Shown here in pieces: positions 1 to 64,000 of a stretch of 64,000 bases of DNA. The stretch spans positions 1 through 64,000 of the forward strand of contig MGRG01000011.1 in the NCBI GenBank assembly GCA_001798075.1, in the 5' to 3' direction. The notes below the pieces were generated by a model. That model saw only the letters and a list, made by a program, of their open reading frames with translations. It searched no databases and was not told the origin of the DNA. The stretch comes from Deltaproteobacteria bacterium RIFCSPHIGHO2_01_FULL_43_49 (GTDB lineage Bacteria > UBA10199 > SPLOWO2-01-44-7). The position numbers and the translations under genes were made by a program. The first letter of the stretch is position 1. Each line of letters opens with the position of its first letter.

Positions 1-130
1 GAAAAATAACGCCGTCTGCCGCCAAAATTTCTTTTGGCTTGGAGGTTATAACGCATGACTGACCCAACCGCTCCAAGGCGTTTTTTACAGACGCAATATT
101 TCCTGCTTTGTAATCAATAATGGCAATCAT
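1..130 (-). CDS. hisH: Imidazole glycerol phosphate synthase glutaminase subunit, N-terminus only (cut by window edge)
   Basis: The first 43 codons are visible, starting MIAIIDYKAGN and continuing through IASVKNALERLG. This is the usual opening of HisH, the class I glutamine amidotransferase that feeds ammonia to HisF. The start codon at 130 overlaps the hisB stop as ATGA, so translation is probably coupled. The catalytic Cys-His-Glu lies beyond the window. The call rests on this short N-terminus plus its position as the next gene of a his operon. Confidence 0.85.
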   Translation of the reverse strand, partial: MIAIIDYKAGNIASVKNALERLGQSCVITSKPKEILAADGVIF

Positions 131-717
131 AATTTTCCTTTGGTGGATGGTAATAGATCTTGTGCGCGTTTATCGCGACTCACGGCAAATCTTAGTGCTC
201 TCGCAAACGCCTTAAAGACGCTTTCCGCAATGTGGTGTTCATTTCTGCCGTACTTTACATTGATGTGGATATTCGCTTGGAGATTGTCAGCTACTGCTTT
301 GAAAAAATCCTCGAAAAGTTCGGTAGGCATATCTCCGATTTTCTCTCGCTTGAAAGAAACATTCCAAACAAGATAAGACCTGCCACCCAAATCGAGCGCA
401 ACTTGCGCCAAAGCCTCATCCATAGGCAACAAAAATCCATACCGCTCAATGCCCCTTTTATCGCCAAGGGCTTTGCGCAGTGCTTCACCTAAACAAATTC
501 CAACATCCTCAACGGTGTGGTGTTCATCTGTTTTCAGATCGCCTTTCGCTTTCACAGTAAGATCTACTAACGAATGCTTGGAAAATAGTTCAAGCATGTG
601 ATTGAGAAAACCGATGCCGGTTTCCACCTGATATTTACCAGTCCCATCTAGATTTATAGTGACGCTAATATCAGTTTCCGTTGTTTTGCGGTTGATTGTC
701 GCAGTTCTTGTTTTCAT
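127..717 (-). CDS. hisB: Imidazoleglycerol-phosphate dehydratase
   Basis: This 196-residue protein has the full length of the monofunctional dehydratase that converts imidazole glycerol phosphate to imidazole acetol phosphate. The two metal-binding histidine clusters are visible: DEHHTVED at about residues 64-71 and NEHHIAES at about 159-166. The usual C-terminal LLPSTKGKL is also present. In enterobacteria this domain is fused behind a histidinol-phosphatase domain. Here it stands alone, and the phosphatase domain is attached to the upstream HisC instead. The start overlaps the end of that fusion gene by 4 bases, and the stop overlaps the hisH start. Confidence 0.97.
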   Translation of the reverse strand: MKTRTATINRKTTETDISVTINLDGTGKYQVETGIGFLNHMLELFSKHSLVDLTVKAKGDLKTDEHHTVEDVGICLGEALRKALGDKRGIERYGFLLPMDEALAQVALDLGGRSYLVWNVSFKREKIGDMPTELFEDFFKAVADNLQANIHINVKYGRNEHHIAESVFKAFARALRFAVSRDKRAQDLLPSTKGKL

Positions 718-2285
718 ATAGTTTTGGTTAAGAATGACTTAATCGCCTTGTAAAAATTTCCGTTGGTGTCCATTGGGACAAAGCTAACGCCGATGTTTTC
801 CGCAAACTGTTGGTCGCTGTTTCTATCGCCGCAAACGAGAGACACTGTTTTATCAATGTTAGCATTTCGCAAAAAGTCTTCCACCAATCCGGTTTTAGGC
901 TTCCGGCAATTGCATGGTTCATTTGGCAAATGAGGACAAACGAAAACCTCATCAAAAACAATTCCCTTGTCGCAAAAGATTTTCAGCATTTTTTCTTGTG
1001 GCCTCCTAAAATTTTCTTGTGGGAAAGAAGACGTTCCCAAACCGTCTTGATTGGAAATCATAATCAGTGAATAGCCACGACTTTTTAACTCTTGCAGTCC
1101 GTCTATTACGCCATCAAGAATTTTTAATTTTTTTACGCTATCAACTTGGTAAGTATCTTGAGGTTCAAAGATAAGAGTTCCATCACGATCAAGAAAGGCG
1201 TATCTCCGTTTTGAATTTTTGAGCACGTCGTTTTTATAAATTTCAATGAACTTTTTCATTTGTTTTGTCGTGCCAATACTTACACGCAAAGTATTTTCAA
1301 TAGTCTGCTTATTCTGTGGCCGTACCAACGCTCCGTTTTTCTCAAGCAACAGCATTGTTTTTTCTGGATTGTTTGGACGAAATAAAACGAAATTTGAGCG
1401 AGAGATAAAATAGGGTATGCGGTTTTGAGCAAAGAATTTCTCCACTAATGGCTTTGCGCTCTCCATTACATCTTTAACATAGCTCTCCATGTCTTTTTTA
1501 TCTTCAAGCGCCGCACAGGCCGCGTAATACGCGGCCATGTTGACATCATAGGGTCCACGAATTTTCAACATTTCAGAAATATATTCTGCTTTGGCAACGA
1601 CATACCCGATTCTTAAAGAAGCAAGGCCAAATGCTTTTGAAAATGTTCTCGTTACAATGATGTTCGGATATTTGTTGATAAGCGGAATGGCAGTAATTTT
1701 TGAAAATTCAAAATAAGCCTCGTCAATATAAACAATTGCGCCTTTTGCTTGCTTCGCTATTTTTTCTATATCTGCTTCTGACACAGCCGTACCAGTTGGA
1801 TTGTTCGGGTTGCACACGACAACCAATTTAGTTCGCTCATCAATTGTCGCCAACACTTCCTCAAGAGGAAAAGCAAGATCGTCCTTTTTATAAAGCGGGC
1901 TAACAATTTCATTACCGACAATTTGAGCACACTGGTAAAACATTGCAAAACTTGGGCTGGGAATAATAACCTTGTCACCTTTTTCAGTGAATGTTCGGAA
2001 AATAATATCAATTCCTTGATCGGATCCGTTGGTAATCATTATTTGATCGGCCTTTACACCAGCGTAGTCCGCAATTTTTTTCTCCAAATCAAAATACTCT
2101 GGGTACACTTGTAATTTTTGACTCCTTACAAATTTTTCTAACGCGCGGATGACTTTGTTTTGGGGCGGCTTTGTTCTCTCGTTAAAATCCAAAAGCATGC
2201 CGTCATACGCCGACCTGCCGTCAAGCGGCGGTTTATACGGTTTCATCTTTTGAATCCTTTGTAATGCTAAATTTTTCATAAACAT
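714..2285 (-). CDS. hisC: Fusion of histidinol-phosphate aminotransferase (HisC) with HisB-N-type histidinol-phosphatase
   Basis: The 523-residue protein has two enzymes in one chain. Residues 1 to about 350 are a PLP aminotransferase with CNPNNPTG (about 158-165), YIDEAYFEF (about 186-194) and the PLP lysine in TFSKAFGLASLRIGY (K217). Residues about 361-523 are a HAD phosphatase like the N-terminal half of E. coli HisB: DRDGT (nucleophile D366, acid D368), SNQDG (411-415), a zinc site C-P-H...C-N-C (450-460) and GDRNSD (486-491). Both active sites look intact, so it should catalyse two consecutive histidine steps, amination of imidazole acetol phosphate and dephosphorylation of histidinol phosphate. 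The domain pairing differs from the classical HisB fusion. Confidence 0.93.
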   Translation of the reverse strand: MFMKNLALQRIQKMKPYKPPLDGRSAYDGMLLDFNERTKPPQNKVIRALEKFVRSQKLQVYPEYFDLEKKIADYAGVKADQIMITNGSDQGIDIIFRTFTEKGDKVIIPSPSFAMFYQCAQIVGNEIVSPLYKKDDLAFPLEEVLATIDERTKLVVVCNPNNPTGTAVSEADIEKIAKQAKGAIVYIDEAYFEFSKITAIPLINKYPNIIVTRTFSKAFGLASLRIGYVVAKAEYISEMLKIRGPYDVNMAAYYAACAALEDKKDMESYVKDVMESAKPLVEKFFAQNRIPYFISRSNFVLFRPNNPEKTMLLLEKNGALVRPQNKQTIENTLRVSIGTTKQMKKFIEIYKNDVLKNSKRRYAFLDRDGTLIFEPQDTYQVDSVKKLKILDGVIDGLQELKSRGYSLIMISNQDGLGTSSFPQENFRRPQEKMLKIFCDKGIVFDEVFVCPHLPNEPCNCRKPKTGLVEDFLRNANIDKTVSLVCGDRNSDQQFAENIGVSFVPMDTNGNFYKAIKSFLTKTI

Positions 2286-2290
2286 AATTA

Positions 2291-3577
2291 TTACTGATAA
2301 CGTAATTGCATGGCTCTTTTGTGCCCTTCAAGCGATTCTTGGGAAGCCATCGTTGCTACAATCGGCCCTAAATTTTTTGCTCCTTGTTTTGTAATCTTCT
2401 GAAAGGTTAGTTGTTTCTGAAAACTACTCACAGAAACACCACCGTAAACGCGGGCATAGCCATACGTCGGCAAAGAGTGATTAGTGCCGCTGGCATAATC
2501 GCCGGCTGATTCACAAGAGTATGGCCCCAAAAATACAGAACCGGCGTTTGTAATTTCTGAAATATATTTTGCAGCATTTTCAACATTCAAAATAAGGTGT
2601 TCCGGCGCATACCGATTAGAAAAAACAATTGCCTTTTCAATTGAATCAATAATAACAATAAAACTATTGCCAAGTGATTTTCGAGCAATCTCTTTTCGCG
2701 GCAAAGTTTCTAGCTGGCGTTTCACTTCCGCTAAAATTTCATCGGCTTTTTTGTCCGTAGTGGTAACAAGAATCGCCTGCGAATCAATGCCATGCTCTGC
2801 TTGCGACAAAAGATCGCTCGCCACGAAATCAGCTCGCGCCTTTTCATCGGCAATAACGAGCACTTCTGTCGGCCCGGACGGCATATCAATAGCCGCGCCG
2901 TTAGTGTCAATTGAAACAAGCATTTTTGCCGCGGTTACATACTGATTGCCGGGTCCGAAAATCTTGTAAACTTTCGGTACACTCTCTGTTCCAAACGCAA
3001 GAGCTGCAATTGCCTGCGCGCCGCCAATTTTGAAGATTTGCGTAATTCCGCATAATTTTGCGGCAAACAAAATAATATCGGCCACGTTTCCATCTTTTGC
3101 GGGCGGTGTCGCAAGGACAATCTCCTTGCATCCAGCAAGTTTTGCAGGAATACCAAGCATTAAAACCGTTGAAGGTAATGGCGCTGTTCCGCCGGGAATG
3201 TACAACCCGACCTTTTCGATTGGCCTTGCTTCCGTAAAACACGTAATTCCGGGCATTGTTTGTACTTTTTTTAGTTTGACTATTTGCGATTTGTGAAATC
3301 TTTCTATGTTGCGCGCCGCTTTGTTAAAAGCACTTTGTATGTTTTTTGATACGCGTTCGCAAGCGCGTTCAATTTCCGCTTGCCTTACTGCAAAAGAAGA
3401 AAGGCAGACATTATCAAATTTCTCCGTATACTCGCGGATGGCTTTATCTCCGCTCGATTTAACTTCGCGTAAAACATCCTGAACAATAGGCAGAACCGCA
3501 TCAAAACGGATAGCCTTTCTTTCACAAAGGTTTTTCAACGAAGTCTCATCAAGTTGTCTGAAATAATATTTTTTCAT
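2291..3577 (-). CDS. hisD: Histidinol dehydrogenase
   Basis: At 428 residues this has the standard HisD length. It catalyses the last two oxidations from histidinol to histidine with NAD. Family signatures are PSGPTEVLVIAD, the catalytic and zinc-ligand region SQAEHGIDSQA, RYAPEHL, and the C-terminal zinc-ligand histidine region KRAMQLR. The gene lies 5 bases upstream of the hisC fusion, and its start overlaps the hisG stop by 4 bases, so it belongs to the same transcript. Confidence 0.97.
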   Translation of the reverse strand: MKKYYFRQLDETSLKNLCERKAIRFDAVLPIVQDVLREVKSSGDKAIREYTEKFDNVCLSSFAVRQAEIERACERVSKNIQSAFNKAARNIERFHKSQIVKLKKVQTMPGITCFTEARPIEKVGLYIPGGTAPLPSTVLMLGIPAKLAGCKEIVLATPPAKDGNVADIILFAAKLCGITQIFKIGGAQAIAALAFGTESVPKVYKIFGPGNQYVTAAKMLVSIDTNGAAIDMPSGPTEVLVIADEKARADFVASDLLSQAEHGIDSQAILVTTTDKKADEILAEVKRQLETLPRKEIARKSLGNSFIVIIDSIEKAIVFSNRYAPEHLILNVENAAKYISEITNAGSVFLGPYSCESAGDYASGTNHSLPTYGYARVYGGVSVSSFQKQLTFQKITKQGAKNLGPIVATMASQESLEGHKRAMQLRYQ

Positions 3578-4200
3578 ATAGCGGTAGTTATAAACTTTTT
3601 GATAAATTCATCTTTTCGTATACTTTCAAAAGGCGATTCAATGAATACGGCCATGGAGTCAAATAATGTTTCTATCGTTTTTAGAGAGTTTTCTTTGAGC
3701 GTATTGCCTGTTTGTGTAAGATCGCAAATTGCGTCCGCGAGCCCCAGGGCAGGCGCGACTTCAACCGAGCCTCTTATTTCAATGACGGCCGCATTGATTT
3801 TTTGTTTCCGCAAAAATTTACGGAGGCTATTCGGATAAGAAGTTGCAATGCGTTCTCCTTCAAGGTCTTGTATTTTTTGAATAGAAGAATCCAAAGGCAC
3901 AGCAATAACCAAACTGCACTTGCCAAAATTAAGTTTCTCAACTTCTCTGATCTTAAAATCTTTCTCATATAGCACGTTGCCACCGACAATTGCAAAATCG
4001 GCGGCTCCGTTTTGCACATACTGCGGTACATCACTGTGTCGCACATACAAAATTTCAGCATCGGCATTTTTACAAGGAACAACAAGCGTTCTCCCGTTTT
4101 GTTTGGGAAATTGCAGACCCAAAGATTCGAGATATTCAAGACTCGGATTCCTAAGTCGTCCCTCTTTTTGGATTGCGATTCTGATATTATTGCGCTTCAT
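3574..4200 (-). CDS. hisG: ATP phosphoribosyltransferase, short form
   Basis: This is the first enzyme of histidine synthesis, joining ATP and PRPP. It is 208 residues, the short HisG form without the C-terminal histidine-binding regulatory domain of the roughly 300-residue long form. It shows the N-terminal KEGRLRNPSLEYLE and the PRPP-binding SVEVAPALGLADAICDLTQTG region. Short HisG proteins normally work as an octamer with HisZ, a HisRS-like partner lacking tRNA charging. The adjacent, overlapping gene here is HisRS-like but has an anticodon domain, so its role as partner is uncertain. Confidence 0.93.
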   Translation of the reverse strand: MKRNNIRIAIQKEGRLRNPSLEYLESLGLQFPKQNGRTLVVPCKNADAEILYVRHSDVPQYVQNGAADFAIVGGNVLYEKDFKIREVEKLNFGKCSLVIAVPLDSSIQKIQDLEGERIATSYPNSLRKFLRKQKINAAVIEIRGSVEVAPALGLADAICDLTQTGNTLKENSLKTIETLFDSMAVFIESPFESIRKDEFIKKFITTAI

Positions 4201-5476
4201 AGTAGTTGGATAAATAAGAAACTAATTGATTTACCGGTATCGTTTTCTGTTTCCCGTTTTGCAGCCGTTTAATTGTGATTTCTTGCTTTTCCCGTTCTTC
4301 CGGTCCTTGAATAAGAACAAAAGGAATTTGTTTTTTATCGGCAAATTTGAATTGTTTTGATAATTTGTCTGGCTCAAAGTAGATTTCCGTAGCAATGTTC
4401 GCTTCAATGAGTTTGCTATACGTTTGTAAGGCATCTTTTACAGAATTTTCATCAAAGATAGTTACAATAACTTGCGAAGGCGCTTTACCGTTGCCAGTAA
4501 TTTTCAGTTGTTCAAGCAGTAGCATGATTCGCTCAAATCCAAAGGCAACACCAACCCCTGAAAAATCTTTGTCGGAAAATAAACCGCAGAGATTGTCGTA
4601 ACGCCCACCGGCGCAAATGGAGCCAAAATCCGCGTCCTCGCTAATGACTTCAAAAGTGAGGCCGGTATAGTAATCAAGACCTCTCGCTAACGTCGGATCA
4701 ATTTGGATGTTCTTTTCTGGCACACCGAGATCGGTGCAATAGGATAGAAATTCTTTCAATTCGGCAATGTCGTATTTGGAGATTTTTTCGAGCGTGCTTT
4801 TATTTGTGCCTTCTGGCGTTAGTGTTGCAATTATTTTCTCTGCATTATCAATTCCCATTTTTCGCAATTCAGAGATAACAGCTTCTTTGCCGATTTTGGC
4901 AATTTTGTCGATAATCCTGATAACGGCCAAACTATCATTTTGATCTATGCCAAAAGATTGCAATATGGCATTCATCAATCGCCTTGAATTTACTTTGATC
5001 GTGATATTGGGAATGCGTAGCCTCTCAAATACCGAAACAATTATTTTTGCAATTTCTGCCTCGCAGATAAGGCTTTTTGAACCTATGATGTCAATATCGC
5101 ACTGATAAAATTCACGCAGGCGGCCCTTTTGCGGTTTTTCCGCTCTCCAAACGCGTTGAATCTGATAGCGTTTGAAAGGCATAGGCAAATCCTGGTAATT
5201 GGCCGCGACAAACCGCGCGAACGGCACGGTCAAATCATACGGCAACGCAATGAGTCTTCCACCGCGGTCTTTGAATGAATAGGTTAGACGATCTCCTTCC
5301 TCGCCGTATTTACCTAGAATTGTTTCGGCTGGACAAATAATCGGCGTTTCAATTGGAGAATATCCGAACTGTTCAAACGCTTTACGGATAATTTCCATTA
5401 CAGCATTCCGCCGCATCATTTCCTGCGGAAGAAAATCGCGTGTCCCTTTAAGAATTGTTGGTTCAATCTTGTTCAT
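4187..5476 (-). CDS. hisS: Histidyl-tRNA synthetase (possibly also serving HisG)
   Basis: The 429-residue class II synthetase has motif 1 around ETPIICPAE, motif 2 YQIQRVWRAEKPQKGR, the histidine-specific LARGLDYYTGLTFEV, and motif 3 GVGVAFGFERIML. A C-terminal HGTP anticodon-binding domain covers about residues 335-420. That domain argues for a true HisRS rather than HisZ. It is the first structural gene of the his operon and overlaps hisG by 14 bases. HisZ is the usual partner of short HisG, so this protein may have both jobs or a HisZ may lie elsewhere. There is no obvious ribosome binding site before its ATG. Confidence 0.9.
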   Translation of the reverse strand: MNKIEPTILKGTRDFLPQEMMRRNAVMEIIRKAFEQFGYSPIETPIICPAETILGKYGEEGDRLTYSFKDRGGRLIALPYDLTVPFARFVAANYQDLPMPFKRYQIQRVWRAEKPQKGRLREFYQCDIDIIGSKSLICEAEIAKIIVSVFERLRIPNITIKVNSRRLMNAILQSFGIDQNDSLAVIRIIDKIAKIGKEAVISELRKMGIDNAEKIIATLTPEGTNKSTLEKISKYDIAELKEFLSYCTDLGVPEKNIQIDPTLARGLDYYTGLTFEVISEDADFGSICAGGRYDNLCGLFSDKDFSGVGVAFGFERIMLLLEQLKITGNGKAPSQVIVTIFDENSVKDALQTYSKLIEANIATEIYFEPDKLSKQFKFADKKQIPFVLIQGPEEREKQEITIKRLQNGKQKTIPVNQLVSYLSNYYEAQ

Positions 5477-5500
5477 AATAGTTATTGGTAAGTTGATAAA

Positions 5501-5527
5501 TTAAAAAACCCGCTCATCTGAACGGGT
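5501..5527 (-). terminator. Hairpin plus T-run between the regulator gene and hisS
   Basis: On the minus strand a 9-bp stem (ACCCGTTCA against TGAGCGGGT, one G-T pair, 2-base loop) is followed at once by TTTTTT. This is a textbook intrinsic terminator placed after the TrpR-like gene and before hisS. If it works at full efficiency, hisS would need its own promoter. It may instead act as an attenuator or partial terminator, since no second promoter is evident. Confidence 0.7.
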
Positions 5528-5554
5528 GGCCAAAACCTCAAGTGCTTGGTTCTG

Positions 5555-5839
5555 TTATTTCATGCGGTCAAGCACAAGATCATAGCCACCCATCCCATGA
5601 TGGAGCCAATGAGCCACACGGGTAACAGTGGCTGTGCTTGAACCGGTCTTGTCGCTAATTTCTCGGTACGGAATACTGTTTTTTACCATTTTGGCAACCT
5701 GAAGACGCTCTATCATTGCTTCAATTTCAGATAGAGTACACAAATCCCTCAAGAATGCTTTGCATTCTTTGGCTGACTTGAGCGATAAAATCGCTTCAAT
5801 GAGCTCGGTCGCCTGTTTTGTCGTTAGCTGTTTTTCCAT
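5555..5839 (-). CDS. YerC/YecD family TrpR-like regulator, probable histidine repressor
   Basis: The 94-residue protein belongs to the TrpR-like YerC/YecD family. It has helical repeats and a DNA-reading segment at about residues 58-76 (PYREISDKTGSSTATVTRVAHWL), close to the TrpR helix-turn-helix. Members next to his genes in Gram-positive bacteria have been described as histidine-responsive repressors (HisR). Here it is the first gene before hisS-hisG-hisD-hisC-hisB-hisH, with a palindrome over its own promoter. The sequence therefore suggests autoregulation and control of the his operon; the ligand is inferred. Confidence 0.85.
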   Translation of the reverse strand: MEKQLTTKQATELIEAILSLKSAKECKAFLRDLCTLSEIEAMIERLQVAKMVKNSIPYREISDKTGSSTATVTRVAHWLHHGMGGYDLVLDRMK

Positions 5840-5844
5840 AGCAT

Positions 5845-5866
5845 TGTTTTACTGTATTAAAACAGT
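5845..5866 (-). promoter_or_regulatory. Candidate operator of the TrpR-like regulator
   Basis: TGTTTTA and TAAAACA form a perfect 7-bp inverted repeat (5845-5851 and 5858-5864). A nested ACTGT/ACAGT pair (5851-5855, 5862-5866) overlaps it. The site lies just downstream of the -10 box and covers the expected transcription start, a classical repressor position. Confidence 0.65.
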
Positions 5867-5872
5867 AGCACA

Positions 5873-5902
5873 AGTATAGCAAGCGTGTCAACAAATTGTC
5901 AA
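5873..5902 (-). promoter_or_regulatory. Sigma-70 promoter of the regulator/his transcript
   Basis: On the minus strand TTGACA (5897-5902) and TATACT (5873-5878) are separated by 18 bases. This is a near-consensus promoter about 33 bases upstream of the start codon of the TrpR-like gene. Confidence 0.8.
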
Positions 5903-6209
5903 GCCCATCTGTGGATACAGGTTTTAGGGAGTCAGTGTGCGCGCACGGGAGTGCGGGCAAGCACACCTCATTTCCTTCTTTCTGTCCTCAAAAAATAGCC
6001 CCGCCGCCGCCAAAAAACGGCCTCGCCAGCAGTCGGGCAAAAAGGAAGGGGGTCTGGGGGAGGGAATTTTTGCCCGACTGCTTCCCGCCGAAGGCGGGAT
6101 AAGGGTGGGTCTGGTAATTTTCAACCATTTTTGATAAAGTAAGTTCGAGCGGAACGGTATAATTGCACAATTTAAAAGGATTGTCATTGGGGTTCCCGGT
6201 TTCGTCGCA
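5903..6209. repeat. Non-coding spacer with a 16-bp perfect inverted repeat
   Basis: No gene is seen between the his promoter and meaB. The spacer holds a perfect 16-bp inverted repeat (AGCAGTCGGGCAAAAA at 6028-6043 against 6067-6082, 23-base spacer) and a small CCCGCC/GGCGGG hairpin at 6084-6098. GC content is visibly higher than in the his operon. The large stem could terminate transcription or be a palindromic repeat unit. Confidence 0.7.
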
Positions 6210-7175
6210 CTATAATAAACCTGCATTGTCGATTCCGTCCCCAGCCACATTTTGAAAATATTTCAGAACTTTTTCCAAAGCCTCATAAGGGTTCGTTTTT
6301 CCACTGGCCACTTGGTCAACGAGATCTTTCCATTTTTTATTTGAAAGCAATTTTGATTCTACTTGTTGACGAATCGCTTCTCCACATAACTCTAAAAATT
6401 GAGCACAGCGGAATGTTTGTTGGCGCTTTTCATGCTGGGAATCTTTTTGAAGTGCTTTTCGGTGATTGAGAACAGCCCGCCATAGTTCTTGAACCCCAAT
6501 CCCCTGATTAGCCTGTGTCAAGAGGACAGGAATTGTGACAGTTAGTGCCTGGCTCCTACTGTTATCCATGTCCACCATCGCTTGCAGCATTTTTTGAAGA
6601 CCGTCGGCGCCTTGACGGTCTGCTTTGTTGACGACAAAAATATCAGCAATTTCTGTCAAGCCTGCCTTGATTGTTTGAACAGCATCCCCCGACTCGGGGA
6701 CCAAAACAACAACCGTGGTTGTGGCGAGTCCCATGATGTCGAGTTCAGTTTGGCCAACCCCAACAGTTTCAATAATGATCTCGTCAAAACCGTAAGCATC
6801 CAAACAAACGGTGAGATCTCTTGTCGCTCTTGAAAGGCCTCCGTGAGACCCCCTACTCCCCAACGAGCGGATAAAAACCCCTTCATCAGAGGCATGCCGC
6901 TGCATGCGGACTCTATCCCCTAATAACGCCCCACCGGTAAAAGGACTGGAAGGGTCAATGGCAATCACACCAACCGTTTTGCCAGCCCCCCTCAAATGCT
7001 GAATCAAATGATCGACCAAAGTCGATTTTCCTGCCCCGGGAAGGCCAGTAACCCCCAAAATAGGAGCCCCCTTTTTTGCGGCATAACAATCTTTAAGAAT
7101 CTGTAAGCTTTGAGGGCCGGAATTCTCAATTTCACTCAAAGCCTTCGACAGGGCTCTAAAATCATGTAATTTCAT
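6210..7175 (-). CDS. meaB: MeaB/ArgK-type G3E P-loop GTPase (methylmalonyl-CoA mutase chaperone)
   Basis: The protein has the full MeaB length (321 residues from this ATG; a GTG at 7193 would add six). Walker A is GLPGAGKST, followed by the MeaB switch region PSSPFTGGALLGDRVRM and GVGQTELDI, and the NKAD base-specificity motif. MeaB loads and protects adenosylcobalamin in methylmalonyl-CoA mutase or related mutases. No mutase gene is in the window, so the client is unknown. It is transcribed away from the unknown 7263 gene. Confidence 0.92.
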   Translation of the reverse strand: MKLHDFRALSKALSEIENSGPQSLQILKDCYAAKKGAPILGVTGLPGAGKSTLVDHLIQHLRGAGKTVGVIAIDPSSPFTGGALLGDRVRMQRHASDEGVFIRSLGSRGSHGGLSRATRDLTVCLDAYGFDEIIIETVGVGQTELDIMGLATTTVVVLVPESGDAVQTIKAGLTEIADIFVVNKADRQGADGLQKMLQAMVDMDNSRSQALTVTIPVLLTQANQGIGVQELWRAVLNHRKALQKDSQHEKRQQTFRCAQFLELCGEAIRQQVESKLLSNKKWKDLVDQVASGKTNPYEALEKVLKYFQNVAGDGIDNAGLL

Positions 7176-7210
7176 ATACTTATCAAGCCTCACAATTTAA
7201 CTCACTATAA

Positions 7211-7239
7211 GCAACTTCTGCCTATTGGGCAACCGATAA
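7211..7239 (+). promoter_or_regulatory. GCAAC / CCGATAA promoter-like motif, 17-base spacing variant
   Basis: GCAAC at 7211-7215 and CCGATAA at 7233-7239 lie 23 bases before the start of the 7263 gene. The same two elements occur upstream of four other accessory genes in this window with a 15-base gap. Here the gap is 17, so membership is less certain. Confidence 0.45.
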
Positions 7240-7262
7240 CTAAAGTGAGAGGAAAGTAATTT

Positions 7263-7571
7263 ATGATTCTAGGACTTTTGGGAATTGCAATTATTGATGA
7301 TATTCTTATCGGGTTAGCTGTGGCTGCAGTCTATGCTGGAATTTCATGGGGTGTCGATAAGATATTTATGGAGCCTCAGAGAGAAGAGGCCATAAGAAAA
7401 AATGATGAGGCGATGGCGAAACAAGAAAGAAGGGGGCATGTCGCTACCACCAAACAATATAGCTATGCCTTGCAACAATTTAGTAAGGGAATGCTCACTG
7501 AGAAATTAGAATTACTCAATTATGAAAGAGAAAGACGGGCGAAAAGAAGTCATGGAACACCCGTTGCTTAA
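7263..7571 (+). CDS. Small membrane-anchored protein of unknown function
   Basis: The 102-residue protein begins with a hydrophobic helix (about residues 1-30), followed by a charged helical tail rich in Glu, Arg and Lys. A GAGAGGAAAG ribosome binding site precedes the ATG, which supports a real gene. It is followed after 32 bases by a second unknown gene with its own GGAGG, and the pair ends in a strong terminator, so the two form an operon. I do not recognise the family. Topology suggests an inner-membrane protein with a cytoplasmic or periplasmic coiled tail. Confidence 0.65.
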   Translation: MILGLLGIAIIDDILIGLAVAAVYAGISWGVDKIFMEPQREEAIRKNDEAMAKQERRGHVATTKQYSYALQQFSKGMLTEKLELLNYERERRAKRSHGTPVA

Positions 7572-7603
7572 ATGAAGGGGGAAAACTTTATGAGGAGGAT
7601 ACT

Positions 7604-8152
7604 ATGATATCAGGAGGAATTTTTGGAGGAGGTGAGGATAAAGTAGCACCAGCGGCACCAAAGCTTGAAGGTTTGGATTTGGGGACCCCAGAACTGAAAC
7701 TGGGACTTTCGTCCGACATGTTTGATCCCGCCAAACAAATAGACGGACAGGCTTTAGTTAATGGTTTGATGAACTTCAGTTGGGGTAAGCTGATTGGAGG
7801 AGGAATTATTCAACTAGGTCAATCTCTTATTCAGGTCTGGCTGGCCTCACTTCAATTCACTATGGCGACCACTCTTAATGACCGCAGAGCACTGGCTGCT
7901 GAAAATATTTCGGATGACCAAGTAATGATTGCCAAAGACGCCGGTGAAAGAATGGAAAATATTGAAGGAACACGAAGTAAAACGGTGATTGCGCTTGCCG
8001 GTGAACGTGAAGCTGGAGCGACAGAACGTCACGCGTTGACATTGGATAGCAAAGAACGATTGGCTGCTTTGAATCTTGCTTCTGCTGAAAAGGCGTTTGA
8101 ATGGGATACAAGACGCAATTATCCCCACGGCCAGCCATCTTACGTATTATAA
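7604..8152 (+). CDS. Unknown protein, second gene of the two-gene operon
   Basis: The 182-residue product has a Gly-rich start (MISGGIFGGGED) and an amphipathic or hydrophobic segment at about residues 65-90 (LIGGGIIQLGQSLIQVWLAS). A long Ala/Glu-rich helical C-terminal part follows. GGAGGATACT precedes the ATG. The family is not recognised. The shape, a hydrophobic middle and a coiled tail without signal peptide, would fit a translocator, structural or secreted protein, but that is only an impression. Confidence 0.65.
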   Translation: MISGGIFGGGEDKVAPAAPKLEGLDLGTPELKLGLSSDMFDPAKQIDGQALVNGLMNFSWGKLIGGGIIQLGQSLIQVWLASLQFTMATTLNDRRALAAENISDDQVMIAKDAGERMENIEGTRSKTVIALAGEREAGATERHALTLDSKERLAALNLASAEKAFEWDTRRNYPHGQPSYVL

Positions 8153-8156
8153 CGAA

Positions 8157-8192
8157 AAAGGTGCCCCCGCCTTGGCGGGGCACCTTTCCTTT
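8157..8192 (+). terminator. Rho-independent terminator of the 7263-8152 operon
   Basis: A GC-rich stem, AAAGGTGCCCC.. against ..GGGGCACCTTT with one bulged C and a short TT loop, is followed by a T-rich tract. It lies 5 bases after the stop codon. Confidence 0.85.
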
Positions 8193-8238
8193 TTTCTTAT
8201 CACTTGCACTTTAGACTTCCAAAAGTTAAATTATATCC

Positions 8239-8991
8239 ATGAATGAAAATGTCAATGTCATGGAGGTCATCTGGCAGGCCGTGGACAAAGCCGAGGATGG
8301 TTGTGTCTATTACCCCGTGGCCTTCGTCGATTTTCTTTGGGACAATGGCTTTGTCGATACCAAAAAATTTCCAAGAGAGACATGGCATGTTGCTTTTGAG
8401 CCCTTCAAACAGGCCGATGGGCTCTTCAAACTGACCCACGAAGAATTTCTAACACTCAATAAATACCGCTACAGCGGCGAGATCCACATCCCCTTCGATG
8501 CCATGCGGATCAACGAAGGGAAATATACCGACGAAGGTTTTGGCCAGCTCGTGAGCGATTCGATCGCCCCCTCTTGTGCCTTGGCAGATCCAGAACTCCA
8601 AAAATTTGTAGGCGAATTAACGAAAGAATTTAAACAACCCGACGACTTGATCCTGATCCAAAAATCGGCCAAATTCAAAATCAAAAAATTGTTGGAAGAT
8701 TCCCCTTCTCCTCTTCGCCGTCTGGAGTTGCTCTTCGACAACTTGCTTAAAAAGAAAGGGATTGCCAAGGAAGTCGAACAAGATCTTCAGAAGATTTCTT
8801 TAGTCGCTACTCCCGAGCAGCAGGCCGAATTGCAAGCATCCACCTTTATCGCAGGGCCTTCCAATCTCTCGGAATCGGAAGCGCTCAAACTCAAGCAAAT
8901 TACCAAGGTCAAAAAGAATGGGGAGCCCGCGCCACAAGGGGGAGAACCTCTCAAAAAAATCAAACGATCCAAAAAGGGACTTAGGGGATAA
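8239..8991 (+). CDS. Unknown 250-residue protein with basic tail
   Basis: The protein has an acidic/aromatic N-terminal half (YYPVAFVDFLWDNGF, WHVAFEPF) and a helical middle. The tail from about residue 224 is Lys- and Pro-rich and ends KKIKRSKKGLRG. No signal peptide, membrane segment or known domain is evident. It stands alone between a terminator and a repeat element. Codon use matches the neighbouring genes, which supports it as real. The function is unknown; the basic tail could bind nucleic acid. Confidence 0.7.
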   Translation: MNENVNVMEVIWQAVDKAEDGCVYYPVAFVDFLWDNGFVDTKKFPRETWHVAFEPFKQADGLFKLTHEEFLTLNKYRYSGEIHIPFDAMRINEGKYTDEGFGQLVSDSIAPSCALADPELQKFVGELTKEFKQPDDLILIQKSAKFKIKKLLEDSPSPLRRLELLFDNLLKKKGIAKEVEQDLQKISLVATPEQQAELQASTFIAGPSNLSESEALKLKQITKVKKNGEPAPQGGEPLKKIKRSKKGLRG

Positions 8992-8992
8992 A

Positions 8993-9125
8993 ATTCTAAG
9001 CACTAAATCCTAAATTCTAAACAAATTCCAATGATCCAAATCCAAATGACCAAAACAATCCGTTTGGAATTTTGAACATTAGAATTTTGAATTTGTTTAG
9101 GATTTAGATATTAGGATTTGGGATT
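8993..9125. repeat. Imperfect inverted repeat of AAATCCTAAATTCTAAAC type
   Basis: The left part carries runs such as CTAAATCCTAAATTCTAAAC followed by CAAATTC. The right part carries their complement (GAATTTGTTTAGGATTTAG). Together they form a long, AT-rich, degenerate palindrome of about 130 bp. The right end runs into the last codons of the lapA-like gene. It looks like a member of a dispersed palindromic family; related AAATCAAAAATCAAAATGAC tracts flank thiG. Confidence 0.75.
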
Positions 9126-9461
9126 TGTCGTTTTGTCGATTCCCGCCAGTTGGCGGGAAATAGAGAGTTCTCTTTCCAACTCTCTGATTTTCTTATTTTT
9201 AGCACGCAGCTCCAAAGTTTTGTAAAGAGAAGGAAGTGCCTCCAGCAAGGCAATGGCTACCATTCCGAAACAAAATGCCAACAAAAGAACAAAACCCAAA
9301 GGCAAGGGAATCGAGCGAAAACCATCGGACAGAATCACAGGAATGCGAAACTTGAAAACGACCGGATAGGCAAAAGTGGCATCATCCAGATTGCAATAGA
9401 CAAAATTGAGGAGGGTAAAAAATAAAACGGCCATCACGGTTGCAAAAATCAGTCGTTTCAT
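9111..9461 (-). CDS. LapA-domain inner-membrane protein
   Basis: The 116-residue protein has two hydrophobic helices (about residues 4-22 and 53-75), then a coiled-coil tail (LRAKNKKIRELERELS). This is the layout of LapA/YciS (DUF1049), which in E. coli works with LapB in controlling LPS synthesis. The last residues are encoded by a CCCGCC..GGCGGG palindrome (9141-9158) and the adjoining repeat, so the C-terminus is repeat-derived. Its start overlaps the end of the HIT gene by 4 bases. Confidence 0.75.
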   Translation of the reverse strand: MKRLIFATVMAVLFFTLLNFVYCNLDDATFAYPVVFKFRIPVILSDGFRSIPLPLGFVLLLAFCFGMVAIALLEALPSLYKTLELRAKNKKIRELERELSISRQLAGIDKTTNPKS

Positions 9462-9964
9462 CTTACTTCCCCCAAATTCTGAAACCCTTTTTCTAGTTTT
9501 TTATAAGTCTCCGAGAGATATTCCGGCATCGGTTTTGCTTGAGCTAATACTGGTAAAAAATTCGTATCCCCCTGCCAACGCGGTACCACATGCCAATGGA
9601 AATGATCCAGTATCCCTCCCCCAGCATTTTTGCCAAGATTCAAACCACAATTAAAACCGGTTGCCTTCATACATTCTTCCAAAATTTGTAACGATTTGTC
9701 GAGGAGCCAAATCGTCTCTTGTTGGCCTTCTTTCGAAAGATCACTCAAATTTGCCGTATGTTGATAGGGGACAATTAATAAATGACCGCAATTATAAGGA
9801 AACCGATTCATGACGACATAACTTTCTTTGCCTCTGGCGAGGACCAAACTTTTATCATCCGGGGTCTGTTTTGCCAAATGGCAAAAAATGCACTCCCCTT
9901 CTTCCGTTTTAACGCGCGTATCTTGGATATATTCCATCCGCCAAGGAGCCCACAACTTATCCAT
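9458..9964 (-). CDS. HIT-family nucleotide phosphorylase/hydrolase (Ap4A-phosphorylase-like)
   Basis: The 168-residue histidine-triad protein has the catalytic motif HFHWHVVPRW near residues 120-129. It also has a CIFC zinc-binding pair near residue 25 and the usual N-terminal WAPWRMEYI. Such proteins cleave dinucleoside polyphosphates or nucleoside phosphoramidates. It overlaps the ihfB-like gene by 8 bases and lapA by 4, forming one compact operon. Confidence 0.9.
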   Translation of the reverse strand: MDKLWAPWRMEYIQDTRVKTEEGECIFCHLAKQTPDDKSLVLARGKESYVVMNRFPYNCGHLLIVPYQHTANLSDLSKEGQQETIWLLDKSLQILEECMKATGFNCGLNLGKNAGGGILDHFHWHVVPRWQGDTNFLPVLAQAKPMPEYLSETYKKLEKGFQNLGEVR

Positions 9965-10241
9965 GATTATTGACCTTTTCTTTCAGCTCCTTGCCCACTT
10001 TGAAAAATGGGACGCGTCTGGTTCCCACTTGCACCGACCTGCCTGTTTTCGGATTTCTCCCCTGACGGGGCTTTCGCACTCGAACTTCAAAGCTACCGAA
10101 GCCGCGAATTTCAATTCGATCTCCTTGACTTAAAGAACGGGTCATCGAATCAAAAATGGTGTTGACGATTACTTCCACATCTTTTGCTGCCAAAGTGGGA
10201 AGCTTGCTCGTTACCGCTTGCACCAAATCACTTTTATTCAT
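9957..10241 (-). CDS. ihfB: Integration host factor beta-like DNA-bending protein
   Basis: The protein is 94 residues from the ATG that follows a perfect AAAGGAGG site; an upstream ATG at 10256 lies before that site and is unlikely to be used. The HU/IHF fold is clear: IEIRGFGSFEVRVRKPRQGRNPKTGRSV carries the beta arm with the intercalating proline. The N-terminus MNKSDLVQAVTSKLP is typical of the beta subunit. Position after rpsA/sppA matches other proteobacteria, where ihfB follows rpsA. Paralogous HU proteins could be confused with it. Confidence 0.9.
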   Translation of the reverse strand: MNKSDLVQAVTSKLPTLAAKDVEVIVNTIFDSMTRSLSQGDRIEIRGFGSFEVRVRKPRQGRNPKTGRSVQVGTRRVPFFKVGKELKEKVNNHG

Positions 10242-10257
10242 GAAACCTCCTTTCATA

Positions 10258-10310
10258 AGCTATCAGCTCTCAGCAATCAGCTGTCAGCTGAAAGCTGATC
10301 GCTGATAGCT
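10258..10310. repeat. AGCTATCAGC palindromic repeat
   Basis: AGCTATCAGC (10258-10267) and GCTGATAGCT (10301-10310) bracket internal repeats of the unit (T)CAGC/GCTG. The whole forms a self-complementary 53-bp stretch between sppA and ihfB. It may terminate or stabilise the sppA transcript. Confidence 0.75.
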
Positions 10311-10313
10311 AAT

Positions 10314-11153
10314 TCATGGATACAAATAAAGAGCCAATGGCCCTGTAAACAAACTTTTGGCCTGACCAAACAATGTTCTTAACCACCAAACAGTTGGCAT
10401 TCGGGGATAAACCAGTTCTGGTTCCCCTGAAATGCCGGCCAGTTTTGCCGCAACTTGAATGGCCTGGGCGAAATCCCCCAACTCATCCACAAGACCCAAC
10501 GCTTTCGCCTTGGCCCCTGTGAAAACCCTTCCATCCGCAAATTTTTCGATCTCTTCTTTTTTTAGCTGCCTCGATTCAACAATAGCTTCTTTAAACTGTT
10601 GATGAACCTCGACCATCAATTCCTCCAACAACGTTCTTTCTTCCGGAGTCAGCGGTCTTGAAATAGAACCCAAATCTTTTAGTTGTCCACTCTTGATCGT
10701 TTCGTATTGGATTTTAGCAAGCTTTAACAGATCGCCTAAATTGACATGCTCCATCCGAACACCGATAGAACCAGTGATGGTTCCGGGATCCGCCAAAATT
10801 TTGTCGGCCCCGAGTGCCACGTAAAAACCCCCCGAGGCAGCAACCGACCCCATCGAAGCAACGACCGGCTTTGTTTTCGACAAGCGTTTCAGACTCGAAT
10901 AGATTTCTTGAGAGGCAGCGACCGTACCCCCTGGCGAGTTGATTCTGACAACCACTCCTTTAATGCGCTTACTTTTTCTAAACTCTTCGATCTGTTTGAC
11001 CCATTCATCGGATACCCACATTGTCCCATCAATTTCGAGAATTCCGAGCGCCCTTTCAAAAGGGTTCACAGGGCCTCCGACAAGTTTACCCAGCCCCACA
11101 AAAGCCAGGAACAAAAGCAACAAAAACCCGATTCGCCTAATCCACTTTTTCAT
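10314..11153 (-). CDS. sppA: Signal peptide peptidase SppA (S49 family)
   Basis: The 279-residue inner-membrane serine protease degrades cleaved signal peptides. There is an N-terminal transmembrane helix (about residues 8-26), then a single S49 domain. The nucleophile is S107 in VAASGGFY, and the probable general-base lysine is K159 in SGQLKDLGS. INSPGG and TGSIGV are further family marks. It is the short form, half the length of E. coli SppA. The start overlaps the end of rpsA by 17 bases. Confidence 0.95.
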   Translation of the reverse strand: MKKWIRRIGFLLLLFLAFVGLGKLVGGPVNPFERALGILEIDGTMWVSDEWVKQIEEFRKSKRIKGVVVRINSPGGTVAASQEIYSSLKRLSKTKPVVASMGSVAASGGFYVALGADKILADPGTITGSIGVRMEHVNLGDLLKLAKIQYETIKSGQLKDLGSISRPLTPEERTLLEELMVEVHQQFKEAIVESRQLKKEEIEKFADGRVFTGAKAKALGLVDELGDFAQAIQVAAKLAGISGEPELVYPRMPTVWWLRTLFGQAKSLFTGPLALYLYP

Positions 11154-12717
11154 TTAATTTTAAATGAAATTTGCGAGCCTCCGGATCAACCGTTTGCACA
11201 ACGAGGCTCAATTTCTCTCCCACTTTTACTTCTTTGGAAAGTTTTGCCTTTGGAACCAAGCCGGTTATTCCCTTTTTCAAATCCACGACAGCCCCTGCGG
11301 TATTGAGACTGACAACACTTCCCTCACTGCTTGTTTCCTGGGGGTATTGAGATTGGATTGTATCCCAAGGATTGGGCTGCAATTGCTTGAGGCTTAAAGA
11401 GAAACGCTCATTTTCTGGATCGATATTGACCACAACCGCTTCAAGGGTTTCGCCTTTTTTGGCGATTTCTTGCGGGTGGCTAAAATTTTGAACCCAAGCT
11501 AAATCGGATATATGGATCAAACCATCGACTCCTACTCCACAATCCAAAAAAACTCCAAAGTCGGTAATGTTGCGAACGGTTCCAGAAATCTTGGAGCCCA
11601 CCGGATTTTTTTCTGAAAGAGTTTCCCAAGGGTTTGGGGTCAATTGTTTAATGCCCAGTGCAATGCGGCGTGCCGCAATATCACAATCCATGACAATCGC
11701 TTCTACTTCTTGTCCCACAGTCAAAGCTTGCGATGGGTGTTTTAATTTTTTGTTCCACGAAATCTCAGAAATATGTACGAGCCCTTCGATGCCTGGAGCC
11801 AATTCAATGAAGGCACCATAATCGGTTAAAGAAACTACTTTTCCTTTTATTCTCGAACCAACCAAAAATTTGCCTTCTGCCTGAGTCCAAGGATCTTCTT
11901 TCAATTGTTTGAGTCCCAGAGAAATTCTTTGCGTTGTTTCATCATATTTAAGAATCATCACACGAATGGAATCCCCCACACGACACATCTCGGAAGGGTG
12001 TTGAATACGTGACCAGCTCATGTCGGTCACATGCAGCAAACCATCCACACCACCGAGATCCACAAAAACGCCGTAGTCGGTCACATTTTTGACACTCCCT
12101 TCCAAAACTTGCCCCTCTTTGATGTTTTGAAGGGCTGCCTCTTTGAGTTGGCCTTGATCTTTGTCAACAGCCCCTTTTCTGGAAAGGACGATATTGCCAC
12201 GCCTTTTGTTGAGTTTTAAAATTTTGAAATGGAATTTTTTGCCGACATATTTATCTAAACTGCGTACCGGACGGACATCGATTTGGGAGCCGGGCAAAAA
12301 GGCTTTGACACCCACATCAACAACCAAACCACCCTTGATTTTGCTCACGACGACCCCTTCAACCACTCCATCGCTTTCTTGAATTTTGACAAGGGTATCC
12401 CAGGCCTTGACGGCATCTGCCCTTTCTTTGGATAAATGGATAAGTCCTTGATCGTCATCCATATTTTCCAAAAGAAGTTCCACTTCGTCACCGATTTGAA
12501 CGGTCAACTGGCCTTTTTGATTGCGAAATTCACGCACCGGAACCTGGCCTTCCGATTTGAAACCGATATCAACAATCGCAAAATCTTGCGTGAGTTGAAC
12601 GATTTTGCCTTTAACAAGGCTTCCCTCCTCTATAATTTCTTGTGTCTCTTGCTCTTGCAAAAGTTTTCCAAATTCAGAAGACTTTTGCTTCTCTGTCGGT
12701 TGAATTATAATGGGCAT
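11137..12717 (-). CDS. rpsA: 30S ribosomal protein S1
   Basis: The 526-residue protein has six S1 RNA-binding domains (approximately 30-103, 120-185, 205-275, 292-362, 378-449 and 465-524). Repeated signatures are YGVFVDLGGVDGLLHVTDMSW, YGAFIELAPGIEGLVHISE and FGVFLDCGVGVDGLIHISD. It helps the 30S subunit capture and unfold mRNA. TTAAGGAGG precedes the ATG, and a good promoter lies upstream. The last domain is more divergent than the others. Confidence 0.97.
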   Translation of the reverse strand: MPIIIQPTEKQKSSEFGKLLQEQETQEIIEEGSLVKGKIVQLTQDFAIVDIGFKSEGQVPVREFRNQKGQLTVQIGDEVELLLENMDDDQGLIHLSKERADAVKAWDTLVKIQESDGVVEGVVVSKIKGGLVVDVGVKAFLPGSQIDVRPVRSLDKYVGKKFHFKILKLNKRRGNIVLSRKGAVDKDQGQLKEAALQNIKEGQVLEGSVKNVTDYGVFVDLGGVDGLLHVTDMSWSRIQHPSEMCRVGDSIRVMILKYDETTQRISLGLKQLKEDPWTQAEGKFLVGSRIKGKVVSLTDYGAFIELAPGIEGLVHISEISWNKKLKHPSQALTVGQEVEAIVMDCDIAARRIALGIKQLTPNPWETLSEKNPVGSKISGTVRNITDFGVFLDCGVGVDGLIHISDLAWVQNFSHPQEIAKKGETLEAVVVNIDPENERFSLSLKQLQPNPWDTIQSQYPQETSSEGSVVSLNTAGAVVDLKKGITGLVPKAKLSKEVKVGEKLSLVVQTVDPEARKFHLKLNEKVD

Positions 12718-12743
12718 CTAAATATTCCTCCTTAAGTTGCCCC

Positions 12744-12772
12744 TTCATAGATTTTTTCTCAAGAGGTGTCAA
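12744..12772 (-). promoter_or_regulatory. Sigma-70 promoter of the rpsA-sppA operon
   Basis: On the minus strand TTGACA (12767-12772) and TATGAA (12744-12749) are spaced by 17 bases. They lie about 26 bases before the rpsA start. Confidence 0.75.
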
Positions 12773-12865
12773 AGAAAAAAATGATTATTTTTTAATAGGT
12801 TAGCTTTTGCTTGACGAATGGACAGGACTCGTTTATTTTGCATCCAACTTAAACAAGGGGGGGAT

Positions 12866-13489
12866 ATGTTAAATTTAGATCTGCATACATTAGTTCTGTT
12901 TCTTGCCAGGTGGGTCCATTTTATTGCCGGTATTACCTGGATTGGGATGCTCTACTTCTTCAATTTCGTGAATGTCCATTTTGCGAAACTGCTCGACGCC
13001 GAAACGAAGAAAAAAGTCGTTCCGGAACTAATGCCAAGGGCCCTATTTTGGTTTCGTTGGGGGGCGATGTTTACTTTTCTTTCGGGCCTCCTGATTATTT
13101 ATTGGAAACTTTGGGTAGCAACCAGCGCCGGTCTTTGGGGAGACGGCGGATTGTTTACAACATCGTGGGGACTCTGGATCACTTTTGGCGGTTTGCTTGG
13201 CACGATCATGTGGTTCAATGTCTGGTTTATCATTTGGCCGGCTCAAAGAAAGATTATCGGATGGGTAAAAGCGGGGCAAAACCCTCCCGAAATGGCAGGC
13301 ATTGTTAAAAGAGCTGCGAATACATCGAAGCTGAATACTTTTTTGTCGATTCCAATGTTATTTGGTATGGGGGCAGCCAGCCATTTTCCCATAACCAGCC
13401 ACTGGATTTTCTTGGCGGTTTTGCTCGTAGGCTTTTTGATCGCTCATTTGACGATCAAATGTTCCGGGAAAGTTTCAACTAAGGTATAG
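12866..13489 (+). CDS. PuuD-like integral membrane protein (urate oxidase N-terminal family)
   Basis: From the ATG after a strong AAGGGGGGG site the product is 207 residues; an upstream in-frame start at 12818 lacks such a site. It has five to six hydrophobic helices, and the opening LARWVHFIAGITWIGMLYFFNFVN resembles the membrane part of PuuD (Urate_ox_N). Conserved histidines (in WVHF and VHF) could hold haem. PuuD itself carries a C-terminal cytochrome c domain, which is missing here, so the reaction is uncertain. It converges on the cupredoxin-like lipoprotein gene, overlapping it by 11 bases. Confidence 0.7.
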   Translation: MLNLDLHTLVLFLARWVHFIAGITWIGMLYFFNFVNVHFAKLLDAETKKKVVPELMPRALFWFRWGAMFTFLSGLLIIYWKLWVATSAGLWGDGGLFTTSWGLWITFGGLLGTIMWFNVWFIIWPAQRKIIGWVKAGQNPPEMAGIVKRAANTSKLNTFLSIPMLFGMGAASHFPITSHWIFLAVLLVGFLIAHLTIKCSGKVSTKV

Positions 13490-14237
13490 ACGAAAAGGTT
13501 ATTTGGACGAATTTTATTTCGCTTGGTTTGAGAGTGACATATTTGACAAGTTGCTCTCCAAAACGTTCGTGCCAGGCAGCGATGGTATATTGGCCCGGGG
13601 GTATGTTTCGAATTTCAAAATTCCCCTTTTCATCGGTCACTCCATAAAAAGGATGGGGCAACACTCCGGCATAGGCCCTCATCCATCCATGGATATCGCA
13701 TTTTAGCGTCACCATCACTTGAGGTTTTGAAAAGGTCTGTGTCAATTTTTGTCCTTGGACTGGCATGGCAACATTAAAAAGAGTCTCTTCAGCAATGACC
13801 GAATGGATGTTGTGGATCATCGGATCACTATTTAAAATCGTGAGGGTTTGACCCACTTGAATACCAAAAACATGGGGTTTATAAATGCAACCTTTTTGAT
13901 CCAACACAATAGGTTCCTGAGGCACAGGAAAAGGACCACTCAACCCCTCTTTCACATAAACAAAGACATTTTCTACTTTGTCATCTTTGACCAAGACATC
14001 TTCGGAAAGAATTCCCTTTGGATGGGCCATTGAACATTCCGGAAAAGAAGCCACTTGCAATGGAGTGGGCGATGGTGGCGTTCCTTGAAAGACAACCTGA
14101 CCGATGAAGGCTGCTTTCCCCTCTTCTAGCGCAACTGGCGCGGCTAGTTGCTTTGCCTCGGGTGACAGTTGAGGAGTCGTTCCACGGGAACAATTGACTA
14201 GCAAAATAGCAGACAAAATATAAAAAATAGGTTTCAT
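13479..14237 (-). CDS. Periplasmic cupredoxin-like lipoprotein with carboxypeptidase-regulatory-like domain
   Basis: From ATG 14237 the 252-residue protein begins MKPIFYILSAILLVNC, a lipoprotein signal with LVNC lipobox. The reading frame stays open upstream only because it runs through the tRNA-Gly gene. The middle is a plastocyanin-like fold with likely copper ligands in MIHNIHS and KCDIHGWM. The C-terminus is a small beta domain (VTDEKGNFEIRNIPPGQYTIAAWHE) typical of carboxypeptidase-regulatory-like modules. Such proteins occur near respiratory oxidases as possible copper or electron carriers. The role here is inferred. Confidence 0.8.
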   Translation of the reverse strand: MKPIFYILSAILLVNCSRGTTPQLSPEAKQLAAPVALEEGKAAFIGQVVFQGTPPSPTPLQVASFPECSMAHPKGILSEDVLVKDDKVENVFVYVKEGLSGPFPVPQEPIVLDQKGCIYKPHVFGIQVGQTLTILNSDPMIHNIHSVIAEETLFNVAMPVQGQKLTQTFSKPQVMVTLKCDIHGWMRAYAGVLPHPFYGVTDEKGNFEIRNIPPGQYTIAAWHERFGEQLVKYVTLKPSEIKFVQITFSSIP

Positions 14238-14239
14238 TT

Positions 14240-14314
14240 TGGAGCGGGAGACGGGGGTCGAACCCGCGACCTTCTGCTTGGCAAGCAGACGCACTACCAC
14301 TGTGCTACTCCCGC
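14240..14314 (-). tRNA. tRNA-Gly(GCC)
   Basis: A full cloverleaf is visible. The acceptor pair is GCGGGAG/CTCCCGC, the anticodon stem CTGCT/AGCAG holds loop TGCCAAG with anticodon GCC, and the T arm is GCGGGTTCGACCCCCGT. Discriminator T and an encoded CCA follow. The lipoprotein gene starts 3 bases downstream. Confidence 0.97.
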
Positions 14315-14332
14315 AAACATTTCGCGCCCCTA

Positions 14333-14641
14333 TCATCCTTTAAACAAATTTGCAATTCCTTGAAACAGATTGCTTTTAGTACCAGCGATTTTTTCTAATT
14401 CCCCATCGTCCAAATAGAGACCACCGCAACTAAAACATTTATCAATGGCCACTGCGCGATACTCAATTGTTTGCAACTCCATGCCACACTTGGGGCAACG
14501 CATCCAATGCTCTTTTTTAAGTTGTTCTTTTTCTGTTTGAGAGACTTTTGTAACTCGAGTCTCCGCGAGCTTCTTTTTCTTTTCAACTTCAAGCTTTGCG
14601 AAATATTCTTCTTCTGATGTGGATGGTTTGTCCAATGCCAT
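14333..14641 (-). CDS. TFIIB-type zinc-ribbon protein
   Basis: The 102-residue protein has a coiled, Lys/Glu-rich N-terminal half, then a zinc ribbon with CPKC (about residues 49-52) and CFSCGGLYLDDGELEKI (about 71-87). This is the zf-TFIIB family, common in bacteria and of unknown function. It lies 12 bases downstream of pgsA and upstream of tRNA-Gly on the same strand. Confidence 0.85.
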   Translation of the reverse strand: MALDKPSTSEEEYFAKLEVEKKKKLAETRVTKVSQTEKEQLKKEHWMRCPKCGMELQTIEYRAVAIDKCFSCGGLYLDDGELEKIAGTKSNLFQGIANLFKG

Positions 14642-14653
14642 AATTTCCTCCCA

Positions 14654-15238
14654 TTAACGTTTTAATCGATCTCTTTTTTTCAATTCCTGCACAAAACGGG
14701 CTGTATAATGAATGCCGGATGCCAAAGAAAAAATTAAAGCGGGCCAAACAAACACCCAAGCCACAAGCCGCCATTCGATACCAAACAACGGATAATGGAT
14801 CAAGAGGCCAATTGTCGTGGTTGAAACCAGCGCCGATTTGTATTTTCCCCAATGACTGGCTGCAATGATAATCCCCTCATCGATAGCAACACCTCTTAAC
14901 GCCGTCACAATCACCTCGCGCGACAAAAAGATGCAAACAATCCAGGCAGGAATTCTACCGAGTTCCACCAGAAAAATCATGGCTACCAAAAAGAGTAGCT
15001 TGTCCGCCAAAGGATCAAAAAATTGGCCAAAAGTAGAGATGATTTTATATTTTCTGGCATAATAACCATCGATCATATCGGATATCATCGCCAAAATAAA
15101 AATAGAGGCCGCGGTGTAACTCATGGCAGGCCCCTCCATCCATAACATCACTACCATCAAAATGGGAACGGCAAGCAAACGTCCAAAGGTAATATAGTTT
15201 GGGACATTTAAAAAACGATCGCGAAGACTCAAAGGCAT
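14654..15238 (-). CDS. pgsA: CDP-diacylglycerol--glycerol-3-phosphate 3-phosphatidyltransferase
   Basis: This integral membrane enzyme makes phosphatidylglycerophosphate. The CDP-alcohol phosphotransferase motif is complete: SDMIDGYYARK followed by FGQFFDPLADK. Several membrane helices follow. The ATG at 15238 (MPLSLRDRFLNVPNYITFGRLL) gives a normal N-terminus of 194 residues. A GTG at 15295 would extend the protein to within two bases of the divergent nadB start and remove room for a promoter, so the shorter form is preferred. Confidence 0.93.
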   Translation of the reverse strand: MPLSLRDRFLNVPNYITFGRLLAVPILMVVMLWMEGPAMSYTAASIFILAMISDMIDGYYARKYKIISTFGQFFDPLADKLLFLVAMIFLVELGRIPAWIVCIFLSREVIVTALRGVAIDEGIIIAASHWGKYKSALVSTTTIGLLIHYPLFGIEWRLVAWVFVWPALIFSLASGIHYTARFVQELKKRDRLKR

Positions 15239-15297
15239 ACGAGAGTTTTCGTGAAATACTTGCGTAATGTCAAGGGGAGTGATAGCAAAAGCCACCG

Positions 15298-16887
15298 ATG
15301 AAAACCGATTTTTTAGTGTTAGGAAGCGGATTGGCGGGATTGCGCTTTGCCCTGAAGGTCTCTGACCATGGCTCTGTGACCGTTGTCACAAAAGGAAAAA
15401 TTCAAGAGGCAACGACAGCCAGGGCTCAAGGTGGAATCGCGGCCGTTTTAGATCCCAAAGATTCTTTTGAAGGACATATTCAAGATACGTTGAATGCGGG
15501 TGAAGGATTATGTCATGAAGAAGTTGTTCGCCAAGTAATCCGTGATGCCCCTGCTCAAATTAAAGATCTCATGCAGCTTGGCGTTCAGTTTTCCAAAGAT
15601 GCCGCCGGACATCTAGCCCTTGCAAAAGAGGGGGGACACGGCATGGCGCGTGTTGCCCACGCACAAGATGCAACCGGAGCTGAAATCGAACGGGCCCTTG
15701 TTCAATCGTGCAGGCAACATCCCAATATAAAAATTTTTGAAGACCATATGGCGGTCGATTTGATCACCAATCGTCATTTGGAATCGAAGCAGCGCTCGCC
15801 AAAACCTAGATGTTACGGTGCTTATGTCCTCGATATCAAAACACAAGAAATCAAAACCTTTCAGGCAAAAATAACACTGTTGGCAACCGGTGGAGCTGGG
15901 AAAGTCTATCTTTATACTAGCAATCCCGACTCTGCCTCCGGAGATGGGATGGCCCTGGCCTATAGGGCTGGTTGTACGTTAACCAATATGGAATTTGTTC
16001 AATTTCATCCGACCTGTCTTTATCATCCAGAGGCAAAGAACTTTTTGATTTCCGAAGCACTGCGCGGTGAAGGAGGGATTTTAAAATTGCTGACGGGCGA
16101 ACCTTTCATAAAAAGATATGACCCTAGAGGAGATTTGGCAACCAGGGATATTGTCGCACGGGCCATCGATTCTGAATTGAAAAAAAGTGGAAACCCTTAT
16201 GTCTGGTTGGATATCAGCCATAAACCCTCTCACTTTATCAAAGAGCGTTTTCCAAATATTTATCAAACCTGTCTGAAATACGGGATTGATATCACAACAA
16301 GTCCCATTCCCGTTGTACCCGCTGCCCATTATTTTTGTGGCGGTGTTGCAACAAACCAACAGGGACGAACCACATTAGAAAACCTTTCTGCCTGTGGGGA
16401 AGTAGCCCATACGGGACTTCACGGGGCTAACCGGCTGGCCAGCAATTCGCTCCTAGAAGCAGCGGCTTATGCTTGCTATGCCGCCCAAGATGCCATTCAA
16501 AAACTGAAAGAGTCTCATGAAAGTCCCAATATCCCCGATTGGGATCCTAAAGGGGCAACCGACAGCAATGAAGAGGTCGTCCTCTCTCAAAACTGGGAAG
16601 AAATTAGAACGTTTATGTGGAATTATGTGGGGATTGTCCGTTCCAACAAACGCCTGGAGCGTGCACAAAACAGAATTAAACTATTACTTGATGAAATTCA
16701 TGAATACTATTGGAATTTCAAGATAAATAAGAACTTACTTGAACTTAGAAATTTAAGCCTCGTCGCCCATTTGATTATTCAAAGCGCCCTATGGAGAAAG
16801 GAAAGTAGAGGTCTTCATTATAATATTGACACCCCTCACTCAGACCCCGCTTATCAAAAAGATACCCTGGCTATAGGAAGACCGTGA
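15298..16887 (+). CDS. nadB: L-aspartate oxidase
   Basis: At 529 residues this is the FAD enzyme that oxidises aspartate to iminoaspartate, the first step of de novo NAD synthesis. The N-terminal GSGLAGLRFAL binds FAD, followed by TTARAQGGIAA, a catalytic region HARVAHAQDATG-like, and ENLSACGEVAHTGLHGANRLASNSLLEA. nadA and nadC are not in the window. The 3' end overlaps the convergent tonB-like gene by 17 bases. Confidence 0.96.
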   Translation: MKTDFLVLGSGLAGLRFALKVSDHGSVTVVTKGKIQEATTARAQGGIAAVLDPKDSFEGHIQDTLNAGEGLCHEEVVRQVIRDAPAQIKDLMQLGVQFSKDAAGHLALAKEGGHGMARVAHAQDATGAEIERALVQSCRQHPNIKIFEDHMAVDLITNRHLESKQRSPKPRCYGAYVLDIKTQEIKTFQAKITLLATGGAGKVYLYTSNPDSASGDGMALAYRAGCTLTNMEFVQFHPTCLYHPEAKNFLISEALRGEGGILKLLTGEPFIKRYDPRGDLATRDIVARAIDSELKKSGNPYVWLDISHKPSHFIKERFPNIYQTCLKYGIDITTSPIPVVPAAHYFCGGVATNQQGRTTLENLSACGEVAHTGLHGANRLASNSLLEAAAYACYAAQDAIQKLKESHESPNIPDWDPKGATDSNEEVVLSQNWEEIRTFMWNYVGIVRSNKRLERAQNRIKLLLDEIHEYYWNFKINKNLLELRNLSLVAHLIIQSALWRKESRGLHYNIDTPHSDPAYQKDTLAIGRP

Positions 16888-17623
16888 AAGTCCAGGTCAT
16901 TCGAACCAGTCCTTCTGAATCTAAAAGCTTGGAAGGAGGAGTTGAAAACGGAGCGGAAGCTCGAATGGTGCGCAGGACTTCTTGATCGTATCGTTCCACA
17001 CCGGAGCTTCTAAAAACAAACGCTTCAGCCAAATTGCCCTCCCCATCGACAGAGACTCCCAAAATGGTTTCAACCTTGCCTCTCGTGATTTGGTTATTGA
17101 TATAGGCTTCCTTAAGACCTGTTAGCGGATCAAATGTCAGTTTAAAGACCCTTTTTAGTCTAACGAAATACTGAACGTCGGGAAAGCGCAAAACATTCAA
17201 ATAAGTATGTTCCCCCTTTTTCAAATCAGGGTAAAAATCTTCAGCAAGAGGTTCATTAAAATTTTCTGTACTCTGTGGTTTTAATTTTCCAACAATAACC
17301 CCCTCTTCTGCGGCCTTTTGCTTTTCTGACTTCTGATTTTTAGTCTTTGATTTTTGATTTTCGCTTCTTCCTTGAAGCTCTGCAACCTCTTGTTTTTCCA
17401 CGTTGCTATCATACATCCCTAAAAATGGGGTTGCTTGTGGTTTTTGTTCCACTGCAGGTCGGTCAATATCAACAATCTCAAATTTCCCCTTTTTAAGATC
17501 AATCCAGATGGGGCTCGATTTCTCCAGCAACGCGAGAGGGTTTGTTTCCGGGAGTTTAATCAATAGAAGTAAAATCAGATGGATAATAAACGAAGCAATA
17601 AAATAGGGTAAAAATCGTTTCAT
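16871..17623 (-). CDS. TonB-like energy-transducing periplasmic protein
   Basis: The 250-residue protein has one N-terminal transmembrane helix (about residues 7-23), a periplasmic spacer and a C-terminal TonB-type domain (about 165-250: GVSVDGEGNLAEAFVFRSSG and WTFTVFL). It would couple the proton gradient to outer-membrane transport if it works like TonB; no ExbB/ExbD lie nearby. Residues about 87-103 (SENQKSKTKNQKSEKQK) are coded by an ATCAAAAATCAAAG-type repeat tract, so part of the linker is repeat-derived. Confidence 0.8.
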   Translation of the reverse strand: MKRFLPYFIASFIIHLILLLLIKLPETNPLALLEKSSPIWIDLKKGKFEIVDIDRPAVEQKPQATPFLGMYDSNVEKQEVAELQGRSENQKSKTKNQKSEKQKAAEEGVIVGKLKPQSTENFNEPLAEDFYPDLKKGEHTYLNVLRFPDVQYFVRLKRVFKLTFDPLTGLKEAYINNQITRGKVETILGVSVDGEGNLAEAFVFRSSGVERYDQEVLRTIRASAPFSTPPSKLLDSEGLVRMTWTFTVFL

Positions 17624-17635
17624 GGTGCGGCTATC

Positions 17636-18232
17636 CTACACCAAAAGGGCTGTGTCTAGCAACTTTCTTGAAACAAGGGGTTTCCCAAGAATGTGGAGCC
17701 AATAGTGATCAAGTATTTTTTGTAAGGCTTCCCACTCTTTAGATGGTTTTAAGCGAATTCCGCAAATGCCGCACGATTCAAGATTTGCTTGCCAACCAGA
17801 CAACGAGAGCCACTCCAGTTGGAATTCCATTAGACTGGAGATAGATCCTTTTTCGTTCAAGTTTTCCAAGAATCTCTCTAAACATTCAAATTTTTGAACG
17901 GAAGGATGTTTTTCGGGAAGTGTTTTTGCGACAAGTTCCAATGCGAAACCAACAGCGGCAATGGAAACCAGTGATTTTCGCCATTGTGGATTTCCTTTCA
18001 AAAGGGAAGTCTCTTTGAGGAATACTAAATCCCTTTTTGTATCGGCTTCAAAAACAACATGGAGGTGAGAACCAATCTCAAGACTGGAACCAAAACGTTT
18101 TTTGGATCGCCGTGCCCCTTTGGCAAGTCCCCCAATTTTACCCTCCTCTTTTGTCAAGAGTGAGACAATCAGATCGGCATCGCCATACTTAATATGGCGT
18201 AAGACAATGGCTTGATCGGTCTTGAGGCTCAC
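17636..18232 (-). CDS. recO: DNA repair protein RecO
   Basis: From a GTG at 18232 the product is 199 residues, starting SLKTDQAIVLRHIKYGDADLIVSLLTKEEG. That is the normal RecO N-terminal OB fold, followed by GGLAKGARRSKKRFG. A zinc-like CGICG lies near residue 157 of this form. RecO loads RecA on SSB-covered gaps. An upstream ATG (18325) would add residues coded by a palindromic repeat and overlap mgtE, so it is less likely. It seems somewhat short at the C-terminus compared with E. coli RecO. Confidence 0.9.
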   Translation of the reverse strand: MSLKTDQAIVLRHIKYGDADLIVSLLTKEEGKIGGLAKGARRSKKRFGSSLEIGSHLHVVFEADTKRDLVFLKETSLLKGNPQWRKSLVSIAAVGFALELVAKTLPEKHPSVQKFECLERFLENLNEKGSISSLMEFQLEWLSLSGWQANLESCGICGIRLKPSKEWEALQKILDHYWLHILGKPLVSRKLLDTALLV

Positions 18233-18302
18233 CCCACCACCTGCCTTTGGTTCGTAGAACCCAACATCCTGTTCGCCTCTGGCGAATTGGTAGGTGGTGG
18301 GG
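18232..18302. repeat. CCCCACCACCT palindromic repeat, copy 1
   Basis: CCCCACCACCT (18232-18242) and AGGTGGTGGGG (18292-18302) are inverted, with a small GTTCGCC/GGCGAAT hairpin between them. The element lies exactly between the recO start and the mgtE stop. A second copy with the same arms is at 21029-21089. Confidence 0.7.
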
Positions 18303-19670
18303 TCATGAAAATCCGGGCCTAACAATAATGAATTGAGTCGCTAAGGTGAAATAGGTCCACATACAAAATATATTTACGAGTGTTGTGACAAAAGGGCCAC
18401 TAGCAATTGCCGGATCTAGGCCCAATTTCTGGAAGAGTAATGGAAGAGAGCTCCCCAAACAAACTGAAATCACCATCGACAACGCCAACGCAGAACCGAT
18501 GGCCAAGGGCAAAAAGGAAGGAACCCCATAGCGAAAATGGGTAAAGGCCGCCAAAACAAGACCGTAGACGAGACCTAAAATAACCGCCAAGCGAAATTCT
18601 TTAAACATGACAGAAAAAATTTTTGGGGCACTCAGTCTTCCCACACTCAAAGAACTGACCACAATGGCCATAGACTGAGTCCCAATATTGCCCCCCATGC
18701 TTAAAACAAGCGGAATAAACCCTGCCAACAAACTCACCTTGCTGATCGAACTGTAAAATCGCGCAATGACTTCGGAAGCAATCAGCCCTCCCAAAAGAGT
18801 GACCAAATACCAAGGCATTCTCTTTTTTAAAGTGATCCAAAGTGGTGCTGGCACCATGGCCCCTTTGTCTGCCCCTGCCATGAGCAATAAATCTTCGGTC
18901 GCCTCTTCTTTAATGACGTCGATAATGTCATCAACAGTAATCACACCAACCAACTTATTGGCATCGTCAACGACAGGCACTGAGAGATAATTATAGCGAG
19001 AAACGGTTCTGGCCACCTCTTCTTGATCTTCATCCAGTCGCACGCGTATGGGATCTTTGTCCATGACCTCTTTTAGGATGATTTTAGGTCCATTCAAAAT
19101 CAATTTTTTAAGAGACAAAACCCCCATCAAGTGCCCTTGAGAATTAACCACATAGACATAGAACATGGTTTCAACATCCCTGGATTGCTGAATTTTTTGG
19201 ATGGCTTGTTCAACCGTCAATTCTTCATGCAACGCAAAAAAATCTGGTGACATAATGCCACCGGCGGTATCTGGCCGATAGCGAATCAGCCCTTCTACCT
19301 CTTCTGCCTCTTCTTTTTTCAAGGACAAAAGAATCGTGCTGGATAGTTCTCCCGGCAGATTTTCTAAAATGTCTGCCGCATCGTCTGGCGAGACATAACT
19401 TAATATCTCAGAGGCCTTTTGCCCTCCCAAATTTTCTAATAGTGGTGTGACAAGAGTCATCTCCATCTCTGCCAAAACTTTTGCCCCCTGCTCAGAATTT
19501 TTTAATAAAGAGAAGACGTGGGCTTGTGAGACAACATCCAGTTGGCCCAACACATAAGCAATATCTGCCGCATGGGCCTTTGCCAAAATCTTGCTTAAAT
19601 TTTCGTCGGCATGACAGTGAAGGAGTTTCTTGATGGTCTCGCTCAAGACCTGAACTTTTTTGTTCAACAT
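18303..19670 (-). CDS. mgtE: Magnesium transporter/channel MgtE
   Basis: The 455-residue protein has an N-terminal MgtE_N superhelix (about 15-130) with YVSPDDAADILENLP. Two CBS domains follow (about 135-255) with the typical YLSVPVVDDANKLVGVITVDDIIDVI. Five membrane helices close the protein, with PLVLSMGGNIGTQS near the pore and LDPAIASGPFVTTLVN. MgtE is a Mg2+-gated channel; the N and CBS parts sense intracellular Mg2+. It is followed by recO at a repeat element. Confidence 0.95.
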   Translation of the reverse strand: MLNKKVQVLSETIKKLLHCHADENLSKILAKAHAADIAYVLGQLDVVSQAHVFSLLKNSEQGAKVLAEMEMTLVTPLLENLGGQKASEILSYVSPDDAADILENLPGELSSTILLSLKKEEAEEVEGLIRYRPDTAGGIMSPDFFALHEELTVEQAIQKIQQSRDVETMFYVYVVNSQGHLMGVLSLKKLILNGPKIILKEVMDKDPIRVRLDEDQEEVARTVSRYNYLSVPVVDDANKLVGVITVDDIIDVIKEEATEDLLLMAGADKGAMVPAPLWITLKKRMPWYLVTLLGGLIASEVIARFYSSISKVSLLAGFIPLVLSMGGNIGTQSMAIVVSSLSVGRLSAPKIFSVMFKEFRLAVILGLVYGLVLAAFTHFRYGVPSFLPLAIGSALALSMVISVCLGSSLPLLFQKLGLDPAIASGPFVTTLVNIFCMWTYFTLATQFIIVRPGFS

Positions 19671-19688
19671 AATAATGGAACCTTTTAA

Positions 19689-20054
19689 CTAGCGGGATGA
19701 GAGATAGGCTGCAACGACCACAACAACCATCAGCACCACAAACACCACCCAAGATTTGAGTTGCAAACCCCCATGCCTTAGCCAACGAACATGACCTTTT
19801 CTAGGATCGGGGCTAGCAACCGTCTTGAGATATTCCTCAAACTGGAGCAGCGCTTCATCCGAATTCAAGCCGATCGCTCTGGCGTAGGATCTTATAAATC
19901 CCTTTGCGAAGACCTCACCTGGAAGTGCGGCAAGATCGTCCGCTTCAAGAGCCGCCAGACATTTCAAACTAATCTTGGTCGTTTGAGCGATTTCTTCTAG
20001 GCTGATTTTGCGCATCTCGCGCTGGCGTTTTAAATAGGACCCAATACTTTCCAT
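19689..20054 (-). CDS. RodZ-like helix-turn-helix membrane protein, short form
   Basis: The 121-residue protein has a RodZ-type HTH_25 domain (about residues 1-75: GSYLKRQREMRKISLEEIAQTTKI, LPGEVFAKGFIRSYARAIGL). A basic linker and one C-terminal transmembrane helix (about 99-118) follow. RodZ links MreB to the cell-wall machinery, but its periplasmic domain is missing here: the protein stops two residues after the helix. It may be a minimal RodZ or a membrane-bound regulator. Confidence 0.8.
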   Translation of the reverse strand: MESIGSYLKRQREMRKISLEEIAQTTKISLKCLAALEADDLAALPGEVFAKGFIRSYARAIGLNSDEALLQFEEYLKTVASPDPRKGHVRWLRHGGLQLKSWVVFVVLMVVVVVAAYLSSR

Positions 20055-20154
20055 TTTTATCGGGGGGATCGCTGCCCCACCTCGCTTAGCTCGGTGTGGG
20101 CCCCATCCCCCCGCTCCCCTCTCGTTCGGACTGGCAAAGCCAGATCCTCACTCG
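20055..20154. repeat. GC-rich hairpin region between mtnP and the RodZ-like gene
   Basis: GGGGGGAT (20062-20069) and ATCCCCCC (20105-20112) are inverted around an inner CCCCACC/GGTGTGGG pair, giving a strong cruciform or RNA stem. It may terminate the mtnP transcript or be a repeat. No open gene is seen. Confidence 0.6.
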
Positions 20155-21015
20155 CTAAAAATATTTCCCGATGATTGGTTCTAACCGTTTTTTTGCTGCA
20201 GCAGAAATTTTCGTCTTGTCTGTCATGATCGCATATTTTAGGGCTTCACCACAGGCACAATCTCTTTTTTCTTTAATCCCCTTCACAGATTCTTTAATGA
20301 TTCCCTGAGCGGTCGCGATGTTCTTCTGCATGATTTTGATAACCATCGAAACATCCACTGCCTCTTCCGATTCATGCCAACAATCATAATCGGTCGAAAG
20401 AGCGATCGTGATATAACAGATTTCGGCTTCCCTCGCAAGCTTCGCTTCTTGCAGATTGGTCATGCCAATGACGTCGACCCCCCAAGAGCGAAAAATCTTT
20501 GATTCAGCACGGGAGCTAAACATCGGCCCTTCAATGCAAACATAGGTTCCACCTTTGTGAACGGTGACCCCTACTTTTTTAGAGGCATCATAAGCGATGT
20601 CGAATAGATGAGGGCAGACTGGATCAGCAAAACTGACATGGGCAACAATACCTTCTCCAAAAAATGTGGAAACCCTTTGGCGGGTTCGATCAACAAATTG
20701 ATTGACGATGACGATATGACCAGGGGCAATGTTTTCTTTCATGGAACCGACAGCACTGACAGAAAGAATTCTCTCAACGCCCAGCAATTTCATGGCATAA
20801 ATATTCGCACGGAAATTGATTTCGGATGGGGTATAGATATGACCCCTGCCGTGACGAGGCAAAAAGGCAACTGTCTTTCCATCCAGCTCGCCTATTATAA
20901 TGGCATCGGAGGGTTTTCCAAAAGGAGTTTCGACCCATTTTTCTTCCAAAACCTTAAGCCCTTCCATCTCATAGAGCCCACTCCCCCCAATGACACCAAT
21001 TTTGACTTGAGACAT
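20155..21015 (-). CDS. mtnP: S-methyl-5'-thioadenosine phosphorylase
   Basis: At 286 residues this has family length. It phosphorolyses methylthioadenosine from polyamine synthesis to adenine and methylthioribose-1-phosphate. Signatures are [47 protein letters not shown], and the MTA-specific STDYDCW. A GMTN..EAKLA type active site separates it from purine nucleoside phosphorylase. The upstream 600 bases are non-coding and rich in palindromes. Confidence 0.95.
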
Positions 21016-21028
21016 AAAAACCTTCCTA

Positions 21029-21089
21029 CCCCACCACCTGTTTCACGCCAAAGGCGTTGGCTTTTTTGGCCAATAAACAGGTGGTGGGG
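21029..21089. repeat. CCCCACCACCTGTTT palindromic repeat, copy 2
   Basis: Perfect 15-bp arms (21029-21043 and 21075-21089) enclose an inner hairpin around ACGCCAAAGGCGT. The arms match the repeat at 18232-18302. It sits 14 bases upstream of the mtnP start codon, so on the minus strand it would be in the mtnP leader. Confidence 0.8.
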
Positions 21090-21213
21090 CTTAATTTCGC
21101 GCCTTGCCTAACATTAAAACCGATGCGAGGCAACCATAAGAAACCCTTCTCCGACCTTTGCGAAAAACGCTTTCGTAACATAGAGTGGAGCTTCGGGGTT
21201 TAAACCTAATGAG

Positions 21214-21307
21214 TTGAAAATGACGGGTCCTGTCCCTACGTGTTTCTGTGGGGGCCCCTAACTAAACCCCACAACAAACACTCCGTGCCACCCCTCATTT
21301 TCAAATC
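21214..21307. ncRNA. Structured palindromic motif, copy A (candidate RNA or mobile palindrome)
   Basis: An outer stem TTGAAAATGA/TCATTTTCAA surrounds an inner hairpin: GTGTTT...TGTGGGG pairs with CCCCACA...AAACAC across the loop CCCCTAACTAAA. Copy B at 41801-41900 keeps the blocks TGACGGGTCCTG, CCCCTAAC and CACCCCTCA, but its stem bases differ in compensating pairs. Which strand is transcribed is unknown. It lies between rlmN and mtnP. Confidence 0.55.
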
Positions 21308-21405
21308 TTTTGTAGAATAACCAATCCCTTCGCTCCAATCATTAATATCCAACCATTTTTCGCAGGGGCGCTTCGAACTATCGCTATAATTCGGAGTGCT
21401 TGTGC

Positions 21406-21612
21406 ATTGGGTTTGTTTTCGACTGGCGTGACGAAAGCGCGAGCGAGTTGGGTTCGAAGGGCCTCTCGGACCCCGCCAACTCCTTGTGGGGGCTATTCAT
21501 ATTTTGGCGGGGGAGAGCGGAGTGGGTGGTTTGGGGGTTCTCCTCAAACCAACCCACGTCCCTGAGAACCCAATGAGTGGAAGCTTTCGTCACTTAAGAA
21601 AACAAACCCAAT
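21406..21612. ncRNA. Nested 207-bp palindrome, candidate structured RNA
   Basis: Three concentric perfect stems are visible: 15 bp (21406-21420/21598-21612), 11 bp (21428-21438/21583-21593) and 8 bp (21448-21455/21566-21573). Inside are two further hairpins, CCCCGCCAA/TTGGCGGGG and GTGGGT.GGTTTG/CAAACC.ACCCAC. No convincing gene lies on either strand. It is not recognisable as RNase P RNA, tmRNA, SRP RNA or a known riboswitch. It ends 20 bases from the rlmN stop codon. Confidence 0.55.
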
Positions 21613-21632
21613 CGTATAGGCCGGAGAAGATT

Positions 21633-22646
21633 TTAGGCGGCGAGTTGACCGCAGGCGGCGAGGATGTCGCGGCCGCGGTTGGCACGGACATTAGTTTGGA
21701 TACCGGCTTTAAAAAGAATGTCGACCCAAGCATCAATGGTGGCCTCATCGGAGGGCTGATAATTGGAAGTTGGAAAAGAGTTAAACGGGATTAAATTGAC
21801 CTTGGCAGGAACATCCTTCAAAAGTTTGACGAGTTGATTGGCTAGCTCAACGGAGTCATTGACACCCTTTAACATCACATATTCAAAAGTGACTCGAAAT
21901 CGGGATTGTTTGGCATAATCTCTGCAAAATTGGATTAACTGATTCAGAGGATAGCGTTTGTTGATCGGCATCAGTTCATTTCTTAATTCATCGTTGGGAG
22001 CATGCAAAGAAATCGCCAATTTAACTTTTGATTGTTTGATAAAATCATACATTTTGGGAACCAAACCGGCTGTTGAAACAGTAACCTTGCTTCTAGCAAA
22101 TCCAAACAATTTTTGGTCCAGCAAAATTTCTAAAGCGCTCAAGAGAGCCGGCAAATTGGCCATCGGTTCTCCCATCCCCATGAAAACGAGATTGGTTATG
22201 CGTTCTTGAGGAAAACAGTGCTGAACAGCTAAAACCTGCTCCAAAATTTCCCCTTGAGTGAGATTGCGCATCAAACCCATCTCACCGGTTCTGCAAAAAG
22301 TGCAGGCCATGGCACAGCCCACTTGAGTGGAGAGACAAATCGTTTTTCTGCCACTTTCTGTCGGAATGTAAACGGCCTCAATTTTTTTGCTGTCGTTTAG
22401 CTCAAATAAAAAGAGGCAGGTCCCATCTGTGGAATATTTCAAATCGGCAACGCGGGTCGATGAAAATTGAAAATGCTCGGCAAGAAGCTTGCGATTTGCT
22501 TGGGAAAGATTGGACATCTCCTCAAAAGAGGTGATCTTTTTTTGATAGAGCCATTCCAAGATTTGGGTGGCAACAAAGGGTTTAAGCCCCAATCCTGTAA
22601 TGGTCTCTTTGACCAACGAAGGGGACAAATCGGTTACAACCTGCAT
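21633..22646 (-). CDS. rlmN: Dual-specificity rRNA/tRNA adenine-C2 methyltransferase RlmN
   Basis: The 337-residue radical-SAM enzyme methylates A2503 of 23S rRNA and A37 of some tRNAs. The cluster motif is CAMACTFCRTG (Cys near 111, 115 and 118). VFMGMGEPMANL and SLHAPND follow, and the methyl-carrying C-terminal cysteine is in ILAACGQ. The N-terminal helical domain is present. It follows the unknown membrane-protein gene by 4 bases, so it may share that transcript. Confidence 0.96.
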   Translation of the reverse strand: MQVVTDLSPSLVKETITGLGLKPFVATQILEWLYQKKITSFEEMSNLSQANRKLLAEHFQFSSTRVADLKYSTDGTCLFLFELNDSKKIEAVYIPTESGRKTICLSTQVGCAMACTFCRTGEMGLMRNLTQGEILEQVLAVQHCFPQERITNLVFMGMGEPMANLPALLSALEILLDQKLFGFARSKVTVSTAGLVPKMYDFIKQSKVKLAISLHAPNDELRNELMPINKRYPLNQLIQFCRDYAKQSRFRVTFEYVMLKGVNDSVELANQLVKLLKDVPAKVNLIPFNSFPTSNYQPSDEATIDAWVDILFKAGIQTNVRANRGRDILAACGQLAA

Positions 22647-22650
22647 AAAC

Positions 22651-23790
22651 CTACCCTGCTTTTTCCGCTTGAGCCTTCAAGATATGAGGATGATGAACCT
22701 CTTCTGCTTCCTTTTCGAGGGCACGTGGATCGTAGTGAGCTCTCTTTTTCTTCTCGACAATCGAATGGTAGGATAAAAAGAGAATCGCTACAATAAGCAA
22801 GGCAAGCCCTGTAAGCTCACTGGTCGGCGGATATTTGGAGCCATAAAAGATTGCCAAGGCATAGGTGGCAACAACTCCTGCAATAACACTGGAAACACGG
22901 CTTGCCGGCACCGTAAACGTATTCTCACGGGGATCCAAGAAAATAAGGGTACCAAAGAGACCTGTTCCATAAGAAAAGATTCCAACTAAAAAAGCGTGAA
23001 TTACATAGCCACTCGACAGGAATGTTGTCATCCCCTGCCAAACCTGCCCGGGTATGCTGGCCGGGTCCATCTGAGAACCAATCAACCCCGTAATCATAAT
23101 GGCCCCCCAAAATACGGGATTGGCCACCATCTGTTCTTCGGTAAAAAAACGTTTTTTTTCTGCCGCGTCTGTACTTTTGGCCCAATTGCTCATAAAGAAA
23201 AACCTCAAAAAATAACTGAGCAGATAACAAGCGATATTAATAATGGCCACCAAAGTTAAAGTTGTCCCTGCCCTGCCGGAAAAAGTTATGAAAAGAGCGG
23301 CCAAACTTAAAGCTGCCGCAGCCCAAGAGGGCCAATAAATCTTTCGTTTTCTTTTAACAGCAATTAAATCGACAATGGGGGCAATAACCAATGTTCCACC
23401 CCGCATGAGCAACATGGCAAAAACAATGCTGATTCCCTCAAGGGCATAGGAGAGTGTCGTGGTAATAATCACGCCTGCTGTGCATAATCCTGAAATAAAA
23501 GTGATCCAACGGGGTCTTGGTATGGAAACACCCAAAATGGTGGAGTGGGTGCTGTGCTTCCACCATCCGGAAAGCGTTAAATAGACATACATCGCAATAA
23601 AAGTTGCCGTGCCGACTGCAGGAAGAATCTCAAAACCCGAAAAATGTTTTCCGCTCATCCCTTCAAAAAGCCCACTCGTAATCATCTTTGTCATCATGGA
23701 GTAGGGAACGTAGGAGGCAAAATAACCAAAGCAAAAAGCAAAAATACCCAGCGCAGCAAGTTTTGTTTGCATTGTCTTAAGAACACTCAT
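22651..23790 (-). CDS. Polytopic membrane protein, DMT/EamA-like, unknown substrate
   Basis: The 379-residue protein has about ten hydrophobic helices and a charged cytoplasmic C-terminus (KKKRAHYDPRALEKEAEEVHH). The mid-protein AMLLMRGGTLVIAPIVDLIAV resembles helix 3-4 junctions of drug/metabolite transporters. It overlaps by 4 bases the end of a P-loop protein gene and closes a four-gene operon whose other members are unknown. Transport of a compound modified by those proteins is a guess. Confidence 0.7.
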   Translation of the reverse strand: MSVLKTMQTKLAALGIFAFCFGYFASYVPYSMMTKMITSGLFEGMSGKHFSGFEILPAVGTATFIAMYVYLTLSGWWKHSTHSTILGVSIPRPRWITFISGLCTAGVIITTTLSYALEGISIVFAMLLMRGGTLVIAPIVDLIAVKRKRKIYWPSWAAAALSLAALFITFSGRAGTTLTLVAIINIACYLLSYFLRFFFMSNWAKSTDAAEKKRFFTEEQMVANPVFWGAIMITGLIGSQMDPASIPGQVWQGMTTFLSSGYVIHAFLVGIFSYGTGLFGTLIFLDPRENTFTVPASRVSSVIAGVVATYALAIFYGSKYPPTSELTGLALLIVAILFLSYHSIVEKKKRAHYDPRALEKEAEEVHHPHILKAQAEKAG

Positions 23791-24515
23791 TTCCCCTCCC
23801 CATAAAGTTTTGCGAGTTGATGTAAAGCATTTTTATAACGCTTGGACAATCCTTCTTGATCTTTTAGTTCCGGTTCGTTGTTCATCGTTATAAACGGAAG
23901 TTTGAAATTTCGCACCTTCAAATAACCACCAGGAGCGTTGTTTGTGATTTCTGGCCAATCAATTTCTTTTCCAAAACGAATCATGTCTTCTTCAGGCACT
24001 TTGTGGGCCAGCACAGAATGTTTTAATTTCTCTTGAAAGCGGGCTCCGTTGCGGCGAGTGGCCTCTTCATAAGAGGTGAAAATAAATAGAACAGCGGCAT
24101 CTTTTAACACATCCTCTGACAATTTATTCAGGGCATATTGATAGCCGCCATCCCCTTTCCCCCTAGCAAATTCAATAAAGGTGGTTGTCTTGTGATCTTG
24201 AGTTCGTTTTTCAAATTCGTTGCCAAACCTTGCCAAACAATAATCCAAAATAGAACCATCGGTAATCACATAACCATGTTCTGCCCTTTTGGAATACCAT
24301 CTTTTGCCGATTGCTTTTTCCCACAAGTCATCTTCTTGAAACTTTTCCCAGAGCCATAAAAAATCATCCAACTCGGCAATGGCACCAATATGAAAATCTT
24401 CAGCCCGTCTGGCATCAGACAACTTCTTCATGAAGTCGATAAATTCTGATTTTCCACTGGCAGGTCGTCCAAGAAGAATCAGTTTCTTAAAGAGAATCAC
24501 TTTTTTAGCTCCCAT
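23787..24515 (-). CDS. Uncharacterised P-loop protein, paralogue 1
   Basis: The 242-residue protein has Walker A LLGRPASGKSEFIDFMKK near the N-terminus, followed by a conserved FIEFARGKGDGGYQYAL. The segment VLFIFTSYEEATRRNGARFQEKLKHS resembles the NMP-kinase lid/arginine region. It is homologous along its whole length to the next gene upstream (GRPASGKSEFIDFMKK, FIEFARG, SYEE..RRN.AR, LAHKVP). The fold suggests a small-molecule kinase, but the substrate is unknown. It overlaps its paralogue by 19 bases and the membrane-protein gene by 4. Confidence 0.75.
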   Translation of the reverse strand: MGAKKVILFKKLILLGRPASGKSEFIDFMKKLSDARRAEDFHIGAIAELDDFLWLWEKFQEDDLWEKAIGKRWYSKRAEHGYVITDGSILDYCLARFGNEFEKRTQDHKTTTFIEFARGKGDGGYQYALNKLSEDVLKDAAVLFIFTSYEEATRRNGARFQEKLKHSVLAHKVPEEDMIRFGKEIDWPEITNNAPGGYLKVRNFKLPFITMNNEPELKDQEGLSKRYKNALHQLAKLYGEGK

Positions 24516-25195
24516 AAGTTTTGCAAGGCCGCATGATATCGTTTGTCTAATAAAGCAGAGTCGGTTAGCTCTGGCTCATTCTTCATCGTCACGAAGGGAA
24601 TTTTTGTTGCTTGGATGGTTAAATAACCCGACTCCTGGCCCTTAGTAAGGGTTAACCAATCATGGGTCTGATAAAAATTTTGCATTGTTTCATCGGGGAC
24701 TTTGTGGGCTAAAATACTGTGCTGGAGTTTTTCCCGGTAGCGCGCTTCGTTACGGCGGCACGATTCTTCATAAGAGACCAGAACAAATAAAATCGCCGCT
24801 TTTTTTAGAATTTCCGGCGACAAAACATTGAGTGCTTTTTGGTAGGCATCTTTCCCACCCCGTGCAAATTCGATAAATAATGTTTCGGCATTATATTTTG
24901 GATATTCCGCGTTGAACTTGTGCATACAAAAATCAAAAAGTGGGCCCCCTTCTTTGGACAGTCCTGGGTTATCACCCCCAAAAGAAAAACGGCGGGGATA
25001 CCCCGCCTTTTCCCAAACACTATCTTCCATGAATTTTTCCCAAATCCATGGAAAATCATCCAGCTCCTCAAAGGGACCAAAATGATAGCGTTTTGCACGC
25101 TTCTCATCGTCCACCTTTTTCATGAAATCAATAAACTCCGACTTGCCGCTGGCAGGTCGGCCTAAAAGAAGAAGGTTTTCAAAAATAGCTTTCAT
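24497..25195 (-). CDS. Uncharacterised P-loop protein, paralogue 2
   Basis: This 232-residue tandem duplicate of the downstream gene has Walker A LLGRPASGKSEFIDFM, an ELDDFPWIWEKF block, FIEFARGGKDAYQKAL, and LFVLVSYEESCRRNEARYREKL. The two have diverged clearly, yet all presumed catalytic blocks are kept in both. They may form a heterodimer or act on related substrates. The stop of the preceding 148-residue gene touches this region with no spacer. Confidence 0.75.
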   Translation of the reverse strand: MKAIFENLLLLGRPASGKSEFIDFMKKVDDEKRAKRYHFGPFEELDDFPWIWEKFMEDSVWEKAGYPRRFSFGGDNPGLSKEGGPLFDFCMHKFNAEYPKYNAETLFIEFARGGKDAYQKALNVLSPEILKKAAILFVLVSYEESCRRNEARYREKLQHSILAHKVPDETMQNFYQTHDWLTLTKGQESGYLTIQATKIPFVTMKNEPELTDSALLDKRYHAALQNLWELKK

Positions 25196-25642
25196 CTAGC
25201 CAGGAACCCCTGAAAGACTGATCTCTGTTGGCTCATCACCAAACAGTTTGGGATGACAAATGGCCTCACCCAACTCTCTTTTGGATCGTTTATGTTCCTT
25301 ATCGTCCGCAACCGGTTCAACTTTCAGATAAACCTGCAAACAGTATTCCCAATGTCCACTAACTTTATTTTGGACCTCTTTGGTCTCTGCGGTAAACGCA
25401 TAAATACGACGGTCAATATCACTGTCTTTTTTCGGTTTAATGAGTTCCCCTACCTTGAATTCTTTTCCCTCAAATTTAAGGCTGGGTAACTTGTCTAGCA
25501 AAACATAATTGTCTGAATTTGTGGCTATCTCAACGGTCGCCCGTGGCTCCAGATAGTCAGCAAAGAGAGATGGAGAACGCCAAACCCAAGAAACTTTGTC
25601 CAAGAGACCATCCTTGTTCACATCGATTCTGAGATCACTCAT
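25196..25642 (-). CDS. Unknown protein with EF-hand-like DxNxDGxxD motif
   Basis: The 148-residue soluble protein starts MSDLRIDVNKDGLLDKVSW, a DxNxDG calcium-loop or FG-GAP-type motif, followed by beta-rich sequence. AAGGAGG precedes the ATG. It is the first gene of the four-gene unit that continues with two P-loop paralogues and a membrane protein. There is no signal peptide. The family is not recognised. Confidence 0.7.
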   Translation of the reverse strand: MSDLRIDVNKDGLLDKVSWVWRSPSLFADYLEPRATVEIATNSDNYVLLDKLPSLKFEGKEFKVGELIKPKKDSDIDRRIYAFTAETKEVQNKVSGHWEYCLQVYLKVEPVADDKEHKRSKRELGEAICHPKLFGDEPTEISLSGVPG

Positions 25643-25726
25643 TTTGCCTCCTTAATTTCTATGATTGATGAGCTGGTGGCTACTAAATCAGGTGGGTCGA
25701 GTCAATGCCGAAGTTATCCACAGGGT

Positions 25727-27094
25727 TTAAAAATACTCTAGCTTTACCATCAAGAGTTTTTCGATCTTGGGAATGGCGTCGCGGGCTGTAAATAAAAGGA
25801 CCTTATCGTGGGGGTGGATTTCTGTATCACCTGTGGGAATGATAACCTCCTCCCCTCTTTCTACCGCCAGGGCTAAGGAGTTGGCGGGCCAAGAAATATC
25901 GCTAATTTTTTTATCGACCAATTCGGAACTTTCCAGGGCTTCTACTTCAATGAGTTCGACCTCATCACGAAGACTGGCAACCGACAAAACTTTACCACGT
26001 CTTACATAATGTAAAATAGCGCCGGCAGCCAGCAATCGAGGGTTAATCACCACATCAATCCCGATGGCTGTAATCAACGGCACATAAGCGGTCTGGTTTG
26101 CTAGGGTGATCGCCCACGGGGCACCCAGTCTTTTTGCCAAAAGGCTCGACAAAATATTATTTTCATCATCACTCGTCACAGAAACAAAGGCATCCATATT
26201 TTTGATATTTTCTTGCAAAAGCAGGTCCTGATCGGTTGCCAAACCATTCAGAACAACCGATTTGTTGAGTTGGCGGATCAAAACAGAACAGCGTTGGGAA
26301 TCATTTTCAACAATTTTGACACTGACTCCCTCTTTTTCAAGGTTTTTAGCCAGCGTTAAACCAATCGGCCCTCCACCATCAATCATCACTCTTTTTACCG
26401 CAGCGCCGCTATGGCCCAAATATTCCATGATTTTGGAAACATCCTCTGGACGGGCTACAAAATAGATGAGATCTCCAGCCTTCATCACATCGGCCCCCTT
26501 GGGAACCAACATCTGGTTGTTTCTAAAAATGGCAGCTACCAAGATTTGCAGCTCTTGTCTCAAGCCTGTCAGCTCCTCGAAAGGAATTCCAATCAGGCGG
26601 CATTTATCGGTTACTCTTGCGCCAATGAGACGAACACGGTTATCCAAAAATTTCAAAATTTCTACGGCACCCGGGACTGTGAGAATGTTGAGTATTTCTT
26701 CTGCCGCTTGGCGTTCCGGGTTGATAATCAGATCAATTCCCAGTTTATCGATTTTGAACTCCGCTTGAGTCTCTGGATCGGAAAAACTTTCTTGCCGAAC
26801 TCTGGCAATTTTGATTGGGACATGGGATTGAAGACCTGCCATGGTACATGCCGCAATGTTGACCTCGTCACTGTCGGTCACCGCGATTAACATCTCCGCT
26901 TTCTCAATCCCTGCCTCTTTGAGAACGGCGGGATTAGAACCAGACCCCGTAACGGCCTGACAGTTCACCTCGTCGGTCAAGCGACGAACCTTTCGTTCAT
27001 CCTTTTCGATTACCAAAACAGCTTTTTTTTCGGCAACCAGTTGTTTGGCAAGATAAAAGCCGACATCACCAGCCCCAATAATGATCACACTCAT
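25727..27094 (-). CDS. trkA: Trk potassium uptake regulator TrkA
   Basis: The 455-residue protein has two tandem RCK halves, each with a Rossmann NAD-binding start (IIGAGDVGFYLAKQL at about 4 and VMIDGGGPIGLTLAKNL near 235) and a TrkA-C domain. It gates TrkH/TrkG potassium channels from the cytoplasmic side. The second Rossmann glycine motif reads GGGPIG rather than GxGxxG. trkH is not in the window. Confidence 0.95.
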   Translation of the reverse strand: MSVIIIGAGDVGFYLAKQLVAEKKAVLVIEKDERKVRRLTDEVNCQAVTGSGSNPAVLKEAGIEKAEMLIAVTDSDEVNIAACTMAGLQSHVPIKIARVRQESFSDPETQAEFKIDKLGIDLIINPERQAAEEILNILTVPGAVEILKFLDNRVRLIGARVTDKCRLIGIPFEELTGLRQELQILVAAIFRNNQMLVPKGADVMKAGDLIYFVARPEDVSKIMEYLGHSGAAVKRVMIDGGGPIGLTLAKNLEKEGVSVKIVENDSQRCSVLIRQLNKSVVLNGLATDQDLLLQENIKNMDAFVSVTSDDENNILSSLLAKRLGAPWAITLANQTAYVPLITAIGIDVVINPRLLAAGAILHYVRRGKVLSVASLRDEVELIEVEALESSELVDKKISDISWPANSLALAVERGEEVIIPTGDTEIHPHDKVLLFTARDAIPKIEKLLMVKLEYF

Positions 27095-27101
27095 ATTCGT
27101 C

Positions 27102-27515
27102 TCACTCCTTCTCTAACTCCTTCGCTATTTTGTCCAAGACTCCGTTGATAAAAGAACTCGATTCTTCGGTTCCAAACTTCTTAGCAATTTCTATGGCTTC
27201 GTTCAAGGTTACTTTGAGGGGAATGTCTTTGCAGCTTTTTAACTCATAAACAGCAATACGCAAGATGTTTTTGTCCACCGCAGACATTCTGGAAAGTTTC
27301 CAATGGGTAGAATGTCTAACGATAAAATCGTCCACAAGCTCTTTTTCTTCTAAAACACCGCTAACAAGGCGATCGGCAAATTCCTGAACCTCCGGGACAA
27401 AATCTTTTTGGCGCTCCCAAAATCCCTTAACGACGTCCTGAAGTGCGCCTCCAGACATCTCGATTTGATAGAGCATTTGAAGAGCGCTTTCGCGCGCCAA
27501 CCTACGAGTACCCAT
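27102..27515 (-). CDS. nusB: Transcription antitermination factor NusB
   Basis: The protein is about 137 residues from the ATG ([22 protein letters not shown]) and is all-helical. The C-terminal signature is [34 protein letters not shown]. NusB binds boxA RNA with S10 in rRNA antitermination. Its place after ribH is widely conserved. A TTG at 27524 is an alternative start. Confidence 0.95.
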
Positions 27516-27520
27516 AAATT

Positions 27521-27994
27521 TCAAAGTGCAGTTGAAATGTTTTTTAAAACAGTTGCCATTTCGATCGCCGCACGGGCGACTTCTTCCCCTTTGTTCCCCA
27601 GTCTTCCCCCCGCTCTCTCAAGGGCCTGATCGGCTGTATCAGCCATCAAAATTCCAAAAGTAACGGGAATACCGGTGTCCAAAATGGCTTGTTGAATACC
27701 ATAAGTCACGCCATGGCAGATATATTCAAAATGATAAGTGCCACCCTTTAACACACACCCCAAGGTAATCACGGCATCAACTTTTTTGGTGAGGGCCAAC
27801 TGTTTAGCAAGCAAGGGAATCTCAAAAGACCCAGGGGCAAAAACAACGGTAATATCGTCTTCAGCAACACCGGCCTTGAGCAAAGTACTCTTGGCACCCT
27901 CCAAAAGATGGCTGGAGATATGCTGGTTGAATTTGCCAACCACAATCGCAAACCGCAAACCTTTCGCTTCCAGATGACCTTCGAGTGTTTTCAT
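27521..27994 (-). CDS. ribH: 6,7-dimethyl-8-ribityllumazine synthase
   Basis: The 157-residue shell-forming enzyme condenses 5-amino-6-ribitylaminouracil with dihydroxybutanone phosphate. Marks are [40 protein letters not shown] and the active-site [17 protein letters not shown]. The usual ILT.D is ILMAD here. The start overlaps the ribBA stop as ATGA. Confidence 0.96.
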
Positions 27995-29229
27995 ATTTTA
28001 CTCAACAAATGTCCCATTTTGTCTTTTTTGGTTTTCAAATAATGTTTATTATGTGCCCTTGGTTCCATTTCGATGGGAACTCTTTCAACCAGTTCCAAAC
28101 CATAACCGGTAAGGCCCACAATTTTTTTAGGATTGTTGGTCAGCAGGCGCATTTTTCTCACACCGATTGCGGATAAAATTTGGGCGCCGATTCCATACTC
28201 TCTTAGATCAACTTGAAAGCCCAACTTTTTATTGGCCTCGACGGTATCAAGTCCCTCATCCTGTAGGGCATAGGCCTTGACCTTATTATGGAGTCCGATC
28301 CCTCGTCCTTCTTGGCGGATGTATAAAAGAACACCGGAGCCCTCTTCACCAATCATTTTGAGAGAGGTTCGCAATTGTTCTCCACAATCACAGCGCTCGG
28401 AGCCAAAGACATCGCCCGTCAAACATTCCGAGTGAACACGAACAAGAACCGGTTTTTCAGGGGTGATATCTCCTTTAACGATCGCGATATGATATTTGCC
28501 GTCCACCAAGCTTTTGAAAGAAATCAGCCGAAAATCACCACCAAATTCGGAGGGAAGTTTGGCTTCCGAATCTTTTATAATGAGCGATTCATTTTTAAGG
28601 CGGAAGCGAACGATATCGGCTACAGAAACAATATGTAAATGATGCTGACCGGCAAATTTTTCCAGGTCTGGAAGCCTGGCCATCGTTCCATCGTCATTCA
28701 TGATTTCACAAATCACCGCCGCCCCTTTGAGACTCGCTAATTTTGCCAAGTCAATCGAGCCTTCTGTCTGACCGGTTCGCACCAACACACCGCCATTTTT
28801 TGCACGCAATGGAAAAATATGGCCCGGTCTTACAAAGTGATCGGGTTTCACATTATCGGCCACCGCTTTAAGAATTGTGATTGCCCTGTCTTGGGCTGAA
28901 ATTCCCGTGCTTGTCCCTTCCTTCGCGTCAATAGAAACAGTGAATCCTGTTTCAAAGCGAGAGGTGTTCTCTGCTACCATGAAAGGTAGATCTAGTTTGT
29001 CAGCTAGCTCTGGAGTTAATGCGAGACAAACCAAACCCCTGGCATGTTTGGCCATGAAATTGATAATTTCGGGAGTAACCTTTTCTGCGGGGACCGCCAG
29101 GTCCCCTTCGTTTTCACGATCGACATCATCAATAAGGATAACCATCCGGCCTTGTTTGAAATCTTCAATGGCCTGACCGACATTGGTCAAACTGGATTGA
29201 CGTTCACCTTGTAGATTCAAAAGTGCCAT
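27991..29229 (-). CDS. ribBA: Bifunctional dihydroxybutanone-phosphate synthase / GTP cyclohydrolase II
   Basis: The 412-residue fusion carries two steps of riboflavin synthesis. The N-terminal RibB half (about 1-205) has [11 protein letters not shown] and [20 protein letters not shown]. The C-terminal RibA half (about 210-400) has the zinc site [14 protein letters not shown] and RQEGRGIGL. Both active sites appear complete. It lies 2 bases after ribE and overlaps ribH. Confidence 0.96.
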
Positions 29230-29231
29230 AC

Positions 29232-29882
29232 TTAAAATCCGTGTTTTTTTAAAAATTCCTGAGTGATTTTCGTACCTTTTTTATATTCTTCACTATCTAG
29301 GTGCGTGAGCTTGCCCACATATTTCCCAATGATGTCAACCTCTAAATTGACCCTATCTCCCACCTTAAGGGCCTGAAATGTGGTTTTAACCTGTGTATGG
29401 GGGATAATCATTACTTCAAAAAAATCTTTGTCGCAGCAATTAATCGTGAGGCTTACCCCATCAATAGCAATCGAACCTTTTTCGACTAAATAGCGACTTA
29501 AATGAGAAGGAGTTTTAATTGTAATCTTTTTCGATTCACCGGCATCGATCACTTTTTCAACAACTCCTACTCCATCGACATGTCCTTGCACTAAATGTCC
29601 ACCGAGCCTTTCGCCGAGTTTCAATGGCCGCTCTAGATTGACAGCAGAACCTTCTTTTAAAAAACCCAACGTCGTTAATTGCAAAGTCTCTGGACTCAAA
29701 TCGGCCCAAAACGTATCGCCCAATCTTGAGGTGATAGTCAGACAACAACCATTCACTGCAATCGATTCCCCGACATTGGTTTGCTCCAGATTAAAATCGA
29801 CCGCGATTTCAAGCTGGGCACCGTCTGGCTTTCTGTTGAAAGACTTGACTTTGCCGGTCCCCTCTATTATGCCCGTAAACAT
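29232..29882 (-). CDS. ribE: Riboflavin synthase alpha chain
   Basis: The 216-residue protein has two tandem lumazine-binding barrels: [12 protein letters not shown] opens the first, and [15 protein letters not shown] starts the second. [13 protein letters not shown] and [15 protein letters not shown] are the paired substrate loops. It dismutates two ribityllumazines to riboflavin. In related genomes ribD sits directly upstream; here about 1.4 kb of accessory genes intervenes. Confidence 0.96.
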
Positions 29883-29920
29883 AAGATTTTGGAGCTATAT
29901 ATAGGAGTTAAAAATTCTTA

Positions 29921-29947
29921 GCAACTTTTTTTGAGGACTGTCGATAA
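29921..29947 (+). promoter_or_regulatory. GCAAC-N15-TCGATAA promoter-like motif
   Basis: GCAAC (29921-29925), a T-run, and TCGATAA (29941-29947) precede the surface-repeat gene by 28 bases. The same layout with the same 15-base gap occurs at 37455-37481, 51957-51983 and 57775-57801. Confidence 0.7.
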
Positions 29948-29975
29948 CAGGTTCGAAGATAAGAAGGAGGTCTTT

Positions 29976-30752
29976 ATGGCAAATTGCGGAGAAAAAAATG
30001 GTTTTAAAGTGAACGGAAGTTTTTGGCCACCTGCAATTCAAATTGGCTATGTGGATTCCCAAGAAGCTAATGAAACAGGCGTTTGTACCGAAACAGTTAA
30101 TGGAGTTCAGGTCGGCACCTACAACAATTTCAAAGACTCCTTTCAAGGTTTGCAAATCGGCCTTTTTAACAAGGGTGAGAATGTTAAAGGATTATCGCTT
30201 GGTATTGTGAATGCACATGAAAGAATAACCGGCCTTCATATTGGGTTATGGAATTATGTCAGGCAAGAAGCTAGAACAATAGGCATCGGCTTAGTAAACC
30301 AGTCGGATGGCAATTTAATTGGTGGGCATATTGGTTTGTTCAATCAAGCTGGAGAAATTATGCAAGGGTTCCAGCTCTCTTTTGCCAACTTGGTTGGTGC
30401 ACATAATAAAACTAATTACAACATCGCCATGAAAGGTTTTCAGGTTTCACTAGCTAATTCTTCTGTCCGTAATATGTCTGGTTTGCAAATTGGAATGTTT
30501 AATGTAGCCGAATTTATGATGGACGGAGTACAAATCGCAATTTTCAATGCGGGGGGATCAATCGTTGGTGGCATGAATGATGGTCTGCACATCGGTATTT
30601 TTAATAGTAGTGCAAATATGAACGGCAGAACAATTGGGATCCTGAATTTTTCAGGGCAATGCAAATATTTTACACCTCTTACGGGTTCCTCTTGCCTTTT
30701 TGGACCCGCAGAAAAACCCTATGTTACTCCTGTGTCAGATTGCTGTGGTTAA
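29976..30752 (+). CDS. LA_2272-like GxxIGxxN surface-repeat protein
   Basis: From the ATG after AAGGAGG the protein has 258 residues. It is mostly about ten copies of a 16-24-residue repeat with the core G-x-x-(I/L)-(G/S)-x-x-N: GLQIGLFN, GLSLGIVN, GLHIGLWN, GIGLVN, GHIGLFN, GFQVSLAN, GLQIGMFN, GVQIAIFN, GLHIGIFN, TIGILNF. Such repeats (LA_2272 type) are thought to form beta structures on surface or secreted proteins. There is no classical signal peptide. The tail has four cysteines. It is inserted between ribE and ribD and has the shared promoter motif. Confidence 0.8.
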   Translation: MANCGEKNGFKVNGSFWPPAIQIGYVDSQEANETGVCTETVNGVQVGTYNNFKDSFQGLQIGLFNKGENVKGLSLGIVNAHERITGLHIGLWNYVRQEARTIGIGLVNQSDGNLIGGHIGLFNQAGEIMQGFQLSFANLVGAHNKTNYNIAMKGFQVSLANSSVRNMSGLQIGMFNVAEFMMDGVQIAIFNAGGSIVGGMNDGLHIGIFNSSANMNGRTIGILNFSGQCKYFTPLTGSSCLFGPAEKPYVTPVSDCCG

Positions 30753-31006
30753 TGTCGGTAAACATCTTTGCGATCACCTATTCGATAAACTTGTATGAGT
30801 GACTCTTGATCATTGACCGTATAGAGAATCCGATAATTTCCTTTGCGAATACGATAACCTTCTTGTTGGGTAAGTTTTTTACATCCAGGGGGTCTTGGAT
30901 TATTCGCTAAATCATCCAGAACGTCGGCCATCAATCTTTGGACATCTTTAGAAAGTTTAAGAAACTCTCTTTTCGCACGAGTTTCCAATTCCACACAATA
31001 TTTCAT
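30749..31006 (-). CDS. RelE/ParE-type toxin
   Basis: The 85-residue protein has the RelE fold markers AKREFLKLSKDVQ, YRIRKGNYRILYTV and VYRIGDRKDVYRH. The basic core and C-terminal catalytic-type residues suggest mRNA cleavage at the ribosome. Its start overlaps the antitoxin stop by 4 bases, as usual in such pairs. Confidence 0.88.
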   Translation of the reverse strand: MKYCVELETRAKREFLKLSKDVQRLMADVLDDLANNPRPPGCKKLTQQEGYRIRKGNYRILYTVNDQESLIQVYRIGDRKDVYRH

Positions 31007-31233
31007 TTGTTAGATAGTTTTAATGATTTTTTGACTGCTTCCCAGGAGTGAAAGCCGCTGGCCTCTTTTATGGCTTCCTGAAGATCATGAGTATCCAATA
31101 AATCTTCTAGTTTCTCCCTCAAAGCTTGCTCGACGACAAAATTCTTTCGAAGCCCCAGTTGTTCACAAACCTGATCTAAGGTGTCCTTCAACTCCGATGG
31201 TAATTTGGTTGCAAAGGCAGATTCTCGAGACAT
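31003..31233 (-). CDS. Ribbon-helix-helix antitoxin of the RelE-type pair
   Basis: The 76-residue protein has an N-terminal CopG/RHH-like segment (FATKLPSELKDTLDQVCEQLGLRKNFVVEQAL) that would bind DNA and repress the pair. A helical C-terminus would wrap the toxin. It is located directly upstream of the RelE-like toxin gene. Confidence 0.85.
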   Translation of the reverse strand: MSRESAFATKLPSELKDTLDQVCEQLGLRKNFVVEQALREKLEDLLDTHDLQEAIKEASGFHSWEAVKKSLKLSNK

Positions 31234-31291
31234 ATGCTAAATCCTCTCAATCTAGATAAATCTTACTAAATCTTGAAAAATAAATCAAGTC

Positions 31292-32401
31292 CTACTTTTT
31301 GAGCTCTCCTTCAATCAAAACATTATCCCCCAATGTTTTTACAGAAAGGTTGTCCAGTTCGAGGGCATCTTTGAGGTTGCGGATATTGATTTCGGGGAGC
31401 CAGTCGAGGGCCTGACCCCCTAAAATTTTCGGTGCCAAAAAACAAACCAGATGATCCACTAACTTTTCGGAAATAAAAGCAGAAAAAATACTACTCCCCC
31501 CTTCTACCAAAAGATGAGTAACCCCCTTTTTTCCCAGGGCCCTTAACAATTCTCTTAAGTCGACACGGCCTGTCAGATCGGCCGGCAAGGTGAGGACCTC
31601 TGCCCCCAAATCGGTGAAGATTTTTTTCTTTTCCGAAGAGACCAACTGCGTTGTGGCCAAAACCACTTGCCTTCCCTTTACTTTAAAAAGTTGTCTGGTG
31701 GTTGGGCTCTCCAAAGAGGCATCGACAATAACCACAAGGGGTTGTTTTTCTGATTTTTTGCGGGGCAAACGAACGGTCAACAAAGGGTCATCGCGCTTGA
31801 GGGTCCCAGCCCCAATCAAAATGGCATCGACCTGATCTCTTAATTGGTGGACATATTGGCGGCTCAAAGTATTGCTGATCCAATGAGATTCCCCTGTTGC
31901 TGTGGCAATTTTCCCATCCAAAGACATGGCGACCTTGAGTGTGACAAAGGGAAGTTTCGTGGTGATAAATTTTTGGAAAGGAAGATTCAAATGAATGCAA
32001 GCATCATGCATCACCCCTTCGATCACTTCTACACCGGCATCCTTAAGCCAACGAATTCCTTGTCCGTTGACCTGCGGGTTGGCATCCCTGCAACCGATCA
32101 CCACTCTTTGAATACCCGCTTCGACAATTCGTGGCGCACACGGAGGTGTTTTTCCATGATGAGAACAAGGCTCCATCGTTACATACATGGTAGAACCATT
32201 TGCTTCATTTTTTTCCAATTTTTTGAGGGCGATAATTTCAGCGTGATCTTGACCCGCTTTGCGATGAAAACCCTCCGACAAAACTCGGCCTTGTCTTGTA
32301 ATGATGACACCAACAATTGGATTGGGTGAGGTTTGTCCCTTGGCCTTGAGGGCTAACTCAATGGCCCTTGCCATGAAATGGGCATGAGAAGGTCGTGCCA
32401 T
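31292..32401 (-). CDS. ribD: Bifunctional riboflavin deaminase/reductase
   Basis: The 369-residue protein has an N-terminal zinc deaminase (HAEIIALKK and PCSHHGKTPPC, about 50-90). The C-terminal reductase (about 150-365) has VTLKVAMSLDGKIAT and LVEGGSSIFSAF. It performs steps 2 and 3 of the GTP branch of riboflavin synthesis. The gene starts 4 bases after the nrdR stop. It is separated from ribE by the toxin-antitoxin pair and the surface-repeat gene. Confidence 0.96.
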   Translation of the reverse strand: MARPSHAHFMARAIELALKAKGQTSPNPIVGVIITRQGRVLSEGFHRKAGQDHAEIIALKKLEKNEANGSTMYVTMEPCSHHGKTPPCAPRIVEAGIQRVVIGCRDANPQVNGQGIRWLKDAGVEVIEGVMHDACIHLNLPFQKFITTKLPFVTLKVAMSLDGKIATATGESHWISNTLSRQYVHQLRDQVDAILIGAGTLKRDDPLLTVRLPRKKSEKQPLVVIVDASLESPTTRQLFKVKGRQVVLATTQLVSSEKKKIFTDLGAEVLTLPADLTGRVDLRELLRALGKKGVTHLLVEGGSSIFSAFISEKLVDHLVCFLAPKILGGQALDWLPEINIRNLKDALELDNLSVKTLGDNVLIEGELKK

Positions 32402-32405
32402 AAAA

Positions 32406-32864
32406 CTACTTTTGTTTGCCTAGCAAATCTTTGAGTTCCTTCATGAACTCATTAATATCTTTAAAAGAGCGATAGACCGAGGCAAAACGAACATAGGCCA
32501 CTTCGTCTAGGGAATGCAACTCTTCCATTACCTTCTCCCCTATTGTGGGGCTTTCGATCTCTGATAGGCCCAATTCCTGAATGGATTTAACGATCCGATC
32601 TGCGCAGGCTTCTAAAGTGGCAACACTGATCGGTCTTTTTTCACAAGCCTTGCGCATCCCTTGCAAAATTTTATTGCGCTCAAACGCCTCACGTCTTCCA
32701 TCTTTTTTGATCACGGCTGGCAAGACCTCTTCAACGTGTTCATAGGTTGTGAATCGCTCGCCACACTTTTCACATTCACGACGGCGACGGATAATCTCGC
32801 CATCTTGCGAATCTCTGGAGTCGATAACTTTACTTTCCGGATGTTTGCAAAACGGACAGTTCAT
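32406..32864 (-). CDS. nrdR: Transcriptional repressor NrdR
   Basis: From the ATG at 32864 the protein has 152 residues. It starts [19 protein letters not shown], with the second zinc pair in [16 protein letters not shown], followed by an ATP-cone. NrdR represses ribonucleotide reductase genes according to dATP/ATP. The frame is open further upstream but that part lies in a repeat. The glyA-nrdR-ribD order is conserved in deltaproteobacteria. Confidence 0.96.
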
Positions 32865-32870
32865 AGTTCG

Positions 32871-32902
32871 TACGATAGTACGTTGGTACGATAGTACGAT
32901 AG
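32871..32902. repeat. Tandem 8-mer TACGATAG, four units
   Basis: Four adjacent octamers, TACGATAG TACGTTGG TACGATAG TACGATAG, lie just upstream of the nrdR start and 3 bases from the end of glyA. Each GTAC junction is self-complementary. Confidence 0.8.
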
Positions 32903-32904
32903 TG

Positions 32905-34140
32905 CTAAGAATAAAATGGAAACCTTTGGCATAATTTTCTGACTTCGGACTGAATCGAAGACTGGCGTTGTGTATTATTAATATCTTTAAGGGTGTCAGC
33001 AATCCATTGTGCAATCTGCTGCATCTCTTTTTCTTTCATCCCGCGCGTTGTAACACACGGAGTCCCCAAACGAATGCCACTAGTGATAAATGGGGAACGG
33101 GTTTCTCTGGGAATTGTATTTTTGTTGACCGTAATACCGGCTCTTCCCAGGGCATCTTCTGCCTCTTTTCCGGTAATTCCCTTTTCGGTCAGATCGATTA
33201 AAAAAAGATGCGTGTCGGTGCCACCCGTTACAATTCGAAAACTAGATTCACTTAAAGACTTCGCCAAAGTGCGGCAGTTTTTTACAATCTGCTCGGCATA
33301 GGTTTTAAATTCTGGTTGTAAGACCTCTTTGAAGGCAACCGCTTTTGCGGCAATCACATGCATGAGAGGGCCACCTTGAATCCCAGGAAAAACAATTTTA
33401 TCGAGGGCTTTTGCAAATTCCTGCTTACACATGGCAATCCCACCGCGTGGGCCCCGCAAAGTTTTATGAGTTGTCGAAGTCACAAAATGACAATGAGGAA
33501 CAGGATCAGAGTGCAACCCTTTTGCAACAAGTCCTGCGGGGTGAGCAATGTCAGCCATCAGTAAAGCTCCAACTTCATCGGCGATCGTTCGAAATTGTTT
33601 AAAATCAATGTCTCTGGCATAAGCGGAGGCACCGGTGACAATCAGTTTTGGTTTGTGTTGGTGGGCAATCTGCTTGACCAAATCAAAATCAATTCTCTCG
33701 GTTTCAGGATCAACCCCATAAAACGCAACATTATAGAGCTGACCTGTAAAATTGACGGGTGAGCCGTGAGTGAGATGACCACCATGTTTGAGATCCATTC
33801 CTAAAATCGCATCGCCCGGCTTCAAAATGGAAAAATAGACTGCCATGTTGGCTTGAGACCCAGAATGCGGCTGCACATTCACATGCTCCGCTTTGAAAAT
33901 CTGTTTCAAGCGCTCACGGGCCAACTCTTCAGCTTGATCGACAAATTCACAACCACCGTAGTAGCGTTTGCCAGGATAGCCTTCCGCATATTTGACGGTC
34001 ATCACAGAGCCGAGGGCTTCTAAAACAGTAGGACTCACCAAATTTTCGGATGGAATCAATTCAATAGTCGTTTCCAAACGCTCGGTTTCGCTTTGAATCG
34101 ATTTATAAATTTCTGGATCAAAAGAGGCTAGCTTTGTCAT
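32905..34140 (-). CDS. glyA: Serine hydroxymethyltransferase
   Basis: The 411-residue PLP enzyme interconverts serine and glycine with tetrahydrofolate. Marks are [50 protein letters not shown], and the PLP lysine in [13 protein letters not shown]. The start overlaps the rpiB stop by 4 bases. The last residues come close to the octamer repeat. Confidence 0.97.
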
Positions 34141-34580
34141 TTGAGTAATGAATCGACTTTCTGAACCCTTGGGCCATGCCTCCCACCTTCAAAAGAGGTT
34201 TTCAAAAAGGTTTCTAAAAGCGATTGGGCTTGATGAACGGCACTCACTCTTGCCCCCAGACAAGCAATATTTGCGTTGTTGTGTTCACGAGAAAGCCTTG
34301 CATCGTCAAAACTTCTTAAAACCGCTGCTCGAACCTTCTTAACTTTATTTGCCGACATGCACATGCCGATTCCGGTTCCACAAACCAAAACCCCCCGATC
34401 GGCTTTCCCCTCAGAGACGGCTTTGGCTGCTTTTTCCGCAAAATCAGGATAATCGCATTTCTCTTCTGAGCTGCAGCCAAAATCCAAAACCTCATAACCT
34501 TGTCCCTGCAGATAAGACTTGAGGCTCTCCTTCATTTGGAAACCGGCATGATCTGCCGCAATGGCAATTTTAAATTTCAT
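34137..34580 (-). CDS. rpiB: Ribose-5-phosphate isomerase B
   Basis: The 147-residue protein has [16 protein letters not shown] at the start, [17 protein letters not shown] with the catalytic cysteine, and [15 protein letters not shown]. It interconverts ribose-5- and ribulose-5-phosphate. It is the first gene of the rpiB-glyA-nrdR-ribD run. Confidence 0.96.
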
Positions 34581-34681
34581 ATGGGTTTGCCTTTATGCAG
34601 GAAATTAAGAAAAATGCAAGTGTTACGAGGATTAGTGTTCCAGCTTGTCAGAAGAAGTCTATTTTGTTAGTTTGAACACCG

Positions 34682-35128
34682 GTGGAAAAAGTCTATTTAG
34701 ATACCTCTGTATTCAGTGCCTATTTTGACAGCCGTGATTCTGTACGCCAAAAAACCACACAAGATTTTTGGCATCGGTTGGAGGCTTATGAAAAATATGC
34801 ATCTGAACTTGTTTTGGATGAACTTGGAAAAATGGGAAACGAAGCTATACGAAAAAATGTCTTAAAATTAACAGAGGGGTTCGGCGTCCTAAGGGTAACG
34901 GATGATGTGAAAAAACTCGCGTGGAAATATGTCGAAAAAAGTGTCTTTCCAAACAAATATTTCTCAGATGCTCTACACTTGGCACTTGCAACGATTGCCC
35001 GAATCAACATTGTAATCAGCTGGAATTTCGAGCACTTTGTCAAACGCAAAACAAGAATCCTTGCCAATACGGTCAATCTAGAGCTAAAATATGGGCAGGT
35101 GGAAATCATTGCACCGCCAGAATTGTAG
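34682..35128 (+). CDS. PIN-domain (VapC-like) protein
   Basis: The 148-residue protein from a GTG start has the PIN acidic residues: YLDTSVFSAYFD at the N-terminus and FSDALHLALA near residue 98. NFEHFVKRKTR fits the third acidic/Asn position. Such proteins are Mg-dependent RNases, often toxins. The 67-residue gene 8 bases downstream may be its partner; antitoxins are more often upstream. Confidence 0.8.
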   Translation: MEKVYLDTSVFSAYFDSRDSVRQKTTQDFWHRLEAYEKYASELVLDELGKMGNEAIRKNVLKLTEGFGVLRVTDDVKKLAWKYVEKSVFPNKYFSDALHLALATIARINIVISWNFEHFVKRKTRILANTVNLELKYGQVEIIAPPEL

Positions 35129-35136
35129 GAGCTTTT

Positions 35137-35340
35137 ATGTTCAATATTGAAAAAGAGCTTGTAGGACGAGGCCTCTCAAAGAATCAAATTGATGAGATCA
35201 AGGCTCAAGTGCGCAATGAATTTCCCCTTGATGATATGATGTACGAGCTTCATTTAGTACGTCTTATTGATGCTCTGCAAAAGGGATACTGCACAATTCA
35301 AAATATACTTCCTCCCTCTCAAAAACAACAAGCACGTTAG
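35137..35340 (+). CDS. Small partner gene of the PIN-domain protein
   Basis: This 67-residue acidic/helical protein (MFNIEKELVGRGLSKNQIDEIKAQ...) has an AGGAG site before the ATG, and starts 8 bases after the PIN gene. There is no clear DNA-binding motif. Size and position suggest an antitoxin-like or accessory partner, but I cannot assign a family. Confidence 0.6.
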   Translation: MFNIEKELVGRGLSKNQIDEIKAQVRNEFPLDDMMYELHLVRLIDALQKGYCTIQNILPPSQKQQAR

Positions 35341-35403
35341 AACGTTTGCAACCCAAAATGTTTAAGGGTGCCGGACACGATGTGGGATTCTTCATAAAGT
35401 TCC

Positions 35404-37437
35404 TTACCCATCCCACCCATCCCACTTACGCAGAACTTTTGGACCTCTACGTACAGCAGGTTTTTCTTTGATAACGGCGGGGGCCCAGCTAACAAGTTCA
35501 ATGGTGCCATCGGATTGGACTTTGCCAATGACATGAAAGACTTTTTTTTCTCGGAACTCGGAGAGAATTCCTTGAAGCTCCAGACCAGTGGCTTTTTCGG
35601 AAGCATGCCACATAACCCGTATTGGTTTCCCATTTAGTGTCCCCTTTAATTGGATCTTATAAGCATCTGGAAATCCAATGGGGACAATTCTGGCGGTATC
35701 GAACTGAACTCCATTCAACAAAACATAGCCTTCATGAGGTTTTTGCAAATCATCGACATCATCAACCGGATCGAGACGTTTTCCAAAAAATCCTGGTTTT
35801 TTGATTTTTCCATCGTGAAAAACCGCGCGGGGTCGATCTTTGCCCCATTTGAGTTGAGAAATATATGTCGTTGGCGATTTTTTGATCCAATACCATACAG
35901 TTTTTAATGCACTACCTATTTCTTTATACTCACCATATGCCCAAGAAGTGGCTACTCCTGCTACCACAAATGCAATGGCGAATACACCTGTTATAGCCCA
36001 AGACATTGAAAGTGAACCAGGCCCAGAAGGAAAAAGATCGTAACAAAATTTAGCTCCAATCGGTAATGAAATGACCCCCGCACCATGATAAAAAACTGAA
36101 AAAATATCATATGGCATTAAGGCAAGATCTTGATCCCCAACACGAAGCAATTCGCTCAATACTTCTGAAGCACTTAAATAAACACCGGTAGAGATTACTT
36201 GTGTCGTGGCAACTTCAATTGCCTGTGTTGGTCTACCCCAATCGTTCATTGCATCCAATCGCGTTTTGGGATCATCCGCAGTAATCTTGGAAACAAAACC
36301 CAAAAGCTCTTCATTGAAATGGCCTTGCTTTCGCAGTTCTTCAATCTGATCTTTGGGTCGATGAAAGGGGGTGTTCACCGAGGCTTCTCTTTCTTTTCCA
36401 AGCATTACATTAATGAGAACAAGCCCCGCTTGATAGATGTCGGTTGCTTTACTAGCCGATTTTCCATCCAACTGTTCTGGTGACATGTAATATACACTCC
36501 CCGCACCCAAACTTGAGCCACGGGTCTCCTCTGTTAAAATCTTGGCAATTCCAAAATCGGTTAGTTTAGCGTCGCCTGCTTTGGTCATCATGATATTGCT
36601 GAGTTTGATATCTCGATGCAAAATTCCCTTTTCATGCGCTGCTTGAATGGCAGATAACATTTGATCTTTAAGCTGAATGACTTCTGCTTCTGTAAAGATC
36701 TTTCTGGATTGAGGCGCATCTTTCGGCTGAATCAACTCTGCCAAACTTTGGCCATCCACATATTCAATAATCAAACTGATTTCAGGAAGCTCCCAGAGAT
36801 CTTTACTTTCTTTGATGCTAATATCGAGAAAACGTACTACATAAGGGTTATCTATATTCTTTAAGGCCAGTGCCTCTTTCCTGACCTCTTTCAAATCTTT
36901 GGCATCGCGCATTCTTCTGATAATGACCTTTTGATCTGTTTCAACATTGCGACCCAAATAAATTCTGGCTTCTCCGCCCCCTTTGAGTTCTTCTAACACT
37001 TCATAAGTTCCATTTTGCCCTTTAATCAATTTTGTTCCATTGGTTTTCCCCTCAAAAGGAAGGTTTAAAATCCCACCGGTTTCTCCTTGGGCATCTGGTT
37101 CTTCTATTCCTTGTGGAGCTTTCTCGGTCTGAACTGGTCCTTTGGCTAACATACCACCAGGTACCTGGTACCTGGTGGTAGGAGCGTCGGCGAAAAGGCG
37201 CGCAAAACGGTTGGCCCCTCTATGAATCCGATCTTGCTTAAGCCAAGCCAAAGCGGCTTCATCCAGCCCCTCAGCCGACCCCTCATCTACCACAGGGTAC
37301 CTGTTACTATATGGTAATGTACCGCCAGGTACCTGGTACCCTGTGGTAGTCAAAACCTGCTCCATAGCCCTATTTAGGGCTAAATCAGCAGCCGAGAGCT
37401 GCAATCCAACAACAGAATTTGCCCATAAATTCACCAT
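35404..37437 (-). CDS. Membrane Ser/Thr protein kinase with atypical ATP-binding site
   Basis: In this 677-residue protein, residues 1-125 form an N-terminal region whose first 30 residues resemble the start of the 57827 gene product. The kinase domain (about 145-400) has glycine loop GGGEARIYLG (153-162), HRDIKLSN (274-281), DFGIAK (294-299) and MSPEQ. The VAIK position reads VIIR, so the ATP-anchoring lysine is replaced by R174. Two hydrophobic segments lie at about 440-505, followed by a roughly 165-residue beta-rich domain. YQVPGG occurs twice (35-40 and 90-95), coded by DNA palindromes. The shared promoter motif lies 17 bases upstream. Confidence 0.85.
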   Translation of the reverse strand: MVNLWANSVVGLQLSAADLALNRAMEQVLTTTGYQVPGGTLPYSNRYPVVDEGSAEGLDEAALAWLKQDRIHRGANRFARLFADAPTTRYQVPGGMLAKGPVQTEKAPQGIEEPDAQGETGGILNLPFEGKTNGTKLIKGQNGTYEVLEELKGGGEARIYLGRNVETDQKVIIRRMRDAKDLKEVRKEALALKNIDNPYVVRFLDISIKESKDLWELPEISLIIEYVDGQSLAELIQPKDAPQSRKIFTEAEVIQLKDQMLSAIQAAHEKGILHRDIKLSNIMMTKAGDAKLTDFGIAKILTEETRGSSLGAGSVYYMSPEQLDGKSASKATDIYQAGLVLINVMLGKEREASVNTPFHRPKDQIEELRKQGHFNEELLGFVSKITADDPKTRLDAMNDWGRPTQAIEVATTQVISTGVYLSASEVLSELLRVGDQDLALMPYDIFSVFYHGAGVISLPIGAKFCYDLFPSGPGSLSMSWAITGVFAIAFVVAGVATSWAYGEYKEIGSALKTVWYWIKKSPTTYISQLKWGKDRPRAVFHDGKIKKPGFFGKRLDPVDDVDDLQKPHEGYVLLNGVQFDTARIVPIGFPDAYKIQLKGTLNGKPIRVMWHASEKATGLELQGILSEFREKKVFHVIGKVQSDGTIELVSWAPAVIKEKPAVRRGPKVLRKWDGWDG
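37149..37348. repeat. GGTACC-rich palindromes inside the kinase gene
   Basis: A 27-bp near-perfect palindrome (arms ACCACCAGGTACC and GGTACCTGGTGGT, 37149-37177 region) lies inside the open reading frame. A related stretch at about 37288-37348 has TACCACAGGGTACC and GGTACCCTGTGGTA as an inverted pair. They encode YQVPGG in two places and keep the frame. Confidence 0.75.
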
Positions 37438-37454
37438 ATTCGCTTCCTATACTA

Positions 37455-37481
37455 TTATCGGTAGATTTCAAAAAAAGTTGC
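37455..37481 (-). promoter_or_regulatory. GCAAC-N15-CCGATAA promoter-like motif
   Basis: On the minus strand GCAAC (37477-37481), a T-run and CCGATAA (37455-37461) end 17 bases before the kinase start. The spacing is identical to the copies at 29921, 51957 and 57775. Confidence 0.7.
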
Positions 37482-37493
37482 TTTTAGGGGCTT

Positions 37494-38132
37494 TTAGGAG
37501 AGGCCTTCGAAATTCACGATATGATAGGTTGCTTTAGAAAGTTTTGTTTCACCAACTGCGACAAAAGGGATACCTACATTCTCAGAGGCTTGGGCATCGT
37601 CTGCGGAATCGCCGAAAAACAAAACCTCATCCTTTTTAAAAACTTGTTCTGTTAAAAACTGTTTTAACCAATCCGTTTTATAAACGGGGGCACCCTGAAT
37701 TTTTGTAAAATATTTTTTTAAACCCCTTTTTTCTAAAATAGTATGAAGCGTATCGTGCGGCGTGCTTGAAAGAACCGCTATCTCCCGACCCGGGGCAAAT
37801 TTATCTAAAAACTTCGTGGCCCCAGGAATTTCCGGCGCCTCGATCACCTTTTGTGTCGTCTCTAAATCATAGAGATCGAGCATCCGCTTTTCGATTTCTG
37901 GAGTGTAGGGCATTTTCAAGATCTTTTCGAAAACATGCCTAAATTTGATGTGACGATGAACATGATGATTGTTTTTACAATAGGCCATGATGGCCTCGAA
38001 ATGCTGAGGGTAATCGATAAAACATTTATCAAAAGCACCCAATTTAATCGGATTGGAATCGACCAGTGTCCCATCAAAATCAAAAACGAGAGCCTTTGCT
38101 TGTTCCAGAGCGGTTTTAATATCTTTAATCAT
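37494..38132 (-). CDS. HAD-family phosphatase (phosphoglycolate phosphatase-like)
   Basis: The 212-residue hydrolase has motif I VFDFDGTLVDSN, motif II VLSSTP, the lysine near VYKTDWLKQF, and motif IV FFGDSADDAQAS. The helical cap lies between residues 35 and 95. The substrate cannot be read from the sequence. The start overlaps the ymdB-like gene by 4 bases. Confidence 0.88.
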   Translation of the reverse strand: MIKDIKTALEQAKALVFDFDGTLVDSNPIKLGAFDKCFIDYPQHFEAIMAYCKNNHHVHRHIKFRHVFEKILKMPYTPEIEKRMLDLYDLETTQKVIEAPEIPGATKFLDKFAPGREIAVLSSTPHDTLHTILEKRGLKKYFTKIQGAPVYKTDWLKQFLTEQVFKKDEVLFFGDSADDAQASENVGIPFVAVGETKLSKATYHIVNFEGLS

Positions 38133-38920
38133 AAAACCTTCCGGATCCGATTAACAGAAATGGCTCTCCCGCTCTCTTCATCAACATCAATCAAAAGACC
38201 TTCCAGGCGAACATCTTCTTTGGCTACTTTGAAACCCTTAAACTCTCCCTGACTCAAAAATCGCTTGATTGCTATTTCGATATCAAGCCCCACAACGGAG
38301 CGATGAGGTCCCGTCATTCCCAAATCGCTGATATAGGCTGTCCCCCTTGGCAAAATTTCTTCGTCACAGGTTTGAACATGCGTGTGTGTTCCAACAACAC
38401 AAGTGACACGCCCGTCAAGATACCAAGCCAAAGCCCTCTTTTCCGCCGTCGCTTCGGCATGAAGATCAACCAGAATAATTTTTGTTTGGTTTCCTATTTC
38501 TTTTAACAAGGCGTCCGCTGCTTGAAAAGGAGAGCTCATTTTGGGCCCCTTGTTATCCATGAAAACTTTCCCTTGCAGATGAATCACAGCGACATCAAGA
38601 CCTTTTTTGGAAGGAACAATGCAGTGCCCTTTTCCCCGATTTTTTTCCAAAAGATTGTAGGGTCTTAAAATGGGATGCGTTTCCAAATGAGGAAAAATCG
38701 AATTTTGTTCCCAGACATGATTTCCGGCCGTCATGACATCAATGCGATATTGAAAAAGTTCTTCGGCTACTTTGTCGGTGATTCCTTTACCACCCGCCGC
38801 GTTATCCACATTCGCGATAACAAAATCGATTCCGTGTTGATCAATCAAACGAGAAAGCCAAGTCTCAACAGCCCTGCGCCCCGGCTCCCCAAAAATATCA
38901 CCAATGCACAGAATATTCAT
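38129..38920 (-). CDS. ymdB: YmdB-family metallophosphoesterase
   Basis: The 263-residue protein has CIGDIFGEPGR, GNHVWEQ, DLHAEATAEK and GTHTHVQT, covering the two-metal site. The usual glutamate of NGENAAGG is aspartate here (ANVDNAAGG). Bacillus YmdB hydrolyses 2',3'-cAMP and affects RNA levels together with RNase Y; the rny gene is immediately upstream here, as in many genomes. Confidence 0.92.
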   Translation of the reverse strand: MNILCIGDIFGEPGRRAVETWLSRLIDQHGIDFVIANVDNAAGGKGITDKVAEELFQYRIDVMTAGNHVWEQNSIFPHLETHPILRPYNLLEKNRGKGHCIVPSKKGLDVAVIHLQGKVFMDNKGPKMSSPFQAADALLKEIGNQTKIILVDLHAEATAEKRALAWYLDGRVTCVVGTHTHVQTCDEEILPRGTAYISDLGMTGPHRSVVGLDIEIAIKRFLSQGEFKGFKVAKEDVRLEGLLIDVDEESGRAISVNRIRKVL

Positions 38921-40474
38921 TTATTTCGCATACTCCGTGGCTCTCATTTCTCTGATAACCGTGATTTTAATCTGGCCAGGATAGGTCATTTCTTGCTCAA
39001 TTTTTCGAGCGATGTCCTTTGAGATGACAAAGGCTTGGGCATCGGTCACCTCTTGGCAATTGACCATCACGCGAATTTCGCGGCCGGCCTGAACGGCGTA
39101 CGCTTTTTCAACCCCTTTGAAAGATAGCGAAATCTTCTCCAAATCTTCCAATCGTTTGACATAACTTTCCAAAACTTCACGACGAGCTCCCGGTCTGGCA
39201 CCCGACAAGGCATCGGCCGCATCCACCAAACAATCCAAAGGATAAATCTGTGGAATATCTTCGTGATGGGCCCCAACAGCATGGCAGATGGCTTCATCTT
39301 CCTTATATTTTTTACAAAACTCCATGCCGATCAAGGCATGGGCCCCTTCGACTTCATGCGAAACCGCTTTGCCAACGTCGTGCAGAAGCCCTGCACGCCT
39401 TGCTTTCATCTCGTCAATTTTGAGCTCTGAGGCCATCATGCCGCAAACAAAACCAACCTCGATGGAATGTCGCAAAACATTTTGCGCGTAACTATAGCGA
39501 TATTTGAGTGCCCCCAACAATTTTACAATTTCAGGATGGGCTTTAGGCAATTTGAGCTCCATGAAGGCTTGCTCACCCGCTTCCACAATGGATAGGCTGA
39601 CCTCTTCAGTCACTTTGGCGACCATTTCTTCAATGCGGGTTGGATGAATACGACCATCTTGCAATAGTCTTTCCATTGTGATGCGCGCCACCTCTCGTCG
39701 CACCGGATTAAACCCTGACAAAACGACCGCTTCCGGTGTATCGTCAATCACCACATCAATACCGGTTGCCGCTTCAAAAGCGCGAATGTTACGACCCTCT
39801 CTTCCAATAATCCTTCCCTTGAGTTCTTCATTGGGAAGCGGCACCACACTGAGCGATCTCTCCGAAACATATTCAGAGGATAAGCGTTCAATGGTGCTGG
39901 CAATAATATATTTTGCTTTGTTTTGAGCCTCCGCTTTTGCCTCCTCTTCAATCTTCATGACAACCGTGGCCGATTCCCTTTTAGCATCTTCAATCAAGGA
40001 TTCCCGAAGCTGCTTTTTGGCATCTTCCATAGTAATACCCGCGGCCCTCTCCAAAGCACGCCTCGTATCTTGCATAAGATCTTGGTACTGTTTTTCGAAA
40101 GTGCCAAGCTGCGCCTTTTTATCTTGAATCGCTTTTTCCTGTTTGATGAGTTCTCCCTCTTTCGTTTCAACAAGATTAAACTTCTTTTCGAGATTGTCCT
40201 CTTTGGTCTGAAGTCGCTTCTCCATTCCGTGTAGTTCTCGTTGTTTTTCCGCGATTTCCTTTTCCACACCAGCCCTTGCCTTCAACTGGGCATCTTTGGC
40301 TTCTAACTCCGCCTCTTTGCGAATCGTTTTTGCTTTCGACTCTGCTTCTTCAAACAAAATCTTTGCTCGCGATTCCGCATCGGCTAATTTCCTAGATCCT
40401 ATAAGCTTACGACCAAAAAAACCGACGGTGAACCCTATGACTAAAGTACCCAATCCAATTAGAACCCATTCCAT
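38921..40474 (-). CDS. rny: Ribonuclease Y
   Basis: The 517-residue membrane-tethered endoribonuclease starts mRNA decay. In order: N-terminal transmembrane helix (about 3-22), long coiled coil to about residue 200, KH domain with IIGREGRNIRAFEAATGIDV, and HD domain with LLHDVGKAVSHE and HAVGAHHEDI. It ends TEYAK. It is one base from the ymdB stop and follows fau by 8 bases. Confidence 0.97.
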   Translation of the reverse strand: MEWVLIGLGTLVIGFTVGFFGRKLIGSRKLADAESRAKILFEEAESKAKTIRKEAELEAKDAQLKARAGVEKEIAEKQRELHGMEKRLQTKEDNLEKKFNLVETKEGELIKQEKAIQDKKAQLGTFEKQYQDLMQDTRRALERAAGITMEDAKKQLRESLIEDAKRESATVVMKIEEEAKAEAQNKAKYIIASTIERLSSEYVSERSLSVVPLPNEELKGRIIGREGRNIRAFEAATGIDVVIDDTPEAVVLSGFNPVRREVARITMERLLQDGRIHPTRIEEMVAKVTEEVSLSIVEAGEQAFMELKLPKAHPEIVKLLGALKYRYSYAQNVLRHSIEVGFVCGMMASELKIDEMKARRAGLLHDVGKAVSHEVEGAHALIGMEFCKKYKEDEAICHAVGAHHEDIPQIYPLDCLVDAADALSGARPGARREVLESYVKRLEDLEKISLSFKGVEKAYAVQAGREIRVMVNCQEVTDAQAFVISKDIARKIEQEMTYPGQIKITVIREMRATEYAK

Positions 40475-40482
40475 ATTACCTC

Positions 40483-41049
40483 CTATACAATCCGCAAAAT
40501 CCTCTCCTCACTCACAATAACGTCTACTCTTTCATCTCTAGGTTGAGAGGGTAGCGAATCGACGATTTGAAACTCATAGGCAAACGCAATGCGCTTGCCT
40601 CGATACGGTTTTAACAAACGGTCATAAAACCCATGCCCAAAACCGATTCGATTCCCTTTTTTGTCAAAAGCGACACCGGGAACGACAATCAGATTTAAAA
40701 AATTAATATCACTCAAAGGATGGGCTCGTTTTTTCGGTTCTAAAATACCTGCATAACCAGGCTCCAATTCGTTTAAGTTTTTGATTCTGTAAAAGTGGAT
40801 TTCTTTTGTTTTAGGATTGACTGCCGGATAAAAAACCTCTTTGCGCGACACATGCGCCTTAGTGAAGAGATTTTGTGTTTCGACTTCATTGCGGCAAGCG
40901 GAATAAAGGCCAATTCGCTCGGCGAGGTTAAATTCCTCTAACAAAAGAAGATGACGTTCGATTTTGCGCGAGGCTTCACGAACAAAATTAGAATCTAAAT
41001 TATTGCGCTTATCTAGTAATTCCTGGCGCCACTGAGTTTTGGAATCCAT
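40483..41049 (-). CDS. fau: 5-formyltetrahydrofolate cyclo-ligase
   Basis: The 188-residue protein has VVPGVAFDKKGNRIGFGHGFYDRLL and the N-terminal WRQELLDKRNNL, the markers of the family that converts 5-formyl-THF to methenyl-THF. Like ygfA of enterobacteria it lies directly behind the 6S RNA gene. It shares folate metabolism with the nearby glyA. Confidence 0.94.
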   Translation of the reverse strand: MDSKTQWRQELLDKRNNLDSNFVREASRKIERHLLLLEEFNLAERIGLYSACRNEVETQNLFTKAHVSRKEVFYPAVNPKTKEIHFYRIKNLNELEPGYAGILEPKKRAHPLSDINFLNLIVVPGVAFDKKGNRIGFGHGFYDRLLKPYRGKRIAFAYEFQIVDSLPSQPRDERVDVIVSEERILRIV

Positions 41050-41207
41050 AAGTTCCTTGACTCTAAGCGCCTTCTTTCAAAGAGGGGATGATCCAAAGAA
41101 TAGGAAAAGCTCAATCCTTTTCTTTTATAAAATGCCTTTTTATGTCCATCATTTTTAAAACTTCTTTATGCATTAAAACTCTTTTCAAGAAGGGTACGCT
41201 TAGAAAT

Positions 41208-41411
41208 AGGGACGGGTCCCGCGCTTGCCGTGTGATTGGTTATCTTATGAACCCTAACATTAGTCAGGGGGGAACCATGTTGCTGTTTTAGGCTTCCTGC
41301 AAAAAGGCTTGAGCAGGCTTGCTCACCACAGCAAGGGACAGCTCCCTGAAGATACTTATCGGTTCTAAGATAAGCACATTCAAGCACGCGCATCGCAGGT
41401 TGTCCCGTCGC
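41208..41411 (-). ncRNA. ssrS: 6S RNA
   Basis: A roughly 200-nt stretch lies between zapA and fau, exactly where proteobacteria keep 6S RNA. The ends pair (GACGGGAC... with ...GACCCGTC). The conserved AGGAAGCCTAAAACAGC strongly resembles GAGAAGCCTTAAAACTG of E. coli 6S RNA, and a GAGCAAGCCTGCTC hairpin precedes it. 6S RNA mimics an open promoter and holds sigma-70 RNA polymerase in stationary phase. Exact ends are estimates. Confidence 0.88.
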
Positions 41412-41449
41412 AAAATTTTCAAATTTTCAAACTCCTTTCGTGAGTAAAA

Positions 41450-41728
41450 TTAAGCTTGTAAATCAATTAGTTCAATTACATCTTTAATCTTCTTTTCTGC
41501 GCTAGACCACTGTTTTTCTTTCTGCATCTTATATTTCATAAATTCATCTGCAATATTCATGGCCGCTAAGATTGCCACATTTAAAGAGGCCACCGCATTG
41601 GAGCTTTTGACCACTTCGTTCATCTTCTGGTCAACATATTGGGCCACCTCATTAATATATTCCTCGCTGGACTCGCTTCGAACCACGAACTTTTGGCCCA
41701 TTACCTTTATTTCGATCTGTTTCTTCAT
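41450..41728 (-). CDS. zapA: Cell division protein ZapA
   Basis: From the ATG at 41728 the protein has 92 residues. It begins MKKQIEIKVMGQKFVVRS, with the ZapA N-domain containing a YINEVAQYVDQKMNEV helix and a coiled C-terminal helix. ZapA cross-links FtsZ filaments. It is followed by the 6S RNA gene and fau, a conserved order. Confidence 0.92.
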   Translation of the reverse strand: MKKQIEIKVMGQKFVVRSESSEEYINEVAQYVDQKMNEVVKSSNAVASLNVAILAAMNIADEFMKYKMQKEKQWSSAEKKIKDVIELIDLQA

Positions 41729-41800
41729 AAAAAACTTCTTTCCAACCTTCAAGTACAACTATAAGAAAACTTGAGGTCCTCCGTCAAGACAAATTCGAGG

Positions 41801-41900
41801 TGTAGAGAGAAAGTGACGGGTCCTGCCCCTCCGTGTTGCCATGGGGACCCCTAACAAAACCCCATGCAACACTACGGATCACCCCTCACTTTCTCTCTAC
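41801..41900. ncRNA. Structured palindromic motif, copy B (candidate RNA or mobile palindrome)
   Basis: The outer stem TGTAGAGAGAAAGTGA pairs with TCACTTTCTCTCTACA. The inner stem GTGTTGC.CATGGGG pairs with CCCCATG.CAACAC around loop ACCCCTAACAAAA. Blocks shared with copy A (21214-21307) are TGACGGGTCCTG, CCCCTAAC and CACCCCTCA, while the stem bases differ but still pair. It lies between zapA and the TPP riboswitch. Confidence 0.6.
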
Positions 41901-41938
41901 ACTCACTATTGACTCGCTTTTCAACCTTATGTTAGGAG

Positions 41939-42013
41939 AATCCCCAGCGCTAGGGGTGCCTCGTGCTGAGAAATACCCTTAGAACCTGATCCGGGTAATA
42001 CCGGCGGAGGGAA
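41939..42013 (+). promoter_or_regulatory. TPP riboswitch (THI element)
   Basis: The conserved core reads GGGGTGCC, CTGAGAAATACCC, TTAGAACCTGATC, CGGGTAATACCGGCG, GAGGGAAG, all hallmarks of the thiamine pyrophosphate aptamer. The 3' end of the aptamer itself contains the GGAGGGAAG ribosome binding site of thiS, whose GTG starts 2 bases later. Translation of thiS should therefore be shut when TPP is bound. Confidence 0.96.
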
Positions 42014-42015
42014 GC

Positions 42016-42228
42016 GTGGAAAAGACAATTCAAATTCTTTTAAATGGTCAACCACAGACCGTTATAACCAATCTCTCGATTAACCAGCTTTTAGACCAAT
42101 TCAAAATTGAGCAAAAACACGTCGCAGTGGCTCATAATGACCAAATACTCCCTCTTTTACAAAGGCAGATAACTTATTTAAAAGAAGGCGACAAAATTGA
42201 AATTATTAGGGCAGTAGCGGGGGGGTAA
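42016..42228 (+). CDS. thiS: Thiamine biosynthesis sulfur carrier ThiS
   Basis: The 70-residue ubiquitin-like carrier ends IIRAVAGG; the C-terminal Gly-Gly becomes the thiocarboxylate. The GTG start directly follows the riboswitch. It is the first gene of thiS-thiG-thiH-thiC. Confidence 0.95.
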   Translation: MEKTIQILLNGQPQTVITNLSINQLLDQFKIEQKHVAVAHNDQILPLLQRQITYLKEGDKIEIIRAVAGG

Positions 42229-42231
42229 AAA

Positions 42232-43053
42232 GTGCAAAAATCAAAAATCAAAAATCAAAATGACAATTTAAAAATTGGGGATAAAAAGTTTACCTCTCGG
42301 CTACTGCTGGGAACGGGGAAGTTTGCTTCTTATAATATAATGAAGGAAACGCTGGAAGCTTCGGGCGCTCAAATTGTCACGGTAGCCCTTCGAAGGGTCG
42401 ATTTAGCAAAACCGGAAAATGATATTTTAAGTTTTATCGATCTCAAAAAATACCAACTTCTTTCAAACACCTCTGGAGCAAGAAATTCTGAAGAGGCCAT
42501 CCGCATTGCAAGACTAGCAAAAGAAGCCGACCTTGGAACTTGGGTGAAACTAGAAGTCATTCCCGATCCAAGATATTTGTTGCCAGACGGTGCCGAAACA
42601 TTCAAGGCGGCCCAAGTTTTAATCAAAGAAGGTTTCACAGTGCTTCCTTATATTCAAGCCGATCCCATCTTGGCAAAACAACTAGAAGAGATTGGATGCG
42701 CGACTGTGATGCCCCTTGGCTCTTGGATCGGATCAGCCAGAGGATTAAAAACAAAAGAAGCGATAGAAATTATTATTGAACAGGCAGAAGTGCCAGTCAT
42801 TGTCGATGCAGGACTCGGTGTCCCCTCCCATGCTGCCGAAGCACTTGAAATGGGAGCTGATGCCGTTCTTGTGAACACCGCTATTGCTACCGCAGAAGAC
42901 CCCATTCAAATGGCCATAGCATTCAAAAAGGGAGTCGAGGCGGGAAGACTCGCATGGCTTGCTGGGCGGGCGGAACAAAAAGAAATGGCAGTAGCCTCGA
43001 GCCCAATGGAGAATTTAATTAATTCAAAGATTAAATATCAAACATCAAAATGA
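42232..43053 (+). CDS. thiG: Thiazole synthase
   Basis: The 273-residue TIM barrel builds the thiazole ring with ThiS and ThiH. Markers are [31 protein letters not shown] (Schiff-base region), [51 protein letters not shown]. The first dozen residues ([14 protein letters not shown]) and the last ten ([10 protein letters not shown]) are coded by ATCAAAAATCAAAATGAC-type repeat DNA, so both ends are repeat-derived. GTG start, 3 bases after thiS. Confidence 0.95.
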
Positions 43054-43113
43054 CAAACCAAAATCCAAAAATTTTAAATTTTAATCTGTAATTTTGATTT
43101 TTGATCTTTAAAC
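43017..43113. repeat. ATCAAAAATCAAAATGACA inverted repeat after thiG
   Basis: The left side CAAAGATTAAATATCAAACATCAAAATGACAAA.. and the right side ..TAATTTTGATTTTTGATCTTTAAA are inverted copies. A matching tract lies at 42234-42285, over the first codons of thiG. It belongs with the 8993-9125 element to a class of AT-rich palindromes. Confidence 0.75.
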
Positions 43114-43116
43114 CAC

Positions 43117-45807
<2,691 letters not shown>

Positions 45808-46790
45808 TATCGCCATCACAGGAACGGCCAGTTTTTTAGGTTCCACACTATTAAAAAAATTAGAAAAAACACCCCGTTTTCGCAATATTCTAGCGCTCGA
45901 CAAAACCCCTCCACCCTTCAAAATCAAAAAGGCAAAATGGATTCACGTTGATTTAACTCAAGGGGATGTTGATCAGACCCTGGCAAACATTTTTAAAAAG
46001 TATTCGACAAAAATATTGATCCATGCGGCTTTGCTGAACCAACCCCATCGTGACGTCGAAGAGGCTCACGAACTACAGTCGGTGGGAACGATGCATCTCC
46101 TCACAGCGGTAGAGGCGGCAAAAGTAAAAAAACTAATTTTGGCCTCCACCACCGATGTCTACGGTGCCTTCCCGGAAAACCCAAACTTTTTAACGGAAGA
46201 ACACGCTCCACGAGGGGATCAACTAGGCCCCTTTTTAAAAGATAAGATCGAAGTGGAAGAACAGTTTTTGAACTTTCAAAAAAAACACCCAGAAAAAGTT
46301 GTCACGATTTTAAGACCGGCAACAATCTTGGGCCCAACGGTCAATAATTTTAAAACCCACTTTTTACAAAACCCATTAATCCCAACTGTTATGGGATTTG
46401 ATCCCTTACTCCAATTTGTTCATGAGAGTGACGTTTTGAAAGCCTTTTTGCAGGTGATCGAAGAAGATCATCCGGGAATTTACAATATCGTTGCCAAAGG
46501 GGTGCTGCCTCTTTCTCGCGCCATCCAATTGGCCAGAAAAATTCCAATCCCCGTGCCTACATTCTTAATCTATCCTCCTGCAGAGCTTTTATGGTATCTC
46601 AACATTGGCGTGGCCCCCGCTTCGCATTTGAATTTTTTAAAATACTTATGCGTTGCCGACGGAACCAAGGCTTGGCACAAGTTGAAATTTCAGCCGGTTT
46701 ACACGTCGCAAGAGGCCCTCTTGAGTTTTGTTGGAAAAAAACTGAACAAAGCAGAAACAACAAAGCGTTTGGCAGAAATTGAAAACCTTT

Positions 46791-47933
46791 ATGAATAAAA
46801 AGAGACATAAAATGGCGAGCCAGTTTCAAAAACTGGCAAATGACCTGGAAAAAACCCTAGGTCTTGGGGGTGCCAAAACGCACCGTTTTCTCTCCAATTT
46901 AACAAAAAATTTAGGCCCTCTTTTGGACAACCTTGAAACAACCATCATGACAACCAAGGCCATCCCCTTTGGGTTGATGCAATCGATGTTTCAAGCCACC
47001 CTCAAACAGATTGCCAAAGATGCCGGAATCTCATGGGAAGACCTCAAGGAATCAGGAGAGGATATCATTATTTTATTAAAGGATTGGTTTAAGCCTGATA
47101 CCTTTAAAGAATCACTTTATCAATTGTCCCGATACTATTTTCAAGGGGAGACACAAGGCGAGGTGGATGAGTTTGGAATGGATCCCGCGATGGTGGAAGC
47201 CCTTCGCCCCTTTTTTCAGTTCCTCTATTATGACTACTGGCGAGTCGATGTGGAAGGAATTGCGAACATTCCCAAAAAGGGGCGTTGCCTTTTGGTGGCC
47301 AACCACTCCGGAATGCTTCCCTATGATGGGGCCATGCTCACGGTGGCCTCTCTGAATGAACACCCTACAAACCGAAGTGTCCGTTTTTTAATTGAAGATT
47401 TTGTCTATCACTTCCCTTTCATGGGAACGATCATGAGCCGTCTGGGGGCTGTTAGGGCCTGCCCTGAGAATGCAACCTGGCTTTTAAAAAAGGGAGAGGC
47501 TGTGTTGGTCTTTCCGGAGGGTGTTAAGGGATTGGGTAAACTCTATGAGGAACGTTATCAGTTAAAACGTTTTGGAAGAGGTGGTTTTATCAAACTCGCC
47601 ATCAAAACAAAAACACCCATCATTCCTGTTGCGATCATTGGGGCGGAAGAAATTCACCCGATCATCTGGAAATCGAACATATTGGCAAAAGCGATGGGGG
47701 TTCCCTATTTGCCGGTGACACCGACATTTCCTTGGCTAGGCCCTTTGGGTCTTATCCCTTTGCCGACAAAATGGAGTATTCAAGTTGGTAAACCAATCTC
47801 TTTTGACAAATATAAATCGACTCAAGCCGACGATGGTCTGTTGGTTCAAAGACTCACCGAACAAGTGCGCACCCACATCCAAAAAATGGTCGACAAAAAC
47901 CTCAAAAAACGAAAATCGGTTTGGTTGGGGTAA
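46791..47933 (+). CDS. PlsC-like acyltransferase
   Basis: The roughly 380-residue protein has the acyltransferase motif NHSGMLPYDGAM (HxxxxD variant), VFPEGVKG, and PVAIIGAEEIHP in the last third. A helical N-terminal 140 residues precedes it. Such proteins acylate glycerol-phosphate or other acceptors at the membrane. The start overlaps the SDR stop. It is the last gene of the thi-led run. Confidence 0.88.
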   Translation: MNKKRHKMASQFQKLANDLEKTLGLGGAKTHRFLSNLTKNLGPLLDNLETTIMTTKAIPFGLMQSMFQATLKQIAKDAGISWEDLKESGEDIIILLKDWFKPDTFKESLYQLSRYYFQGETQGEVDEFGMDPAMVEALRPFFQFLYYDYWRVDVEGIANIPKKGRCLLVANHSGMLPYDGAMLTVASLNEHPTNRSVRFLIEDFVYHFPFMGTIMSRLGAVRACPENATWLLKKGEAVLVFPEGVKGLGKLYEERYQLKRFGRGGFIKLAIKTKTPIIPVAIIGAEEIHPIIWKSNILAKAMGVPYLPVTPTFPWLGPLGLIPLPTKWSIQVGKPISFDKYKSTQADDGLLVQRLTEQVRTHIQKMVDKNLKKRKSVWLG

Positions 47934-47935
47934 TA

Positions 47936-50900
47936 TTAATGAGAAGTTTTTACGGCTTGAATTAATGGATCGGCTTGGTCACCTTTGCCTAATCCGACTA
48001 ACAAGCTTCTGACCTGAGCGTAAAAATGATCTGCAGTATGGCGCGTACTAAAACGAATCTCTTCTCCCTGTAACCATCGTGTAAGAGGAGACCGATCATC
48101 TTGCTGTAGAACCCCATCGAGTTCTGTCTTCCGTGGAAGCACACCGCTAAACTTCAGGGCTACAGCCCTCCTTGCCTCCAACAATAATCGCTCCTTGGCT
48201 GTTTTTGTAGAGAGACTCCAACCTTGGCTTTCAAAAACCGCATCCACGATCCAGTCGTCCACTTCTTGTGCTTTTCTTCCCAACCCAACCAACAGACTTC
48301 TGACCTGATTGTAAAAATTATCAGCAGTATGGCCTTTACTAAAACGAACCCCTTCTCCCTTTAACCAGCGTGTAAGATAAGATCGAGCTTCTTGCATTAA
48401 AACCCCATCGAGACCCGGATTACGTGGAAGCACACCACCAAACTTAAGAGCTACAGCCCTCCTTGCCTCCAACAAGAGCTGCTCTTGGGCTGTTTTTGCA
48501 GAAGTATTCCACCCTTGGCTTTCAAAAACCGCACCCACGATCCACTCTTCCACTTCTTGTGCTTTTCTTCCCAACCCAACCAATAAACTTCCGACCTGAG
48601 AGTAAAAACTATCGGCAGTATTGCTCTGACTAAAGCGAATCTCTTCTCCCTGTAACCATCGTGTAAGAGGAGAGTGAGCAAGTTGCACTGAAACCCCCTC
48701 GAGACCTGGCCTGTTAGTCAAAACACCACCAAACTTGAGAGCTACAGCCCTCCTTGCCTCCAACAAGAGCTGCTCTTGGGCTGTTTTTGCAGAGTGACTC
48801 CAATCCTGGCTTTCAAAAACCGCATCCACGATCCAGTCGTCCACTTCTTGTGCTTTTCTTCCCAACCCAACCAACAGACTTCTGACCTGAGTGAAAAAAT
48901 CGTGGGTAGTATAGCCCCTACTAAAACGAACCTCTTCTCCCTTGAACCATCGTCTAAGAGGAGATTGAACGTTTTGCCCTGAAACCCCCTCGAGACCTGG
49001 CCTGTTAGGCAAAACACCACCAAACTTGAGAGCTACAGCCCTCCTTGCCTCCAATAACAATCGCTCCTTGGCTGTCTTTGCAGAAAGACTCCAACCCTCT
49101 CGATCAAAAAGGTATTTCATTAATCTCTCATATTCATCCTTCGCCTTGGCTTGTTTTTCTCCTTGTTGTTCAGCCCTCACACCAAAATAAAGTGCCATCC
49201 CCCTCCATATATTTCTCCACTGTATTTCACCCAACACCCCCCGCGACAGACTCTGTAAACTGGTACGGGTGATCGTGACCTGTTGGATCACGAGTTCCCC
49301 CTTGATGGTTCCCTCCCACTTTTCATAAAAGGCCAATGCCCCTTGAACGATCGCTATGTCTGCCGGTGTCACCGCTTCACCCCCCAGCCCCCTCTCCTCA
49401 TTATAAAGCTCTACAAAAATATCCCTGTCTTGATATAACAATGTCGCCAGTCTCCTCAAAAACCAACGGGCATTGACCCACCCTTTGCCTTGTAAAATGG
49501 CTTCCATCTCCTCTACCGGCAGGCCCAAATCAATAGCCATTGTCTCCACATCCTCTCCATACCGATTCTCCAAAACCTCCCACAACTTCGCCACCAACGG
49601 CTTTTGCAATTCTGCTTGAGCGGGTTTTGCTAATCTTCGCCGGGTCGGCAGTAATTCTCCCAAGTCTTTATGTTCGACCTTTTGTCCTTCTCGATCGATT
49701 TCAGAAACAACTTCGCCAGACATTGCATCGAATAATTCTCCTGGCTTTGCCTGGGTATGTCCAGCTACCCCCATCAAATCGCCATAAAACATCAAAGCGC
49801 GATCCATACTGTGATAGCGATCTAGAATTTCAAAAATGATCTTTGGTTTATCCAACAACAGTTCACCTCTCCGGCTCACTTCCTTGGGCCCCCTCCTGTT
49901 TAAACGTCCTCGCTCCTGACCTTTTTTAAATCTCGAAAAAGTGGGCCTACTTCCCAACAAATGAGTGAACATATATAAATCGGCCCCCTCCAGCCAGACA
50001 TCTACATTGAAGACCGCTTCGACCTCTCCCTTCTCAACGGCTGAAAGGATCTTTTCCCGAATCTCTTTTTTAGTCTCACCCGAGACAATCGCAATAACCC
50101 CGTCTATCTCTCCTTGTTTATAAGCCTCCAAACTCTTCTCCAATTCCTTCCTCCCAATGTGGCCCCGCTCTCCTCCAATCATTGTCAGATTTCTTTTTCT
50201 TAAGCCTTCCCCTTCTTGACCAAAGTAGTCTACATAGCCCTTGGCCATCATCTTTGCGTGGCGCAAATCTGCCGCGAAAGTTAAGACGGCTTCCAACGCC
50301 TCTTTGCCACTTGGGCTCTTGTCTGGTCTTCTCAATCCACTTTTCTCCAGAGCTTCAAAGAGTCTCTGGTTTCTTTCCGGATAATCCAATAACGTACTGA
50401 CCAATTCTCTGGTTTGAAAATCATTTGCGGACTTACTAATTTTTAGCTGGCTTAAATCAATCCCTGGCACTTTCACTAGATATGTCCTGGGGGTTACCCC
50501 CGATTGCATCAAGACATGTTCTGCAATCCTCACAATATAGGGCCCTTCTTTGCCGGTAGGGGTCGCTGTAAAACCGATACGATAAAAATTGGGGCTCACT
50601 TCTCTTAAAGTTCGGATCAACTCCTTCCAACTCTCTTTGCTAGTATGGGGACTTATCTCCAAATGATGAATTTCATCCACCGCGATCATCGCCAGTTTTC
50701 CTGACTGGCCAAGTGCTTTTCTCAGTTCCTTTTCAAAGCGCTCTCTCTTTTCTAAAGTGTTGACCGAAGGAATGCTGACCACCACAACATCCCCTCTTAA
50801 ATTTTTATCCTCAGCCTTATATTCGGTCACCCGAAGCCTCCTTCCAAACCTCCTTTTAAAATAAGGGCTCAATAAACGGACGACTTTGAGATTTTGCTCA

Positions 50901-51937
50901 TGAATCTGTTCCGTATGATTCAAAATAATAAATTTATCTCCCAGTTTAAATAAACCCAACTCCATGGCGGCTGCAAATGAGGCGACCATCACCCGTGTCT
51001 TGCCTCCTCCGGTCGGCATGACAATAGTCCCCACCAATAATTGCTCGGCTAGCTTCTCATTTTCCTTCAACTGCTCTTGCTGCATCTTCAATACCCCTTT
51101 GACCTTGTTCAAGGTCATCACTTGGTGGGCTCTCAAATGGAGGGCTCTTCCATAACCCACATCGTGATTGATGAGGGCATCGAGAATGGCTCTCTTCACT
51201 CCTTTCTTAATAGAAAGTTTGGGGGCTGTTGGCGGATGGATGGACTCCCTAAGTCCGATTCCGGACAAAAACTTCTCCTCAACCGGCTCGGAATATATGG
51301 AGGCCCCCAAATTCAAGACACGGTCCAATAAAATCCGCTCTCCCAAAATAATATCTTCTCTATACTGATCTCTTTCTTTGCCATGCTGTGTCTTGAATTG
51401 CGCGATCTCTCCTTCCCAAAATTTCAGTCGCTCTTGAATCAGACCCATCTCTTTTGTGTAACCTTCTCGAATCGTGGGGGATAGACTGGCTTCAACCACT
51501 CCGTAGCGCTCTGTAACCCTACCAAACTCTTTGGCCACCAAATCTAAATACCCTTCCGGACTGATTGCTCCAGTCTCCAAATCGGTCTCTTGGGGAATAC
51601 CGTTTTCACGAAGTGGGGGGAGGGATTCATCTGTCTTCTGTTTGAATAGACGGCTCGCTACCAACAAACTCCTCAATTCACTGACCAGATTACTCCTCAT
51701 TGCACTCGCCTGATTGACTCGCCCTTGCCGAACCGCTTGGACCATGGCCTGACCTTTTTGCATTAAATCCTCTTGGTCGATTCCTGGAACCTCACTCACC
51801 CCCCCGATGAGCAGACCCAAACCTGCTGCATTCCCCTCCTCTGCAAGGCTCTGCAAATCATGGCTTAAAAGATACGAAGCGGTTTGGTAGATCGCCCCAG
51901 ACGCCATGGAACTTAAAAAACCACCCGAAAAAGGCAT
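47936..51937 (-). CDS. Giant SF2 helicase-like protein with four 97-residue C-terminal repeats
   Basis: The 1333-residue protein has a helical N-terminal region (about 1-270), then a superfamily 2 helicase core. Motif I is MPTGGGKTR (near 305), motif II is DEIHH (near 415), motif III is FTATPTG, and motif VI is QERGRLNRRG (near 690). An HTH-rich middle follows. Residues about 948-1333 are four tandem repeats of 97 residues (ARRAVALKFGGVL, SPLTRWLQGEEIRFS, QVRSLLVGLGRKAQEV, WIVDAVFESQ). I know no family with this layout. It has the shared promoter motif 19 bases upstream and an AGAGGTG ribosome site. It is followed by nothing on its strand. Confidence 0.85.
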   Translation of the reverse strand: MPFSGGFLSSMASGAIYQTASYLLSHDLQSLAEEGNAAGLGLLIGGVSEVPGIDQEDLMQKGQAMVQAVRQGRVNQASAMRSNLVSELRSLLVASRLFKQKTDESLPPLRENGIPQETDLETGAISPEGYLDLVAKEFGRVTERYGVVEASLSPTIREGYTKEMGLIQERLKFWEGEIAQFKTQHGKERDQYREDIILGERILLDRVLNLGASIYSEPVEEKFLSGIGLRESIHPPTAPKLSIKKGVKRAILDALINHDVGYGRALHLRAHQVMTLNKVKGVLKMQQEQLKENEKLAEQLLVGTIVMPTGGGKTRVMVASFAAAMELGLFKLGDKFIILNHTEQIHEQNLKVVRLLSPYFKRRFGRRLRVTEYKAEDKNLRGDVVVVSIPSVNTLEKRERFEKELRKALGQSGKLAMIAVDEIHHLEISPHTSKESWKELIRTLREVSPNFYRIGFTATPTGKEGPYIVRIAEHVLMQSGVTPRTYLVKVPGIDLSQLKISKSANDFQTRELVSTLLDYPERNQRLFEALEKSGLRRPDKSPSGKEALEAVLTFAADLRHAKMMAKGYVDYFGQEGEGLRKRNLTMIGGERGHIGRKELEKSLEAYKQGEIDGVIAIVSGETKKEIREKILSAVEKGEVEAVFNVDVWLEGADLYMFTHLLGSRPTFSRFKKGQERGRLNRRGPKEVSRRGELLLDKPKIIFEILDRYHSMDRALMFYGDLMGVAGHTQAKPGELFDAMSGEVVSEIDREGQKVEHKDLGELLPTRRRLAKPAQAELQKPLVAKLWEVLENRYGEDVETMAIDLGLPVEEMEAILQGKGWVNARWFLRRLATLLYQDRDIFVELYNEERGLGGEAVTPADIAIVQGALAFYEKWEGTIKGELVIQQVTITRTSLQSLSRGVLGEIQWRNIWRGMALYFGVRAEQQGEKQAKAKDEYERLMKYLFDREGWSLSAKTAKERLLLEARRAVALKFGGVLPNRPGLEGVSGQNVQSPLRRWFKGEEVRFSRGYTTHDFFTQVRSLLVGLGRKAQEVDDWIVDAVFESQDWSHSAKTAQEQLLLEARRAVALKFGGVLTNRPGLEGVSVQLAHSPLTRWLQGEEIRFSQSNTADSFYSQVGSLLVGLGRKAQEVEEWIVGAVFESQGWNTSAKTAQEQLLLEARRAVALKFGGVLPRNPGLDGVLMQEARSYLTRWLKGEGVRFSKGHTADNFYNQVRSLLVGLGRKAQEVDDWIVDAVFESQGWSLSTKTAKERLLLEARRAVALKFSGVLPRKTELDGVLQQDDRSPLTRWLQGEEIRFSTRHTADHFYAQVRSLLVGLGKGDQADPLIQAVKTSH
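47939..49096. repeat. Four tandem 291-bp coding repeats
   Basis: The 3' end of the helicase gene consists of four direct repeats of 291 bp (the last slightly shorter), starting at about 49096, 48805, 48514 and 48223 on the minus strand. They are highly alike in both DNA and protein, which suggests recent duplication or gene conversion. Confidence 0.85.
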
Positions 51938-51956
51938 ACTTACACCTCTGTATATG

Positions 51957-51983
51957 TTTTCGGCAAAAACCCAAAATAGTTGC
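51957..51983 (-). promoter_or_regulatory. GCAAC-N15-CCGAAAA promoter-like motif
   Basis: On the minus strand GCAAC (51979-51983) and CCGAAAA (51957-51963) are 15 bases apart, ending 19 bases before the helicase start. The -10 half has one base unlike the CCGATAA of the other copies. Confidence 0.6.
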
Positions 51984-52036
51984 TTGACATGGATTTATTT
52001 TAAAGATACCTTTAAAGGGTCTTTTAAAGGTCATTT

Positions 52037-52306
52037 ATGATACGCTCTGATAAGATCCTTCCCGTCACACAGGTTAAACGGGAGCTAATGAAGCTCTTAA
52101 AAACCCTTCGAAGCAGAGGGGGAATTGTCGCTATTACCAAAGATGGTCGTGCAGCGGGTATTCTCATGAGCCCAGAGGAGTATGAGGGTCTTTTGGAAAC
52201 TTTGGAAATCTTGCAAGATCAATCACTGATCCGTTCCCTCCATCGCGCCTTGAAGGAAGGGAGTGAAAAAAGAACCTACTCCCACAAAGAGGTTTTTGAA
52301 GATTGA
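52037..52306 (+). CDS. Phd/YefM-type antitoxin
   Basis: The 89-residue protein has the Phd/YefM N-domain (LPVTQVKRELMKLLKTLRSRGGIVAITKDGRAAGILMSPEEYEGL), which binds DNA and represses the pair. The C-terminal tail would bind toxin. A TTGACA element lies at 51984-51989, divergent to the helicase gene. The stop overlaps the toxin start. Confidence 0.9.
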   Translation: MIRSDKILPVTQVKRELMKLLKTLRSRGGIVAITKDGRAAGILMSPEEYEGLLETLEILQDQSLIRSLHRALKEGSEKRTYSHKEVFED

Positions 52307-52581
52307 AGCCGTTTACCCTATTGTACACCGCCGAAGCAAAGACGCGCATTCGACATTTACATCCAACTATAAAACAAGAAATCCGAGTAGCCCTTGAGGA
52401 ACTCAAAGAAAACCCCTGGATTGGGAAAAGATTGCAAAGAGAATTGACCGGTTTATTTTCACTTAGAGTGCGAAATTATCGAATCCTTTATTGGATCAAT
52501 GTAGAAAAAAGACAAATTGAGATTTTGACTTTGGGACCTAGAAAAACAGTCTACGACGATTTTCTTGCCAAACAGAAATAA
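52303..52581 (+). CDS. RelE/ParE-type toxin (YafQ/RelE-like)
   Basis: The 92-residue protein from a TTG start has YTAEAKTRIRHLHPTIKQEIRVALEEL, a central LRVRNYRILYWINVEKRQIEIL, and a C-terminal RKTVYDD. This is the RelE/ParE fold, an mRNA interferase or gyrase poison. The TTG overlaps the antitoxin stop by 4 bases. Confidence 0.9.
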   Translation: MKPFTLLYTAEAKTRIRHLHPTIKQEIRVALEELKENPWIGKRLQRELTGLFSLRVRNYRILYWINVEKRQIEILTLGPRKTVYDDFLAKQK

Positions 52582-52620
52582 ATTAAAAAACGTAAATCAG
52601 TTTGGGTGGGGTAAAAACAA

Positions 52621-53517
52621 TTACCTTTTGAGCTTCCCTAATGTCTCTGCAGCATTTTTTGCAAGAACACGATCGCTAGACAAAACAGCTATTTTTGTTA
52701 AAGCACGGATTGCCAACACTTTTGCCCTTTTCGTTTTTCCCTTTAAAGCCAAATGCTCCAAGGCTTTAACCGACTTCGGATTGATCTGAACGACAAACGA
52801 CAACCCTACGGAGGATGCTTCCACAAACTCATTGGATTGAACAGCCAACTCCGCTAAAGCCCACGCAGCTCCTTCATTGATTTTACCTGCCATAATCATT
52901 AGGGGAATATGGGATTCCTCAAAAAGATCAATACGCTCTTTCACCAGTTCCCACAAAGCCCATGCGGAATAATAATTTACCCTGGCAGCAGCCAAGAGAA
53001 GTAAAAGATGAGTTGATGTAAAAAGATTAGCATAGTCTATTACAACGTCTCTCAGTATCTCTCCCGCATTTTCATCCACCTCAGATTCTTCTATCATTTT
53101 TTTTATTAACACTATCAACTCATCGGTTGGTTTTGCTTCTTGAGGTTTTCTTTTTGGAAAAACAGGGAATGGAAAAATCTGTGCTGAAGGGGAAGATTGC
53201 TTTCCTGCACAAGCTCCTAAAAAATTTCTTCTTAAGCGTTTCTGGGCCTCAATAAATTTGCCTTCAGGAATGGCATGAATTTGAGCGGCCAATGTTTTTG
53301 TTCTTTGTTCGGAAGGAATGGATTGCCCACTTTCTAAGCAACGCCATCTTATGTAGCTCGTTTCTAAATCATCCGGCGACATTCCTTGAGACTCGAGCAC
53401 CTCAAACAGAGCTTTCATATCAATGAGTCGCATCTGTCCCGCGGTCAAACTTTGGGCTAGCTCTGCTTGTGATGCAAAAAGAGGTGTTACAAATAAAGTG
53501 CCTCCCACTGGATTCAT
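52621..53517 (-). CDS. Unknown helical-repeat protein downstream of pgi
   Basis: The 298-residue protein has an N-terminal region (LFASQAELAQSLTAGQMRLID). A Pro-rich linker at about 115-130 (FPFPVFPKRKPQ) follows. The C-terminal part is made of helical pairs resembling HEAT/ARM-type repeats (ARVNYYSAWALWELVKE, KINEGAAWALAELAVQ, KSVKALEHLALKGKTKRAKVLAIRALTKIA). The ATG lies 2 bases after the pgi stop, so expression is probably coupled. The family is not recognised. Helical repeats usually mean protein-protein contact. Confidence 0.7.
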   Translation of the reverse strand: MNPVGGTLFVTPLFASQAELAQSLTAGQMRLIDMKALFEVLESQGMSPDDLETSYIRWRCLESGQSIPSEQRTKTLAAQIHAIPEGKFIEAQKRLRRNFLGACAGKQSSPSAQIFPFPVFPKRKPQEAKPTDELIVLIKKMIEESEVDENAGEILRDVVIDYANLFTSTHLLLLLAAARVNYYSAWALWELVKERIDLFEESHIPLMIMAGKINEGAAWALAELAVQSNEFVEASSVGLSFVVQINPKSVKALEHLALKGKTKRAKVLAIRALTKIAVLSSDRVLAKNAAETLGKLKR

Positions 53518-53519
53518 CA

Positions 53520-54629
53520 CTAAATCCTCCTCTTAATCAACTCTACCGCCGGTTGATCATAAGGGTTGATTCCCATTAAATGACCCGTGAAGGCGGTTTG
53601 AATTTGGTAGCTCATCAATAATTCTCCTAAAGTTTGGGGGCTTAAATCATCAAGGTGGATCGAAACACAAGGACATTTTTTCTCGTGCAAAGCTTGAGCG
53701 GTGGCACTGGCTTCGCGAAGCAAGAGTTGGCCCAGGGGGTCTTTTGCGTGTGTTTTTACCGTCATGATCGTGACAACTTTGTCTTTAGGGCCATCCAAAA
53801 AAAGTTGGGCCAAAGAATGTTGATCTTGCGGCCCTAAAGCAACCAGGGGAGTTTGGCCCTTCCCTTCTTTGCCTAAGCTCTCTCCCCAAAGTTGGGCATA
53901 CCATCTGCCAAAATCATAGAGACAATCGGAATAAGGCATCATGACGGAGATGGTTTTGCCGTGATCTTTATTGAGGAGATAATGAAGGAGGCCATTTTTG
54001 TGGGCATTTTCTGGGTTGCTTAAGGCCTTTCTGGCTCCCTCCAAAAGAGAATCAATATCAACACCCAAAAACGCCAGGGGGAAAAGTCCCACGGCTGAAA
54101 AAACAGAAAAACGCCCGCCGACATTTTTGGGAATGGGAAGATGGGTCAGTTTTTTCTCACGAACCGCGGCATATAATTTGCCATCCCCTTCTTCTGTCGT
54201 GACAACCATTTGTACTTTATCAAACTTTGGAGCAAAATGTTCAAAGAGTGTAGTTGTTTCAATCGTGTTCCCCGATTTGCTAATCACATTCAAACAAGTT
54301 TTGGAAAGATCAAACGTTTCTAGTAATGCCGCCACACTTTTGGGATCCGGGCTTTCCTGAATCCACAAACGTGATTTTATTTTGGGGGGCAACAAGACTT
54401 GCGCCAGGGCTTTCAGACCTTGCGAAGAGCCTCCGATTCCCAGCACGATCAAGTTTTCAAATTTTTCGGAGAACTTTTTGGCGACCTCTTTGATTGTTGC
54501 GACTCCTTCTTTGTCGAAGGGAAGATCTCGCCACCCCTCATTTGCCAAAGGAAAAGGCTCTGGCTTGAGCTTGCCTTCTGGAATACCCGACTTTGAAAAA
54601 TCAAACTGAATCATCTTTTTCTTTGTCAT
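53520..54629 (-). CDS. pgi: Glucose-6-phosphate isomerase, short form
   Basis: The roughly 369-residue protein has VLGIGGSSQGLKAL, VISKSGNTIETTT, GGRFSVFSAVGLFPLA, the catalytic GPQDQHSLAQLFLDGP and a C-terminal NPYDQPAVELIK. It is shorter than the 440-550 residues of most isomerases but keeps the active site. The first ATG codons (54641, 54629) fall inside a palindromic repeat, so the original start may have been replaced; an ATG at 54614 is also possible. Confidence 0.9.
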   Translation of the reverse strand: MTKKKMIQFDFSKSGIPEGKLKPEPFPLANEGWRDLPFDKEGVATIKEVAKKFSEKFENLIVLGIGGSSQGLKALAQVLLPPKIKSRLWIQESPDPKSVAALLETFDLSKTCLNVISKSGNTIETTTLFEHFAPKFDKVQMVVTTEEGDGKLYAAVREKKLTHLPIPKNVGGRFSVFSAVGLFPLAFLGVDIDSLLEGARKALSNPENAHKNGLLHYLLNKDHGKTISVMMPYSDCLYDFGRWYAQLWGESLGKEGKGQTPLVALGPQDQHSLAQLFLDGPKDKVVTIMTVKTHAKDPLGQLLLREASATAQALHEKKCPCVSIHLDDLSPQTLGELLMSYQIQTAFTGHLMGINPYDQPAVELIKRRI

Positions 54630-54660
54630 TGCGAGCCCCAAAGGGGCGAAGCAATCTCTC
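54626..54660. repeat. TCATTGCGAG..CGAAGCAATCTC palindromic repeat, left copy
   Basis: TCATTGCGAG, a CCCC/GGGG core and CGAAGCAATCTC form a unit widely seen in bacterial genomes. Its inverse partner is at 54942-54974, on the other side of the GIY-YIG gene. Confidence 0.8.
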
Positions 54661-54662
54661 TA

Positions 54663-54956
54663 CTATAAAACCTTGTAAAGATCATCCCAACTCGAATTCA
54701 TTTTTTCAATCAACCCAATTTTCTTCTGTCTCGATCCTGCCTTAATCTGTTTTTCTCTGCTAATTGCGTATTTAACGTCATCAAATATTTCATAATACAC
54801 CAACTTTTTTAAATTATATTTAGATGTAAATCCGTTAATCAATTTATTTTTATGCTCATAAACTCTGCGAACTAAATCATTTGTAACGCCTGTATACAAA
54901 ACCCTATTATCTTTATTTGTCATGATATAAACGTAAAAATTAGATTGCTTCGTCAC
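54663..54956 (-). CDS. GIY-YIG nuclease-domain protein between inverted repeats
   Basis: The 97-residue protein has YVYIMTNKDNRVLYTGVTNDLVRRVYEHK, the GIY-YIG core (YVY...YTG) with the catalytic Arg region, followed by KLVYYEIF and a conserved AISREKQIKAGSR. It is a UPF0213/YhbQ-like single-domain nuclease. The GTG start (overlapping the pyrC stop) and the 3' flank lie in palindromic repeats of opposite orientation, so gene and repeats look like one mobile unit between pyrC and pgi. AT content is higher than in the neighbours. Confidence 0.88.
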   Translation of the reverse strand: MTKQSNFYVYIMTNKDNRVLYTGVTNDLVRRVYEHKNKLINGFTSKYNLKKLVYYEIFDDVKYAISREKQIKAGSRQKKIGLIEKMNSSWDDLYKVL

Positions 54957-54974
54957 TTCGTTTCTCGCAATGAC
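54942..54974. repeat. AGATTGCTTCG..CTCGCAATGACG palindromic repeat, right copy
   Basis: The inverse of the 54626-54660 unit. It supplies the last codons of pyrC (SSLRETK, stop) and the first codons of the GIY-YIG gene. Confidence 0.8.
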
Positions 54975-56245
54975 GAATCGTAAACAACCTTTCCACCGTA
55001 AAGCGTGTACAAAACTTTTCCCTTTAGTTTCATTTCAGTAAAAGGGGTGTTGCGGCTTTTGGAATGAAATTTTTCCGGATCGATGGTGACGGATCTGTTG
55101 GGATCAAAGATGGTGATGTCGGCAGGGCTTCCCTTTTTGAGTGTCCCCCCTTTGAGCTTGAAAGCTTTTGCAGGGCCAACTGTTAAAAGTGAAATCAATT
55201 TTTTTAATGTTAACTGCTTTTTAGAAACAAATCCCAACAAAACGGGCAAAGCTGTTTCCAAACCGATCAAACCGACATTGGCACAACCGAAACCTACATT
55301 TTTTTCATCTTCAGAGTGAGGGGCGTGGTCGGTTGCAATCGCATCGACGGTTCCATCGTTGAGGGCCGCTAACAAAGCTTGAGAGTCTTGTTTTGTCCTC
55401 AATGGCGGATTTACTTTTGCATTGGCATTGTAGCCAAGACAAGTTTCATCGGTCAGTGTCAAATGATGGGGAGTGACCTCGCAGGTTACGGATAACCCTT
55501 CGAGTTTGGCTCTTCGAACCATTTCAATCCCCTCTTTTGTACTGACATGAGCCACATGGAGATGATGTTTGGTTAATTTTGCCAGCAAAATATCGCGCTG
55601 AATCATTGCCTCTTCGGCGGCGGCTGGGATTCCAGTCACACCCAATGAAGTAGAAATCTTTCCCTCATGCATACAGCCACCTTCTGACAACGTTAAATCT
55701 TCTGCGTGAGTAATGACAGGGACTTTAAATGTTTTGGCATATTCGAGGGCGTGGCGCATCAGTTTGCCATTCATAACCGGCCTGCCGTCATCAGAAATCG
55801 CTACACAACCGGCCTCCACCATCTCCCCAATCTCTGCCAACTCTTCTCCTTTGAGGCCTTTAGAAACAGCGCCAACCGGAAGCACTCGAGCCAAACCCGC
55901 TTCTTTGGATTTCTTGAGAATCATTTGTGTCACTGAAGCGTTGTCGTTGACTGGATTGGTGTTGGCCATGCAAAGGATCGTTGTAAAACCCCCAGCCACC
56001 GCTGCTTGGCTGCCGGAAGTAATATCTTCACGATATTCAAAACCAGGTTCTCTCAAATGGGTGTGGAGGTCGATGAAACCTGGCGAGATAATGGCTCCTT
56101 TGGCATCAACGATTTCATAACCGCTTGTCGGTTTTTTAAAGTGCCCAATTTCACGGATTAGACCATTTTCGATCAAAATGGAAAAATTCCCATCGATATT
56201 TTGTGAGGGATCGATGACACGACCATTGATGATTGCTATTTTCAT
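54953..56245 (-). CDS. pyrC: Dihydroorotase
   Basis: The protein is 430 residues from ATG 56245 ([13 protein letters not shown]), which overlaps the pyrB stop as ATGA; an upstream ATG at 56260 lies within pyrB. The zinc sites are [33 protein letters not shown] and [12 protein letters not shown]. It closes carbamoyl-aspartate to dihydroorotate. The last residues come from the repeat. Confidence 0.96.
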
Positions 56246-57165
56246 CCTTCTCCTCCACACAACAAATAAAGCAGCGCCATGCGCACCGCCACCCCATTGG
56301 TTACTTGATCCAAAATGACTGAGTGGGGTCCATCAGCCACATCCGGCGCAATCTCCACGCCGCGGTTGACGGGCCCTGGGTGCATAATCACCACATCTTT
56401 TTTGGCATGTTTCATTGTCTCTTTGTTGAGTCCGAAAAATCGTGCGTATTCTCTAAGCGATGGAAAAAGGGATTCTGCTTCTCTTTCTCTTTGAATGCGT
56501 AGCATCATAATCACATCAGCTTGGGGAATCACTTCGCGAATGTCATAAGAAACTTTGACCGAATATTGGCTAATTTCCGCAGGAATCATTGAGGCGGGTC
56601 CGGCCACTTGCACTTTTGCCCCCATTTTTGTCAGAAGCAAAATGTTGGAACGAGCAACCCGTGAATGAAGAATATCACCAATGATAGCGACAGTGAGCCC
56701 TTGAACTTTCTTTTTGACCTGCAAAATGGTCATCAAATCGAGCAAGGCTTGTGTTGGGTGTTCATGGGTGCCGTCGCCGGCATTGATTACCGGACATTTC
56801 ACCGCTTTGGCTAAAAGATGAGGCATACCCGATTCCTGATGACGAACGACCAGCAAATCGGGATTCATTGCCTCCAAATTGCGAACGGTGTCGAGGAGGC
56901 TTTCTCCTTTTGAAAGCGAACTTCCCGAAGAAGAAATACTGAGTGTATCGGCTGAGAGTCTTTTTGCCGCCATTTCAAACGACGCGCGTGTGCGAGTGGA
57001 AGATTCAAAAAATCCCAAAATCACCGTTTTGCCGCGAAGGGCCGGGACTTTTTTGATGGGGCGTTTGGAAATTTCCTGAAGATTTTCCGCCGTTTTCAAA
57101 ATCAAATCGACGTCTTTTTTGCTGAGGTCTTTGACACTTAAGATGTGCTTTACTGAAAGGCTCAT
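56242..57165 (-). CDS. pyrB: Aspartate carbamoyltransferase catalytic chain
   Basis: The 307-residue protein has the carbamoyl-phosphate loop [39 protein letters not shown] and [12 protein letters not shown]. No pyrI regulatory chain is adjacent. It lies between pyrR and pyrC, with 4-base overlaps on both sides. Confidence 0.97.
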
Positions 57166-57722
57166 TGAATATGCATTGTTTGCCTGTTCGAAAAATTCTC
57201 CTTCAAGATAACCTGATTCTTGCCATCACTCTCTTTAAGCATTACTTTGATAACCTCTTCAGCATGTGTGGCGATCTTTTTGCCCACATAATCGGCCTGA
57301 ATGGGAAGCTCGCGCCAACCCCTGTCAACCAAAACCGCCAATTTAATGAACTTGGGTCTGCCAAAGTCAATCAACGCATCAAGAGCTGAGCGGATCGTGC
57401 GCCCTGTATATAAAACATCGTCCACCAGGATAATGCCGAGGCCGTTAATATTAAATGGGATCTCCGTTTTTTGAACGATTGGTTGATCCCCCACTTCCGA
57501 CAAATCATCGCGGTACAAATTGATATCTAGAATGCCAACCTTCGGGGCTTTTTTGGTGAGTGTGCCAATCTGTTTCGCAAGCCAATGGGCCAAGGGAACA
57601 CCTCGGGTGCGAATCCCAACTAAGATAACCTCTCCTAAATTGTCGGCAACGATTTGTTTGGCCATGGACTTTAAGGTTTTGTCCATGTCGGCTTCAGTCA
57701 TGAGGTGCTTTTCTTTAGCCAT
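57162..57722 (-). CDS. pyrR: Bifunctional pyr operon regulator / uracil phosphoribosyltransferase
   Basis: The 186-residue protein has the PRPP-binding motif [37 protein letters not shown], and [19 protein letters not shown]. PyrR binds pyr mRNA at low PRPP/high UMP in Gram-positives; here the first gene of pyrR-pyrB-pyrC. The leader holds a GGGGGTT..AACCCCC hairpin (57741-57763), but I do not see the canonical PyrR binding loop. Confidence 0.93.
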
Positions 57723-57740
57723 ATCGAACTGTTAGGTCGC

Positions 57741-57763
57741 GGGGGGTTGTAGTCAGAACCCCC
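57741..57763 (-). promoter_or_regulatory. Leader hairpin upstream of pyrR
   Basis: GGGGGTT and AACCCCC pair around an 8-base loop in the 5' leader of pyrR on the minus strand. On the plus strand it lies just before the shared promoter motif of the 57827 gene. It could be a regulatory hairpin or an insulator. Confidence 0.4.
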
Positions 57764-57774
57764 TCAAAAAGCAA

Positions 57775-57801
57775 GCAACTTTTTTGAAAAATTGCCGATA
57801 A
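57775..57801 (+). promoter_or_regulatory. GCAAC-N15-CCGATAA promoter-like motif
   Basis: GCAAC (57775-57779), a T-run, and GCCGATAA (57794-57801) lie 25 bases before the 664-residue gene. GCCGATAA is the exact sigma-28 (FliA) -10 consensus. Confidence 0.75.
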
Positions 57802-57826
57802 CTCTAATAGTAGAGAATTTTAATTT

Positions 57827-59821
57827 ATGAGTATCTTTGCCGCTAATGCAGCTGCTTTTTTCCAAGCTTCTGGGGCCAGTTTGGCTCTGGAAACCACTAT
57901 GCAAAATATCTTGACCCCAAATGGAACTGATTCCAAACCTACATTGTTGGCAGAGCTAGGGATACCAACTGATATTCCCACCGCAGCCACTTTGGAGAGG
58001 CTAGAACAACTGAGAGGTACGCAAAGAAAAAACCCCCCTCATTATCATCCTCTTTTAGCTCCCCACAATGCCAATAGTGAACTGGTACCAATTAGAATGA
58101 ATTCATCATTCATAATGGCTTCTTCTAAAGACGATAATGGAATGAAGAAAGATCCTATTTCAGATGCCATCCAAAGAATTGGTCAAAAGTTAGAATCTGA
58201 GAGTAAAGAGGAGATAACAGATGAGGATATTCAGACCCTTCTAATAGAATTAAAAAATGGATCTCATGAAGCAGCTAACATTCTCATAAACGGTACAAAA
58301 CACAGAAAAATGTATCCCAAGTTTGTAACCGCACGCAATATCGATTCAATCTTTAACATAGCAGAAAATGCCTTGGCCACCAATGCGTTGGTTATTGCAG
58401 AGCTTTGTCTAAAAGTTTATGAGGCTGCACTTAATTCACGAGTTTTTCGACAGAGGTATAGTTATTATCCCCGTGTTGATGAAGAAGGAAATAGAGTACC
58501 GCTAGACAGAAAATGGATTGAAGCGGTCCAAGGAGAAAGATTTGTATCTTTATTGGAGAAAGCATTAGCCAAAGACATTGCAACTGCCTATAAACTTTAT
58601 GGACTTTATTTTGTACCATTCGTAGAAAAAGAGCCTCGCCTCTTGAGGCAAAAAGCCTTAGAGTCAGCATTAGCTTTATTCAAGAAAACAAGGAATCTCG
58701 ATTTCGCCTATGCCATTTTATATCTTTCTTCCTGGTCTGAACCTTACGGAGAGCCAACCACAATCCCTTATGAAGTTGTGAAGGAGACAGCTGCAATGAC
58801 AGGTTTAGGAAAACAAGGAGATATTTCCGCCTATTTTCAGGAACTGCTTGATGGCCAAAACTATGGATATTTACATGCGGTTCGCATAGACAGAAAAATT
58901 ATCGATATTTTGACAGAAAAGATTGAAAAAAGATCTATTGATGCAATGGGCGTCATGGATTGTATCTTAGAAGGGTGTGGAACAAAGCATGAGCAAGTTC
59001 GAAAAGACTATATGGACTTTTTTAGACAATTGCTGACGGATAGAGATTTGCATGCTTTAAGGGCTGCTGCCCAGGAAGGCTATCTTCAGGCCCAGATAGC
59101 GATTCAAACATTAATAGGGGTCAACATATTTACTGATCATAGTAAAACGTTGTTATACCCCCAATATATCCCCGAAGAAGAGGTCTTTTATTCAGATATT
59201 TTAGATTTTCTCTGGAAGAGACGCCACAGTGATGAAGAGGTTTTGTCGCATTATACTCCTTTCAATGCTGATGAAGAACCAATATTGGCCGTGGGATCTC
59301 TTTTTGAGATCGCTGCGCAACAAAAGCCAGAAATATTTAAGCACGCATCCCAAAAATTTATTCAAAACATAAGGGGTTATTTCGAATTATTGCCTTCTTC
59401 CATTTTGCCAGGGGGAAAATTATTTAGGGAAGACCCCACTTTTTGGATCACTTTTGTAAAACCAATTCGGCTATTAATGCAAAATGAAGAAACCGATGAA
59501 GAAACGAAACGATTTTTTAATACTGTTGTGGTATGGATAGAAGGGAAGAAAGACGAACGACTAGAAGGTTTTAGGAGCTTCTTAGATGCAGTTGGTAGCA
59601 TAGTTACTGATAGTTCTTATCGTTCTGATTTAGAGGAAAGAATCGCTAAAGAAGAGGCCTTAAAAATCTTAGGCCTTTTGGAAGGAGCCAGCCTGGAAGA
59701 GATATCGAGGGCAATGTGGAGAGCTCGAATGGAAACAAGCAATCTAGTTGAATTAGAACGTATCGATAAAGCCTTTAGATTCTTAGCGGGAGATGGTTCC
59801 GAAGGAGACAAAGAAGATTAA
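57827..59821 (+). CDS. Unknown 664-residue helical protein of the shared-promoter set
   Basis: There is no known domain. The first 30 residues (MSIFAANAAAFFQASGASLA then LETTMQNILT) align with the start of the kinase at 37437, with about 12 identities in 30 and no gap. The rest is mainly alpha-helical with TPR/Sel1- or HEAT-like hints (ALRAAAQEGYLQAQIAIQTL). The acidic C-terminus ends GDGSEGDKED. There is no signal peptide in the Sec sense and no clear membrane helix. It is inserted between pyrR and era, convergent with era (4-base overlap). A soluble or secreted scaffold-like role is only a guess. Confidence 0.75.
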   Translation: MSIFAANAAAFFQASGASLALETTMQNILTPNGTDSKPTLLAELGIPTDIPTAATLERLEQLRGTQRKNPPHYHPLLAPHNANSELVPIRMNSSFIMASSKDDNGMKKDPISDAIQRIGQKLESESKEEITDEDIQTLLIELKNGSHEAANILINGTKHRKMYPKFVTARNIDSIFNIAENALATNALVIAELCLKVYEAALNSRVFRQRYSYYPRVDEEGNRVPLDRKWIEAVQGERFVSLLEKALAKDIATAYKLYGLYFVPFVEKEPRLLRQKALESALALFKKTRNLDFAYAILYLSSWSEPYGEPTTIPYEVVKETAAMTGLGKQGDISAYFQELLDGQNYGYLHAVRIDRKIIDILTEKIEKRSIDAMGVMDCILEGCGTKHEQVRKDYMDFFRQLLTDRDLHALRAAAQEGYLQAQIAIQTLIGVNIFTDHSKTLLYPQYIPEEEVFYSDILDFLWKRRHSDEEVLSHYTPFNADEEPILAVGSLFEIAAQQKPEIFKHASQKFIQNIRGYFELLPSSILPGGKLFREDPTFWITFVKPIRLLMQNEETDEETKRFFNTVVVWIEGKKDERLEGFRSFLDAVGSIVTDSSYRSDLEERIAKEEALKILGLLEGASLEEISRAMWRARMETSNLVELERIDKAFRFLAGDGSEGDKED

Positions 59822-60705
59822 GCATAGCCATATTGTCTTAGCTTATCGGGGCTAGTGGTCCAATCGTGATCGACCTTCACAAAAAGTTCCAAAAAGACCT
59901 TTTGATCGCTCATCAAAAATTCAATTTTTTCACGGGCCCGGGTGCCGATTTTTTTGATCATCTGGCCCTCTTTTCCAATCACCATGCTTTTGTGAGAGGT
60001 TTTTTCAACAACAATATTGGCCTTAATGACGGTAATCTGGGGCTTTTCCTCAAACGATTCAACCTCTACAGCCAAACTATACGGCAATTCTTGGTGCAAA
60101 AGAAGGAGTGCCTGCTCACGAATGGCCTCTGCCGCCAAAAATCTTAACGGCATTTCGGTATAGATTTCTTCTTCGAAAAATTTTGGGCCTTCAGGTAATC
60201 GATCGGTAAATGTTTGAATCAGCTCTTCGACCCCATCACCAGTGAGTGCTGAAATAAAGAAGAGTTCTTTTAAACTCCATTTCTCTTTCAATTCCTCAGC
60301 GTATTCTTTCCATTTTTCTTTGGGAATCTTATCGGCTTTATTGATAATGACTAATGTCTTTTTGCCTATCAGCCGGTCGATAACCTCATCATCTAGTTCC
60401 GGCGTATCAGAGGTTGGATCAACCAAGAAACAAAAGAGATCGCTCTCTTCAATTGTTTTTTCAATTTCTCCCAGCATGAACTGATTTAAAAGCCGTGGAA
60501 GAGAGTGGTAACCGGGTGTGTCGACAAAAACAATTTGTGCATTGGGACGGTTCAAAATTCCAGTAATTCTATTGCGCGTGGTTTGTGGCTTTGAAGTGAC
60601 AATTGCCAACGGTTCGCCGATGATTTTATTGAGCAACGTCGATTTGCCAACATTGGGTTGTCCAAGAATTGCTACACAACCGGATCTGAATTGTTCACTT
60701 TGCAT
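59818..60705 (-). CDS. era: GTPase Era
   Basis: The 295-residue protein has G1 GQPNVGKST, G3 DTPGYHSL, G4 NKAD, and a C-terminal KH domain with SMVIGKEGQMIKKIGTRAREKIE. Era binds 16S rRNA and assists 30S assembly. The start overlaps rnc by 11 bases, a common pairing. Confidence 0.97.
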   Translation of the reverse strand: MQSEQFRSGCVAILGQPNVGKSTLLNKIIGEPLAIVTSKPQTTRNRITGILNRPNAQIVFVDTPGYHSLPRLLNQFMLGEIEKTIEESDLFCFLVDPTSDTPELDDEVIDRLIGKKTLVIINKADKIPKEKWKEYAEELKEKWSLKELFFISALTGDGVEELIQTFTDRLPEGPKFFEEEIYTEMPLRFLAAEAIREQALLLLHQELPYSLAVEVESFEEKPQITVIKANIVVEKTSHKSMVIGKEGQMIKKIGTRAREKIEFLMSDQKVFLELFVKVDHDWTTSPDKLRQYGYA

Positions 60706-61411
60706 GAGTTAGTTTCTCCAATGCTTGTTGCGCGGCTGCCTGCTCTGCCGCTTTTTTACTGGGGCCATGTCCTACACCATAAAGTTCTTCTTGAATATAT
60801 AAATGAATCTCAAAAGTTTTACTGTGATCTGGTCCAACCGCCTTGATTAATTTATAACGAGGCGTCACACGATAGCGCCCTTGCACAATCTCTTGCAATC
60901 TAGTCTTGTAATCTTTGGCAAATCCCTCCGCCCCCACCTTGTCGACGATTTTTGCAAATTGTCTTTCAACTAATTTAAAAGCCTTTTGAAAACCACGATC
61001 GAGATAAATAGCTCCCAAAATGGCTTCATAGACATCAGACAAAAGAGAGGGCTTGTCGCGCCCACCGGTTTGGCCCTCTCCCTTTCCCAAATAAAGAAAT
61101 TCTCCCAATTTAATAATGCGAGCCAGCTCTGCTAACTCTGATTCATTTACAATCGCGGCTCTTAACTTGGAGAGCTCCCCTTCAGGATGATCTTTAAATT
61201 TATGCATCAAAAGATGACTGATGGCTAATTCTAAAACGGCATCGCCCAAAAATTCAATCCGTTCATTGTGCTCTGTCGGTGGAAGTTTCAATTCATTTGT
61301 ATAGGATTTGTGTGTTAGCGCTTTTTTTAAAAGCTCACGGTGTTTAAAAGAATAACCCAGTTTTTTTTCCAAAACTTTCAGACGCTTTTTTTCATCACTG
61401 CTGATACGCAT
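60695..61411 (-). CDS. rnc: Ribonuclease III
   Basis: The protein is 238 residues from the ATG (a GTG at 61420 is nearer the AAAGGG site). The catalytic signature is NERIEFLGDAVLELAISHLL, with a second acidic site SDVYEAILGAIYLD. A C-terminal dsRNA-binding domain with GVGHGPSKKAAEQAAAQQAL follows. It processes rRNA and structured RNA, including potential targets such as the palindromic RNAs in this genome. Confidence 0.97.
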   Translation of the reverse strand: MRISSDEKKRLKVLEKKLGYSFKHRELLKKALTHKSYTNELKLPPTEHNERIEFLGDAVLELAISHLLMHKFKDHPEGELSKLRAAIVNESELAELARIIKLGEFLYLGKGEGQTGGRDKPSLLSDVYEAILGAIYLDRGFQKAFKLVERQFAKIVDKVGAEGFAKDYKTRLQEIVQGRYRVTPRYKLIKAVGPDHSKTFEIHLYIQEELYGVGHGPSKKAAEQAAAQQALEKLTHAK

Positions 61412-61432
61412 GGTGCTCACACCCTTTCTTTT

Positions 61433-62530
61433 TTAAAATGCCCTTTCGATCCAGCCCCCACCCAAACAGACATCGTTTTGATAAAAGACAGCGGCCTGGC
61501 CTGGTGTCACTGCTTCTTGGGGGTTTTTAAATTCTACTTTCAAACCTTCCTCGGAATTGTTGAGTGTCGCCTCAACACCAGGATGTGTTGAGCGAATACG
61601 AACGACAGGGTCACCCTCTCCTTTGATTCCTCCCCCCTCGAGGGGGAGGATGGAAGGTGGGGGGGCAATCCAATGGACATCCTTTGCGATCAACCCACTC
61701 GCTTTCAACGAATCTTTGGAACCTAAAACAACTTCGTTTTTTTCTGGATTGAGGCTGACCACATACCGACGCTCACCTAATGCCACACCCAAACCGCGGC
61801 GCTGGCCGATGGTGTAGGCATGCAAACCCCGATGTTTTCCGAGTCGCTTACCCGCTTCATCAACATAATCACCAGCTTGAAATGCCGCTTCGGGAAAATG
61901 TTCTTCCAAAAAACGCGCATGGTCATCGTCCCCAACAAAACAAAGCTCCTGACTCTCTTTTTTTTCACTAGTGATAAGATTCCATTTTCTGGCCATTTCT
62001 CTCACTTGAGGTTTGGAAAAATTCCCGATCGGCAGTTTCAAACGAGAAAGTTCTGTCTGGCCCAGTCCCCATAAAAAATAGGATTGATCTTTTTTGGGAT
62101 CGATACCTCGTAAAAGAGAAAAAGTTCCATCTTCATTTTTTTGGATACGTGCATAATGCCCTGTTGCGATTCCATAGGCGCCAACTTTATCGGCATATTC
62201 CAACAAAGCTTTAAAACGGACATCTCGATTGCAAGGGGCACAAGGGAGCGGAGTGCGCCCTTTTGAATATTCAGAGGCAAAATATTCCATCACGTGAGTT
62301 TTAAAAGGCTTGCGCAAATCCAAAATTTCAAAAGGAATTTTGAACTGCTCACAGATCTTTCTGGCATCTAAACGATCGATTGGGGTGCAACAACCCTTTT
62401 TCAAAGGAGAGTCACAGCTATAGAGCTCCATGGAAACACCCAGGACTTCTAGGCCTTCTTCCATTAACAAGCATGCGGCGACAGAGCTATCCACCCCTCC
62501 AGACATCCCTAAAACGACCCGTTTTTTCAT
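61433..62530 (-). CDS. mnmA: tRNA-specific 2-thiouridylase MnmA with an in-frame repeat insertion
   Basis: The 365-residue enzyme thiolates U34 of Lys/Glu/Gln tRNAs. It has PP-loop GMSGGVDSS, the cysteine pair in LPCAPCNRDVRFK and SQELCFVGDDDHARFL, and YTIGQRRGLG. Residues about 289-307 (APPPSILPLEGG then GIKGEGD) are coded by a palindromic CCTCCCCCCTCGAGGGGGAGG unit within the C-terminal beta-barrel, and look like an added surface loop. The frame is intact. Confidence 0.96.
   Translation of the reverse strand: MKKRVVLGMSGGVDSSVAACLLMEEGLEVLGVSMELYSCDSPLKKGCCTPIDRLDARKICEQFKIPFEILDLRKPFKTHVMEYFASEYSKGRTPLPCAPCNRDVRFKALLEYADKVGAYGIATGHYARIQKNEDGTFSLLRGIDPKKDQSYFLWGLGQTELSRLKLPIGNFSKPQVREMARKWNLITSEKKESQELCFVGDDDHARFLEEHFPEAAFQAGDYVDEAGKRLGKHRGLHAYTIGQRRGLGVALGERRYVVSLNPEKNEVVLGSKDSLKASGLIAKDVHWIAPPPSILPLEGGGIKGEGDPVVRIRSTHPGVEATLNNSEEGLKVEFKNPQEAVTPGQAAVFYQNDVCLGGGWIERAF
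61612..61672. repeat. Palindromic repeat inside mnmA
   Basis: A CTCCCCCCTCGAGGGGGAG core (61630-61650) with flanking TTTGATTCC and ATGGAAGGTGGGGGG encodes about 19 extra residues of MnmA in frame. It resembles common intergenic palindromes. Confidence 0.7.
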
Positions 62531-62715
62531 GGGAAAGCCGTGTTAGATGACATTACTAAAAAAATAAAGCCAATTCTGCCTAAGATTCCTGAAAATTAAG
62601 AAGGAGAGCTTAAGTAAATTAAAATACAAATATATATAACTATTTAATAAATATCAGTAAATATAAATACATATTTATTGTTGCCCCTATTCACCGGTGG
62701 CAGTAGGAATCACCC
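62531..62715. other. AT-rich intergenic spacer upstream of the EamA gene
   Basis: The divergent spacer between mnmA and the transporter contains an A/T-only tract (about 62610-62682). Promoters for both genes must lie here, but no clear -35/-10 pair stands out. No gene is seen. Confidence 0.5.
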
Positions 62716-63804
62716 ATGCGCTTTTTGTTTCTCATTGTATTCATGAATTTTTGTTATGCAGGCCAACCAACGATCATGAAACTGGCTTCGCAGGAATTAA
62801 GCCCCTTCCAAATTGTTTTTTTAAGACACACCTTGGCAATGTTCGCCTTTCTCCCCTTCGTTTTGTTCCGATCCAACATGCGCTTGGCAGGTTTTGATTG
62901 GATGCGAATTGCCATTGGGGCTTTTTTCGCTTTCACTTTTGCTTCTATTTTTCAAATTGTCGGAGTGAACCTCTCTCAAGCAACCGATGGTGCTTTTATT
63001 ATGGCAATGGAACCGGTTGTGACGATCGTTTTAGCTTTTCTGATTTTGAAGGAAAGTTTAGATTCCAAAACTTTAGGGGGGCTTGCTTTGGCTCTGATGG
63101 GATTTATCGTCCTGTCGAGCACTTCTTTTAATTCAAACCAATTATCAAACGGCCATTGGCTCGGAAATCTTTTCTTCTTGCTCGCTATTATTGGTGAATC
63201 CTCTTTGCCTATTCTGTTCAAACCGTTATTGACCCGTTATTCCCCTCAACTCGTGGCTTTTTATTGTTTGTTATTTGCCTCTTTTTACATGCTCCCTTTT
63301 CAAGGAACGGCATTGTGGACAACAATACCCAAGTTGCATGCAACGACATGGATTGCTGTTCTTTATTTGGGACTCGGTTGTTCCTTCTTAGCCTGCTTCC
63401 TGTGGCTGACTTGTCTTAAACATTTGAGCGTTTCGATGGTTGCCCTTTCTTGGTTTTTACAACCGGTGATTGGTTGTCTTATTGCATGGGCTGTTTTGAG
63501 AGAGCCGATCACGCCGCAAATTTTTGTGGGGGGAAGTTTTATTATCGCCGCTTTAGGATTGCTCTCTTCGAAGTTGTATGAAGTAGCAGAGCCTGCTCTA
63601 CAAACCCAGCAGAACGTTACACAAAAAACGGTGACCATTATGCGTGTGCAACATCCTTTGTGGGGCCCAAGACCATTGACACCGATCAGGGTTCAGAGAT
63701 CACCGCACACTCATCATAAACCGGCGCGGCATCATCCTCTGATGCAACAACATTTCCCTTTGACGCGCTATCGTTCGCCTCACCACATTCATACAATGCA
63801 CTAA
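62716..63804 (+). CDS. EamA-family (DMT) transporter with His-rich tail
   Basis: The 362-residue protein has ten hydrophobic helices in two EamA halves (about 1-140 and 145-290). FLRHTLAMFAFLP, DGAFIMAMEPVVTIVLAFLILKE and SWFLQPVIGCLIAWAVLREPIT are typical. A cytoplasmic tail of about 65 residues carries some 13 histidines (HTHHKPARHHPLMQQHFP, HHIHTMH), unusual for the family and reminiscent of metal-binding tails. The substrate is unknown. Confidence 0.85.
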   Translation: MRFLFLIVFMNFCYAGQPTIMKLASQELSPFQIVFLRHTLAMFAFLPFVLFRSNMRLAGFDWMRIAIGAFFAFTFASIFQIVGVNLSQATDGAFIMAMEPVVTIVLAFLILKESLDSKTLGGLALALMGFIVLSSTSFNSNQLSNGHWLGNLFFLLAIIGESSLPILFKPLLTRYSPQLVAFYCLLFASFYMLPFQGTALWTTIPKLHATTWIAVLYLGLGCSFLACFLWLTCLKHLSVSMVALSWFLQPVIGCLIAWAVLREPITPQIFVGGSFIIAALGLLSSKLYEVAEPALQTQQNVTQKTVTIMRVQHPLWGPRPLTPIRVQRSPHTHHKPARHHPLMQQHFPLTRYRSPHHIHTMH

Positions 63805-63858
63805 GTTAGTTTGGCATTGCAATAAATCTTGTAACTGCTAAAAACTGGCCGTTTATTT

Positions 63859-63932
<74 letters not shown>

Positions 63933-63935
63933 CAA

Positions 63936-64000
63936 TCAGAAATTTTTTAAAAAGTCGGCGTTGGTAGGATATTTTGGAAGAGTCTCAATCAGTTTCTTCA
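63936..64000 (-). CDS. Possible C-terminus of a gene cut by the window edge
   Basis: On the minus strand an open frame of 20 codons (KKLIETLPKYPTNADFLKNF, stop) enters from the edge and ends 4 bases from tRNA-Pro. It is too short to judge. Confidence 0.3.
   Translation of the reverse strand, partial: KKLIETLPKYPTNADFLKNF

What the first reader, a model, noticed from the sequence alone, without database searches (positions are those of the whole stretch)
29921..57801. A shared promoter motif (GCAAC-N15-CCGATAA) defines a regulon of large unknown genes
Four unrelated, lineage-specific genes have the same bipartite motif directly upstream: 29921-29947 (repeat protein), 37455-37481 (kinase), 51957-51983 (helicase-repeat protein) and 57775-57801 (664-aa protein). 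In each, GCAAC is followed by exactly 15 bases and then (C/T)CGA(T/A)AA, 17-28 bases before the start codon. No housekeeping gene in the window has it. CCGATAA matches the core of the sigma-28 (FliA) -10; GCAAC with a T-run is like an ECF -35. A dedicated sigma factor controlling a dispersed set of giant or surface-type proteins is the simplest reading, and no such system is known to me.
Basis: partly seen in the sequence, partly recalled or inferred. Interest (0 to 1): 0.88.

Follow-up and report, generated by a model that had tools for sequence, protein, structure and literature searches.

The report
Promoter code of a secretion-linked sigma factor
The repeated DNA motif is a real promoter, found about 100 times in this uncultured bacterium and in every examined member of its class, and it is most likely read by a flagellar-type sigma factor encoded inside a non-flagellar type III secretion operon, so it marks a large set of unknown proteins that this machine probably exports.

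Summary
All four sites are exact and lie 17-28 nt before start codons; they score 31-39 in a matrix whose next best window position scores 8.9. Genome-wide, 99 sites lie within three mismatches of GCAACTTTTT-N8-TGCCGATAA, against 3 for the reversed pattern. All 46 genomes searched in the class have the motif (1264 hits, reversed control 10); 14 outside genomes have 0-2 each. In FliA register it reads GCAA-N15-GCCGATAA: sigma-28 spacing and -10 element, but a different -35. The genome encodes one FliA/WhiG-type sigma, inside a non-flagellar type III secretion (T3SS) operon, and that placement recurs across the class. Its recognition helix is fixed as KSW(T/V)SR where FliA/WhiG have ESRVSQ. The apparatus genes lack the motif. 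About half of the products have Lys/Arg-poor N-termini (51% versus 13%). Best reading: a T3SS-dedicated sigma-28 variant switching on late genes, mostly candidate secreted substrates; like HrpL in role, like FliA in ancestry. Sigma-promoter pairing and secretion are inferred, not shown.

The parts
29921..29947 (+). Promoter site 1: GCAACTTTTTTTGAGGACTGTCGATAA
   Evidence: Exact match; matrix score 36.8; 28 nt before ATG 29976
29976..30752 (+). 258-aa protein of unknown function downstream of site 1 (start ATG 29976; the longer 273-aa ORF from TTG 29931 would begin inside the promoter)
   Evidence: no Pfam match
37455..37481 (-). Promoter site 2: GCAACTTTTTTTGAAATCTACCGATAA
   Evidence: Exact match; score 37.4; 17 nt before ATG
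35404..37437 (-). 677-aa protein, Ser/Thr kinase domain at residues 145-397 behind a Lys/Arg-poor N-terminus
   Evidence: Pfam PF00069 E=1.9e-40; N-terminus
51957..51983 (-). Promoter site 3: GCAACTATTTTGGGTTTTTGCCGAAAA
   Evidence: Match; score 31.3; 19 nt before ATG
47936..51937 (-). 1333-aa protein, ResIII/DEAD helicase domain plus C-terminal repeats; Lys/Arg-poor N-terminus; a 64%-identical paralogue (1448 aa, contig C8) has the same promoter
   Evidence: Pfam; paralogue
57775..57801 (+). Promoter site 4: GCAACTTTTTTGAAAAATTGCCGATAA (consensus)
   Evidence: Exact match; score 38.7; 25 nt before ATG
57827..59821 (+). 664-aa protein of unknown function with no Lys/Arg in its first 30 residues
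   Evidence: no Pfam match

Best explanation
The motif is the promoter of an alternative RNA polymerase holoenzyme that contains a FliA/WhiG-type (sigma-28 family) factor. The gene of that factor lies in the class-wide non-flagellar type III secretion operon (own genome C7:28533-29354, outside the window). Its region 2 would read the usual sigma-28 -10 element (T)GCCGATAA; its altered region-4.2 helix (KSWTSR instead of ESRVSQ) would read GCAAC instead of TAAA, at the normal 15-bp spacing. It would not transcribe the apparatus genes, which lack the motif, but about 100 dispersed 'late' genes: largely candidate secreted substrates, some lipoproteins and signalling proteins (a GGDEF protein, a PP2C phosphatase), and at least one small RNA. 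The logic would be that of flagellar class-III genes: build the export machine first, then express its cargo. Shown: the motif, its class-wide enrichment, its position before start codons, the sigma gene and its operon context, the helix substitution, the N-terminal bias. Inferred: that this sigma reads this motif, and that the products are exported by this machine.
For: Motif: 99 versus 3 control in own genome; 95 versus 1 in a second genus; 1264 versus 10 summed over 46 class genomes, 0-2 per genome in 14 outside genomes. Canonical TAAA-N15-GCCGATAA is not enriched (own 1 versus 1). Position: 77/103 sites 5-50 nt before an ATG ORF versus 14% random; T(A/G)(A/G) initiator-like signal 7-9 nt after -10. 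A site followed by no ORF but by a roughly 55-nt sequence ending in a strong hairpin and T-run, next to tRNA-Phe, in two genera. Sigma: region-4 search gives RpoD, RpoH, two ECF-like, one FliA/WhiG-type, plus one 1085-aa protein; PDB neighbours are WhiG/FliA and a weak fold match agrees. Found at 55-81% identity in most class genomes. Embedded in the T3SS operon in own genome and in the other class loci read that hold this block. Region 4.2: KSW(T/V)(S/C)R in 30/30 class members versus ESRVSQ in 5/5 FliA/WhiG. Own genome has one FHIPEP protein, which passes the SctV and not the FlhA cut-off, so no flagellum. Apparatus operon lacks the motif (best 8.5). N-termini with at most 1 Lys/Arg in the first 30 residues: 51% versus 13%, p=5e-9; 44% in the second genus.
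Against: No transcript, binding or secretion data. The sigma-motif link is by geometry, helix change, operon context and co-occurrence only. Four of 46 class genomes have the motif but no convincing copy of this sigma (G020, G021, G022, G038); in G020 the operon is masked, G038 is 73% complete, and in G020, G021 and G022 the non-flagellar T3SS ATPase is also not found, but G021 and G022 are not fully explained. A Schekmanbacteria relative of the sigma has nearly the same helix (KSWVSRLHSRA), yet its genome has one motif hit. Two ECF factors exist and were not tested for co-occurrence. About half of the products lack the N-terminal bias and a minority carry Sec/lipoprotein-like N-termini.
Confidence: 0.74

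Rival explanations
1. The motif is a promoter, but of an ECF sigma factor (GCAACTTTT resembles the ECF -35 GGAACTT); the FliA-type sigma has another regulon.
For: The genome has two ECF-like factors; the -35 block with its T-run looks like an ECF -35 (known consensus, from memory).
Against: The -10 GCCGATAA and the GCAA-N15-GCCGATAA spacing are those of sigma-28; the canonical sigma-28 promoter is not enriched in own genome, so the only FliA-type sigma would be left without recognisable targets; its -35 helix is uniformly changed.
Confidence: 0.12
2. Sigma-28 variant regulon as above, but the genes are a general surface, developmental or stress regulon and only a few products go through the T3SS.
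For: A minority of products are lipoproteins or Sec-type proteins, one is a GGDEF protein conserved with its motif in a second genus, one carries an OmpA domain; only about half of the N-termini are Lys/Arg-poor.
Against: Sigma gene in the T3SS operon class-wide; strong N-terminal bias shared by otherwise unrelated proteins and rare in background; most products differ between genera (6 of 29 G003 products with a homologue in the own regulon), as expected of effector-like repertoires.
Confidence: 0.25
3. The motif is an activator or repressor operator or a mobile repeat, not a sigma promoter.
For: The -35-like block is 11 bp long and very well conserved; an NtrC-type regulator lies beside the sigma gene.
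Against: Two blocks at fixed spacing, oriented to the downstream gene, right before start codons; only the two blocks are conserved while spacer and flanks vary, unlike a repeat copy; the -10 matches sigma-28.
Confidence: 0.04

Closest known systems
FliA / sigma-28 flagellar regulon (TAAA-N15-GCCGATAA)
   Same: Sigma family, -10 element, 15-bp spacer, coupling to a type III export machine, late-gene logic
   Different: -35 is GCAAC(T6), recognition helix changed (KSWTSR), no flagellum in this genome, targets are about 100 dispersed mostly unknown genes
HrpL / hrp box of plant-pathogenic Pseudomonas and Dickeya (PMC2957411, PMC3879358)
   Same: A dedicated alternative sigma whose promoter box marks type III effectors dispersed in the genome
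   Different: HrpL is an ECF sigma (own knowledge) and also drives apparatus genes; here a FliA-type sigma, and the apparatus operon lacks the motif
Chlamydial sigma-28 (PMC12282069)
   Same: A FliA-type sigma in non-flagellated bacteria that have a T3SS
   Different: [quoted passage not shown] here a large regulon with a changed -35
'Needleless' T3SS* plus Tad (Kil) predation system of Myxococcus xanthus (PMC12075869; Myxo group of PMC3459982)
   Same: Non-flagellar T3SS with no secretin found in its cluster, in a genome that also carries a Tad pilus cluster
   Different: Here with FliM-, FliN-, FliO- and FliG-like parts and an operon-borne sigma factor; no predation is known; no tree placed the two systems together
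WhiG of Streptomyces
   Same: FliA-type sigma used outside flagella; closest solved structures
   Different: Sporulation regulon (own knowledge), canonical recognition helix

Membership tests
FliA/WhiG (sigma-28) family | Regions 2-4 homologous to FliA/WhiG | tested here: met
   TIGR02479 is the best model, E=7.4e-37, but 127 bits is below its 189.6 cut-off; PDB hits WhiG, FliA
FliA/WhiG (sigma-28) family | -10 element GCCGATAA with 15-bp spacer | tested here: met
   Logo and register; the sigma-motif link itself is inferred
FliA/WhiG (sigma-28) family | Canonical -35 TAAA and recognition helix ESRVSQ | tested here: not met
   GCAAC in all class genomes; KSW(T/V)(S/C)R in 30/30; TAAA form not enriched. 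Hence a variant, not a canonical FliA
HrpL-type effector regulon | Sigma factor belongs to the ECF group | tested here: not met
   Candidate sigma is FliA/WhiG-type
HrpL-type effector regulon | Promoter box upstream of secreted effectors | tested here: inconclusive
   Box confirmed; N-terminal bias suggests export but no secretion data
Non-flagellar T3SS | SctV-type export gate, SctJ lipoprotein ring, SctN ATPase, SctRST | tested here: met
   SctV over the hrcV cut-off and under FlhA's; best SctJ-type hit is YscJ/SctJ, below cut-off; SctN passes both the SctN and the FliI clade-2 cut-off; SctT by Pfam, SctR and SctS by sequence and position
Myxococcus 'needleless' T3SS* | No secretin, needle or translocon in the system | tested here: inconclusive
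   No secretin in the cluster; three secretins elsewhere, one in a Tad cluster; needle and translocon not searched specifically
Myxococcus 'needleless' T3SS* | Phylogenetic membership of the Myxo group | not tested
   No tree was built

The most novel reading that the evidence does not exclude
A whole class of uncultured bacteria uses a re-specified sigma-28 factor, carried in the operon of an early-type, possibly needleless, T3SS, to switch on about 100 mostly lineage-specific cargo genes per genome. The promoter alone then gives the cargo list of a machine whose substrates are unknown, possibly prey-directed effectors delivered with a Tad pilus.
Probability: 0.45. Interest if true: 0.88.

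Novelty: new variant of a known kind. Interest (0 to 1): 0.74.

Why it matters
It gives a simple DNA rule for listing, from sequence alone, the probable cargo of a type III secretion system in a class with no cultured member among the relatives retrieved here. It offers a natural case in which a sigma-28 factor keeps its -10 preference but has apparently changed -35 preference, together with a uniform helix change. And it bears on an open question in myxobacterial predation, what the 'needleless' T3SS* delivers, by providing a similar-looking system with a readable cargo list. Each step can be tested with one sigma factor and a few promoter DNAs.

Tried and rejected
Canonical TAAA-N15-GCCGATAA as an additional promoter in own genome: not enriched. 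Schekmanbacteria as an outside test of the helix-motif link: sigma present, motif not. Rfam on the structured leaders: no family. AlphaFold of the sigma from 12 sequences: mean pLDDT 59, pTM 0.40; its PDB matches (WhiG, FliA and other sigmas, TM about 0.3) are consistent but weak. A first sigma alignment mixed reading frames because loci are not strand-oriented; it was discarded and redone. The sigma-54-like site at C7:30009 lies inside the NtrC-type gene and was not pursued. Two papers on sigma-28 -35 contacts were not in the library, so no residue contacts are claimed. Pair counting on the leader alignment failed on a length error and was dropped.

Full report
What was checked. A matrix built from all genome sites scores them 31-39 and everything else in the window at most 8.9.

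Chance. In the window's own genome (2.23 Mb, 15 contigs) the strict pattern has 43 hits and its reversed control 0. Allowing three mismatches to GCAACTTTTT-N8-TGCCGATAA gives 99 versus 3, and in another genus of the family 95 versus 1. GCAAC-N15-YCGATAA occurs 4-66 times in each of 46 class genomes (sum 1264, reversed control 10, added up from the table) and 0-2 times in 14 outside genomes. Of 103 own sites, 77 have an ATG ORF of at least 60 aa starting 5-50 nt downstream, against 14% of random positions.

Anatomy. The logo shows A-A-G-C-A-A-C-T-T-T-T-T-T, a poorly conserved spacer, T-G-C-C-G-A-T-A-A-C, and a T(A/G)(A/G) signal 7-9 nt later where a start site is expected. Written in FliA register it is GCAA-N15-GCCGATAA, the geometry of sigma-28 promoters (TAAA-N15-GCCGATAA, established knowledge) with another -35. 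The canonical TAAA form is not enriched in this genome (1 versus 1).

The sigma factor. A region-4 search of the genome gives RpoD, an RpoH-like factor, two ECF-like factors, one FliA/WhiG-type factor and a 1085-aa protein with a weak region-4 match. The FliA-type gene, C7:28533-29354, is inside a non-flagellar type III secretion operon: SctT, SctS, SctR, FliO-, FliN- and FliM-like proteins, a FliK/SctP-like protein, SctN, SctL, a FliG-like protein, then the sigma gene, and upstream SctJ, a CdsG/SctY-like chaperone, a YscD/FHA protein, and farther off SctV (SctS and SctR by sequence and position only). The order recurs in the class loci that were read; in Schekmanbacteria the sigma also sits by SctJ and SctN. 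The single FHIPEP protein of the genome passes the SctV cut-off and not the FlhA cut-off, so there is no flagellum here. Four class genomes have an additional, higher-scoring FlhA-type gene; in three of them a conventional FliA-like gene lies beside it. In 30 of 30 class sequences the recognition helix reads KSW(T/V)(S/C)R, where FliA and WhiG have ESRVSQ. A uniform change in the -35-reading helix, together with a uniform -35 change and an unchanged -10, is what a re-specified sigma-28 predicts; residue-level contacts were not tested.

The regulon. The apparatus operon has no such promoter (best score 8.5), so the pattern is 'machine first, late genes by this sigma', as with flagella. Of 98 products, few have known domains: a Ser/Thr kinase, a helicase and its paralogue, an ADP-ribosylglycohydrolase, two FGE-sulfatase-like proteins, an M20 peptidase, HEAT repeats, a methyltransferase, a GGDEF protein, a PP2C phosphatase, an OmpA-domain protein (about half of the products were scanned). 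In the first 30 residues 51% have at most one Lys/Arg, versus 13% of other proteins of the same genome (p=5e-9), and 44% in the second genus. Lys/Arg-poor, Ala/Gly/Ser-rich N-termini are compatible with type III signals but are not proof. Only 6 of 29 products of the second genus have a homologue in the own regulon, a turnover typical of effector-like repertoires.

Independent hints that the motif is a promoter. One site is followed by no ORF but by a roughly 55-nt stretch ending in a GC hairpin and T-run, beside tRNA-Phe, in both genera. A structured leader element occurs five times in the genome, all five directly after these promoters.

Weak points. The pairing of sigma and motif is inferred. 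G021 and G022 have the motif but neither this sigma nor its ATPase partner in the assembly; G020 is masked there and G038 incomplete. A Schekmanbacteria relative has nearly the same helix without the motif. The ECF alternative was not tested by co-occurrence.

Placement. It works like HrpL (a sigma whose box marks dispersed T3SS genes; PMC2957411, PMC3879358) but descends from the FliA/WhiG side. Chlamydial sigma-28 (PMC12282069) is the other FliA-type sigma in T3SS-bearing, non-flagellated bacteria. The machine resembles the Myxococcus 'needleless' T3SS*, which works with a Tad-type pilus (PMC12075869, PMC3459982); this genome has a Tad cluster, but no tree was made. Relatives are deposited as 'Deltaproteobacteria' MAGs; I believe this is GTDB phylum UBA10199, from memory and untested. 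Thirteen papers name UBA10199; none seems, by title or abstract, to concern this.

Noticed in passing
G000 C5:20228, C12:34349, C14:72708, C14:82475, C14:215189 (L150, L028, L043 twice, L124): A structured leader element of about 100 nt (GACGACCGAGGYCGGGAACCC..., hairpins of varying length) occurs five times in the genome, each time directly downstream of a promoter of this regulon, and mostly ends in a near-copy of the GATAACTATAGTAG start region. No Rfam family. It may be a regulatory RNA leader or a mobile element that targets these promoters.
   Followed up: partly
L121:1243-1340 and L177:1501-1590: Candidate small RNA of about 55 nt (CAGUAGUGAGAGGUUUGAAA... plus terminator) under this promoter beside tRNA-Phe, conserved between two genera.
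   Followed up: partly
G000 C7:29851-31281 (L210:1452-2882): NtrC-type sigma-54 response regulator divergent from the sigma/T3SS operon; possible upstream regulator of the apparatus.
   Followed up: partly
G000 C10:62000-68500 (L207): Tad pilus cluster (Flp-like pilin, TadE, RcpC/CpaB, secretin, ATPase, TadB/C-like), reminiscent of the Kil plus T3SS* pairing of Myxococcus.
   Followed up: partly
window 41212-41404 (-) and 41942-42029 (+): 6S RNA and, next to it, a TPP riboswitch upstream of thiamine genes including ThiC.
   Followed up: no
L106:5002-20000 and L081:15249-20702: Long runs of N in the T3SS region of two class genomes (masked or withheld), which limits the co-occurrence test.
   Followed up: yes
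G000 C6:80096-80212 (L036): A 1085-aa protein with a weak sigma region-4 match and long repeats.
   Followed up: no

Follow-up and report, generated by a model that had tools for sequence, protein, structure and literature searches.

The gene described here raises the question of what a tandem array of helical repeats does at the C-terminus of a bacterial helicase. The gene lies within a 64,000-nucleotide stretch of contig MGRG01000011.1 from Deltaproteobacteria bacterium RIFCSPHIGHO2_01_FULL_43_49, referred to as the window. It occupies exactly positions 47936-51937 on the minus strand and encodes a protein of 1333 amino acids that starts with ATG. A plus-strand reading is ruled out by 46 stops. 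The same genome encodes a paralogue of 1448 amino acids that is 66% identical to the window protein over most of its length. A first-pass annotation of the DNA described an SF2 helicase-like protein of 1333 residues with a terminal tandem array, and the ORF call, the ResIII/DEAD matches and Tandem Repeats Finder (TRF) all agree with that description.

The N-terminal region (residues 1-260; 51158-51937, minus strand) is common to the paralogue (58% identity) and partly to a relative in the same family (G002), and has no match in Pfam. It is followed by the SF2 helicase core (residues ~260-760; 49658-51160, minus strand), which is 53-81% identical in relatives. Pfam places ResIII (E 2.3e-17) and DEAD (E 8.3e-10), both of which pass their cut-offs, at residues 268-461, and a weak Helicase_C match, under its cut-off, at residues 610-683. 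Three motifs are readable on the minus strand. Motif I (Walker A), PTGGGKTR (residues 308-315; 50993-51016), is invariant in the three aligned helicases that bear an array, and its G-G-G-K-T-R core is invariant in all six helicases aligned. Motif II, DEIHH (residues 421-425; 50663-50677), is likewise invariant in the three, and DE-x-HH is present in six of six. Motif VI, QERGRLNRRG (residues 674-683; 49889-49918), is conserved in the six-helicase alignment. With a Walker A motif, a DExH box, motif VI and a two-lobed core, the protein is by sequence an SF2 helicase (DEAD/ResIII) and would be expected to have ATPase and unwinding activity. Searches of PDB and NCBIfam with the window protein returned generic helicase or sub-threshold matches only.

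Between the core and the array lie two further domains. The middle helical domain (residues 777-854; 49376-49609, minus strand) is predicted to be helical with low to middling confidence and is present with both of the array types described below. Its assignment as HTH-like is a lead rather than a result, because the alignment to HTH_3, in register, is weak (hhalign, E 0.03) and there is no Pfam match. When the model of residues 760-1333 is compared with known folds, the best-probability matches, to some segment of this 574-residue model, are the HigA/VapI antitoxins, which have Cro/C1-type HTH folds (probabilities 0.87 and 0.97, E 0.94-2.4). The second domain (residues ~858-950; 49088-49366, minus strand) resembles a degenerate repeat unit and may cap the array. 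In the AlphaFold model it has the helix order of a repeat unit, with a beta hairpin where the units have coil (helix, hairpin, then three helices), and it ends in FDREGW, similar to the FESQGW of the units. Profile comparison with the units (hhalign, E 0.14) does not establish homology, and the suggestion that this domain is a true fifth unit comes from the model.

The array itself is composed of four units that start every 97 residues, all on the minus strand: unit 1 (residues 953-1049; 48791-49081), unit 2 (1050-1146; 48500-48790), unit 3 (1147-1243; 48209-48499) and unit 4 (1244-1333; 47939-48208). Each was delimited by TRF, unit alignment and HMM, and unit 4 also by the array model. TRF reports a single array with a period of 291 bp at 48006-49098, and its 3.8 copies, 83% matches and score of 1423 place the array far from chance. 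The four 291-bp repeats of the first-pass annotation are therefore present, with the qualification that the last is truncated; in unit 4 the regular last helix is missing, and a C-terminal variant forms the end. The annotation's description of the repeats as near-identical was overstated, as identity between window units is 71-84% at the nucleotide level and 63-78% at the amino-acid level. Its statement that the variable positions cluster mid-unit is correct: at unit positions 25-57, 42% of residues differ between window units versus 8% in helix 1.

Structure prediction of one unit, as the annotation had proposed, gives a confident four-helix model (unit 3, folded by AlphaFold with 20 homologous units; pLDDT 93.3). 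A helix at positions 4-20 is followed by coil to position 40, a short helix at 41-46, and helices at 59-72 and 77-91. In the model of residues 760-1333 (pLDDT 86.6), the middle domain, at lower confidence, is followed by the cap-like domain and the four units. The unit has no relative among PDB folds (Foldseek, best E 3.7), the larger model has none at E <= 0.001, and neither Pfam, searched with 20 units, nor a profile search of PDB sequences gave a match. Known helical repeat families (TPR, HEAT, PPR and ankyrin) matched neither the unit by profile nor the array by fold. HTH ancestry of the 97-residue units was also tested and is unsupported. The window array is mildly basic, with a net charge of +8 in 381 residues; those of relatives carry about +1 to +4 per 100.

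An iterated HMM search recovered 22 units in six proteins. Of the 46 genomes from this uncultured class (MAGs labelled "Deltaproteobacteria"), six contain units of this kind, and about 340 genomes outside the class yielded no convincing unit. A profile match in one of the latter (G370, E 6e-4) was attributed to chance, as it falls in a GC-rich stretch with many overlapping ORFs. The helicases carry four units in the window protein, five in the paralogue and four in G002. Two other genomes of the same family encode helicase-free proteins, one of 634 residues with six units (G001) and one of 393 residues with one clear unit (G005). In a different family, a 957-residue protein joins two units to Sigma70_r4 (G023, E 8.7e-15). 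The sixth unit-bearing genome of the class encodes an SF2 helicase fragment that ends in a divergent unit (G021, E 8e-12). On contig C5 of the window genome, two adjacent genes (L054:3389-5877, minus strand; frames of 331 and 504 amino acids) contain very divergent units (E 3e-6 and 2e-7). Given homologous units in independent proteins and in varying number, we regard the 97-residue unit as a new repeat family. As a separate observation, the six-unit G001 protein is preceded by an ORF that bears the start of the cap-like domain, and an in-frame TAA separates the two (L023:3993-6392), reflecting either gene disruption or an assembly error.

The array can be replaced. In two genomes of genus g18, which belongs to another family (G018 and G023), exactly five repeats of 82 residues come after the same helicase and middle domain, and the helicase cores are 53-54% identical. 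At the level of sequence, the helicase is thus a chassis on which arrays are exchanged. Common descent of the 97- and 82-residue repeats is unsupported, as hhalign detects no similarity between them. Both families are also found without the motor. The 82-residue repeat is joined to the C-terminal domain of the RNA polymerase alpha subunit in G014 (RNA_pol_A_CTD, E 9.1e-14), and the family occurs in a 552-residue protein of G001. In G010, six loci (L103, L108, L111, L114, L117 and L124) encode small proteins of 173-264 amino acids that consist almost wholly of two or three repeats of the 82-residue type, and one protein of 372 amino acids; the small ones are possibly compact binding proteins. 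Elsewhere, a single ORF of 4355 amino acids (L018:3976-17040, minus strand) contains HEAT repeats, the helicase with five 82-residue repeats and several recurring hydrophobic segments of the type AFAAPALGLIHAFAGGDSSTSLWIAGLATLASAG.

The reading we prefer, with about an even chance of being right, is that an ATP-driven SF2 motor carries at its C-terminus a target-binding array that can be exchanged, and that nucleic acid is the likeliest target. The helicase/translocase would be the motor and the array of four-helix 97-residue units its target-binding arm. This arm would be a module, as the same motor is found with four or five units of the 97-residue family or five of the 82-residue family. 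The array would dock the motor on particular substrates, most probably nucleic acid, and unequal exchange between units may alter both unit number and middle-segment residues, and hence the target. Nucleic acid is favored as the ligand mainly because both array families accompany DNA-binding domains of the transcription machinery. The SF2 helicase fragment of G021 with its terminal divergent unit also counts in support of the preferred reading. Against it are the only mildly basic charge of the array, the lack of any relative by fold or sequence with a known ligand, the weak HTH assignment of the middle domain and a middle-segment excess that fails a sliding-window test (below). A bolder version holds that the two arrays are independent families of modular, reprogrammable nucleic-acid readers on one helicase chassis and that unequal exchange re-aims the motor; we consider this improbable. 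Should nucleic acid prove to be the ligand, the arrays would constitute new modular binding scaffolds, and the protein would be an example from nature of a helicase directed by an interchangeable arm. Should the ligand be protein, the system would still show that arrays are swapped on a constant motor in a single bacterial class. No Pfam or PDB family was found for the 97- or the 82-residue repeat, yet this motor has taken up one of them in some genomes and the other elsewhere.

Protein binding is the main alternative. The array may be a protein-protein interaction scaffold, similar to TPR or HEAT, that recruits the helicase to partners while the core and middle domain hold the nucleic acid. 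An all-helical, regular and nearly neutral array is consistent with such a role, as are the HEAT-like repeats seen by eye in a neighboring 299-residue gene product and those in giant proteins of relatives. The joining of both repeat families to promoter-DNA-binding domains argues against it, and no known interaction repeat is matched in Pfam. On balance, we think a scaffold somewhat unlikely.

The evolution of the array bears on whether its units matter individually. The two paralogous helicase cores of the window genome differ at a dS of 1.10 with a dN/dS of 0.10, and between their arrays synonymous sites are saturated and identity is just 47%. Units within the window array differ from each other at a dS of only 0.2-0.6, and units 1 and 3 share 84 consecutive identical bases, the longest exact internal repeat. 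On this evidence, expansion or homogenization of the window array postdates the split of the paralogues. The recent amplification proposed in the first-pass annotation holds in this relative sense, though not on the ground of very high DNA identity. Copy number differs between relatives, with counts of 4, 5, 4 and 6, and may also differ between strains as the annotation suggested; the pattern that it named as refuting, old divergence at an unchanging repeat number, is not observed. The unit tree is poorly resolved, and concerted evolution is not provable for every array; its sole well-supported group consists of three G002 units.

The annotation also called for a comparison of synonymous and non-synonymous changes. 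Non-synonymous codon differences exceed synonymous ones in every pair of window units, with an overall dN/dS of 0.44-0.71. Helix 1 is under strong constraint (0.09-0.23) versus 0.66-1.79 in the middle segment. The non-synonymous excess in the middle segment has a p of 0.009 by codon permutation, but when contiguous windows are slid round the unit, 9 of 84 placements are as high, which is not significant. In the units of relatives the middle segment is just modestly more variable. The pattern is suggestive of diversification and is compatible with relaxed constraint too. These values could also be produced by a structural extension of little functional effect, in which unit number drifts by unequal crossing-over and the middle loop is weakly constrained; a conserved helix 1, a relaxed loop and the overall dN/dS all agree with this, and concerted evolution by itself can yield such a pattern. 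Yet separate genera have retained an array on the helicase, and the array has been replaced by another of five units, which suggests selection for having some array. Drift of this kind is an unlikely account of the locus.

The genomic setting offers little guidance. Each helicase copy lies amid different housekeeping genes (names read from sequence): plsC-like and pgi-like genes in the window, and proS/rlmI-like and clpB/ispE-like genes at the others. These neighborhoods differ, and therefore no operon partner informs function. Neighboring ORFs in the window encode a PlsC-like acyltransferase, a 299-residue protein (52621-53520, minus strand) and a protein read as phosphoglucose isomerase. A toxin-antitoxin pair, with a Phd/YefM antitoxin and a ParE-like toxin (52037-52581, plus strand), lies directly upstream of the helicase gene and on the other strand. 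The 299-residue protein, encoded between this pair and the isomerase-like gene, is HEAT-like by eye with no Pfam match. An N-terminal likeness between it and the helicase, also suspected by eye, is unsupported by phmmer. In other genomes, proteins of the f10 family share an N-terminal module of ~290 residues (loci L021, L022, L028, L125 and L147-L165). Of the five genomes concerned (G014, G018, G023, G028 and G042), four have 52-55 scored copies each and one has 37. The partners C-terminal to this module include biotin carboxylase, Ser/Thr kinase, TPP dehydrogenase, HEAT, HTH arrays, PadR, and an SF2 helicase with Sigma70_r4. The module resembles a common tag on many enzymes.

Patchy presence (seven of 46 class genomes at E <= 1e-20), a different housekeeping neighborhood for each copy, an adjoining Phd/ParE-type pair and fast array turnover could together indicate an accessory helicase against phages or mobile elements, with the array as its fast-evolving recognition part. 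We judge this distinctly unlikely: PADLOC found no defense family above noise in the window protein, no nuclease, methylase or defense partner was found in a conserved operon with the helicase, and plasmids and viral contigs contain no relative of it. Its phage matches are generic helicases at 24-26% identity, and a PHROGs search gave generic helicase or sub-threshold matches only. Lastly, an assembly artefact in unit number or order, raised by the first-pass annotation and conceivable in a draft of 15 contigs with repeats spaced 291 bp apart, is highly improbable, as the units differ at 16-29% of bases, the 84-bp exact repeat fits within a short read, and the paralogue and other genera carry similar arrays.

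The helicase is of a familiar type. No library searched gave a match to the repeat families or to the swapping of arrays on one motor, and a literature search, mainly of open-access papers, found no description of this architecture. The core and motifs are similar to those of the RadD/YejH and type III restriction (Res subunit) groups of SF2. The RadD model (NF053632) matches residues 304-474 at 23.6 bits versus an equivalog cut-off of 720, and the RadD and Res models lack the long N-terminal region, middle domain and repeat array. The window protein has no nuclease family in Pfam and its gene no adjoining methylase, so it does not qualify as a type III restriction enzyme.

In HA-repeat (PF03457) helicases, an SF2 helicase precedes a series of small helical repeats in which tryptophans are conserved. 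The window protein is similar in both respects. HA has no match in the window protein or in the 20 units, however, and the unit is 97 residues long versus 64 HA model positions; a search for HA across the class gave no matches, and the controls were silent as well.

General screens of DNA-binding tandem-repeat proteins exist (PMC11417379, PMC5472282). TALE-like, STAR, pTERF and related proteins share with the window array tandem helical units, differences in copy number and a variable segment in a conserved frame (PMC11417379, PMC5472282); units of pTERF have three helices (PMC11417379). Unit length, the four helices and the helicase fusion set the window units apart, and they have no detectable homology to any Pfam or PDB entry. 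TALE-like repeats are 33-35-residue, two-helix units with a variable di-residue, and the TAL-like comparison in the first-pass annotation is an analogy and not membership, as the window units have 97 residues and four helices with no Pfam or fold relative. The closest likeness in organization is to polymorphic multi-domain families, in that one helicase chassis carries alternative C-terminal arrays. No toxin or immunity gene is identified here, and it is putative binding repeats, not toxin domains, that are exchanged.
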